Origin: a virus
Length of the DNA: 33,710 bases
Strand: one strand, 5' to 3'
IMG/VR virus record: IMGVR_UViG_3300047678_000345
Location: 1-33,710 of that record
In this document: piece by piece, positions 1-33,710 of the stretch
How the letters are laid out: each line of letters opens with the position of its first letter
Position numbering within the stretch: the stretch's first letter is position 1
Program-made: the position numbers and the translations under genes
The notes under the pieces: model-generated
Told to the model about the DNA's origin: nothing
The model's database searches: none
Seen by the model: the letters and a program-made list of their open reading frames with translations, nothing else

Positions 1-316
1 TATTTAACCTAAATCTTGTTGTAAGTTTTTTGATTGGTGCTAGTGCTGTATATTGAACATACCAAACCAAATCATAAGTAACATCTGTAGCGTAATAAGT
101 TGGATTAAGATCTGTATAATAAATTCCTGTAGATTCTTGTGTTATGGGCGTATTACCTTCAATTGCAGTATTTGATTCTGTATCTCCTGTTCCAGCGACA
201 AAGGTATTTGCACTAAGCGAAGTTGGATTTATTAGGGTATAGGATTGCGTCATTCCTGTTGAACTAGCAGAGGCGCTAACGCAATAGATTTTTCTATATA
301 ATCTTATAAATCCCAT
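1..316 (-). CDS. Virion-like beta-rich protein, truncated by window edge
   Basis: An open frame reads from an ATG at 316 leftwards off the window without a stop, giving 105 codons. The sequence is rich in Thr, Ser and Tyr and alternates in a beta-strand manner. The segment STGIYYTDLNPTYYATDVTY and the following VWYVQY resemble the Ig-like or BppU-like domains of phage baseplate and fibre proteins, and the small protein at 7568-7876 has the same flavour. It lies just downstream of the tail tube gene on the same strand, separated by a terminator, so a virion role is likely but not shown. There is no clear TATTTATT motif in front of it. Function unknown; the frame and start are well supported, the family only weakly. 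Confidence 0.6.
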   Translation of the reverse strand, partial: MGFIRLYRKIYCVSASASSTGMTQSYTLINPTSLSANTFVAGTGDTESNTAIEGNTPITQESTGIYYTDLNPTYYATDVTYDLVWYVQYTALAPIKKLTTRFRLN

Positions 317-330
317 GTCGTTTTAATATA

Positions 331-376
331 AAAAAATCCTTGGAACATTATATAAAAAATACAACACCCCAAGGAT
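331..376 (-). terminator. Rho-independent terminator after the tail tube gene
   Basis: On the minus strand an 8-bp perfect stem (ATCCTTGG at 369-376 with CCAAGGAT at 336-343) encloses a 25-base loop and is followed directly by a run of T (331-336). It lies between the stop of the tail tube gene and the start of the next minus-strand gene. The long loop makes it less canonical than the terminators near 24600 and 28100. Confidence 0.6.
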
Positions 377-398
377 CAATATGTGTTTTGAAACGCTA

Positions 399-887
399 TT
401 AAGCGTTAAGTAAGCAAATGTCTGGTTGAAGAGTGATTGTTACTTCAGCAAGGTCATCAGCTGAATAATCAAAATCTCCAAAAGCTGCATTAGTAATCAT
501 ACAACCGATAAGAGTCCATTTTTCAACTTCAACACCTGTTGGGTCAAGAGCTTTAAGAACAAGATTTTTCTTGTATCCTACTGCATAACCCATACGGCCT
601 GTAGCTGATTCGAAATGAAGTCTAACCCATTCCATAATCTTTTGGGTAGTAGAGGGTCCGATTACGTCAATGAATTTCACTTCAATGGTGCTCCACTTAG
701 AACGACCAGCAACCCATGTGCTAGTATTCATATATGGAATCTCAGTTGGATTGATCTCCAAAGTCGGTTTCCCTGAGGTTTGAACTAAAAACGATTCAAT
801 ACCTAATTCTGTTGGGAATTCTAATACGAATCTATTTTTTCTTTTTGGTTCCTGTTCAATAGGAACGGGTCTAAACATATCAGCCAT
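399..887 (-). CDS. Tail tube protein (T4 gp19 family)
   Basis: This 162-residue protein has the length and layout of T4 gp19, the subunit whose hexameric rings stack into the inner tail tube of contractile tails. The N-terminal part (KRKNRFVLEFPTELG, about residues 16-30) fits the first strand of the fold. The middle carries PTEIPYMNTSTWVAGRSKWS, comparable to the gp19 segment with IPVGFMNRKINVAG. It ends with the alternating strand DLAEVTITLQPDICLLN. The family assignment comes from pattern and length, not from a search. It is transcribed leftwards, away from the fibre genes, with its own leader signal (892-941) and terminator (331-376), as suits a highly expressed structural gene. No sheath gene is seen next to it in this window. 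Confidence 0.82.
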   Translation of the reverse strand: MADMFRPVPIEQEPKRKNRFVLEFPTELGIESFLVQTSGKPTLEINPTEIPYMNTSTWVAGRSKWSTIEVKFIDVIGPSTTQKIMEWVRLHFESATGRMGYAVGYKKNLVLKALDPTGVEVEKWTLIGCMITNAAFGDFDYSADDLAEVTITLQPDICLLNA

Positions 888-891
888 AGCT

Positions 892-941
892 CTATTTTAT
901 TTAGTGTTGTTAATTCTTTTTGCTTTTAAATAAATACATAG
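892..941 (-). promoter_or_regulatory. Leader signal of the tail tube gene: TATTTATT motif plus hairpin
   Basis: Read on the minus strand, TATTTATT (929-936) lies inside the arm CTATGTATTTATTTA (927-941). Apart from a 3-base bulge this arm pairs over 12 bases with TAAATAAAATAG (892-903). The second arm ends 4 bases before the ATG at 887. This is the clearest minus-strand example of the motif found in front of most plus-strand virion genes. Promoter or RNA function is inferred. Confidence 0.5.
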
Positions 942-985
942 AAAAAAAAATTATTAATCCCATAATATGAGAAAAATAAATATTG

Positions 986-1031
986 AACCTATTTATTTAG
1001 GAGTCGAAAGGCTTATAAACCTCTATAGGTT
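986..1031 (+). promoter_or_regulatory. Leader signal of the first fibre gene
   Basis: AACCTATTTATT (986-997) contains the octamer TATTTATT at 990-997. The arm AACCTAT (986-992) pairs perfectly with ATAGGTT (1025-1031) across a 32-base loop, 32 bases before the ATG at 1064. The spacing is longer than at the other leaders. It faces away from the similar minus-strand signal at 892-941, so this 176-base gap is a divergent promoter region. Confidence 0.45.
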
Positions 1032-1063
1032 ATATTTTTAAGAATTCTATAATTCGAATATAA

Positions 1064-3175
1064 ATGGCATCAGGTCAAACAAGAAATATTGCTGGTATTG
1101 CACCTAAAAAGAGTGCTGTTCCAGGAAAAGTACCCACAGGGTCAACGGTTGGAGAGATATTTTCCAATTTGCCAGACCAAAAACTTTGGGGTTATGACGG
1201 CTCAACTATATTCGAATATGGCGCAAAGTCATTTTTAGGCCTAACTGGCGGAACTATAACAGGAAACACTAGTATTATTGGAAGCTTATCAGCAACCACA
1301 TTTATAAGTGGTTCTACAGATTTATATAACATATTCGCAACAAGTTCAAGTTCGTGGTTGCTTAGTGGAAATACTAATGGAGTAGAAAAATATATTGGTA
1401 CTAATGATAATTTCGCCTTACCATTTAATATTAATGGTGTTGAGGCAATGAGAATTACAAATGAAGGTTCTACTGCAAATCGTATCTTCATAAATTCACC
1501 AACATCAATCGGAGGCTCAAATGCAGGTATTCAATATTCAAACGCATCAACAGCAAATAGAGCGCAAATTAAACTACATTCTTATTTTACAGGAAATTCT
1601 GTTGCAGGTGTAAGTACGCTAACATCTCGTTCAGGAAATATTGGTGTTAACAATGCCGTTGTTAATGGACAAGAATATTCTAAATGGACAGCACAAGCAG
1701 GTGCAACAACAGTTGGTAGCGCACCTATTGCAGGTACATGGGCTTTTATTGCAAATAATGTAAACTCATTAACTGTAACATCAGATTGGAGAGTACAACT
1801 TACAAATTCAGCAGGTACACTTGGTGATAGAGTTTACTTAACAAGCGAAGGCGTATTGAATGTTTATAATGATATTATACCAAACACTACAAGTGTTTAT
1901 AATCTAGGAAGTGATACTAATAAATTTAAGAATGCTTATTTAAGCGGAGGATTAACAGCAAATACGATTAGTGCAACGACAATTTCAGGTGGAACTATTT
2001 TATCGGCTGGTACAGATCTATACAACATTTTCCTTACAACTGCAGACGGAAATGATATTACCAGAGTTCAATCAGGAAGTAATATTATAACAGGAGGGAC
2101 AGGAAATTTACCAACAATTAATTTGGTTTCATCACCATCAATTGATGGATTGACATTCTCAGGAACTGCAAGTGGAGTTGCTTTAAGTGCGACAACTTTT
2201 ACCGCAAACACAGCAACTATCTTAGGCAATAGTGATACTACTGAACTTAAAATTATAGCAAATTCTGCGCAGACAAAAGCATTAATGCTTTTATTAAAAT
2301 CAGATGGTACTGAATTATTAAGACTACATTCAAATGCTTTAGAAAATACATTTTTAGGATTTTCAGCAGGCACCAATACAACTAGTGGGTTATTTAATAC
2401 TTTTCTAGGATCTACCGCTGGCACTGGCAACACTACAGGAGGGGTAAATGTTTTTGTGGGCCACCAAGCAGGATCTGTTATAAGCGGAGGAGCTAGCAAT
2501 ACTTTCGTAGGGGCTGGTGCTGGAAAAATAAAAGTATCAGGAGATTTTAATGTTTATATAGGCGCTAATTCTGGAGGAAATACTATAGCTGGTGATAATA
2601 ACGTTTATGTTGGAGATTGGGCAGGAAGATTTAATTATAGCGGAGCCAACAATACTTATATAGGTCAAGCTTCTGGATATTTAAGTAGTGGTAGTAGTAA
2701 TGTATTTTTAGGTGCTGGGGCAGGTGTTTCTGTATCAGGTTCTAATTTATTATACATAGCAAACACATCAACACCAAATCCTCTTATATGGGGAAATTTT
2801 AGTACAGGAGAAGTAAAAATAAACGGAAGCTTAACTGCAAATACTTTCACAGCAACAACACTGAGTGGTGGAACAATATTAAGTGGTTCAACAAATTTAT
2901 ATCAAATATTTCAGCCATCGGCAGGAATTTTAAAACAAAAAAATGGTTCAGTAACAGGTTCTACTTTTTCAGGAAATCCAAAAAAAGCGACTGTTGCATT
3001 TACGACAAACTTTCCAGATAATAATTATGCTGTAACAGTAACAGGAGAAGCAGATAGAACTTGGACGATAGAATCAAAAACACTAAGTGGATTTACAATA
3101 AATGCAAATGCAAACTTACAGTTTAATAGTAGAAATGTTTTTTGGATGGCAGGGCAAATAGGAGAGAGTAATTAA
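1064..3175 (+). CDS. Tail fibre protein 1, repeat-rich with lectin-like C-terminus
   Basis: A 703-residue Ser/Thr/Gly/Asn-rich fibre protein. The N-terminus (MASGQTRNIAGIAPKKSAVP) differs from the next two fibres and may be the attachment end. Modules of the type LSATT-x-SGGT-x-SGSTNLYxIF occur three times, and one copy of the module TGGTGNLPTINLVSSPS follows the second. Residues about 428-567 form about seven repeats of roughly 18 residues (NTFLGFSAG, NVFVGHQAG, NTFVGAGAG, NVYIGANSG), which suggest a beta-roll or YadA-like stalk. The last 85 residues (from GNPKKATVAFTTNF) are shared with the second fibre and resemble an H-type lectin-like receptor-binding tip; that is inference. It heads the fibre operon 1064-7050 and probably forms trimers that bind the host surface. 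Confidence 0.8.
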   Translation: MASGQTRNIAGIAPKKSAVPGKVPTGSTVGEIFSNLPDQKLWGYDGSTIFEYGAKSFLGLTGGTITGNTSIIGSLSATTFISGSTDLYNIFATSSSSWLLSGNTNGVEKYIGTNDNFALPFNINGVEAMRITNEGSTANRIFINSPTSIGGSNAGIQYSNASTANRAQIKLHSYFTGNSVAGVSTLTSRSGNIGVNNAVVNGQEYSKWTAQAGATTVGSAPIAGTWAFIANNVNSLTVTSDWRVQLTNSAGTLGDRVYLTSEGVLNVYNDIIPNTTSVYNLGSDTNKFKNAYLSGGLTANTISATTISGGTILSAGTDLYNIFLTTADGNDITRVQSGSNIITGGTGNLPTINLVSSPSIDGLTFSGTASGVALSATTFTANTATILGNSDTTELKIIANSAQTKALMLLLKSDGTELLRLHSNALENTFLGFSAGTNTTSGLFNTFLGSTAGTGNTTGGVNVFVGHQAGSVISGGASNTFVGAGAGKIKVSGDFNVYIGANSGGNTIAGDNNVYVGDWAGRFNYSGANNTYIGQASGYLSSGSSNVFLGAGAGVSVSGSNLLYIANTSTPNPLIWGNFSTGEVKINGSLTANTFTATTLSGGTILSGSTNLYQIFQPSAGILKQKNGSVTGSTFSGNPKKATVAFTTNFPDNNYAVTVTGEADRTWTIESKTLSGFTINANANLQFNSRNVFWMAGQIGESN

Positions 3176-3186
3176 TAATTAAATAA

Positions 3187-3205
3187 TATTTATAATAAAA
3201 TAAAT
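3187..3205 (+). promoter_or_regulatory. Leader signal of the second fibre gene
   Basis: TATTTATA lies at 3187-3194. ATTTAT (3188-3193) can pair with ATAAAT (3200-3205) over a 6-base loop, and the second arm ends 1 base before the ATG at 3207. The stem is AT-only and could arise by chance in such DNA, so it is a weaker example of the series. Confidence 0.35.
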
Positions 3206-3206
3206 T

Positions 3207-4439
3207 ATGGGTTTACAAATAAATGATTTAGTAGTAGAAAGTACGTTATCAGCTTCAACGCTGACGGCTACAACTTTATATGTTGGTACAAATAATATTG
3301 GAGGTTCTAGTTCTAGTTTTAATTCATTGTCTGCAACGACACTGAGTGGTGGAACAATTTATTCTGGTGGAACTGATTTATATTCTATTTTCTTAACAAC
3401 ATCAGACGGAAATGATGTGACAAGAGTTCAGCCAGGCTCAAACATAACAACTGGTGGAACAGGAAATTTACCAATAATAAATTTGGCTTCATCTCCTTCT
3501 GTAAACAATTTCACATTTTCAGGAACTGCAACAGGAAATGCGTTATCAGCAACAACACTGAGTGGTGGAACATTATACTCAGGATCAACAAATTTATATT
3601 CTATATTTTCACAAACAGATACTGTTACACGTGTTCAGCCTGGAACAAACATCACAACAGGAGGAACTGCAAATAACCCAACGGTTAATTTGGTTTCATC
3701 TCCTTCAATAAATTCATTGACATTCTCAGGAACTGCAACAGGAAATGTTCTTAGTGCAACTACATTAAGTGCAGGTACATTGTTTTCAGGAAGCACAAAT
3801 TTATATTCTATATTTGCAACCATACCTGACCAGAATGACATAACAAGAGTTCAGCCAGGAACAAACATCACGACTGGTGGAACTGCAAATTTGCCAACGG
3901 TTAATTTGGTTGCATCTCCTTCTATAAATAATTTAACCATATCAGGATTAACGTCTTCCTCAGGAGGAGCAACATTTACTAACTTATCAGGAACAAATAT
4001 TTTTTCAGGAAGTGTAAATCTTCAGACTTATTTCACTACAATACAACAACAATTATTAACAGAAGCAAATTTATCAGGTGCGACATTCACAGGTCAAGTT
4101 AATACTCCAAGCTTATCTGCAACAACATTAAGTGGCGGAACAATATTTTCTGGAAACACAAATTTATATCAAATATTTGCACAAACAGGAAGTACATTAA
4201 TACATAAATCTGGAACAATATCAGGATCGACATTTGCAGGTAATCCAAAAAAGGCAACTGTAACTTTTGCGACTGCATTCGCAAATACAAATTATGCAAT
4301 TACAATATCATCAGATACAAATAGAACTTTTACATGGGAATCTAAAGCGGCTGGAAGTTTTGTAATAAACTCAAATGCGAATACAGCTTTTAATGCTGGA
4401 AATGTAAATTGGACAGCAACAGAATATGGAGAAAAATAA
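3207..4439 (+). CDS. Tail fibre protein 2, paralogue of its neighbours
   Basis: A 410-residue fibre protein made almost wholly of two alternating modules: LSATTLSGGT-x-SGSTNLYSIF (five variants, one ending NLQTYF) and RVQPG-x-NITTGGT-x-N-P (three copies) followed by a short SSPS or ASPS segment. Its N-terminus (MGLQINDLVVESTLSASTLT) matches fibre 3 rather than fibre 1. Its last 85 residues (from GNPKKATVTFATAF) match the tip of fibre 1. It is therefore a mosaic, with the base of one neighbour and the tip of the other. Stop and next start are 3 bases apart, so it is probably cotranslated with the third fibre. A role in adsorption is inferred from composition and context. Confidence 0.8.
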   Translation: MGLQINDLVVESTLSASTLTATTLYVGTNNIGGSSSSFNSLSATTLSGGTIYSGGTDLYSIFLTTSDGNDVTRVQPGSNITTGGTGNLPIINLASSPSVNNFTFSGTATGNALSATTLSGGTLYSGSTNLYSIFSQTDTVTRVQPGTNITTGGTANNPTVNLVSSPSINSLTFSGTATGNVLSATTLSAGTLFSGSTNLYSIFATIPDQNDITRVQPGTNITTGGTANLPTVNLVASPSINNLTISGLTSSSGGATFTNLSGTNIFSGSVNLQTYFTTIQQQLLTEANLSGATFTGQVNTPSLSATTLSGGTIFSGNTNLYQIFAQTGSTLIHKSGTISGSTFAGNPKKATVTFATAFANTNYAITISSDTNRTFTWESKAAGSFVINSNANTAFNAGNVNWTATEYGEK

Positions 4440-4442
4440 AAA

Positions 4443-6266
4443 ATGGCATTAGAAATTGATGATATAAATTTAGGCGGTACACTTTCGGCAACAACGATAA
4501 GTGCAACAACTATTGTGTTTGGTGGACAACCAATACAGAATGTTTTTGTTCAAAACAATATTGCTGGAGGATTTTTGTCAATTTCAGGAGGTACTGTTAC
4601 TGGACAAACTAATTTCGCATTAGGACTTTCCGCAAACACTTTAAGTGGAGGAACGATATTTTCAGGAAATACAAATCTTCAGACTTATTTTAATACAATA
4701 AATGCACAACTTTTAACAAAAGCAAATTTATCAGGTGCAACATTTACAGGAGCAGTTAATACTCCAACATTGAGTTCAACAACACTAAGTGCAACAACAT
4801 TAATCTCAGGTTCAACAAATTTATATTCAATATTTGCCCCATTTGGTTCAGGCGGAGGCGGATCTACAACAAATGTACAACCAGGTTCGAATGTCACAAC
4901 AGGTGGAACATCGAATGCTCCAATTGTAAATGTTGTTTCATCACCTTCATTTAACTCAATAACAGCATCAGGCGCTTCAAGTTTCACGACTTTAAGTGCA
5001 ACAACATTGGTATCTGGTTCAACGAATTTGTATAATATATTTGCGACAATACCTGATCAAAACGATGTTACAAGAGTTCAACCTGGTTCAAACATAACAA
5101 CTGGTGGAACAGTAAATAATCCAACAATAAACCTTACATCCTCTCCGTCTGTAAATAGCATTACTTCATCAGGAGCTTCAAGTTTCACAACTTTAAGTGC
5201 AACAACATTGGTGTCTGGATCAACGAATTTGTATAATATATTTTCAACAACTGACACAAATGATATAACAAGAATACAACCTGGTTCAAATATCACAACA
5301 GGTGGAACAGCAACGAACCCAATTGTGTCTGTTGTTGCATCTCCATCATTTAATGGTTTGACTATATCTGGATTAACAACATCTTCTAGCGGTGCAATAT
5401 TTTTAAGTTTGTCCTCAGATACTTTAACTCTTGACGAAGTTTCAATACCAAGTGCTCCTGTTTCAGCAGCTACTATTTTTGTTAGAAACAAAGCAAATAG
5501 AAGGATGGCAGGTCAAGTAGGTCCTAGCGGAATTGATTATACATTTCAACCTTCCATATATGGAAATAAGATAGCTCTTTGGAATCCGCCAGGAAATTCA
5601 ACAACTGTGCCTGGAGTTTTAGGTATAGCTGCATTAACGGCTACAGGTACTGCAACTGCAAGAAATGTGGCAACAACAAATTTACTTACAAGAACGAAAA
5701 GATTAGCTGTTGTTTCAGCAGTTCCAGCTGGTTCTTTAGCTGGTTATAGGCTTGGTGTAACTCAATATACTGTTGGTGATGGCTCTGGAGCTGGTGGTTT
5801 TATGTATGTAATAAGATTTGGTGTTGCAGATGCTCAAACAGCTACAAGGATGTTTCTGGGATTAAGAAATACAACAGGAGCACCGACTAATGCAGAACCA
5901 TCTGGTTTTACAAACTCTATAGGAGTTGGAAATGGCGCTGGAAATACTAATTTAAGAATTTTTTATGGAGGCTCTGCAGCACAAACGTCAATAGATTTGG
6001 GAGCAAATTTTCCATGTAATACAAATAGTGCTGACTTATATGAATTTACTTTATTTGCACCACCAAACTCAAATAATAGTGTGGGCTATAGAGTAGAAAG
6101 ATTAAATACTGGAGATGTTGCATCAGGTACTTTAACTGGAGTTGCAGGAACTGCACTTCCTTCAAGTACAACACTTTTGACATTAAATGATTTTAGAACA
6201 AATAATGGAAGTACTGGTGCTGTTACTTTAGATTATGTCTCTATTTATATTGAAACTGATTATTAA
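4443..6266 (+). CDS. Tail fibre protein 3 with a distinct C-terminal receptor-binding domain
   Basis: A 607-residue fibre protein. Residues 1 to about 315 use the same LSATT / SGSTNLYxIF and QPGSN-x-TTGGT modules as the two genes before it, including two nearly identical copies at DNA level (4974-5042 and 5175-5243). From about residue 335 (NRRMAGQVGPSGIDYTFQPS) the protein switches to a different domain of about 270 residues, containing LWNPPGNSTTVPGVLG and ending in LDYVSIYIETDY. I take this as a globular receptor-binding head, a type often seen at the end of phage fibres; this is from general familiarity, not a search. The upstream gene ends 3 bases earlier. TATTTATA at 6242-6249, inside the end of this gene, could serve the next gene. 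Confidence 0.8.
   Translation: MALEIDDINLGGTLSATTISATTIVFGGQPIQNVFVQNNIAGGFLSISGGTVTGQTNFALGLSANTLSGGTIFSGNTNLQTYFNTINAQLLTKANLSGATFTGAVNTPTLSSTTLSATTLISGSTNLYSIFAPFGSGGGGSTTNVQPGSNVTTGGTSNAPIVNVVSSPSFNSITASGASSFTTLSATTLVSGSTNLYNIFATIPDQNDVTRVQPGSNITTGGTVNNPTINLTSSPSVNSITSSGASSFTTLSATTLVSGSTNLYNIFSTTDTNDITRIQPGSNITTGGTATNPIVSVVASPSFNGLTISGLTTSSSGAIFLSLSSDTLTLDEVSIPSAPVSAATIFVRNKANRRMAGQVGPSGIDYTFQPSIYGNKIALWNPPGNSTTVPGVLGIAALTATGTATARNVATTNLLTRTKRLAVVSAVPAGSLAGYRLGVTQYTVGDGSGAGGFMYVIRFGVADAQTATRMFLGLRNTTGAPTNAEPSGFTNSIGVGNGAGNTNLRIFYGGSAAQTSIDLGANFPCNTNSADLYEFTLFAPPNSNNSVGYRVERLNTGDVASGTLTGVAGTALPSSTTLLTLNDFRTNNGSTGAVTLDYVSIYIETDY
4974..5042 (+). repeat. Direct repeat copy A inside fibre gene 3
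   Basis: A 69-base segment that recurs at 5175-5243 with three mismatches. It encodes the module beginning ASSFTTLSATTLVSGSTNLY. The near identity of two copies 201 bases apart points to recent tandem duplication or gene conversion among fibre modules. Confidence 0.8.
5175..5243 (+). repeat. Direct repeat copy B inside fibre gene 3
   Basis: Second copy of the 69-base segment at 4974-5042, in the same reading frame. It differs at three positions. Confidence 0.8.
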
Positions 6267-6276
6267 AAAATGAATT

Positions 6277-7050
6277 ATGTTATTTGATATTAAAGCAAGA
6301 AAATACGAGTTAATGGATGGTCAATTATATATTGAATTTATTCCATGCAATGAGGAGTTAAAAGATTTATTATATAACGGAGGTACTTATGATATTTTAA
6401 ATAACTCAATTGAAAATACAATAAAATATCACAAGCCGATAGTTAGAGATGAGTTATATAGTTTATTACCAGATAGTGTTAAATCAGGTTATACAAATAG
6501 TCAATTTAAAATTAATGACTCAATAGAAAACCCTTCAACTGTTGATTATGACATTTTGGGTTTTAATAAACAAAGAATAATTATAAAAGGGGAATTAAAA
6601 CAAACAAATTATTATAAAACATATATTCCATCTTCTCAAACCTATAGCGACTTGGTTGTTTCTGAATTTAGAGATTATACAAGAAATGAGATAGGTTTAG
6701 TGCAGTCTAGAAATATGTCTTGCAATTGGTTGTTGAATGATGATACTACTGGTTTAACATTATCATTTACAAAATACTATTCTCCAGAAGAATCAATTGG
6801 AGAAGGTATTGATAGAAGAAATAACATGCTTGCATTTGCTAAGACATCTTTACTTGATGGATTAAAAGCAATTTATGGAGAGCCATTAAATCAAACATAT
6901 GCATTTGATATGTTGACTTCTGTAAAAACTCAAATGGAATATTTTTCACAAGGATATACCCAACCATTAAGAGATGCGGTAAGCGCATCAACAAAGCCTT
7001 ATTTGACAGTAGGAATAAAAGAAGCAATAATAGAACAATTAACATTTTAA
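6277..7050 (+). CDS. Hypothetical protein of the fibre operon
   Basis: A 257-residue soluble protein that I do not recognise. It starts MLFDIKARKYELMDGQLYIE and lacks the Ser/Thr fibre modules, signal peptide or membrane segments. The first 60 residues and the segment near YYKTYIPSSQTYSDL look beta-rich; the last 80 are more helical (AFAKTSLLDGLKAIYGEPLN). It sits 10 bases after fibre 3 and 10 bases before a membrane protein gene, so it belongs to the same transcript. A fibre-associated structural or assembly role is a guess from position only. A TATTTATA at 6242-6249 lies 27 bases ahead of the start. Confidence 0.6.
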   Translation: MLFDIKARKYELMDGQLYIEFIPCNEELKDLLYNGGTYDILNNSIENTIKYHKPIVRDELYSLLPDSVKSGYTNSQFKINDSIENPSTVDYDILGFNKQRIIIKGELKQTNYYKTYIPSSQTYSDLVVSEFRDYTRNEIGLVQSRNMSCNWLLNDDTTGLTLSFTKYYSPEESIGEGIDRRNNMLAFAKTSLLDGLKAIYGEPLNQTYAFDMLTSVKTQMEYFSQGYTQPLRDAVSASTKPYLTVGIKEAIIEQLTF

Positions 7051-7060
7051 AAATAAAAAT

Positions 7061-7552
7061 ATGAAAGATTTATTTATATCAATATGGGCTCTTGTATGGG
7101 CATTATTAGTGAGTAGTTTAATGTTCTCAATAGGAACTTTATATTCACTAGGATATTCAGTGTGGTACACTGTGACTCTTAAGAAGCCTTTAGCATTTTT
7201 TCAATTTTGGTGGAGACTAGTTGATGGATTTGCATCAGCATTGGCAAATCTTATTTATGAAGCAGCTTACTCGTTAGATTTGGGTTGGAATGTTAATGGG
7301 GAAATTATTGAAGACATGGTTACAACTGAAGAGAATACAGAATTTTCTAAAAAGAATATTTCTGTCTCAGCTACAATTGGAAAGCTTCAAGTTGAAAACA
7401 AATTAAATAAGTTTGGTTTAAAATTCAGCAAGCTATTAAACTTCTTTTTTGGCCAAAAACAACATGCTGTTGATGCTTGGCATTATACTCAAGCAAAAAA
7501 AGATTTAAAAGCACAATATTTTATTAAAGAAAAAAGAAAACTTAAAAAGTAA
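7061..7552 (+). CDS. Small membrane protein
   Basis: A 163-residue protein with a strongly hydrophobic N-terminal third: one clear transmembrane segment (about residues 5-28, ISIWALVWALLVSSLMFSIG) and an aromatic segment FFQFWWRLVDGFASALANLI (about 46-65) that may be a second, amphipathic or re-entrant one. The rest is soluble and very basic, ending in KEKRKLKK. No lipobox or cleavable signal peptide is obvious. It sits between the fibre operon and a small beta-rich protein. It might act on the host envelope during late infection or be a virion membrane-contact protein. The family is not recognised. Confidence 0.6.
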   Translation: MKDLFISIWALVWALLVSSLMFSIGTLYSLGYSVWYTVTLKKPLAFFQFWWRLVDGFASALANLIYEAAYSLDLGWNVNGEIIEDMVTTEENTEFSKKNISVSATIGKLQVENKLNKFGLKFSKLLNFFFGQKQHAVDAWHYTQAKKDLKAQYFIKEKRKLKK

Positions 7553-7556
7553 ATTC

Positions 7557-7564
7557 TATTTATT
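7557..7564 (+). promoter_or_regulatory. TATTTATT motif before the 7568 gene
   Basis: CTATTTATT ends only 3 bases before the ATG at 7568. If it is a -10-like element the transcript would have almost no leader. No convincing hairpin accompanies it here. Motif recurrence is the only support. Confidence 0.4.
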
Positions 7565-7567
7565 AAT

Positions 7568-7876
7568 ATGAATATAAGAACCGCACAAACAGTATACGAA
7601 CAAGTAATGTCTTTTGACGTGGATAATAATCCAGTGTCAGGAGCTACGTTTGACGCTGTCTTATATTTAAATAATACCATATACACAGGATCTACTCCTG
7701 CATATTCACTTACAGACGCATCTAGAGGAATGTTTACATTCTCCTGGTCTGCAGATACTTTTGGAGACTATCAATTATATACAAAAAACAACGCCACAGG
7801 CGTTATATTTGTTTCTAACTCTATTGGAGTAAGACCTGATAGTGAGTTTGATACCACCGTTTATATTGGCCTGTAA
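7568..7876 (+). CDS. Small Ig-like virion protein, hypothetical
   Basis: A 102-residue acidic, beta-rich protein. The segments YSLTDASRGMFTFSWSADTF and GDYQLYTKN follow the pattern of a small Ig-like sandwich seen in fibre- and baseplate-linked phage proteins (turn, Gly, strand, GDY, strand). The gene cut off at the left edge of the window has a similar pattern, so the two may be distant paralogues. It has its own TATTTATT motif and lies just upstream of the terminase. Virion decoration or baseplate role is inferred; it could equally be an assembly factor. Confidence 0.55.
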   Translation: MNIRTAQTVYEQVMSFDVDNNPVSGATFDAVLYLNNTIYTGSTPAYSLTDASRGMFTFSWSADTFGDYQLYTKNNATGVIFVSNSIGVRPDSEFDTTVYIGL

Positions 7877-7893
7877 TCCAATATAAATTATTC

Positions 7894-7918
7894 TAACCTA
7901 TTTATTCATAAAAGGTTA
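7894..7918 (+). promoter_or_regulatory. Leader signal of the terminase gene
   Basis: TATTTATT at 7899-7906 lies within a hairpin. TAACCT (7894-7899) pairs with AGGTTA (7913-7918) and, after one bulged A, TTTA (7901-7904) pairs with TAAA (7909-7912) over a TTCA loop. The stem ends 3 bases before the ATG at 7922. The G and C pairs make chance pairing less likely than at the AT-only sites. Confidence 0.5.
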
Positions 7919-7921
7919 CAA

Positions 7922-8245
7922 ATGACATCTCAACAAATCTTAGAAGAGTATATAAAGTGCGCTAAAAGTCCTGTTTATTTCCTTAATAACTATGGCTATG
8001 TATTTGATGCTACAGAGAAGAAGGTAAAAAAAATGGTATGTTTTAAATATCAAGAAAATTGTGTTGACATATTTCATAAAGAACAAAATTCAATCATTCT
8101 TAAGAGTAGACAAACTGGATTATCTGTTATAACAGCAGGTTATGTAGCTTGGAGATTGATGTTTAGATATGATGAAAAAATATTGATCATCGCCAATGAT
8201 GGAGCTGGAGCAAGACGATTTTTAGCTACAGTAAAACTGTTGTAA
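7922..8245 (+). CDS. terL: Large terminase, N-terminal ATPase fragment (frame broken)
   Basis: This 107-residue frame is the front of a T4 gp17-type large terminase, the motor ATPase and nuclease that packages DNA into the prohead. Residues 62-68 (SRQTGLS) are the Walker A loop in the deviant form lacking the usual Lys, common in phage terminases; the aligned T4 loop is SRQLGKT. ILIIANDGAGARRFLATVK follows as the next strand and helix. The frame then stops at 8243-8245, and the rest of the protein continues in the -1 frame from about 8236. Compared with T4 gp17, about a dozen residues are missing between this point and the strand before the ASSP motif. That fits a small out-of-frame deletion, an assembly error or, less likely, ribosomal frameshifting at the four A residues 8233-8236. 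Confidence 0.8.
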   Translation: MTSQQILEEYIKCAKSPVYFLNNYGYVFDATEKKVKKMVCFKYQENCVDIFHKEQNSIILKSRQTGLSVITAGYVAWRLMFRYDEKILIIANDGAGARRFLATVKLL

Positions 8246-9600
8246 CAAACAACCAAACAAAGTTAGAATTTTCAAACAAGTCATGGGTAGAAGCCAAAGC
8301 TTCAAGTCCAAATGCTGGTCGTGGAGATTCATTAACAATGCTTGTGCTTGATGAGACTGCATTTATTAAAGATGCTGAAGCTATTTGGATGGCTGCTGGT
8401 ATGGCCCTCTCAGCTACAAAAGGAAAGTGTATAATGATTTCCACTCCAAATGGAACAGGAAATTTATATCACAGAACATGGGTTGGTGCCACCAAAAAAG
8501 AAAATGACTTTAAAACACTTACTGTACACTGGACTCAAAATCCACAATCTTCAATTGGATTGGTGTTCAACAAAAACATTGATGGGAAAGAAGAGGCTTG
8601 GAGCCCATGGTATGAAGAACAATGTAGAAGAATGAATTATGATAGTGTTAAAATTGCACAAGAGCTTGACTTATCATTTGAAGGATCTAAATATCTTGTT
8701 ATTGAACAAGTATTAATTGATAAATACGAAAATAAAGTTAGAGACCAAAGGCCAAACTTTTTTATCAGATACGATTTCGCATTTAAAAATACACTCCAAG
8801 CTGGAAGTTTTGTTCAAGACGAAACAAGTTTTCATGTCTGGAAAAGACCTGAACAGGGAAGGCATTATATAATTGGTTGTGACGTTGCCCGTGGAGATGG
8901 AAAAGATTATTCAACAATACAAGTTTTTGATGCAGAGACATTAGAACAAGTGGCTGAATATAAAGATAAGATTGGGGTTGACTTATTTCCTTATTTAATT
9001 GATTGGGTTGGTAGAACATATAATACTGCTTATTTAGTTGTCGAATGTAACTCTTTTGGTTTAGCAGTTGCTTTCTCATTGAGAGATGCATTAAAATATC
9101 CAAGAATGTTTTATTCAAAAAACATACAAGATATTCACGTTAGAGCAATGGATTATAAGGTTTCTGAAGGAGTTGAAATTCCTGGTATTCAAACTACAGT
9201 TAAAACAAGACCGTTGTACATAAAATCTTTGGTTGAACACATGAGAGAGAACACACTAATTCTCCACTCTCCAAGATTAACAGCTGAATTCGGCACGTTT
9301 GTTATGGCTGGTAATAAACCACAACACGAAGCTGGTTATAATGATGACTTAATATTTGCAACTGCAATGGCTCTCTATATTAGAGATACAGAATATAATA
9401 ATGTTGTTGCAGCAGATAGTATGTATAAATCAATGCTTGGTGCTATATCCTTTAGTACAAATAGCACAGTAGGCAGGGTAAATAATAATCCGCAAGTTCC
9501 TAACAGAGATATTAACATACCAGAAGGTGGAAGTGGGTTGTTTATAAACAATTCAAACCAACAAGGACTAGATGATGATTTAGGTTGGCTTTTAAAATAA
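8236..9600 (+). CDS. terL: Large terminase, C-terminal ATPase and nuclease part
   Basis: Continuation of the terminase; open from 8200 in this frame, homologous from about 8236, with the first in-frame ATG at 8338, too far inside the ATPase fold to be a real start. Visible are KASSPNAGRGDS, Walker B LTMLVLDETAF with catalytic Glu, and coupling motif STPNGTGN (all near the start). The nuclease domain shows its three acidic sites, counted from the ATG at 8338: D182 in GCDVARGDGKD, E236 in VVECNSFG and D336/D337 in YNDDLIFA, matching T4 gp17 D401, E458 and D542. All sites are intact, so the C-terminal part looks functional if joined to the upstream fragment. Total joined length would be about 560 residues against 610 in T4. 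Confidence 0.85.
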   Translation, partial: TVVTNNQTKLEFSNKSWVEAKASSPNAGRGDSLTMLVLDETAFIKDAEAIWMAAGMALSATKGKCIMISTPNGTGNLYHRTWVGATKKENDFKTLTVHWTQNPQSSIGLVFNKNIDGKEEAWSPWYEEQCRRMNYDSVKIAQELDLSFEGSKYLVIEQVLIDKYENKVRDQRPNFFIRYDFAFKNTLQAGSFVQDETSFHVWKRPEQGRHYIIGCDVARGDGKDYSTIQVFDAETLEQVAEYKDKIGVDLFPYLIDWVGRTYNTAYLVVECNSFGLAVAFSLRDALKYPRMFYSKNIQDIHVRAMDYKVSEGVEIPGIQTTVKTRPLYIKSLVEHMRENTLILHSPRLTAEFGTFVMAGNKPQHEAGYNDDLIFATAMALYIRDTEYNNVVAADSMYKSMLGAISFSTNSTVGRVNNNPQVPNRDINIPEGGSGLFINNSNQQGLDDDLGWLLK

Positions 9601-9648
9601 CATTGATATTAATAATTTAATTTTTTATATTTTCAAAAAACATTACAA

Positions 9649-11916
9649 ATGGCAGACGATAAAAAACCAAAAAGTGTATTTCAAGGCGTTTTAGACGCTA
9701 TTAATGGAGGCAAAAAAAGTGTTCCAAACATGCCTGCTGCTTCTCAGTTCTCACCTCCAAACAAAATAAATGATTTGGTTAATAAAGATGCGAACTATGT
9801 AGAAGAAGTACAACAACAATTTTTAGATTGGCAAGTAAATAAAATTGCTCATAATTTATATACAAGATCAATATATTTTGATACTGATAGAATTAGTGCG
9901 TACCAAGATTTTAGGGCCATGGATATGTCCCCTGAGATTGCCGCAGCTCTTAATATTATTAGAGATGAGTGTTTAACTAGAAATGAGAGAGGTAATATCC
10001 TTGATATTTATTCAGAAAATTCTAGAGTAAAAGATATTTTAAAAGATTTATTCACAAATAGATTAAATGTAGAATACAATTTAAAACTTTGGATTAGAGA
10101 TTTAGTTAAGTACGGAGATTATTTTGTTTTTTTAGAAGTAGATAAAGAAGATGGTATTTACAATTACATGTCTCTCCCTGTAGAAGAAATTCACAGAGAA
10201 GAGGGTTATGATGGCAAGCCTGACAATGTTAGATTCCGCTGGGAAACAATGGGGATGTATTTTGAAGATTGGCAAGTTGCTCACTTCAGAGTATTAGAAG
10301 ATACAAAAAAACTTCCTTATGGTCGTTCTATTTTGGATCCTGCTAGAAAACTTTGGAAACAATTACAGTTAGCAGAAGATTCAATGCTTGTATATCGTAT
10401 TACAAGAGCTCCTGAGAGAAGAGTGTTTTATATTGAAGTTGGTAATTTAGGCGATATGGATGTTCAGACTTATATGATGAAGATTCAGAATCAACTTAAA
10501 AAACAACCTGTTGTGGATTCTAGAAATGGTCAATACAATTTAAAATATGACCCGATGAATATTACAGAAGACTTTTTTATTCCTATCAGAGGAGATAAGT
10601 CTTCTAAAATTGATACTCTACCTGGAGCTTCTAATATGGGAGATATTCAGGATATTGAATATTTACAAAATAAATTATTCGCATCATTACAAGTTCCTAA
10701 AACTTATTTAAATTATGCAGAGAATCTCCCTGGAGGAAGTACTTTATCTCAAGCTGATTTAAGATTTGCTAGAACAATTAATTCTATTCAAGAAGTTGTT
10801 CTTCTTGAGCTTAGAAGAATTGCAAACATTCACTTGTACTTCGCAGGCTTTAAAGATGAAATTGATAATTTTACACTTACATTAACAAACCCTTCAACAC
10901 AACAAGAGCTTTTAAAGCTTGAGACAATGAAGGCTAGAATGGAAGTGTTTAAAGAAATGTATTCATCAGAAGCTAACTCTCCTGTGTCTTATACATGGGC
11001 CATGGAAAATATTTTAGGCTTCTCTAAGGCCGATATAAAACTTATTCTTAAACAGAAAAAAGTTGAGAAAAAGATATTTGCTGAAATTGACGCTGCTGTT
11101 GAAACATATAAAAAGATTGGGTTGTTCAGAGAGCTTGATGCTAAATACGAACTCCCTGGCGGTGCTCAAGCAGCAGGTGCTCCAGCTGAAGATGGCGCAG
11201 GTGCTGACGCTAGTGCAGGCGGTGGTGGTGCAGGCGGTGGTGCAGGAGAAATGGGTAATATGGATATTGGAAGTCAACTTGGCGGCATGGAAGCTGGTGG
11301 CGGTGGCGGTGCAGAAGCTGGTGGTGGTGAAGCTGGCGGTGGTGCTCCTACTGGTGGTGCTCCTGAAGCAGGTGGAGGTGCTGAGCCTGCTCCTTTAGCT
11401 GAAGGCAGAAGAAGAAAAATTATAAATGAAGTTTTAAAACAATCAGATAATAGTGTAGAAAGTTTATTAACTGACTTATTGGGTAAAACTGATCAAGCAC
11501 CTCCTACTATTTCAGAAAGAGAAGAAGATGAAAATAAACTTCTTAATAAGAATAAAAACATCAACTTCAAAGTTAAGAAGTTAATAGATAGCATTCAGAA
11601 TAGTATTGACGATAAAAAGAAAGAGGAAAGTAAAGAAGGTGAAAAATTATTAAAAGAACAAAAACATAGAAATACATTGTTTGATAGAAGTCAGGATAAC
11701 ATAAACAAGACAAACCACATGTTTAAACAATTAGAAAGTTTAGTTGGTAAAACTGAAACTATAAATGAAGATAAACCTTTTGTGAATGAAGAATTTGTTG
11801 AAGAAGTAGAAACTACTCCGATTATAGAATCGATAGAAGAGCAAAACGAATTTACAACAGATGTTGAAAATAACGAAAGCTCTAATACTGATACAGAATC
11901 GGATGAAGAAAACTAA
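9649..11916 (+). CDS. Portal protein (T4 gp20 family) with long C-terminal extension
   Basis: The portal forms the dodecameric ring at the packaging vertex through which the terminase drives DNA. Residues to about 500 match T4 gp20 in layout, with hallmark VYRITRAPERRVFYIEVGNL (about 249-268), DTLPGASNMGDIQDIEYLQN and LFASLQVPKTYL. T4 gp20 is 524 residues; this protein has 755. The excess is a Gly/Ala/Glu-rich linker at about 503-584 and a highly charged helical tail of about 170 residues ending in ESDEEN. At the junction PLAEG gives L-A-E before Gly and IINE follows shortly, both possible prohead-protease sites. The tail may act as scaffold or assembly anchor; this is inference. It follows the terminase by 48 bases and precedes a small coiled-coil gene by 2 bases. 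Confidence 0.88.
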   Translation: MADDKKPKSVFQGVLDAINGGKKSVPNMPAASQFSPPNKINDLVNKDANYVEEVQQQFLDWQVNKIAHNLYTRSIYFDTDRISAYQDFRAMDMSPEIAAALNIIRDECLTRNERGNILDIYSENSRVKDILKDLFTNRLNVEYNLKLWIRDLVKYGDYFVFLEVDKEDGIYNYMSLPVEEIHREEGYDGKPDNVRFRWETMGMYFEDWQVAHFRVLEDTKKLPYGRSILDPARKLWKQLQLAEDSMLVYRITRAPERRVFYIEVGNLGDMDVQTYMMKIQNQLKKQPVVDSRNGQYNLKYDPMNITEDFFIPIRGDKSSKIDTLPGASNMGDIQDIEYLQNKLFASLQVPKTYLNYAENLPGGSTLSQADLRFARTINSIQEVVLLELRRIANIHLYFAGFKDEIDNFTLTLTNPSTQQELLKLETMKARMEVFKEMYSSEANSPVSYTWAMENILGFSKADIKLILKQKKVEKKIFAEIDAAVETYKKIGLFRELDAKYELPGGAQAAGAPAEDGAGADASAGGGGAGGGAGEMGNMDIGSQLGGMEAGGGGGAEAGGGEAGGGAPTGGAPEAGGGAEPAPLAEGRRRKIINEVLKQSDNSVESLLTDLLGKTDQAPPTISEREEDENKLLNKNKNINFKVKKLIDSIQNSIDDKKKEESKEGEKLLKEQKHRNTLFDRSQDNINKTNHMFKQLESLVGKTETINEDKPFVNEEFVEEVETTPIIESIEEQNEFTTDVENNESSNTDTESDEEN
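11155..11400 (+). repeat. GC-rich low-complexity tract coding the portal Gly/Ala linker
   Basis: About 245 bases made of GGT, GGC, GCA and GAA codons in irregular repeats, encoding the portal's Gly/Ala/Glu linker (residues 503-584). It is much more GC-rich than the surrounding AT-rich DNA because of the glycine and alanine codons, and is prone to slippage. Confidence 0.8.
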
Positions 11917-11918
11917 GC

Positions 11919-12161
11919 ATGAAATTTGATGATTTTTTTAATATTAATGATACGTATAAGATCAAACAAGACATTGCATCTTTAAGGGCTAAAATTGATG
12001 AAGTTGAGAAAGATGTAGAAGCTTTTTTGAGTCATAAAAAAGTCAAATACAAAGGCGTTAATGCTAGAAAAAAACTTAGCGCAATCAGGAATGAATTTAT
12101 ACCAAATCTTCAGAAAAAAATTCTGAAAACTAAACAGGATTATGATAGTGACTACGAATAA
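11919..12161 (+). CDS. Small coiled-coil protein downstream of portal
   Basis: An 80-residue charged helical protein, starting MKFDDFFNINDTYKIKQDIA, with heptad-like spacing through IASLRAKIDEVEKDVEAFLS. It begins 2 bases after the portal stop and is followed by a strong terminator, so it is the last gene of the portal transcript. In T4 the small prohead core genes 67 and 68 follow gene 20, so an assembly or core role is possible by position. No sequence similarity to them is claimed. Confidence 0.6.
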   Translation: MKFDDFFNINDTYKIKQDIASLRAKIDEVEKDVEAFLSHKKVKYKGVNARKKLSAIRNEFIPNLQKKILKTKQDYDSDYE

Positions 12162-12193
12162 TTAAAGTTTTCAAGAATTGTTAATTACTTTTT

Positions 12194-12225
12194 AAAGCTC
12201 CATTGTATGGAGCTTTTGTTTTTTT
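12194..12225 (+). terminator. Rho-independent terminator ending the portal operon
   Basis: A 9-bp perfect stem, AAAGCTCCA (12194-12202) with TGGAGCTTT (12208-12216), 5-base loop, then TGTTTTTTT. It follows the small gene after the portal and overlaps the -33 element of the next promoter. Confidence 0.8.
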
Positions 12226-12246
12226 AGATAACTTTCAGTATATTTG
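12215..12246 (+). promoter_or_regulatory. Host-type (Bacteroidota sigma-A) promoter of the polymerase operon
   Basis: TTTG at 12215-12218 and TATATTTG at 12239-12246 are separated by 20 bases, an exact match to the Bacteroidota housekeeping consensus TTTG-N19-21-TAnnTTTG. Transcription would begin near 12253, just ahead of the ATG at 12266. This decides the polymerase start, because the in-frame ATG at 12203 lies upstream of the promoter. It differs from the TATTTATT signals of the virion genes and suggests early or middle expression by host RNA polymerase. Confidence 0.7.
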
Positions 12247-12265
12247 CAGTCAATCGTTTCTAAAA

Positions 12266-15200
12266 ATGAATCAAGCCTGTAATCAAAAAGATTGTAATTG
12301 CGGTAAACAGCATATCTATAAAGATGAGTTTACAAATATAGCTAATGTTAATTTACATAAAGCCATAGACAAGTTTGAAGAAAAAAAGGATGATTTAAAA
12401 AAGATTATCCAAGAAGAAGATAGAAGAAAAAGGCCTATGGTTCATCTTCATCTTCACACATTTCACTCTATTCTTGATGGGTGTGGTAGTGTTGATAATT
12501 ATGTAAAACTCGCCAGAGAATACAATCATCCTGCAATGGCTGTTACAGATCACGGAACTCTCTCTGGAACATTTGAAATGTTTAAAAAGTGCAAGGCTGC
12601 AGGCATTAAAAGTATTATGGGCATGGAAGCTTATGTGAATAATAACATGGGCCAATTTGAAGAGAAAAAATTTGAAGGAGGAAATACACACCAATCAATA
12701 TTCGTAATGAATAAGGAAGGGTTTGTTAACATCAACAAGCTAGCATACAAATCATATGATGAAGGTTTTTATAAGTGTGGTAGAATTAAAACAGATTGGC
12801 TATTTGAACATAAAAATGGCCTGTTTATAACAACTTCTTGTGCGGTGAGTTACATGTCCACTCTTGTACGTGAAGGTAAGGAGAGTGAGGCTGAAGAATA
12901 TTTAAAGGGGTTAATGCGTGAGTTTGGAGATAATATGGCAGCCGAACTACAGTTTAATGAATTTGATGGTCAGAAAATTTATAATACTTGGTTATTAAAA
13001 ATGATTAAGAAATATAGTTTAATGCCTATATTAACAAATGATGTCCACTATGCATTTAAAGAAGACGCTGAATTACAAGATACTTTGATAGCGATCAACC
13101 AAAAATCAAAACTAGGAGAATCATTCAAATTAACAACAAGAAATTTATATTATTCAAACGTTGATGATTTTCATAGATTTAATAAAGAATTTGGTTTTAA
13201 TTATCCTGAAAAATTTGTTGATCTTTGTTTGGAGAACACTTTAAAAGTTGCTGATAAATTGAATTTTGAGTTTGATATGAAAACTGAAAAGTTTCCAAAA
13301 TACGAACCAACAACAGAAGTATTAGATTATTTTAAAACAGATAGCACAAAAGAGATTATTACAAAACTTGCCTTCGGAAAACTCAAACAAAAAATAGCCA
13401 AATACAAAGAGAATAAAATTGTAATTATAACTCCTGAAAAAGAAAAAGAATATTATGATAGATTAAAATATGAACTAGATGTAATTGAAGAAAAAAATAC
13501 ATTAGATTATTTCTTGGTTTATTGGGAGCTTATTAGAGATTACAGACAGAAAGGATATTCTATTGGGCCTGCTAGAGGTTCTGCTGGAGGATGTTTGTTG
13601 TCATGGTGTTTAGAAATTACAGATATTGATCCTATCAGATTTGATTTGTATTTTGAACGTTTCTTAAACCCAACAAGAAAAGGTTTACCCGATATTGACG
13701 TTGACTTCATGACAGGAACCGACAATATTACAAATGATTTTCTTGAAAAGAAATACGGTAAAGAAAGAGTGTTGAGTGTTTCCACTTTCTTAACATTCAA
13801 CGAAAAAATGTGTTTGAAAGATGTTGTAAGGGCACATTTTGGAGAAGATGAAACTGGGTTTGAATCAGATGTGCATGCTGTAACTCAAGAAATGCCTAAT
13901 TGGCTAAAAGTAGAATATTCTCTTAAACATTGGTTTGAAACATGGCCTAACGACCCTGCTTGTAGCGAGAGAGTTAAAGGATGGTTAACCAACCCAAGCA
14001 ACCAAAAAATATTAGCACAAACATTAAAACTTCAAGGTCAAATTCGTGGCATAGGGCAACATGCGGCAGGTATTGTAATAACTCCTGGACCATGTTGGGA
14101 ATACATCCCCACAAACATAATAGGCTCAAACAAATCAATTGTTACAGCTTTTCAAGAAGCCGATAAGAGTGGCAAGGATTTATCTGAGTTGAACATATTA
14201 AAGCTAGATAGATTAAAACTTGAAACTTTAAATGTAATTGAAGATGCGATAAAAATAATAAAAGAGAAGAAAGGTATTGATGTAAGAGATGCAGTAAAAA
14301 ACGTCAACATCAATGATCCTAATTTATTTGCAGAACTTAGAATTGGAATGAATCATGGTATATTTCAGTTTGAAAGTGGTGGAATGAATGCTTTAATTCA
14401 AGGAATGGGTACAGAATCATTTTCAGAATTAACAGCTGCGAATGCTCTTTATAGGCCTGGTCCTATGGGAATTGGCGCTCATGAAGAATATATTACGAAC
14501 AAATTTAATCCTGAAAATATTAAATACGTTCACCCTGCCTTAGAGACAATATTAAAAGATACTAATGGGGTATTAATTTATCAAGAACAGCTTATGTTTT
14601 TAGCAAATAAAGTTGGAGGGATGAGTCTTGGTGAAGGAGACATGCTTAGAAGATATATGGATAAAGCGAGTGGAGCTATTGCTAAAAAATCTTTAGGCGA
14701 AGAACTATCAATAAAAGAACAAGATAACTATAAGGAGTTTGAAAAATATTGGAATAAGTTTTTGGATGGTGCGTCTAAGAATGGATATAGAATTGAAGAG
14801 GTTGATATCATTAAGGATTGGGTTATAAAATATTTAGGATATTCATTTAATAAATCACACTCTACTGCATATGCATATTTGGCTATGCAAACATTATTTT
14901 TAAAACATTATTATCCAACAGAATTTTATACAGCACTTCTTAATCACCCAAAAGATAACGGAAAGAAAGAAAAAGTTCAAGCATGGATAGCTGCGGCGAT
15001 TGGATCAGCAATGTCAAAAGGAATTACAATTTCATCCCCTTCTAGAAAATCTGGATGGGATTGGACAATGACAGGAGATAAGGAAATATCAATGGGCTTC
15101 TCAGGTATAAATGGTCTTGGGGATATTGCTTATGCAGAATTAATGACTCTTTTAAAACAAAGAGAAAAAACATTTGAAACAATAAGTGTGTCTGAATTTT

Positions 15201-15799
15201 TTGATTTACCTTTTTCAAAGTTCAATAAGAAATCTTTTGAATCTTGTGTTAAAGCAGGAGTTTTTGATGCTTGGTCAGAATCAAGAGATTATCTTTTATC
15301 ACTTAAAGAGAAGAAAAAAAAGAAGTTTGTTGATGTCCATCAAATTTCATTGTTTGATATGGGCTCTAAAGAGTTTGATTTAAAAACAGATGATATAGGG
15401 CAATTTGAAAAAACAACTGAAGGTAGAAAAAGATTTGATTTTATTGAGGTTTGTAATTTTGATCTAGAAAAAATTCAGTTCATGCTTAAAGTTAAAACCG
15501 AAATAAACAAGAAGGCTACAAGACCAATAGAAAATATTATAAACTTTGAAGAGGCTGGGTGGTACTTCTTTGTGCTTGAAGATTTTAAAATGCAAATGTC
15601 TAAAAATAACAAAGAGTATCTTGTTATGAGAGTTGGTGATGGCATAAGTAATATGAGCCTTAGAGCATTCAGTCCATTTGCAAAAAAAATATTCCCTGAG
15701 TTGCAGCCAAACGGAGTTTACGTTGCTAGGTTTGAAAGAAACGAGGGAGGATTTTTAAATTTTGCTAGAAATACACAATTTAAGAAAGTTGAAATATGA
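12266..15799 (+). CDS. dnaE: DNA polymerase III alpha subunit (DnaE-type, C family)
   Basis: Replicative polymerase of bacterial type, 1177 residues from the ATG chosen by the promoter (E. coli DnaE has 1160). The PHP domain begins near residue 60 (HLHLHTFHSILDG) with AVTDHGTLSG following. The palm shows GPARGSAGG, PDIDVDF (residues 475-481; D478 and D480 correspond to E. coli D401 and D403) and ILKLDRLKLETL, whose D648 corresponds to D555. GIFQFESGGM, ALYRPGPMG and the finger segment GEGDMLRRYMDKASG are also present. QISLF at 1026-1030 matches the beta-clamp binding consensus, and an OB-like region follows. There is no inserted exonuclease, so it is DnaE-like rather than PolC. The stop overlaps the next start (ATGA). 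T4 itself uses a family B polymerase, so this is a notable replacement. Confidence 0.93.
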   Translation: MNQACNQKDCNCGKQHIYKDEFTNIANVNLHKAIDKFEEKKDDLKKIIQEEDRRKRPMVHLHLHTFHSILDGCGSVDNYVKLAREYNHPAMAVTDHGTLSGTFEMFKKCKAAGIKSIMGMEAYVNNNMGQFEEKKFEGGNTHQSIFVMNKEGFVNINKLAYKSYDEGFYKCGRIKTDWLFEHKNGLFITTSCAVSYMSTLVREGKESEAEEYLKGLMREFGDNMAAELQFNEFDGQKIYNTWLLKMIKKYSLMPILTNDVHYAFKEDAELQDTLIAINQKSKLGESFKLTTRNLYYSNVDDFHRFNKEFGFNYPEKFVDLCLENTLKVADKLNFEFDMKTEKFPKYEPTTEVLDYFKTDSTKEIITKLAFGKLKQKIAKYKENKIVIITPEKEKEYYDRLKYELDVIEEKNTLDYFLVYWELIRDYRQKGYSIGPARGSAGGCLLSWCLEITDIDPIRFDLYFERFLNPTRKGLPDIDVDFMTGTDNITNDFLEKKYGKERVLSVSTFLTFNEKMCLKDVVRAHFGEDETGFESDVHAVTQEMPNWLKVEYSLKHWFETWPNDPACSERVKGWLTNPSNQKILAQTLKLQGQIRGIGQHAAGIVITPGPCWEYIPTNIIGSNKSIVTAFQEADKSGKDLSELNILKLDRLKLETLNVIEDAIKIIKEKKGIDVRDAVKNVNINDPNLFAELRIGMNHGIFQFESGGMNALIQGMGTESFSELTAANALYRPGPMGIGAHEEYITNKFNPENIKYVHPALETILKDTNGVLIYQEQLMFLANKVGGMSLGEGDMLRRYMDKASGAIAKKSLGEELSIKEQDNYKEFEKYWNKFLDGASKNGYRIEEVDIIKDWVIKYLGYSFNKSHSTAYAYLAMQTLFLKHYYPTEFYTALLNHPKDNGKKEKVQAWIAAAIGSAMSKGITISSPSRKSGWDWTMTGDKEISMGFSGINGLGDIAYAELMTLLKQREKTFETISVSEFFDLPFSKFNKKSFESCVKAGVFDAWSESRDYLLSLKEKKKKKFVDVHQISLFDMGSKEFDLKTDDIGQFEKTTEGRKRFDFIEVCNFDLEKIQFMLKVKTEINKKATRPIENIINFEEAGWYFFVLEDFKMQMSKNNKEYLVMRVGDGISNMSLRAFSPFAKKIFPELQPNGVYVARFERNEGGFLNFARNTQFKKVEI

Positions 15800-16179
15800 C
15801 AGAAGAACAAATTTTAGAAGGCAATAAGTTAATCGCTGAATTTATGGGTTGGGAATTGGTTAATATAAATGACGAACCTGAAGATGAAGATTTTGATTGC
15901 TGGGTTTTTAGAAATAAAATAACAGGTCAAAGTGATTCTGGAATAGATGCACAAATTTATAATAAAAATTCTACACTTCCATTTCATGCAGATTGGAATT
16001 TATTAATGACTGCCGTTGAAAAGTGTGTTTCCGAAATACAAGGCATGGGTTATGATGCGAGAGGTACTTGGTTACCTGAACATGGATATGTTAGTAATGT
16101 TTATTTACTTAAAATACATACTCCAAAAGAAATTGTTTGGCAGGAAGTTATAAAACATATAAATCGTTATAAAAAATGA
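15796..16179 (+). CDS. Small protein, possibly phage ABA-sandwich type
   Basis: A 127-residue acidic protein translated from an ATGA overlap with the polymerase gene and sharing another ATGA overlap with the RNase H gene after it. The segment LPFHADWNLLMTAVEKCVSE, together with an N-terminal ELIAEFMGW-like stretch (LIAEFMGWELVNI), recalls the small 'ABA sandwich' proteins common in phages, whose function is unknown. Translational coupling with two replication enzymes suggests a role in nucleic-acid metabolism, but nothing in the sequence shows a catalytic site. Confidence 0.65.
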   Translation: MTEEQILEGNKLIAEFMGWELVNINDEPEDEDFDCWVFRNKITGQSDSGIDAQIYNKNSTLPFHADWNLLMTAVEKCVSEIQGMGYDARGTWLPEHGYVSNVYLLKIHTPKEIVWQEVIKHINRYKK

Positions 16180-16634
16180 CATATCAAATATATACCGATG
16201 GATCCTCAAACCAAGGATCAGAATTAATAGGAAATAGAAGTGGCGGATGGGCCTTTTTAATTGTTGGACAAGACATGCATACATTGTGTGAGCATGCGGA
16301 ATCAGAAATTAATTTCACAAACAACCAAAGCGAATTAGCAGCTGTTATCAACAGCATAAAAAAATTTAAAGAATTAGCTCTGAGCGGTACTGCAGAGATT
16401 TATTCTGATAGTGCTTATGTAGTAAATGCATTTGTTGAAGGGTGGATTGATAATTGGGTTAAAACTGGATGGTTAAATTCAATGGGACAACCTGTAGCGA
16501 ATAAAGAAATGTGGTTAGAATTGCTAAAGCTGACAAAAGAAAACAGTGTCCGTATTTTAAAAATAAAACGCAGGTCAAATGTTTTCAGTAAACGTGTGGA
16601 TGAATTAGCTAGAGCTAAGATGAGATCTTCATAA
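16176..16634 (+). CDS. rnhA: Ribonuclease HI
   Basis: A 152-residue RNase HI, which removes RNA from RNA-DNA hybrids such as Okazaki primers. The four acidic catalytic residues are visible: D8 in YTDGSS, E53 in NNQSELAAV, D78 in YSDSAYVV and D142 in VDELAR, matching E. coli D10, E48, D70 and D134. The WVKTGWLNSMGQPVANKEMW stretch is the substrate-handle region. The flexible loop that in E. coli carries GH-x-GH with H124 is replaced by KRRSNVFSKR, so the assisting histidine is missing. It is the last gene of the polymerase operon, starts by ATGA overlap, and its 3' end overlaps the convergent minus-strand gene by 20 bases. Confidence 0.9.
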   Translation: MTYQIYTDGSSNQGSELIGNRSGGWAFLIVGQDMHTLCEHAESEINFTNNQSELAAVINSIKKFKELALSGTAEIYSDSAYVVNAFVEGWIDNWVKTGWLNSMGQPVANKEMWLELLKLTKENSVRILKIKRRSNVFSKRVDELARAKMRSS

Positions 16635-17031
16635 AAACCTTAAGCAACACAAGAGCTGTTGTAAATAAGAAAGATACAACGCCAACAATTGTATAAACCT
16701 TAGTTTTAAACTTCTTGTAGTCTTCTATTTGTTCTTCGTATTTTTTAAGAGACTCTTTGATAGAATCAATAGATATTTTTATGTCTTTATTATTTATATA
16801 ATAAGATTTTATATTTTTAAGATCGTCAATATTAACAGCCTCTTCAACAGAGCCTTTCCATTCTTTTAAATCGTTAATGGCGTGTTTCATGCCAGAAATT
16901 TTGGTCAATTCAACATTAAGACCGTTTATTTCTTCTGCAAGAGAATCACAGTTTTCCCCAAGTTTTTCTAGTTCTTTAAGGATGTATTTAGACCACTCAG
17001 TCCAACCATTATTATTTTCTAATTCTGACAT
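16615..17031 (-). CDS. Coiled-coil protein with C-terminal membrane anchor
   Basis: A 138-residue protein with a long helical, heptad-rich domain (about 1-110) and one hydrophobic segment near the C-terminus (VYTIVGVVSFLFTTALVLLK, about 112-131), followed by a short basic tail. This layout, coiled coil then C-terminal anchor, is that of tail-anchored proteins and of small phage lysis-accessory proteins of the XhlA type; the link to XhlA is a weak guess. Its start overlaps the end of the upstream minus-strand gene by 20 bases in another frame, so the two are cotranslated. Its 3' end overlaps RNase HI. The leader motif at 17223-17230 suggests late expression. Confidence 0.65.
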   Translation of the reverse strand: MSELENNNGWTEWSKYILKELEKLGENCDSLAEEINGLNVELTKISGMKHAINDLKEWKGSVEEAVNIDDLKNIKSYYINNKDIKISIDSIKESLKKYEEQIEDYKKFKTKVYTIVGVVSFLFTTALVLLKVFMKISS

Positions 17032-17203
17032 CAGATTTTATTTTTTCAAATATATCTTCTTTTTTTTGCTCTTCTAGTATGATTTCAGCATTTTTAACGT
17101 TACTGATAATTTGTTTGAATTTTCTATTTATACTTTGAAGCTTGTCTACTATTTCTATAGAATGCTTATCTAAGTAAAAATTTACCACAGATTGATTTTG
17201 CAT
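17012..17203 (-). CDS. Small coiled-coil protein, hypothetical
   Basis: A 63-residue charged protein (MQNQSVVNFYLDKHSIEIVD...) predicted to be mostly helical. It is not recognised. It is first in a two-gene minus-strand operon and overlaps the next gene by 20 bases. TATTTATT on the minus strand lies 19 bases before its ATG, which supports it as a real gene despite its size. It may partner the membrane-anchored coiled-coil protein encoded downstream. Confidence 0.6.
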   Translation of the reverse strand: MQNQSVVNFYLDKHSIEIVDKLQSINRKFKQIISNVKNAEIILEEQKKEDIFEKIKSDVRIRK

Positions 17204-17222
17204 AAATTTGTTTTTTAGTTTT

Positions 17223-17230
17223 AATAAATA
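17223..17230 (-). promoter_or_regulatory. TATTTATT motif of the minus-strand operon
   Basis: On the minus strand TATTTATT ends 19 bases before the ATG at 17203. Only a 4-bp inverted repeat (TAGT/ACTA) surrounds it. The rest of the 206-base divergent gap 17204-17409 holds the plus-strand motif at 17383-17390 and a small 7-bp hairpin (TATAATG-TCCTT-CATTATA, near 17306-17324) of unknown role. Confidence 0.45.
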
Positions 17231-17382
17231 CTATCATTTCTCAATACTAGTTTATCTGTAGAATTTCTTAAGATAATAACAATTTTTATTACCAAAAGCC
17301 AATATAATGTCCTTCATTATATACATAGGGTTAAAAGTTTTTAATTCCTTGGTTTTCACACCAAAAACCACAAAATATTGCC

Positions 17383-17390
17383 TATTTATT
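17383..17390 (+). promoter_or_regulatory. TATTTATT motif before the 17410 gene
   Basis: CCTATTTATT ends 19 bases before the ATG at 17410. The motif lies in a 14-base palindrome (ATTTATTAATAAAT, 17384-17397). It heads the plus-strand set of probable internal virion proteins. Confidence 0.45.
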
Positions 17391-17409
17391 AATAAATTAT
17401 CTCATATAT

Positions 17410-18207
17410 ATGAAAAAAGATAAAACTTTACAAGAGGAGTTAAATAGAATGAAACAACTTGCTGGCATTTTAAATGAAGCTGTTGGGCAACCTGCTCCAG
17501 GTGGTCAACAAAATCCAAATGCCCCAGCACAACAAAACACGCAACAAGCGGATCCTGCTAAAACAGCACAAAACATCCAAACCACAATGAATCAAGCTAT
17601 GGATCAACTTGTAAAAGATTTACCCAATATTCTTAAAAATTTTACAGCAACAGCTGGAGATAAAGATAGTGAGCTAGATATAACAGGGCAACAACAGACT
17701 AAACCGCAACCACAAGCTCAATCGCAACCACAAGCGCAGGCTCAACCACAATCTATTAAAGAGTCAGACAACCAAAAAGAATTAATGTTTGATGAAGATA
17801 AATATAAATCTAATTTACATAATGACGTTAATGAAGGAGGAGTAATTGGTTTAATTGCTTCACTACCAGTAATAGCAAAAGTTGGAGGTAATCTTATTAA
17901 TAAGCTTGGTAAAAAAGTAAACTCTCAAAATCTGCAATCTTTTGGTAATGCAACAGCGGCGGCAGGAGAAAAATTACATCATGTTTACATAGGCACAATA
18001 GAAAAAATAATTTCTCCTTTCATGAAAAATGCAGATCCTAAAACAAAACATATGGCAGCTGAGGCTGTATTTATGACTCTTGTAGGAGTGTTGTTTGCAC
18101 AGGGTTTAACTGACCCAACTCTTTTAACTCATGTAAAAGGAGCAGAATTAGCAAATTATGCTAAAAGTTTATTACCAGCGTCTTTAAGTCTTGCTGGATT
18201 ATCATAA
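17410..18207 (+). CDS. Probable internal virion protein with capsid-targeting-like N-terminus
   Basis: A 265-residue protein. The first 23 residues form a charged helix ending in ILNE before Ala (L21-N22-E23, then A24). In T4, proteins packaged into the head carry short N-terminal targeting peptides cut by the gp21 protease after [LI]-x-E, so this looks like such a peptide. Residues 25-120 are a Gln/Pro/Ala-rich low-complexity linker. Residues about 133-265 form a compact hydrophobic helical domain (GGVIGLIASLPVIAKVGGNL; HMAAEAVFMTLVGVLFAQGL), possibly membrane-active. It starts a run of three genes with similar N-termini and is followed 6 bases later by a nuclease-fold gene. An ejected protein that acts on the host membrane is conceivable; the function is unknown. 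Confidence 0.6.
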   Translation: MKKDKTLQEELNRMKQLAGILNEAVGQPAPGGQQNPNAPAQQNTQQADPAKTAQNIQTTMNQAMDQLVKDLPNILKNFTATAGDKDSELDITGQQQTKPQPQAQSQPQAQAQPQSIKESDNQKELMFDEDKYKSNLHNDVNEGGVIGLIASLPVIAKVGGNLINKLGKKVNSQNLQSFGNATAAAGEKLHHVYIGTIEKIISPFMKNADPKTKHMAAEAVFMTLVGVLFAQGLTDPTLLTHVKGAELANYAKSLLPASLSLAGLS

Positions 18208-18213
18208 TAAATT

Positions 18214-18669
18214 ATGAGAAAAATAAATTTTAAAAAAATGGCAAATAGAATGCTTTTGAAAGAAAAAAAGCAAGCTAGAAAACCATTTGGGTCTGTTGAT
18301 ATTGTTAAACAAAACGCTAATAAGATGTCAAAAAAAATGACAGCACCTGAAAAAGCGCTTGATAAAATGTTGAAGGAGCTTAAAGTAAATTATGAGCCTC
18401 AAAAAATTGTTGGACCAAAAATATATGATTTTTATATTATAGATTTTAATTTATTGATTGAAGTTGATGGAGACTATTGGCATGCAAACCCAGCAATATA
18501 TTTAGAAGGTGATCATAATAAAACACAAAAAAGAAATGTGAAGAACGATAGATTTAAGGATATTTTAGCAAGCGGAAGAGGATTTGGTTTAATCAGAATT
18601 TGGGAAAGCGACCTAAAGAACGATTATGCAGGTGTTAAAAAAATGTTGAAAAATAAACTAGGTATATGA
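18214..18669 (+). CDS. PD-(D/E)xK-fold nuclease (Vsr/DUF559-like)
   Basis: A 151-residue protein whose core (about 45-150) follows the Vsr/DUF559 restriction-endonuclease-like pattern: E46 in APEKALDKML, D72 in PKIYDFYIIDF, the active-site strand LLIEVDGDYWH with E83 and D85, then NDRFKDILASGRGFGLIRIW with the typical final strand. Such enzymes nick or cut DNA and occur as mismatch-repair, restriction or homing nucleases. The basic N-terminal 45 residues contain MLLKE (L15-K16-E17), a possible prohead-protease site, although Lys rather than Ala or Gly follows. It is translationally linked to both neighbours, overlapping the next gene by ATGA. It may be a homing enzyme or a nuclease carried in the virion; the first is the conservative reading. 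Confidence 0.7.
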   Translation: MRKINFKKMANRMLLKEKKQARKPFGSVDIVKQNANKMSKKMTAPEKALDKMLKELKVNYEPQKIVGPKIYDFYIIDFNLLIEVDGDYWHANPAIYLEGDHNKTQKRNVKNDRFKDILASGRGFGLIRIWESDLKNDYAGVKKMLKNKLGI

Positions 18670-19100
18670 AAAATAGATTAAGAAGTATCATAAGAAAAGA
18701 AATGAATCTTATATTTGAGGCTATGGATGGCGGTGTCTTAGATGATGCTATGGCCAATATAGAGGATCAAATAGATACTAATGTAAAAAATCTAGAAAAT
18801 ATCAAAAAGACCACCGATCAAGACATAAAAAATAAAGAAAATGTTGTTAAAGGCAAGAAACAACTAAGAAGTCAATTGCCAGCACAAAATCCTGATAGAC
18901 AAGGACTTGAAAAAGAAGTTCCTGCTAAAGAAAAAGAAATTGCAGCCGAAAAGAAACAAGCTGAAGATGTAGAAAAAGCAAAAACTGACTTTGAAAAAAC
19001 TAAGGCTGAATTACAGAAAAAACAAGCCGAACTTACTAATGCTAAACCTGAAGGTGAAAAAGGCACATCTGTATTAAAATCTTTGCCATCAGCAATTTAA
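18666..19100 (+). CDS. Coiled-coil protein with [LI]xE N-terminal signal
   Basis: A 144-residue, highly charged protein. It begins MKNRLRSIIRKEMNLIFE then Ala, a basic amphipathic helix ending in I16-F17-E18, again like a T4-type capsid-targeting peptide with its cleavage site. The rest is a long Lys/Glu/Gln coiled coil (for example DFEKTKAELQKKQAELTNAK), similar in style to scaffold or prohead-core proteins. It overlaps the nuclease gene by 4 bases. A scaffold or internal head protein is the best guess from these traits and the gene context. No family is recognised. Confidence 0.6.
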   Translation: MKNRLRSIIRKEMNLIFEAMDGGVLDDAMANIEDQIDTNVKNLENIKKTTDQDIKNKENVVKGKKQLRSQLPAQNPDRQGLEKEVPAKEKEIAAEKKQAEDVEKAKTDFEKTKAELQKKQAELTNAKPEGEKGTSVLKSLPSAI

Positions 19101-19107
19101 AAAAATC

Positions 19108-19119
19108 ATTTGTTTTAAA
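19108..19119 (+). repeat. Direct repeat left of the HNH gene
   Basis: ATTTGTTTTAAA occurs here and again at 19986-19997, bracketing the HNH endonuclease gene 878 bases apart. Both copies are followed by an ATATTTAT leader motif. This may mark the borders of an insertion, although a 12-base AT-rich repeat is modest evidence. Confidence 0.5.
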
Positions 19120-19128
19120 TTTTTTTCA

Positions 19129-19145
19129 CATATTTATAAAATATG
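19129..19145 (+). promoter_or_regulatory. Leader signal of the HNH gene, hairpin including the start codon
   Basis: CATATTT (19129-19135) pairs perfectly with AAATATG (19139-19145) over a 3-base loop, and the second arm includes the ATG at 19143. TATTTATA lies at 19131-19138. If transcribed, this hairpin would hide the start codon. Confidence 0.45.
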
Positions 19146-19979
19146 GAAAAGAAAATATGCACAAAATGTAAGCTAGAAAAAGAAATTTCTAGCTTTTATT
19201 TTTTAAAGAAAGAAAATAAGCACAAAACAACATGTGCTGAATGCGATAAGAGCTATGTAAAAAAATACAGAGATTCAAATAAATCAGAAATAAAAAACAA
19301 AAACAAAGAATATGCATCTAAGCATAAAGATAAATATGCTGAATACTCTAGAAAATATAGAATAAAAAATTTAGAAAAAATACAATCTTTTAGAGAGAAA
19401 AATAAAATAAAAAACAACGAAGCTGTTAAAAAGTATAATTCTTTAAACAAAGAAAAGGTAGAAGAATATAAAAAAATGTATAGAGAAAAAAACAAAGAAA
19501 AGGCAAAAATTTATAGAGAAAACAATAAAGAAAAAGCTGTTGAATATAGAATAAAAAACAGAGACAGAATTAAGATGTTGCAGAAACAAAGCAGAATCAA
19601 AAACAAAGATAAAATAAACGAAAAGATTAAAATAAAAAGAGATACCAATCCTTTGTTTAAGTTAGATTTAAATATAAGAAATTTAATAAAAAACTCATTT
19701 AAAAAAACAAATCATAGAAAAGCTAAAAAAACAGTCCAAATATTAGGCTGTACTGTTAAGTATTTTAAAGCATATATAGAAGAACGTTTTGAATCCTGGA
19801 TGAATTGGGGTAATTATGGTAAATATGACCCAAATGGGCCAAAAACTTGGAATATAGATCATATCATACCAATATATGTAGCTAAAACAGAAGAGGATAT
19901 TATAAGGCTTAACCATTACACAAACCTAAGACCTCTTTGTTCTAAGGAAAATTTAGATAAAAGTAACAAATTAATATAA
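19143..19979 (+). CDS. HNH homing-type endonuclease
   Basis: A 278-residue endonuclease. A zinc knuckle lies at the N-terminus (C6, C9, C31, C34). The middle (about 45-175) is a very long Lys/Glu/Asn-rich helical linker of imperfect repeats (YRIKN, YREKN, KEKAK). The catalytic HNH domain is at the C-terminus: NIDHIIPIYVA, HYTNLRPLCSKENLDKSNK. This architecture is typical of free-standing phage homing endonucleases, which cut intron- or gene-free alleles and spread themselves. It stands alone between a coiled-coil gene and baseplate genes and is bracketed by the 12-base direct repeats at 19108 and 19986, consistent with insertion. It carries its own leader motif. Confidence 0.88.
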   Translation: MEKKICTKCKLEKEISSFYFLKKENKHKTTCAECDKSYVKKYRDSNKSEIKNKNKEYASKHKDKYAEYSRKYRIKNLEKIQSFREKNKIKNNEAVKKYNSLNKEKVEEYKKMYREKNKEKAKIYRENNKEKAVEYRIKNRDRIKMLQKQSRIKNKDKINEKIKIKRDTNPLFKLDLNIRNLIKNSFKKTNHRKAKKTVQILGCTVKYFKAYIEERFESWMNWGNYGKYDPNGPKTWNIDHIIPIYVAKTEEDIIRLNHYTNLRPLCSKENLDKSNKLI

Positions 19980-19985
19980 AAACTG

Positions 19986-19997
19986 ATTTGTTTTAAA
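19986..19997 (+). repeat. Direct repeat right of the HNH gene
   Basis: Second copy of ATTTGTTTTAAA (first at 19108-19119), 7 bases after the HNH stop codon. See the left copy. Confidence 0.5.
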
Positions 19998-20011
19998 AAA
20001 TTTTAATATTA

Positions 20012-20038
20012 TATTTATCTAAACACCAAAAAAGATAA
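20012..20038 (+). promoter_or_regulatory. Leader signal of the baseplate gene pair
   Basis: TATTTATC at 20012-20019. TTATCT (20015-20020) pairs with AGATAA (20033-20038) over a 12-base loop, ending 2 bases before the ATG at 20041. Here the last motif base is C and the partner arm carries the matching G. Confidence 0.4.
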
Positions 20039-20040
20039 TT

Positions 20041-20916
20041 ATGAGTGAAAATGAAAAAATATCAATAGGAGGCGCTAATAAAACGGCAAATCCAATTCAG
20101 TCGCATTTAGATGCTGAAACAAAAGCTAAGGCTCAAGAGTATGGCGTACCTGAAAATCTTGTAAATAATGATGAGTTTAAGGTTCCGACAGAAAGAGTTG
20201 AACTACCATCAAAAGGATTGTTTTATCCAAACAAAAAATCTTTTGTAGATATTAAATATATGACTGCAGAAGAAGATAATATTCTTTATTCTTCAGATCT
20301 TATTAAGAGCGGAAAAGTATTGGATGTACTTTTAGAGTCTGTTATCAAAGATAAAGATTTGAGACCTGATGACATGCTTTCTGGAGACAGAAACTTTGTT
20401 CTTATTGAAGTAAGAAGAACGGGTCTTGGCGATGAGTATAAACCAGGAAATATAAGATGTGAATCTTGTAATCAAGATTTTTCTCCAACAGTTGATTTAA
20501 GTAAATTAAAATCTAGACCTTTGGAATTAGAACCTGACGCTGATGGTCTTTATGAAGTTGTTCTCCCTATGACAAAAATTACAATTAAATTCAGATTGCT
20601 TAGAGGATCAGACGAAAAAAGATTAAGTAAGTCATTAGAGAAAAAAGCTGGTAACGTCAAAGTTTCAAGACTAATTACTGAAAGATATTTACTACAGATT
20701 ATGGCTGTTAATGACAATACTGATAAGACTTATATCAATAAATTTATTTCTGCAATGCCAACAAAAGACTCTTTATTCTTTAGAGAATATAACAGACAAG
20801 TTGAGCCTGGGTTAGATTTAAATTATGAATTTGAATGTAGTCATTGTGGACACTTACAAGAAAGAGATGTTCCTATTAATTCAAAACTATTCTATCCTGA
20901 CGTTGATCAAGAATAA
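20041..20916 (+). CDS. Baseplate protein, T4 gp26-like, zinc ribbon
   Basis: A 291-residue protein. After a disordered N-terminus it has VELPSKGLFYPNKKS (about 53-67), the LPSKG-x-x-Y signature of the T4 baseplate-hub family that includes gp26. Two CxxC pairs, C140/C143 (RCESCNQDF) and C266/C269 (ECSHCGHLQ), can bind one zinc. The segment between them is beta-rich (YEVVLPMTKITIKFRLLRGS). The next gene encodes a paralogue with the same signature and CxxC pairs and overlaps this stop by 1 base (TAATG), so the two are translated together and may form a complex during hub assembly. Family naming is from memory of the motif. Confidence 0.7.
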   Translation: MSENEKISIGGANKTANPIQSHLDAETKAKAQEYGVPENLVNNDEFKVPTERVELPSKGLFYPNKKSFVDIKYMTAEEDNILYSSDLIKSGKVLDVLLESVIKDKDLRPDDMLSGDRNFVLIEVRRTGLGDEYKPGNIRCESCNQDFSPTVDLSKLKSRPLELEPDADGLYEVVLPMTKITIKFRLLRGSDEKRLSKSLEKKAGNVKVSRLITERYLLQIMAVNDNTDKTYINKFISAMPTKDSLFFREYNRQVEPGLDLNYEFECSHCGHLQERDVPINSKLFYPDVDQE

Positions 20917-21938
20917 TGGAGAGTGAAGAAAATAAAAACGAACTCAGAAAAAGTATAGATGAATTAAAAGTAGATTTTGAGCAGTTTAAAGATAAAATAG
21001 ACGGCTTTCAAAAAATAGTAAAATCAGAAAATAAAAAATTAGAAAAGCCTTTTGAAATGCTTAACCTGCCATCAAAAGGCTTTTTTTATGAAAATAAAAC
21101 TAGCTTTCTTTTACTAGGGTATCTTACTTATTTCGAAGAGAATTTGCTAACAAGTGAAATGCTTGTTGAGAATGGTATTGCCTATGAAATCGCTCTAGGA
21201 AATCTAATATACAACGACGATATTAAAATAGACGAACTCCTAACAGGAGATGTTCAAGCTATGTCTCTAGCTTTAAGATCGTTTTCTTATGGAAATAATA
21301 TCGAACTAGATTTAAACTGTAATCACTGTAATAAAGAATCAAAAGCTTCAATACCGCTTACAAGTTTTCAAATGAAAGAAGTTCAAAGAATTCCTGATGA
21401 AAATGGAGAGATACATTTAGAACTTGGAAAATTGAAAATACCTGTAAAGATTAAGCCCATCACATTTAAGCAGGAGTTAGAATATTATAAAAAAGAGGAA
21501 AAATTGCCTCTTGAAAACATAGCTTTATCAGTAAGAGAATTTAATGGAGAAAGGGATCCTAAAAAAATACTTAATAGTATTAGAACATTAAGACTCCTTG
21601 AATCAAGAGAGTTAAGAAATGAAATTTCAAAGAACACTCCTGGAGTTGATACAAAATATGGTCATGTTTGTGAATTTTGCGATAAAGTTACGGATTATGA
21701 TTTTGGTGGTAATACAATGGGCCTATTAAAACTACCTGCTTCTTACAGAAACAGCGTATTAGAGGAGATATTCTTATTGGTATACTACGGAAAGTCAATA
21801 ACAATAGACGACGCTAAGAGGATGCCTGTGACTGAGAGAAGGTGGTTTATCAATAGGATAAGCGAAGAAGTTGAGAAACAAAGAGAAGCGGAGAAAAAAG
21901 AGATGTCAAAGGCAAAAAGCAAGTCAAAGCACAAGTAA
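20916..21938 (+). CDS. Baseplate hub assembly protein, gp26/gp51-like paralogue
   Basis: A 340-residue protein. The N-terminal 45 residues are a coiled coil (ELRKSIDELKVDFEQFKDKI). Then follows MLNLPSKGFFYENKTSF with the LPSKG signature, and CxxC pairs C135/C138 (NCNHCNKES) and C252/C255 (VCEFCDKVT). The C-terminal 70 residues (EEIFLLVYYGKSITIDDAKR; MPVTERRWFINRISEE) look like the short helical domain of T4-type hub assembly factors such as gp51, followed by a Lys/Ser tail. It is an apparent fusion of a gp26-like domain with that helical domain. Start overlaps the upstream stop by 1 base. Role in baseplate hub assembly is inferred. Confidence 0.65.
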   Translation: MESEENKNELRKSIDELKVDFEQFKDKIDGFQKIVKSENKKLEKPFEMLNLPSKGFFYENKTSFLLLGYLTYFEENLLTSEMLVENGIAYEIALGNLIYNDDIKIDELLTGDVQAMSLALRSFSYGNNIELDLNCNHCNKESKASIPLTSFQMKEVQRIPDENGEIHLELGKLKIPVKIKPITFKQELEYYKKEEKLPLENIALSVREFNGERDPKKILNSIRTLRLLESRELRNEISKNTPGVDTKYGHVCEFCDKVTDYDFGGNTMGLLKLPASYRNSVLEEIFLLVYYGKSITIDDAKRMPVTERRWFINRISEEVEKQREAEKKEMSKAKSKSKHK

Positions 21939-21951
21939 ATTAATAAAAAAT

Positions 21952-21975
21952 AACCTATTTATACTAAAATAGGTT
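21952..21975 (+). promoter_or_regulatory. Leader hairpin of the 21981 gene
   Basis: A perfect 9-bp stem, AACCTATTT (21952-21960) with AAATAGGTT (21967-21975), and a 6-base loop ATACTA. It encloses TATTTATA (21956-21963) and ends 5 bases before the ATG at 21981. No T-run follows, so it is not a terminator. It is one of the two strongest examples of the leader series. Confidence 0.55.
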
Positions 21976-21980
21976 TCATA

Positions 21981-23990
21981 ATGAACCATACAGACTTTTT
22001 CCAAGAATATCAAAATAGAAAGAAGACTTCTGAAGATCTTTTTAAAGGCCTACAGTCCAAGTTCGTATTAAACGAAGGTGAGATTGATGAGGCTCTGTTT
22101 GGGCTTGTTAAAGGCGCTAAGGATAAGGAAAAGGACCTTTCAGATTACTATCATAAAATTACAACCAACGCACCAAACTGGCAATCTTATAAGCTTAATT
22201 TAGGCGGAGGCAAATTTGTTGAAATAGGTAAGACTACTGATGAAGAAAAAAAACAGGCATGGAATGAGCTTTTGAAACAGGCGAGTGCTGATAAATTTAA
22301 AGGTGGCATTGCTAATGAAAAAGGAATTGTTGTATATGATTCTAAAGTAAAGTCGCAGACACAACAACCACAACAACCACAACAAACAGGCGGAACCCAA
22401 CCCTCAAACTATCAAATAGAAAGAAAAGGAAAAACTTATTATTTTGGTAAAAACCAAAACGAAAGATATACAGCAGAAGTTGTATCTCCAGGAGATGCGG
22501 CTATGATGAATTATGATTGGCAACACAGTGAGTTAAAATATTTATTTGAGCCACCACTTAAATTAATAGGCAAGCAAATGGCTTTTGACTTAAAACAAGG
22601 AATTGTAATGAATTTTGTTGGAAAATGGGAAGGTCCATTTGTTGGAAATACTTTTGCTGGAATTTATGATGGCGAATATTTTAAAGGTAATTATAAATGG
22701 GACAATACCGATTTTAATCCTAGTAAGAAAACTGTAAAAGAAAAAGCAATTGCTTTTGTTGATGGCACGTTTTCAGACAGAACAAATACTGGAATCTTAG
22801 GATCTCCCAACATAGTGTCTACAGTAGATAATTTTCATTTAATACAAATACCAGTTGGTTATTCTATTGAAGTTTTGACAAACAAACAACTTAGACATAC
22901 AATCACAACTACAAAAAGACTAGACGGAGTAAATTCAAATTTTACTTATTATGTTTATTTAGGATATGAAGCTGGAGAACAAGAACCATTGCCTGTAACT
23001 TTATCTTGGGAACAAATAAGAATGGATTTTGACAACTATCAAATAAATTTAAATATAAAAAATATTCCTGGACTTTTTAAATTACAATCAGATGAGAATA
23101 TAATTGAATTAAAAATAGTGAAAGCTGGAACCCCTCCTGTCTTTACTAAAAAAGAAGCTTTTGATGATGCAAAAACATATTCAGAAGATTTACCTTTGTT
23201 ATCTGGTTTGAAATCTATTAGCCCTAGTGTTAAAAAATCTGAAGTTGATTTTGATTTGAGTGATGATGCTGATTTTGAAAATTTTTTAAAATCAAAAAAT
23301 TATATAAATTCTCCTCAGTTTTTAAAAGATTTAGAAACTATAGGAAAAGGAATAGATTATGGTAAAGTAAAAAATATATCTAAATATCCTGATTTGGTTA
23401 AAATATTTACTCCAGATGTTTTATCTGAAGGTTTTAGTGTAGATGATGATTATGGTAGTGGATATGGAGATTATGAATCTGTATATCAAACTAATGATCC
23501 TGCTAAGACAGAAACATTTAAAAAACTTAAACAAAATTTAGAAGCTCAGTATAAAGATTATTTTCAAAAATATGGACAATACCCAGATGAATTTAAAGAA
23601 CAAATGAAAATGATTTCTAAAGCTTATGGCCCAAAGAAAAAAAAGAAAATTGTTTCAAACCCGTCAAATAATACCTCTTTAGCACAACCACAAGTTCAAA
23701 AAACATCTGAAGATGCAGCTCTTAATAGATTAGATAATTTTGTAAAATATTTTGTAGAAAAAATTCAGTCTAAAACAAAAGACATTGGGAAAACACAAGA
23801 AATAAAAAATTTCATTTTTAATGCAATTAAACAAAGATTGCAACAATATAAACAAACAGCTAAAAAAACAGTTGAACCTGTAAATATTGCTAATGTTAAC
23901 CCTTCATCTAAACAACAAATTGGCAAGCCTTTTACAGCCGAATCTATAATAAGGCTTAAGATAAGGGGTATTTTAAAGAAAATGTTGTAA
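21981..23990 (+). CDS. Large probable virion protein with [LI]xE N-terminal signal
   Basis: A 669-residue protein of unknown function. The first 32 residues form a charged helix ending FVLNE before Gly (L30-N31-E32, then G33), a possible capsid-targeting peptide with prohead-protease site. A Gln/Pro linker (QQPQQPQQT) lies near residue 135. A central beta-rich region (about 195-270) with GKWEGPFVGNTFAGIYDGEY and FKGNYKW has MORN-like spacing of Gly and aromatic residues. The C-terminal part is helical and basic, ending AESIIRLKIRGILKKML. It stands alone between a leader hairpin (21952) and another (24000). A head-internal or ejected protein is plausible; enzymatic motifs are not seen. Confidence 0.6.
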   Translation: MNHTDFFQEYQNRKKTSEDLFKGLQSKFVLNEGEIDEALFGLVKGAKDKEKDLSDYYHKITTNAPNWQSYKLNLGGGKFVEIGKTTDEEKKQAWNELLKQASADKFKGGIANEKGIVVYDSKVKSQTQQPQQPQQTGGTQPSNYQIERKGKTYYFGKNQNERYTAEVVSPGDAAMMNYDWQHSELKYLFEPPLKLIGKQMAFDLKQGIVMNFVGKWEGPFVGNTFAGIYDGEYFKGNYKWDNTDFNPSKKTVKEKAIAFVDGTFSDRTNTGILGSPNIVSTVDNFHLIQIPVGYSIEVLTNKQLRHTITTTKRLDGVNSNFTYYVYLGYEAGEQEPLPVTLSWEQIRMDFDNYQINLNIKNIPGLFKLQSDENIIELKIVKAGTPPVFTKKEAFDDAKTYSEDLPLLSGLKSISPSVKKSEVDFDLSDDADFENFLKSKNYINSPQFLKDLETIGKGIDYGKVKNISKYPDLVKIFTPDVLSEGFSVDDDYGSGYGDYESVYQTNDPAKTETFKKLKQNLEAQYKDYFQKYGQYPDEFKEQMKMISKAYGPKKKKKIVSNPSNNTSLAQPQVQKTSEDAALNRLDNFVKYFVEKIQSKTKDIGKTQEIKNFIFNAIKQRLQQYKQTAKKTVEPVNIANVNPSSKQQIGKPFTAESIIRLKIRGILKKML

Positions 23991-23999
23991 CTTTTCTGT

Positions 24000-24026
24000 G
24001 TTTATATCGTATAATAAGATATAAAC
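24000..24026 (+). promoter_or_regulatory. Leader hairpin of the 24035 gene
   Basis: A perfect 9-bp inverted repeat, GTTTATATC (24000-24008) with GATATAAAC (24018-24026), loop of 9 bases, ending 8 bases before the ATG at 24035. There is no T-run and no exact TATTTATT octamer, so here the hairpin is kept without the usual motif. It could also be an operator. Confidence 0.5.
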
Positions 24027-24034
24027 GTAATAAT

Positions 24035-24556
24035 ATGAATCCAGGTGTAAAAAAATTAATAAGTGGTCTAATACTATTAGGATTAGCTATTTATGCTCAT
24101 AATACAATAGGATATAGTGGAAATATAGATGTTGATAAGTGGGCTCAAGGTTATTTGGTGCCACTTATGGGCAAGGATAGTGGGTTGTTTTTTTCAGCCT
24201 TAATAAATGCTGTTTTAGGGGTGCTTATTGTTGTGTTTTTTCTTAAAGGACTATATAGAATAGTGACTTTTAACAAATTCATTGATCAGCTTGAAGGTGG
24301 AAATACTTCTGGACATGAGTATGTTTTTGGGCCAAGTACTTCTAAAGATTTTTCAGAATCAGCTATCGACAAAGCTCTTAAATATAGAGATGCTAAAATG
24401 GATACTATGAGTAATGAATCGGCTGCAAAATTCTATAAAGAAACTTCTGGCTTAAATAATTTAGCTAGCATAAATAGTGGTACTTCTAACTATTTAAATG
24501 CCAAAATATCAAACATGAGTAATGAAGATGCAATAAGCTTTTTGCGTGGTAAATAA
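24035..24556 (+). CDS. Two-span membrane protein with duplicated C-terminal motif
   Basis: A 173-residue protein. Transmembrane segments are likely at about 7-24 (KLISGLILLGLAIYAHNTIG region) and 52-73 (FFSALINAVLGVLIVVFFLK), joined by a short loop GNIDVDKWAQGYLVP. The soluble C-terminal 90 residues contain a repeated motif, AKMDTMSNESAAKFY and AKISNMSNEDAISFL. It is followed by a strong terminator. No holin or spanin signature is certain; the two-span layout would be compatible with a holin, but the long soluble tail is unusual for one. Family not recognised. Confidence 0.6.
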   Translation: MNPGVKKLISGLILLGLAIYAHNTIGYSGNIDVDKWAQGYLVPLMGKDSGLFFSALINAVLGVLIVVFFLKGLYRIVTFNKFIDQLEGGNTSGHEYVFGPSTSKDFSESAIDKALKYRDAKMDTMSNESAAKFYKETSGLNNLASINSGTSNYLNAKISNMSNEDAISFLRGK

Positions 24557-24581
24557 GTAAAAAACATATATTTTGATCTTT

Positions 24582-24616
24582 AAAAACCAACCTTTATTTT
24601 AGGTTGGTTTTTTTTT
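24582..24616 (+). terminator. Strong rho-independent terminator
   Basis: An 11-bp perfect stem, AAAAACCAACC (24582-24592) with GGTTGGTTTTT (24602-24612), 9-base loop, inside a T tract that runs to 24616. It separates the membrane protein gene from the tape measure gene. Confidence 0.9.
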
Positions 24617-24643
24617 ATTTTCTATTTATTAAAAATAGAGAAT
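24617..24643 (+). promoter_or_regulatory. Leader hairpin of the tape measure gene
   Basis: ATTTTCTATTT (24617-24627) pairs with AAATAGAGAAT (24633-24643), 11 pairs including one G-U wobble, loop ATTAA, ending 1 base before the ATG at 24645. TATTTATT is at 24623-24630. It is the longest stem of the series and abuts the start codon. Confidence 0.55.
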
Positions 24644-24644
24644 A

Positions 24645-27600
24645 ATGGCTGATAATAAGAAGCAGTATGAAGAAGCTATGAAGAATTTAGATTCTTTGCT
24701 TAAAAAGCAAAAGGCTCTAAATCAGTCATTGGAGGGAATGAAAACTTCATGGAATGCAATCAGCACAGAAGTATTTAAAATGGGTGGGGCAGAGTGGTTT
24801 AAAAAAGTCCCAAAATCAGCAGAAGATATTCAAAAATCTGTTGATAAAATCTCTGATATGCGAAAGGGTCTTGAAGATGTTGGCAATGAATTTGACAAAG
24901 CTTTAAATCAAGATAAAAATCTACAAAGCCTTCAAAGTAATATTAAAGATACATTTAAAAAATGGGAAGTTCATATTACAGATAACCAGTTAACAGGGAA
25001 AAAAGCTAGTGATTTCAGAGCACAAGCTCAAGAAGATTTTATTAAGCAATTAAGAGTGGACTATAAAGAGATGGGCGCTTTTTCTGATGCTGAATTAAAA
25101 AATCTTGTTAAACAATTTAATACAACAGATGATATTGCTATGGCAGTATCAAAATTGCCAAGCGCTCATAAAAAAGTAATAAATTCATTAGCAGAGGAAA
25201 AAGATTTGTTAAATCAAAGTGTAGACAAGGCTGATGAAATGATTCAAAAAATAAGAGAAGAACAATCTGAATTAAAAAAATTAGATAAAGATGTTTTTAG
25301 TATTAGTGCTGGTTTGTCAAAATTTTCAACAATTTTAATGAAAGAAGGTCTTGGCGCTTTAAAAGTCTCCGATCAAGAATTATCAACAGTTCAGAGAAAT
25401 ACAGGAATTGCGATGAAAGATAATGCTGCGGCATTTGGCGACCTCACAGGAAGGGTTTCTCAGTTTGGAATGTCAGTTAAAGACGCTGGAGAAATGATGG
25501 CAGGAATGTCTGATGAATTAAACACAACAAATTTTTCTGTATTATCTAAAGCGACAGAAGACTTTGCGTCTATAGCAGGCGCAACAGGAGCTGCCTCAAA
25601 AGAAATTACAACCATATCAGGAGAGTTAATGAGAATGGGAAAATCTTCTGGAGAGGTTAAAGATTATTTTGAAGGTGCTGATAAGATGGCAAGAAGTTTT
25701 GGCATAAGTTCTAAGAAAGCAATAGATGGAATTTCTAGAAACTTAACAAAAATGAGAACAATGGGTTTTGTTGGTGGAGAAAAATCATTAGCAAAAATGG
25801 TTGTTACTGCTGAGAAGCTTAATATGAATGTTGATGAAATATTTGACGTTGCAAAAAAAGCCAGAAACATTGAAGGTGCTATGGAAATGGCATCAGAATT
25901 ACAATTAGCAGGAGGATCATTTGCAAATATAAATCCAATGGATTTATTAGCTGCAGCAAGAAAAGGCCCTGCAGAACTTCAGAAAATATTAACTACAATG
26001 GGTAAAGACGTTGGAAGATTTAATAAAGAAACTGGAGAATATGAATTTGATCCTGTTGATATAGAAAGATTACAAATAGTTGCTGATGCTACAGGGCAAT
26101 CTCTTGATAGCATAACTAAAGGGATTCAAAAAAGTGGATTGGATAAAGAAAAAATAGAACCATTTGCTGGAATGATGGATGGATTAGATGAGGCAGATAA
26201 AGCATTGGCTCAATCTTCTCTTGGTGATATGATGAAATTTAATGAAAAAAATGGGAAGTTTGAAATTGATGCTGATAATGATTTAGCAAAAAAAATGGGG
26301 ATAACTAGTCTAGATCAGATTGGAGAAAAAGAGATTAAGGCAATGCTAGAAAAAAAGAAAAATGATGAAAAAACACTTGAAGAACAAAACAAAAGAAATC
26401 AATCGTTTGAAGAGTCGCTTAAAAATTTCTGGGGAGCATTAGAAAGTATATTCACTGTTTTCGAGCCTGTGTTAAACATATTAACAGGCGCATTACAAGG
26501 CATCACCAAAGTTGTTGGTAAGTTGCCAGGATGGGGTAAGTGGATTGTTGGGTCTTTGGTTGTAGCTTTTGCTTTGTTTGGAACAAGCGTTGGCGCTTTT
26601 ATAACACAAGGTATAGGTAAGTTTGCTAGCAGTATAAAAGATTTCGGATCAGGAATTATGAAATTTATAAAGAGTCCAATAGCTACAATGAAAGGTGCTT
26701 TTACAAAAAAAACAAGCCCTACAGATACAGGTACAGATGGAGCTCCTGCAGGTCCAAAAGCAGGCGTTGGAGAAGGGTTTAAAAGTTTAGCCGAAGGATT
26801 AGGTGCAATGGGAACAACTCCTGGGGTACTTAAGGGTATTTTAGCAGTTGCTTTATCAGGTCCTGCATTTTTATTATTTGTACCTGCATTGCCTGGACTT
26901 ATGGTTATGGCATTAATCGGAACAGTTGCTGATCCTATTAAAAAAGGGTTTACTGCTATTGCAGAAGGTTTAGCTGCATTTGGAAATACGGGTGGAATAT
27001 TTAAAGGCATAGGCGCATTAGCTCTTGCTGCTATTCCTTTGGCTATATTTGGACCACTTTCTTTATTGTTATTGCCTCTTGCTCTTATTGGTGTTTTAGC
27101 TCCTCTTATAGAGGCGGGATTTAAAGCAATAGCCACAGGTATTGGATTTATGGGAAGTAATTTAGGAAATATCATTAAAGGTTCACTAGCAATATTGATT
27201 GTCGGGGCTGCTATGATTCCTTTTGTTCTCGCTGCCACATATATGTCAGATATTGATTGGATGAGCGTATTGAAAGGTGTTGGAGTTATGGCGCTAGTTT
27301 TAGTCGGTTTAATAGGAGTTGGTATAATGGCATCTACTGTAGGTTGGCTAATATTGTTAGGGGCAGGCTTATTGGCTGCCGCAGGTCTAGCTATGATGGT
27401 CGCCGCTGCTGGCTTAAGTAGTATGGGTGAGGCATTTGCGATGTTATCAGAAATTGATGGATCTAGTCTAAGTTCTTTAGCAGGAGTAATGTTCTTGCTT
27501 GGTCCTGGATTATTGGCATTTTCTTTTGCTATGTTAGCACTGAGTTTTGTAAACTTTGATTCTTTAAAACAATTAGGAACATCTCTTGAACAATTAGGAA

Positions 27601-28061
27601 CAGTTAATGTTGGAAATTTAGCAGCTTTAGGATCTGCTTTAGGTAGTATGGCCCCTGGATTGATGAGTTTTGGTTTATCGGCTATGTTGTTCGCTAATCC
27701 AATTGCATTATTTGGAATTTGGGCTATGACTTCTGCGTTGTCTGGGTTAGTTGCAGTAATGACTCCATTAGCATCTGCTTTGACCCTAGGATCAACTTCT
27801 TTAAATAGTTTTGCCTCAGGTCTAGATAGATTGGCGACTGCCGCTAATGCGCTTTCTGATGATAAATTAGAGAGGTTACAAAAAATATCTGAAGCTATGG
27901 CTTCTGCTTCTGCTTCTGGAAATGTTGCCAATGTAATGACTGCGGTTGCAGGTGGAGCAGGTGGTGGTAGTGCTGAACCTAGAAAGATTGAAATTGACAT
28001 AAAACTAAACGGTAGAGATGTACAATACCAAATAGTAAAAGATACTGCTGTCCACAAATAA
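24645..28061 (+). CDS. Tail tape measure protein
   Basis: At 1138 residues this is the protein that sets tail length and is later ejected; T4 gp29 has 590, so the tail may be longer. Residues 1-240 and about 550-600 are charged coiled coil (KKNDEKTLEEQNKRNQSFEE). From about 600 to 1080 the protein is strongly hydrophobic with Gly and Ala, as usual in tape measures. Within this part a block starts GFKSLAEGLGAMG, GFTAIAEGLAAFG and GFKAIATGIGFMG at residues 711, 768 and 825, an exact 57-residue period. The C-terminus ends in a small soluble domain (KIEIDIKLNGRDVQYQIV). It is a single-gene unit between terminators at 24582 and 28087. The strand opposite its hydrophobic part is open by chance. Confidence 0.88.
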   Translation: MADNKKQYEEAMKNLDSLLKKQKALNQSLEGMKTSWNAISTEVFKMGGAEWFKKVPKSAEDIQKSVDKISDMRKGLEDVGNEFDKALNQDKNLQSLQSNIKDTFKKWEVHITDNQLTGKKASDFRAQAQEDFIKQLRVDYKEMGAFSDAELKNLVKQFNTTDDIAMAVSKLPSAHKKVINSLAEEKDLLNQSVDKADEMIQKIREEQSELKKLDKDVFSISAGLSKFSTILMKEGLGALKVSDQELSTVQRNTGIAMKDNAAAFGDLTGRVSQFGMSVKDAGEMMAGMSDELNTTNFSVLSKATEDFASIAGATGAASKEITTISGELMRMGKSSGEVKDYFEGADKMARSFGISSKKAIDGISRNLTKMRTMGFVGGEKSLAKMVVTAEKLNMNVDEIFDVAKKARNIEGAMEMASELQLAGGSFANINPMDLLAAARKGPAELQKILTTMGKDVGRFNKETGEYEFDPVDIERLQIVADATGQSLDSITKGIQKSGLDKEKIEPFAGMMDGLDEADKALAQSSLGDMMKFNEKNGKFEIDADNDLAKKMGITSLDQIGEKEIKAMLEKKKNDEKTLEEQNKRNQSFEESLKNFWGALESIFTVFEPVLNILTGALQGITKVVGKLPGWGKWIVGSLVVAFALFGTSVGAFITQGIGKFASSIKDFGSGIMKFIKSPIATMKGAFTKKTSPTDTGTDGAPAGPKAGVGEGFKSLAEGLGAMGTTPGVLKGILAVALSGPAFLLFVPALPGLMVMALIGTVADPIKKGFTAIAEGLAAFGNTGGIFKGIGALALAAIPLAIFGPLSLLLLPLALIGVLAPLIEAGFKAIATGIGFMGSNLGNIIKGSLAILIVGAAMIPFVLAATYMSDIDWMSVLKGVGVMALVLVGLIGVGIMASTVGWLILLGAGLLAAAGLAMMVAAAGLSSMGEAFAMLSEIDGSSLSSLAGVMFLLGPGLLAFSFAMLALSFVNFDSLKQLGTSLEQLGTVNVGNLAALGSALGSMAPGLMSFGLSAMLFANPIALFGIWAMTSALSGLVAVMTPLASALTLGSTSLNSFASGLDRLATAANALSDDKLERLQKISEAMASASASGNVANVMTAVAGGAGGGSAEPRKIEIDIKLNGRDVQYQIVKDTAVHK

Positions 28062-28086
28062 TCAAAAAATGACATTATTATCAACC

Positions 28087-28117
28087 AAACCTCTTTAATT
28101 TAAGGAGGTTTTTTTTT
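28087..28117 (+). terminator. Rho-independent terminator after the tape measure gene
   Basis: AAACCTC (28087-28093) pairs with GAGGTTT (28105-28111); inner AT and GU pairs can extend the stem. A T-run follows to 28117. It ends the tape measure transcript. Confidence 0.85.
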
Positions 28118-28136
28118 ATAATATTTTTTTAAACGA

Positions 28137-28160
28137 TTATTTATAAATAAATGTAAATAG
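28137..28160 (+). promoter_or_regulatory. Leader signal of the 22-residue-repeat baseplate gene
   Basis: TATTTATA at 28138-28145 lies in a 14-base palindrome TTATTTATAAATAA (28137-28150). TTATTTA (28137-28143) can also pair with TAAATAG (28154-28160), one G-U wobble, ending 3 bases before the ATG at 28164. AT-only, so individually weak. Confidence 0.4.
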
Positions 28161-28163
28161 AAT

Positions 28164-31100
28164 ATGTCGACCTTTTTTGACGATAATGACGAACAAGATA
28201 AGCAAGAACAAAAACTACTTGAGTTCTATCAGGTATATTCTGCCGATGTTAGAAGAAGACTTTTAAGTAAAAATGTCCCCACAATCAACAATGTTTATGA
28301 TGTATTATATCCTAATACAAAAGAAGCTTTGTTGTCAAAAAACGTATCAAACAACATAACAATTGATAGCTCAGCTGAATCTATTAGAAATGCGCTTCTT
28401 GCAAAAATTATTGAAGACAATATCAATTTAGAAAAATTTAGTGAGAACTTTAGAAATTCATTATTATCTAGAAATAACTTATCACAATCAGCTACTGATT
28501 TACAACAACAATCAGAAAATGTAAGAAAAGGATTATTATCAAAAAACAACACAAGTCAAAAAGAAAATATCGATGATATTGCAGATTCTAAGAGACATGA
28601 GTTGCTTTCTAAAAATAAAGAATCATTAAATTTTCAAAATGATATTGAAAAAAACAATGAGTCTTTTAGAGAAAACAATTTACATAAAAATGTAGAAAGC
28701 AAGTCTGATATAGAAAAAGATTCACCAGATTTTAGAAAAAATCTTATAAGTAAAAATAAACCTACTGAAGGAGATTTATTAACAGACTCAAACGAGTTTA
28801 GATCAGACGAATTAGCATTAAACACGCCAAACACATCTGATTTAGAAAAAGATTCAGAACAAGCTAGAGCTAATGTTTTATCAAGTAATGTTCCAAGCAC
28901 TTCTGATTTATTAAATGATTCAGAGCAAGCGAGAACTAATGTATTGGCAAGTAATGCACCAAATAAATCTGATTTAGAAAAGGATTCAGAACAAACTAGA
29001 AAGAATATTTTATCAAGTAATGTTCCAAGCACTTCTGATTTATTGAGCGATTCAGAACAAGCGAGAACTAATGTTTTATCAAGTAATGTTCCAACCACTT
29101 CTGATTTATTAAAAGATTCAGAACAAGCTAGAACTAATGTTTTATCAAGTAATGTATTAAGTAAGTCTGATTTAGAAAAAGATTCTGAACAAACTAGAGT
29201 TGATGATTTGTCAAAAAATAAGCCATCTGCTTCTGATTTAGAAAAAGACTCTGAACAATCTAGGATTAACACATTATCAAAAAATACACCTTCTACTTCT
29301 GATTTATTAAATGATTCAGATCACGCTAGAAAAAATGTTTTGTCCAGTAATGTGCCAACTACTTCTGATTTAGAGAAAGATTCTGAAAAAACTAGAAAAA
29401 ATGTTTTGGCTAGTAACACACCAAGCACTTCTGACTTAGAAAAAGATTCAGAACAAGCTAGAACTAATGTTTTATCAAGTAATGTTCCAACCACTTCTGA
29501 TTTATTGAGTGATTCTGAGCAAGCAAGAAAAGGTGTATTGGCAAGTAATAAACCAAACACTTCTGATTTATTGAGTGATTCTGATAATACTAGAAAAGAT
29601 GTTTTATCTTTAAACGTACCTAGCATTTCTGATTTACTAACTTTATCTGAAGATCCAAGAACAGGATTGCTTGCCGCAAACAAACCAAATCCTTCTGATT
29701 TACTAGCTTTATCTGAAGACCCAAGAACAGGATTACTTTCAGCAAACGTTCCAAGTCCAACTGATCTATTGGTTTTATCTCAAGATCCAAGAACAAATTT
29801 ACTTTCAGCAAACGTTCCAAATCCTTCTGATTTATTAACATTGTCTGTGGACCCAAGAACAAATTTGCTTTCAGCAAACGTGCCAGACGCTGGAGATTTA
29901 TTAAATGATTCTAATCCTTATTATCAAAATAATTTATCAGCTAATGTTCCAGGTAAATATAATATAGATAATTTTATTAATAATGGTGGTGGTTCAGATA
30001 GTGCAACTCAAGAGTTGAAAAATTTAGAATCTAAAAATATCCCAACAAATAATACTATAGATAAATTTATTAATAATGTTGGCATAAGAGATACTGCTGC
30101 TGGAGAATTAAAAAGTTTAACTTCTAAAAATACCCCAACAGATAATACTATAGATAAATTTATTAATATAGGTGGTGGCAAAGATAGTGCTTCAGGAGAA
30201 TTAAAAGGTTTAATTAGTAAAAACGATTATGCTATTGGTAGTGGTCATTATGATGGTAATAATCAAAAGCCAGGAAATAATATAGATATATTTACAGACA
30301 ATCAAGGCTCTAAAAACAGTGCGAATGCAACACTTAGTTCATTGGTTGGAAAAAATGATTACCCTCTTGGCAATGGCAATTATGATGGTAGCAATCCAAA
30401 ACCAGGAAGTAATATAGATAGTTTTATTAATAGTGCTGGTGGTAGAGGTGGTGCGAAAGATGAACGTAATAGATTAATGGCGATGAATCCTAATGCTGAT
30501 CTTGGCGTTACGTTTACAGGATTAGGGACAGCAACATTCTTGGGTGTGTCAAAAGTGTTGACACAAGGTTTGATTATAAGAAGTTATTTAAAAACAAAAA
30601 ACAGGCCTAATAGAAAATTGACTTTAGATAATGTTGATAAAGGCCTTAGAGAACAAAATGTAATCCACAGTACAACACGTTCTTGGAGAAATGCTTATTC
30701 TATTGATGGGACGGGGTTAAACGAATATACACAAGGCCGTGATAGTTTTGGTTTGGTAGAAAAATTGTATTTAGCAGGAACTGAGTATAAAGATATGGTT
30801 ACTCAAACTGGAGCTAAAGTTACAGATGTAATTGCAAAGCAAATGGAAAAAAATAATCTTGTGGGTGCTAACGGACAAATATTGCAATCTAATTTTGGTA
30901 TATCATCTCTTGATACTAGAAATATTGAATTAGGTGGTGGTTATTTTGGGGTTAATTCATCTTCGGATTTTACAAAAGAAGGAAGACAAGGTGGAGGTTT
31001 TATTTCTAATACAAAGGCTGGCAAAGTTTCTTACGCACAACAATTTTCAGAAGGTAACGTAACGTTTAATGCGAGATTATATAATTTATCTAAAAATTTA

Positions 31101-32684
31101 TATAACTCACAAGCTATACCCCCTGGAGGCGGAATAACAAATTCAACTATACAAGACTTGATTAAGAATCCAAGCGTAAATGACCTCATTACAAAAACGA
31201 CTGGATATTTTCACGACTTTAGTAATTCTGTCGGCATACAAAGTGTGGGTGTAACAACATCAACAAATTTTTTAGGATTATATTATCTTGGATATTCAGC
31301 AGAAGAACAATTAAGACCAGGACAAGGTTCTGTATCTCCTGGTCAAAAAAATGAGTGGATCCAAAGCGCTAAAGGTGCTATGGCTAAAACTGTAGCTGGC
31401 AACCCGCTTGATAGTGTGGAATTTGTGCAAGGGCAAAGAGGAGTTAGAAAAATTATTAATACAATAAAAAACAATAAAGATTCTCAAATTGATTTTTCTC
31501 AAAATTTTGATACACAAAAAGCTGATAAGTTTATTATAAGAAAAGCAGGTACGGGCAAACAAAATTTTTCAAGACAAAGATTTACTATTGCAAATCAAAA
31601 TCAATATGGGGACAAAGCAATTCCTAAAGCAAAAGGATTGACATTTAGTTTAAAAAATTACTCTTCTGGAGATTCTTTTTATTTTCCTCCATACATAGAA
31701 ACTTATAATGATTCTCATACTGCAAATTGGAATGAAATAAATTTCCTTGGAAGACCTGAGCCAATATATACATATAATAACTCTAGTAGAGATGGGTCAA
31801 TAACTTTTTTTGTATTAACTGATTATACGCAAAACTTTTTAATAGGTTCTAAATACAACACAGAACAAGGTGTTGTAGAGCCTATTTCTGCTAAAGCAGA
31901 AAGGCACTTTACGACAGCAGACGCTATTCAAAATCAGGCAAGACAAGAAGCTCTCGCTAATGAAAGTTTGCTTGCAAGAGATAATAATAAAGAACAGCAA
32001 AATGCTATAACAAAAAAGAAAGAAGCTGCAAGTACAAATTCAAACAATGTTTCAACAGGTTCAACTGTTGGACCAACTGGAACAAAAAATGGAGAAACAG
32101 CACCTGAAGATAGTAATTTAGAGACTCTCAAACAAGAGTCTGCAGCTATACTGAAACAACAAAACGATTTGCTTGTTGGAGGAAATTCAGGAACAAACTA
32201 TAATGTTACAAACTCAAAAGGAAAGAATGTTTATTTTCAAAACACAAGCGTTAGTTCGCCTTTGGATGGTGGATATGTAGAATCTACTCCTGATGATACA
32301 CAAAAAAGAATAGATGTAATGGTTAAGAATTTAATGTTTCAACCTGCATATTTTTCTGGAGATAAAATTGATTTTTTAAAGAAAATGGATTTTCTTGCTA
32401 AGCTGACAAAACCCGCAAGAGCGCAACAAGGTTCTGGATTTTCATTCACAAGACCTCCTGTTGCACACATAAAACTAGGTGATTGGTGGAATCATGATAT
32501 TGTGGTTAAAAGTGTTAGTGTTGATTATAAAGATGCACCATGGACATTAGACACCGAAGGAAGAGTTCAACCAATGTGGGCTTCTGTTACCTTGAGTTTC
32601 AATTTTGTCGGACCATATGGCGGAGAGAGCGGCCCACCTGTTGTTTCTACGGATGTTGGAGGTATTTATAATCCTAGAGGATAA
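28164..32684 (+). CDS. Baseplate protein with 22-residue tandem repeats
   Basis: A 1506-residue protein. Residues 27-164 hold six irregular repeats; 165-604 hold twenty exact-length 22-residue repeats with consensus SEQARTNVLSSNVPSTSDLL-x-D; 605 to about 775 hold longer units around IDKFINNxGxxDxAxxELKxL. The C-terminal half is structural: FPPYIETYNDSHTANWNEIN (from about residue 1175), GRPEPIYTYNNSSRDGSITF, then FSFTRPPVAHIKLGDWWNHD and SVSVDYKDAPWTLDTEGRVQ near the end. I associate this pair of segments with baseplate proteins of large myoviruses, from memory. The repeats probably form an extended solenoid or rod reaching out from the baseplate. It heads a transcript with a LysM-like protein and a further baseplate gene, after its own terminator-separated leader. 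Confidence 0.75.
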   Translation: MSTFFDDNDEQDKQEQKLLEFYQVYSADVRRRLLSKNVPTINNVYDVLYPNTKEALLSKNVSNNITIDSSAESIRNALLAKIIEDNINLEKFSENFRNSLLSRNNLSQSATDLQQQSENVRKGLLSKNNTSQKENIDDIADSKRHELLSKNKESLNFQNDIEKNNESFRENNLHKNVESKSDIEKDSPDFRKNLISKNKPTEGDLLTDSNEFRSDELALNTPNTSDLEKDSEQARANVLSSNVPSTSDLLNDSEQARTNVLASNAPNKSDLEKDSEQTRKNILSSNVPSTSDLLSDSEQARTNVLSSNVPTTSDLLKDSEQARTNVLSSNVLSKSDLEKDSEQTRVDDLSKNKPSASDLEKDSEQSRINTLSKNTPSTSDLLNDSDHARKNVLSSNVPTTSDLEKDSEKTRKNVLASNTPSTSDLEKDSEQARTNVLSSNVPTTSDLLSDSEQARKGVLASNKPNTSDLLSDSDNTRKDVLSLNVPSISDLLTLSEDPRTGLLAANKPNPSDLLALSEDPRTGLLSANVPSPTDLLVLSQDPRTNLLSANVPNPSDLLTLSVDPRTNLLSANVPDAGDLLNDSNPYYQNNLSANVPGKYNIDNFINNGGGSDSATQELKNLESKNIPTNNTIDKFINNVGIRDTAAGELKSLTSKNTPTDNTIDKFINIGGGKDSASGELKGLISKNDYAIGSGHYDGNNQKPGNNIDIFTDNQGSKNSANATLSSLVGKNDYPLGNGNYDGSNPKPGSNIDSFINSAGGRGGAKDERNRLMAMNPNADLGVTFTGLGTATFLGVSKVLTQGLIIRSYLKTKNRPNRKLTLDNVDKGLREQNVIHSTTRSWRNAYSIDGTGLNEYTQGRDSFGLVEKLYLAGTEYKDMVTQTGAKVTDVIAKQMEKNNLVGANGQILQSNFGISSLDTRNIELGGGYFGVNSSSDFTKEGRQGGGFISNTKAGKVSYAQQFSEGNVTFNARLYNLSKNLYNSQAIPPGGGITNSTIQDLIKNPSVNDLITKTTGYFHDFSNSVGIQSVGVTTSTNFLGLYYLGYSAEEQLRPGQGSVSPGQKNEWIQSAKGAMAKTVAGNPLDSVEFVQGQRGVRKIINTIKNNKDSQIDFSQNFDTQKADKFIIRKAGTGKQNFSRQRFTIANQNQYGDKAIPKAKGLTFSLKNYSSGDSFYFPPYIETYNDSHTANWNEINFLGRPEPIYTYNNSSRDGSITFFVLTDYTQNFLIGSKYNTEQGVVEPISAKAERHFTTADAIQNQARQEALANESLLARDNNKEQQNAITKKKEAASTNSNNVSTGSTVGPTGTKNGETAPEDSNLETLKQESAAILKQQNDLLVGGNSGTNYNVTNSKGKNVYFQNTSVSSPLDGGYVESTPDDTQKRIDVMVKNLMFQPAYFSGDKIDFLKKMDFLAKLTKPARAQQGSGFSFTRPPVAHIKLGDWWNHDIVVKSVSVDYKDAPWTLDTEGRVQPMWASVTLSFNFVGPYGGESGPPVVSTDVGGIYNPRG
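28656..29975 (+). repeat. Twenty tandem 66-bp units coding 22-residue repeats
   Basis: Twenty in-frame units of 66 bases. Units 7, 8 and 13 (with RTNVLSSNV) are nearly identical at DNA level, whereas units 16-19 form a second subfamily (EDPRTGLLSANVP type), suggesting stepwise local duplication. Invariant or near-invariant positions are the first Ser, Arg at 5, Leu at 9, Asn at 12, Pro at 14 and Asp at 18. Confidence 0.9.
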
Positions 32685-32729
32685 AGTGTTTATTTTAATA
32701 AATGAATTTAATATAATTACATACTGATT

Positions 32730-33041
32730 ATGCCATTTGATTTTTACAAATATTTGAAAAGCCCCGTTGACAATAGTAAGTTGATGGATATGCCTGTGAT
32801 TAAAATATCTAAAAGAAGAACTGATAGATTTGTTACATACGATAAAGCTCTTAATAGATTAGATTATATAGCAGGACAAGTTTATCAAGACGAAACTCTT
32901 TGGAGATTAATATTGTGGGCAAACCCAGAATATTTTGTTGAGTTTGATATACCATCAGGGACTGTAATAAGAGTTCCGTATCCAACAAATGATGTAATAT
33001 CTGAAGTGACACAAATTTTAATAAACAATAGAGATAAGTAA
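32730..33041 (+). CDS. LysM-like baseplate protein (T4 gp53 / P2 gpX type)
   Basis: A 103-residue protein with one LysM-like domain: RLDYIAGQVYQDETLWRLIL, then WANPEYFVEFDIPSGTVIRV with the terminal PYP. Small proteins of this kind link baseplate hub and wedge or cap the tail end in contractile systems (T4 gp53, P2 gpX, Afp7). The family is clear from the LysM pattern (early Leu-x-x-Ile-Ala, W in the second helix, Asn, PSGTVIRVP). The stop overlaps the next ATG by 1 base. There is TATTTATA at 32663-32670, inside the preceding gene, 59 bases ahead. Confidence 0.75.
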   Translation: MPFDFYKYLKSPVDNSKLMDMPVIKISKRRTDRFVTYDKALNRLDYIAGQVYQDETLWRLILWANPEYFVEFDIPSGTVIRVPYPTNDVISEVTQILINNRDK

Positions 33042-33710
33042 TGAGCAATTACGGACATATAACAAGCCCTGAAGAAGCTCCTTTTAATATAAACAGCCCA
33101 GGCTTTTATTTGGATGTAAGATTGAATGCTGTTGTAAACGGATCTAGTTATGATTTTACAGGAAAGAAAATATTCAATGTAGAATTTTTTAGACAAGGTG
33201 TTGGATTCGGAATAACAAATATAGATATTGAAGTTAACACATCACTTCAGCCAGTTATTACAATTACCATGAAAGACTTGTATGGTAATGCTGTATTTGG
33301 AAAAAACATAAATACAGGACTTTCTTCTCAAATAGCTGATGCAAATGCAATTGGGTCTGATGGTGGTGGCACTATAGATTTTTCAGTTCTTTTTAATTGG
33401 CCACCTCCAAAATTTTTATTCACATTTAAAGGATATTTAGGAAAACAAGTTTCTTGGCTTCTTAATTTAAAAAAAACATCTACAACATATCAATCAGATG
33501 GAAGTTATGATATAAAATGTGAATTTGTTCCTAATCAATGGGGATTTATGGCTGATTTACCATTCTTATATTTATTGGCCGTTAAAGGATTAAAAAAAAA
33601 CGAACAAAGTCCTGAGGATTTTAAAAAAGTGACAACTATTTTTGATTTAATAAAAATAGGAAAACAAGTTGAAGTAAAAACAAAAGAAACAACAAAAGAA
33701 TTTGATACTT
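33041..33710 (+). CDS. Baseplate-like virion protein, truncated by window edge
   Basis: An open frame from the ATG at 33041 (overlapping the previous stop as TAATG) to the window end, 223 codons without stop. It is beta-rich and starts MSNYGHITSPEEAPFNINSP. Segments NWPPPKFLFTFKGYLGKQVS and SDGSYDIKCEFVPNQWGFMA look like conserved baseplate domains, recalling proteins I have seen beside gp53-type genes in T4-like phages of Bacteroidota; that link is from memory. It is translationally coupled to the LysM-like protein and probably part of the same baseplate subassembly. Confidence 0.7.
   Translation, partial: MSNYGHITSPEEAPFNINSPGFYLDVRLNAVVNGSSYDFTGKKIFNVEFFRQGVGFGITNIDIEVNTSLQPVITITMKDLYGNAVFGKNINTGLSSQIADANAIGSDGGGTIDFSVLFNWPPPKFLFTFKGYLGKQVSWLLNLKKTSTTYQSDGSYDIKCEFVPNQWGFMADLPFLYLLAVKGLKKNEQSPEDFKKVTTIFDLIKIGKQVEVKTKETTKEFDT

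Follow-up and report, generated by a model that had tools for sequence, protein, structure and literature searches.

Inverted repeats, most of them overlapping a TATTTAT motif, stand before the start codons of several genes in a fragment of a T4-like phage, which raises the question of whether motif and hairpin form one regulatory element and at which step of gene expression it would act. The analysed stretch of DNA, called the window in the following, is a 33.7-kb fragment (33,710 nt; 32% GC) of a T4-like contractile-tailed phage, and its gene products include tail tube, terminase large subunit, portal, DNA polymerase, endonuclease VII-like and baseplate-hub-like proteins. At the level of megablast, no DNA similarity between the window and known phages was detected, and an Rfam search gave 0 matches. 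For the portal protein, the best matches among named phages came from Microcystis phage Mel-JY01 and the cultured Flavobacterium phage immuto, with 40-45% identity in alignments that cover half of the protein, and 52 portal-bearing contigs in IMG/VR were closer to the window than the named phages. Thirteen of these 52 records, entire or in large parts, and immuto were used for comparison. The relatives (immuto, Rhodothermus phage RM378) together with one putative promoter of the window suggest a bacterium of the Bacteroidota as host:

12215 to 12246: TTTG/TANNTTTG promoter before the DNA polymerase gene

TTTG/TANNTTTG is the housekeeping promoter of Bacteroidota; the virion genes of the window carry a different element.

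All ten inverted repeats described in the first-pass annotation are present, displaced by a few bases at most from where it had placed them, and with arms and distances to the ATG as described. Together with two further leaders bearing the motif, they are:

892 to 941, minus strand: tail tube gene (ORF 887-399), long-loop repeat; TATTTAT at 930-936 (minus strand); shuffle p = 0.076
986 to 1031, plus strand: repeat AACCTAT/ATAGGTT, 32 nt before ORF 1064; TATTTAT at 990-996
3187 to 3205, plus strand: repeat ATTTAT/ATAAAT of ORF 3207; TATTTAT at 3187-3193; stem at chance level
7557 to 7563, plus strand: TATTTAT 11 nt upstream of the start codon of ORF 7568, no notable stem; predicted leaderless late promoter
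7894 to 7918, plus strand: inverted repeat TAACCT..AGGTTA of terL (ORF 7922); TATTTAT at 7899-7905; predicted start at about 7910-7911
17383 to 17389, plus strand: TATTTAT 27 nt upstream of ORF 17410; surroundings of the ATG without notable stem
19129 to 19145, plus strand: repeat CATATTT/AAATATG before and into ORF 19143; TATTTAT at 19131-19137; stem at chance level
20012 to 20038, plus strand: inverted repeat TATATTTATCT...AGATAA of ORF 20041 (baseplate-hub-like); TATTTAT at 20012-20018; predicted start at about 20023
21952 to 21975, plus strand: perfect 9-bp inverted repeat AACCTATTT/AAATAGGTT of ORF 21981; TATTTAT at 21956-21962; predicted start at about 21967
24000 to 24026, plus strand: perfect 9-bp inverted repeat GTTTATATC/GATATAAAC of ORF 24035; CGTATAA, without TATTTAT
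24620 to 24642, plus strand: inverted repeat TTCTATTT/AAATAG(A)GAA of ORF 24645; TATTTAT at 24623-24629; predicted start at about 24634
28137 to 28160, plus strand: AT-only palindrome of ORF 28164; TATTTAT at 28138-28144; stem at chance level

The 3′ arm of the 986-1031 repeat is also able to pair locally (AACCTCTATAGGTT), and CCTA/TAGG repeats are present in the orthologous leaders of ORF 1064 too. ORF 9649 has neither TATTTAT nor a strong stem.

The motif proved to be general and far above chance across the relatives. In the first set of relatives, which contains redundancy, TATTTAT was found in 224 of 426 leaders (29 expected) and CTATTTA in 144 of 426 (7.4 expected). The enriched octamer CTATTTAT reached a density of 3.43 per kb in sense leaders of the relatives versus 0.23 on the antisense strand and 0.049 in genes, which corresponds to a 15-fold and an approximately 70-fold enrichment, respectively. 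Also in immuto, the motif was concentrated in the half of the genome with the virion genes (18/35 leaders versus 9/64 elsewhere, p = 1e-4). A sequence logo of 162 nonredundant leaders revealed A in 88% at position +11 and in 77% at +12, counted from the first T of the motif, as well as a strong T/A bias at positions -10 to -7, and AT- or T-rich stretches lie 5′ of the motif. The distance between motif and ATG is bimodal (n = 360): one mode is broad (20-30), the other is sharp (11-12) and comprises 22 + 15 genes, flanked by 0 genes at a distance of 10 and 3 genes at 13. This sharp class places the A of the ATG where the AA stands elsewhere, so that a transcription start at the A of the ATG fits.

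In T4 late promoters, an 8-bp AT box precedes the start by one helical turn and is followed by AT-rich sequence (PMC2988020). The elements described here likewise combine a short AT box 11-12 nt before the predicted start with strand specificity and a position before putative late genes. Most likely, TATTTAT serves this phage family as the -10 element in a T4-type late promoter whose transcripts would begin 11-12 nt downstream of the first T, both the late timing and the start being predictions from sequence. For the sharp spacing class, the simplest reading is a group of leaderless late genes, represented in the window by ORFs 7568 and 19143; the latter has TATTTAT 12 nt upstream of its ATG, so that little or no leader is expected on its transcript. 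In T4, late promoters of the type TATAAATA are served by a gp55-family sigma factor with gp33 and the sliding clamp. A search for gp55-like sigma factors matched immuto gp118 alone (phrog_234, E = 0.008), the window itself being a fragment, and profile comparison of gp118 with T4 gp55 gave weak similarity, making gp118 a weak candidate for the sigma factor of CTATTTAT.

The hairpin, in contrast to the general promoter motif, is confined to a subset of leaders. Within the window, dinucleotide shuffles served as control, and stems were sought near the ATG only, which places the distant 986-1031 repeat of ORF 1064 outside that range. Unusually long perfect stems, each of 9 bp, were obtained only for ORFs 21981 (p = 0.007) and 24035 (p = 0.017). 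The stems of ORFs 3207, 19143, 28164 and 399 were no better than AT-rich sequence yields in these shuffles. Minimum folding energies gave z values of -3.1 for ORF 24645, -2.8 for 21981, -2.5 for 24035, -2.1 for 20041 and -1.5 for 7922; the last of these, terL, is borderline in the window and draws its support from relatives. Combined, the ten listed leaders yielded a Fisher p of 0.011, an optimistic value since they had been picked by eye, while the remaining 15 leaders of the window gave p = 0.98 in the combined shuffle test. Hairpins are therefore supported in the window for ORFs 21981, 24035 and 24645 by shuffles, and for terL and 20041 via relatives or folding energy. Of the earlier proposal that a hairpin with TATTTAT precedes most virion transcription units, the motif stands; a hairpin at most leaders does not, as five were not shown to be above chance.

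For the family-wide analysis, pairing of the promoter flank plus TATTT with the leader was compared to length-matched swaps of leaders between genes. At E <= -6, 15 of the 162 leaders paired versus 3.0 from swaps, a fivefold excess, and when each of 87 gene families was represented by a single leader, 8.2 were found where 1.3 were expected (sd 1.1). Strong flank-leader pairing is thus a modest family-wide excess, with a convincing stem in only about one tenth of the motif leaders. Among the individual genes of the window, cognate pairing at ORF 24645 was better than every swap, TATCT/AGATA of ORF 20041 is retained in relatives, in one of them with a G-U pair, and the leader of ORF 21981 has the same sequence in L219, a close relative. 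For 21981 and 24645, the number of orthologues was too small for covariation analysis.

The strongest comparative support comes from terL. Across 20 distinct leaders, cognate halves outpaired permuted halves (p = 0.0009), with arm pairs such as AACC/GGTT, AAGC/GCTT, TTACCC/GGGTAA and CCCTATTT/AAATAGGG. In the ten nearest leaders, a 13-bp stem has 93.8% of its cells paired, with one G-C/C-G exchange and G-U replacements at four positions. Covariation here amounts to this one doubly changed pair plus the G-U changes, in sequences that are related and hence not independent. In one terL clade (e.g. L022, L033, L121), several members are without a stable stem. Overall, the data support pairing being kept through sequence change at terL; the resemblance to covariation noted earlier thus applies to a subset, i.e. 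terL and the modest family-wide excess, rather than to all leaders.

ORF 24035 belongs to a second promoter class, in which GNAAC-WTTTT stands about 12-21 nt 5′ of CGTATAA. This class was found in 37 distinct leaders and has its own mode of motif-to-ATG spacing at 12-13. Before ORF 24035, its elements are:

23989 to 24013, plus strand: class 2 promoter pattern AAC-TTTT...CGTATA
24008 to 24014, plus strand: CGTATAA over the end of the 5′ arm and most of the loop

CGTATAA is located at the hairpin loop of 24035, and likewise for L067 5828 and L064 7767. At E <= -5, 7 of these leaders paired versus 3.0 expected (n = 25), which is only suggestive of excess pairing at CGTATAA promoters.

On balance, we consider it somewhat more probable than not that in a minority of late genes the promoter lies in a start-site hairpin that silences read-through RNA, as in T4. 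The genes concerned would be terL, 21981, 24645, probably 20041, and 24035 via the second promoter class. Promoter core and upstream flank would provide the 5′ arm, and the short 5′ leader before the ATG the 3′ arm. RNA reading in from upstream genes would hold both arms, fold and thereby occupy the translation start, while RNA begun at the late promoter would be without the 5′ arm and its start would stay open. Since the start is predicted 3′ of the 5′ arm, only read-through RNA would be able to fold the stem. As in T4 gene e, the promoter at terL, 21981 and 24645 is overlapped by the 5′ arm or follows it, given the predicted starts. The motif, its strand bias and spacing, the pairing excess and the terL covariation come directly from the sequences; both read-through RNA and translational repression are presumed here. 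Control of translation start, one of three roles proposed for the hairpins in the first-pass annotation, is the most likely one, with the restriction to read-through RNA.

The remark in the same annotation that no such general element is known from T4 gene leaders is wrong: at e, soc, 49, I-TevI, I-TevII, I-TevIII and segB of T4, the 5′ arm of a start-site hairpin contains the late promoter or is adjacent to it (PMC3014915, PMC2988022). The longer early RNA of gene e folds and is translated about 100-fold less, and the late RNA is without the 5′ arm (PMC3014915); I-TevI and other T4 genes have the same arrangement (PMC2988022). Several of these hairpins are visible directly in the T4 sequence, for gene e as CCTTC-TATAAATA-CTTAGGAGG. 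As a benchmark for the swap test T4 was uninformative, since its purine-rich Shine-Dalgarno sequence lets swapped halves pair equally (several known hairpins were recovered, yet 10 versus 9.0).

In the leaders studied here, the 3′ arm has no apparent Shine-Dalgarno sequence and ends 0-8 nt before the ATG, and the AUG is mostly outside the stem. Flavobacterium mRNAs are without Shine-Dalgarno sequences, and structure around the start reduces their translation (PMC6847099); with starts tuned by local structure in this way, repression by a stem so close to the ATG would be plausible. Predicted accessibility of -8..+3 in read-through RNA was 0.48 for hairpin leaders and 0.51 for others; with AUG accessibility not clearly reduced, it was dropped as evidence of repression. 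A preceding co-directional gene is common, but no significant link of stems to it was observed (12/103 versus 3/55, p = 0.26).

A competing explanation, which we regard as possible but doubtful, accepts the late promoter and takes the stems as functionless by-products of a T-rich core next to an A-rich leader, with template-switch mutation perfecting near-palindromes. It accommodates that half of the ten listed stems lie within the shuffle range, that orthologues of most genes retain the motif and not the stem, as those of the tail tube gene, 24645 and 28164 mostly do (for the tail tube, the motif is kept in 11 orthologous leaders and the long stem in the closest relatives only), and that immuto, whose leaders show no stems above chance, manages without them. 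Leaders without TATTTAT carry a local stem excess as well (39 versus 21 and 35 versus 14), so the excess is not unique to the TATTTAT promoter; terminators (12/62) and the second promoter class partly account for it. Against this explanation, the fivefold excess remains after composition-preserving swaps, and it depends on the flank: the complement of the 4-nt flank plus T occurred downstream in 14 leaders versus 3.7 where the flank contains G or C, with no excess for flanks without G/C. Neither the first 25 nt of the gene nor the -18..-7 segment gave a pairing signal in the swap test of the 162 leaders, and at terL pairing persists through G-U intermediates.

We consider it quite improbable that motif and stem both belong to the main mRNA and influence stability or translation from its 5′ end, with a promoter further upstream. 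The position close to the ATG and the AT- or T-rich stretches upstream of the motif would suit such an arrangement, but the AA at +11/+12 and the ATG class at the same place indicate a start downstream of the 5′ arm, and the motif is similar in size and position to the -10 box of T4 late promoters. Protection of the mRNA 5′ end, as proposed in the first-pass annotation, is disfavoured, since the 5′ arm overlaps the promoter and the gene's own mRNA would be without it. Least probable is that a phage regulator binds the inverted repeat as a dimer and, overlapping the promoter, controls it: although the arms overlap the promoter core like an operator, and the late promoter of T4 I-TevI is likewise covered by an operator (PMC2988022), the strand specificity of the element, the highly variable loop length, the tolerance of the terL stem for G-U pairs and arms so different between genes that one protein could hardly recognise them all disfavour a symmetric DNA-binding site.

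With the late promoter within a silencing hairpin as the preferred reading, the system appears ordinary in kind and new in its setting, i.e. a T4-like late promoter of other sequence and T4-style hairpins at some genes in phages of hosts without Shine-Dalgarno pairing. In the literature searched, no late promoter was described for T4-like phages of Bacteroidota, and CTATTTAT with a start 11-12 nt downstream offers testable transcription starts across a large phage group. If the hairpins act like that of T4 gene e, the timing trick works without a Shine-Dalgarno sequence to hide, and this would inform how such hosts pick start codons. A bolder idea, which we think rather unlikely, is that promoter cores in start-site hairpins are a general timing device in phages of non-Shine-Dalgarno hosts, covering many virion genes and at least two promoter classes (CTATTTAT, CGTATAA), with only own-promoter RNA being translated.

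Compared with known systems, the CTATTTAT promoter and T4 late promoters both have an AT-rich box that precedes the start, a predicted one for CTATTTAT, by about one helical turn, and AT-rich sequence downstream, both are without a conserved -35 sequence and both are enriched before virion genes. The consensus differs, with TATAAATA in T4 and the enriched octamer CTATTTAT here, and the strong T/A bias at -10 to -7 is a feature of the CTATTTAT promoter unlike T4 late promoters; because of the differing consensus, we describe the promoter as working like a T4 late promoter and do not place it in the same class. For the hairpins, the counterparts are T4 e, soc, 49, I-TevI, I-TevII and segB as well as mobE of phage Aeh1, where the late promoter is also located in the 5′ arm of a hairpin directly before the start codon, or inside such a hairpin, and RNA begun at the promoter is without the 5′ arm. 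Unlike the T4 hairpins, the predicted ones described here lack a Shine-Dalgarno sequence that could be hidden, their AT-rich stems are weaker, the promoter sequence is a different one, and they stand before virion and packaging genes.

Among the relatives, 37 genes carry their ATG exactly 11-12 nt past the first T of TATTTAT, the inferred -10 element of the T4-type late promoter, and late mRNAs of genes with this spacing, at which transcription is predicted to start, are predicted to be leaderless. A second promoter class, with the pattern GNAAC-WTTTT ... CGTATAA, was detected in 37 leaders of the relatives and includes a separate leaderless group with a spacing of 12-13. Both classes are represented in the window:

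7557-7568, short-spaced TATTTAT and ATG
19131-19143, short-spaced TATTTAT and ATG
23989-24014, second-class promoter, GNAAC-WTTTT ... CGTATAA

Near the ATG of the portal gene (ORF 9649 and orthologues), TATTTAT is absent in most relatives and replaced by a conserved TATATTT; in one clade, CTATTTA is located farther upstream, at the terL stop. The terL gene itself, encoding the terminase large subunit, is broken in the window by a reading-frame shift (7922-9600; ORFs 7922-8245 and 8338-9600), due to either mutation or assembly error, and is a single intact gene of ~573-589 codons in relatives. In the terL leaders of one clade (loci L022, L029, L040, L053 and others), an invariant TTTTACCCC immediately precedes TATTTAT; this arrangement was not seen at genes other than terL.

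Upstream of the ORF 1064 family, a near-palindrome GAATT..AATTC (1040-1060) adjoins the ATG and is kept in orthologous leaders (L035, L037, L059, L090). It is preceded by a local hairpin followed by T's, and this region is possibly an attenuator or a separate element of its own.

The sole strict host-type promoter in the window, TTTG...TANNTTTG (12215-12246), lies before the DNA polymerase gene, which therefore likely starts at ATG 12266 rather than at TTG 12203.

As reader of TATTTAT, one protein family is a candidate late sigma from its sequence:

L133:28174-28872, gp118 of the cultured Flavobacterium phage immuto
L104:10911-11783, a second family member

This family is very common among phages (at least 600 matches in IMG/VR), contains a sigma-region-2-like stretch and weakly resembles gp55, the late sigma of T4.

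Follow-up and report, generated by a model that had tools for sequence, protein, structure and literature searches.

A recurrent N-terminal leader of T4-related phage proteins that shares its motif with the scaffold C-terminus

The design-1 leader is a widespread N-terminal module carried by approximately 89 unrelated protein bodies, and its motif, R[MW]xxLAGI, also forms the C-terminus of the scaffold protein in related phages. On the basis of these sequence relationships, it is quite likely that the leader is a capsid-targeting propeptide that mimics the C-terminal tail of the phage scaffold and precedes a cleavage site for a gp21-type protease. The window, which is the entire 33,710-nt IMG/VR record IMGVR_UViG_3300047678_000345, was the starting point. 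It encodes a T4-like portal protein (gp20; 9649..11916, plus strand; PF07230, 1.2e-73), which was used as the query for finding relatives and located them at 52 viral loci. No match was obtained in a DNA similarity search of the window against phage records.

Candidate leaders in the window

The preliminary description had proposed that four proteins of the window begin with prohead-protease signals ending in [LI]xE. The peptides are located where it had placed them, namely LNE23|A24 in the 17410 protein, LKE17|K18 in the 18214 protein, IFE18|A19 in the 18666 protein, and LNE32|G33 in the 21981 protein. [LI]xE by itself was rejected as a signal because of its base rate: it occurs within residues 6–35 of 827 of 2,335 ORFs of at least 120 aa from the phage contigs examined (approximately 35%), and within residues 60–89 of 686 of the same ORFs. 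The suggested search of the window for N-terminal [LI]xE was run and found it within residues 6–35 of 8 of the 23 plus-strand ORFs of at least 100 aa, which is not above chance. The four peptides are therefore at the chance level by the [LI]xE criterion alone. Conservation, unlike the triplet, separates them: the sites of 17410 and 18666 are kept in homologues, and those of 18214 and LNE32 of 21981 are not. The proposal of prohead-protease signals was thus retained for the former two and abandoned for the latter two.

The 17410 gene (17410..18207, plus strand) encodes a predicted head cargo protein of 265 aa, in which alignment A2 delimits the leader, a Pro/Ala/Gln-rich linker, and a conserved helical C-terminal domain. 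Its design-1 leader, MKKDKTLQEELNRMKQLAGILNE (residues 1–23, with RMKQLAGILNE before A24; 17410..17478, plus strand), has a predicted cut after Glu23. A matrix derived exclusively from leaders of other phages gave it 36.4 bits, whereas shuffled sequences reached 6.4 at most. Glu23 was invariant in 11 of 11 homologues, all of which have I or L two residues upstream (alignment A2), and the nearest homologues retain this Glu behind a variable helix (KMKxLxESRINE|A). A further conserved xNE|GG site was found at Glu142 in the same alignment. The structural model, which is of low confidence (mean pLDDT 58), placed a helix at residues 3–23; with this poor model as the query, no PDB fold match was obtained at E ≤ 0.001, and the protein matched no Pfam or PHROG family at 0.001. 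The assignment of the 17410 leader as a putative T4-type targeting peptide cut by a gp21-type protease is well supported.

The 18666 gene (18666..19100, plus strand) encodes a coiled-coil-like protein of 144 aa, predicted from its sequence and homologues to be a head cargo or core protein. Its leader, MKNRLRSIIRKEMNLIFE (residues 1–18; 18666..18719, plus strand), belongs to design 2 and has a predicted cut after Glu18, and [LI][FI]E is retained in all six of the listed homologues. A similar assignment, as a presumptive T4-type targeting peptide cut by gp21, is fairly supported here. The scan of approximately 837,000 positions with the design-2 pattern (LRxIIRxE...[LI]xE) gave 19 N-terminal, 2 C-terminal, and 5 internal matches. 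The two designs distinguished in the preliminary description are real in that each recurs as an N-terminal module. Design 2 probably serves as another prohead signal, although the evidence for it is thinner than for design 1. Dual-tagged proteins, which combine an N-terminal design 2 with a C-terminal design 1, also exist; a PHROG search with them gave no family.

The 18214 gene product (18214..18669, plus strand) is a DUF559/Vsr-like endonuclease (PF04480, 5.8e-9). LKE17 is kept only in its 95%-identical copy and is missing from the other homologues, and the protein was rejected as tagged cargo. The 21981 gene (21981..23990, plus strand) encodes a 669-aa protein and lies among baseplate and tail genes; tblastn of this protein against phage records gave no match. 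Two T4_baseplate (hub) proteins are encoded at 20041..21938 (plus strand; PF12322, 2.6e-9 and 4.2e-9), and the 21981 gene thus belongs to the tail module. LNE32 was rejected as its cut site. In the two nearest full-length homologues, LNE|ALFG and LNE|AFFG occupy the position of the next site, IDE37|ALFG, and IDE37|A is a better candidate than LNE32. The C-terminus of the protein (approximately 23937–23987) has a design-2-like helix, ESIIRLKIRGILKKML, which the homologues have too.

Spread of the design-1 leader and the scaffold C-terminus

A pattern scan of viral sequences for design 1 yielded at least 120 stretches, 80 loci of which were examined; 83 of the 94 matches at these loci begin within the first 31 residues of an ORF. 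In bacterial and archaeal sequences (80 of 85 stretches examined), only 13 of 80 matches do so. Among the matches listed, 105 distinct tagged proteins gave 104 bodies, which fell into 89 clusters, 80 of them with a single member. Two loci, L175 (RMKTFAGMFLE, probably a chance match) and L183 (a 39-aa ORF), were left out of alignment A1 and retained in the position count of 83/94 and in the body clustering. The leader itself, read directly from the sequence, is a short, basic, amphipathic N-terminal helix. Its DNA comprised 85 distinct words among the matches listed, with synonymous variation that includes four codons each for Ala and Gly. Only three Pfam families, with one member each, were detected at 0.001 among 79 tagged bodies. 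Seven PHROG families, again with one member each, were found, and most bodies had no family; PADLOC and NCBIfam gave weak single matches only. One body is Acb1/2H phosphoesterase-like (PF23474, 29.1 bits against a cut-off of 27).

In all of the 17 separate scaffold/capsid gene pairs read from related phages, the product of the gene between those of the S77 protease and gp23 ends in the leader motif, and the same holds at L194; G018 repeats part of G017. All C-termini of a record were also ranked with a matrix for which cargo leaders were the sole training set; the scaffold came first in 15 of 16 records, and a longer-core version of the matrix placed it first in 14 of 16. In the matrix that scored the 17410 leader, ten training loci came from the rescanned records, and N-terminal matches there are accordingly not independent, whereas the C-terminal scaffold matches are. 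Furthermore, scaffold C-termini resemble the leaders of their own genome more than those of other genomes (0.721 versus 0.626 when permuted; 1 of 5,000 permutations was as high; nine genomes, with kinship not removed). A few non-scaffold proteins also have the design-1 motif at the C-terminus. The scaffolds matched no family in a PHROG search. The scaffold motif is present in Microcystis phage Mel-JY01, yet no N-terminal leader above the threshold was found in approximately 188 of its 190 kb, and the tag is therefore not universal among phages with the scaffold motif. Five near records of up to 68 kb with the scaffold motif (G009, G010, G019, G020, and G031) similarly gave no design-1 N-terminal leader above the threshold.

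Prohead protease and the proposed route into the head

The preliminary description had suggested looking for a gp21-like protease outside the window. No protease gene was found in the window, for which the whole 33.7-kb record was searched, and the phage's own scaffold does not lie within this record either. Peptidase_S77 was present in 7 of 31 relatives' records, most of which are fragments; one relative that encodes it, G019, has a portal 87% identical to that of the window over residues 1–328. Among 50 leader-bearing records, S77 was detected in 19, including all eight of those larger than 90 kb, and undetected in 31, all smaller than 80 kb. Among the matches listed, 69 of 80 leaders have S, G, N, A, or T directly after the Glu, a position that the search pattern did not constrain; these residues account for 32% of the background and 38% of positions after any N-terminal [LI]xE. 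In addition, at the alignment column of T4 gp23 Glu65, an [LIV]xE site is present in 17 of 17 capsid proteins of the relatives. Tagged genes cluster weakly with the protease gene, 4 of 31 being within three genes of it (1.3 expected).

The presence of one leader on unrelated bodies, together with its scaffold match, suggests a prohead location for the tagged proteins. We propose that, as the head assembles, the C-terminal helix of the scaffold binds a partner inside the prohead, for which the major capsid protein, at its inner face, is the most likely candidate, and that an equivalent site would take up cargo with this helix at the N-terminus. The gp21-like S77 protease, which would also remove the scaffold, would then cleave behind the [LI]xE that closes the helix, and the cargo thus freed inside the head would exit together with the DNA when the phage next infects a cell. 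Binding to the capsid protein is suggested by analogy: the C-terminal part of the scaffold contacts the capsid protein in 80alpha, SaPI1, P22, HK97, and D3, according to passages of PMC12749128 and PMC5644958. These contacts weigh against a different docking partner, in which the motif would bind the S77 protease, the portal, or the scaffold and cargo would still enter the prohead. Such docking is possible but not favored; consistent with it, in cargo the motif lies directly beside the cleavage site, the protease gene has some tagged genes as neighbors, and T4 internal proteins co-purify with gp22 in the cited passages of PMC9026906, so that core binding is documented in T4.

It is unlikely that the tagged proteins are instead short-lived prohead core proteins that act in assembly and are destroyed on maturation. 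T4 core proteins gp22, gp67, and gp68 are likewise cut at [LI]xE (PMC9026906, passages cited), some dual-tagged proteins (G009 9577 and G066 80444) resemble core proteins, and the second conserved site of the 17410 protein would fit such a fate. However, the 89 body clusters among the matches listed are too varied for an assembly role, and the phosphoesterase-like body is an enzyme. A signal unrelated to the head, such as membrane targeting or late-gene translation, is disfavored as very improbable: the nature of the helix would suit it, but scaffolds and a few other proteins have the same motif C-terminally, the leader codons vary synonymously, and small residues are strongly preferred after Glu. 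Hardly any weight is left for chance [LI]xE triplets, which the ORF base rate makes credible for 18214 and LNE32 of 21981, but which fail for 17410 in view of its matrix score, conserved Glu23, and recurrence across phages, and fit the conserved site and recurrent pattern of 18666 poorly.

With the scaffold-mimicking propeptide as the preferred reading, it is on balance probable that portable head-loading operates in a large group of T4-related phages of aquatic origin, in which a copy of the scaffold tail plus a protease site at the N-terminus causes a protein to be packed and injected. If so, the tag would list the injected effectors of each phage from sequence, including counter-defense enzymes such as the Acb1-like phosphodiesterase. 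The cargo of phage heads usually comes to light only through proteomics; the targeting signal of T4 is too short to serve as a search query. The design-1 signal is searchable and names the molecule imitated; hence two questions become testable, namely how phage heads select their cargo and what these phages deliver into the host. A further prospect is a short address with which proteins of choice could be loaded into capsids. In the open-access literature searched, we found no report of a scaffold-derived cargo leader and no virion proteomics of Flavobacterium phage immuto (host Flavobacterium sp. LMO8), which has two tagged proteins, immuto35A_187 and immuto35A_42, with a predicted cut after IITE.

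Comparison with known systems

In T4, IPI, IPII, IPIII, and Alt have a capsid targeting sequence that is cut by gp21 (passages of PMC9026906 and PMC5694885). As far as these passages describe T4, the present phages are similar in having T4-like head genes, a gp21-family protease (in relatives), several different predicted cargo proteins per phage, and a short N-terminal propeptide with a predicted [LI]xE cut site, which is conserved in 17410 and 18666. The same leader is likewise found on unrelated proteins (89 clusters from 104 bodies among the matches listed). When compared by eye, the T4 targeting peptide (IPII and IPIII start with MKTYQEFIAEA) showed no likeness to RMxxLAGI. In contrast to T4, in which the gp22 C-terminus lacks such a motif, the signal here is a copy of the scaffold C-terminal tail. 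The N-terminus of T4 gp22, MLKEQLIAEA, vaguely recalls the T4 targeting sequence.

In the giant phage SPN3US, the prohead protease removes N-terminal propeptides from ejected head proteins; unlike the present tag, several of these exceed 100 residues, and the cited passages give no confirmed counterpart of the gp22 scaffold (PMC5694885). In P1, the N-terminal 30 residues of DarB suffice for sending a reporter to the capsid, whereas the Dar N-termini have no consensus and no separate scaffold is described in the portion cited (PMC9024508). A parallel in motif use is that of the 80alpha scaffolding protein and SaPI1 CpmB, which have in common an RIIK motif at the C-terminus, through which the capsid protein is bound (PMC5644958, in part). 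In both cases, different proteins have a scaffold C-terminal motif in common and compete for or share one prohead site, which is a predicted feature here. According to the same passages, the motif of 80alpha and CpmB stays C-terminal, on a single pirate scaffold that serves size control; here, it appears to have been moved to the N-terminus of dozens of predicted cargo proteins, where it is followed by a protease site.

N-terminal [LI]xE sites in the window

The 33,710-base window is a complete IMG/VR record and a fragment of a T4-related phage. It encodes a T4-like portal (PF07230, 1.2e-73) as well as two T4 baseplate hub proteins; the scaffold and protease genes of this phage lie outside the record. 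The terminase large subunit is encoded by two ORFs (7922-8245 and 8338-9600) in the window and by a single 573-aa ORF in four relatives (L003, L004, L005, and L007). A 1,198-aa ORF (12203-15799) resembling, by eye, the bacterial DNA polymerase III alpha subunit sits between the head and tail genes, and the N-terminal half of a 1,506-aa protein (28164-32684) is a long tandem repeat with a unit of about 20-25 residues (LSSNVPTTSDLLxDSEQAR-like).

The preliminary description had reported N-terminal peptides ending in [LI]xE in four proteins, here named by gene start. All four were present as named, but the observation as stated was not above chance: the triplet occurred within residues 6-35 in 827 of the 2,335 ORFs of the contigs compared and in 8 of the 23 plus-strand window ORFs. 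Because the triplet is so common there, conservation is needed to decide between the sites. Fifty-two related loci were collected via the portal, and the window proteins were searched against them. Glu23 of 17410 was invariant in 11/11 homologues, and the residue two positions upstream was always I or L, although the helix of the leader varied. The 18666 site was kept as IFE, LFE, or IIE in 6/6 homologues. The other two stated sites were not supported: LKE of 18214, a DUF559/Vsr-like nuclease, was kept solely in a 95%-identical copy, and LNE32 of 21981 was not kept among homologues. The next site of 21981, IDE37/ALFG (slashes mark the candidate cut), aligns with LNE/ALFG and LNE/AFFG of two homologues, and the C-terminus of 21981 retains a helix like that of the second leader design (LRxIIRxE...[LI]xE, 18666 type).

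Recurrence of the leaders and a candidate cleavage site

The leader of 17410 (design 1, RMKQLAGILNE followed by A) is also present in other phages. Two proteins of the isolated Flavobacterium phage immuto start with MKKQILSEQF[RK]RMQ[KF]LAGIITE followed by S, and a composite-leader tblastn search of the phage collection matched the immuto records alone (4/50,697). At least 120 stretches of viral contigs matched a degenerate DNA pattern encoding R-M-[KQ]-x-L-A-G-[IL]-[IL]-x-E. In the 80 viral loci examined among the matches listed, 83 of 94 pattern matches started at ORF residue 31 or earlier, two lay at a C-terminus, and six in no ORF, with up to three tagged genes per locus. In a genome collection of far greater size, 85 stretches matched the pattern, and 13 of the 80 examined were N-terminal.

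The 105 distinct tagged proteins yielded 104 bodies (proteins without their leaders) in 89 clusters, 80 of them single-member. Judged by sequence, the design-1 leader is a module. Its codons vary synonymously, indicating conservation of the protein rather than of the DNA. At the position following the leader Glu, which the search pattern left unconstrained, 69 of 80 leaders have S, G, N, A, or T, compared with 32% in the background and 38% following any N-terminal [LI]xE. Such a small-residue preference is the pattern expected of a protease site. At P3, which the search pattern constrained, 60 of these leaders have I, 19 have L, and one has F.

S77, the gp21-like prohead protease family, was detected in 7 of 31 portal-relatives and in 19 of 50 leader-bearing records, including 8/8 of those above 90 kb. 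Tagged genes were only slightly concentrated near the protease (4/31 within three genes vs. 1.3 expected). In 17/17 relatives, the capsid protein has [LIV]xE aligned with T4 gp23 Glu65, the known gp21 cleavage site. A 65-residue propeptide is removed from T4 gp23, as described in PMC9026906.

The LRxIIRxE-type helix pattern gave 19 N-terminal, two C-terminal, and five internal matches, compared with one N-terminal and three internal matches in five shuffles; one record (G022) encodes four design-2 proteins. Several proteins combine an N-terminal design 2 with a C-terminal design 1, which would tie both designs to one compartment. In G009 (9184-11347; locus L063) and G020 (15923-17697; L072), a three-gene cluster encodes small proteins with a basic helix at the N-terminus, the middle protein being design-2-like at its N-terminus and design-1-like at its C-terminus. 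A TDDGRxLL-type motif is common to tiny proteins of L063 (11422-11803) and L078 (16148-16345).

The leader motif at the scaffold C-terminus

The head gene order in relatives is portal, core genes, S77 protease, scaffold, and capsid protein. Scaffold C-termini with the leader motif, R[MW]xxLAGI, include RMKQLAGIRKNEL, RMKQLAGIKNLNE, and RMQKLAGIIKEN, among others; the scaffold ends with RWQKLAGIIK in immuto and with RMKKLAGIVK in Microcystis phage Mel-JY01. No leader was found in about 188 of the 190 kb of Mel-JY01, despite its scaffold motif. The 17 separate scaffold genes that precede a capsid gene all end with the motif (G018 repeats G017), and the L194 scaffold has it too. In G056 (27635-30475, minus strand; loci L426-L427), a single 946-aa ORF spans scaffold and major capsid protein, with the motif where the two meet; this ORF is either a real fusion or a deletion or assembly artefact.

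A matrix trained on cargo leaders only ranked the scaffold first among the C-termini of the record in 15/16 records, and a longer-core variant did so in 14/16. Furthermore, the likeness of scaffold tails to leaders of their own genome was 0.721, compared with 0.626 after permutation (nine genomes; 1/5,000 permutations as high). Shared ancestry may contribute to this likeness.

Candidate cargo and known parallels

The 17410 body comprises a linker rich in Pro, Ala, and Gln followed by a conserved helical domain, and has a second conserved site, xNE/GG; its L223 homologue bears a canonical leader. In a 500-aa protein (L208, 8297-9799), an HExxH-like segment is followed at about residue 302 by an internal leader, LAGLLTE; by eye, the domain beyond looks like the 17410 C-terminus. 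Family searches gave no family for most tagged bodies. One protein with a design-1 leader (L206, 4251-4829) matched Acb1 (PF23474, 29.1 bits, cut-off 27) and is a candidate Acb1-like 2H phosphoesterase, a putative injected anti-CBASS enzyme. This identity would suit injected counter-defence.

Taken with the precedents of 80alpha/CpmB, D3, and T4, our reading of the leader is that it mimics the scaffold tail and ends in a gp21 site. A leader mimicking the scaffold tail would bind the partner of that tail, and the tagged protein would be packaged into the head, cleaved in gp21 fashion at the leader Glu, and ejected as cargo. The negative leader result in Mel-JY01 and the only slight concentration of tagged genes near the protease speak against this reading. 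According to PMC5644958, the 80alpha capsid protein is bound by the C-terminal RIIK motif of the scaffold, a motif that the pirate protein CpmB also employs. Contact between scaffold ends and the capsid interior is put forward as a general rule in the D3 paper (PMC12749128). In the accounts of PMC9026906 and PMC5694885, T4 internal proteins enter the core via a short N-terminal targeting sequence, which gp21 cuts after L/I-x-E.
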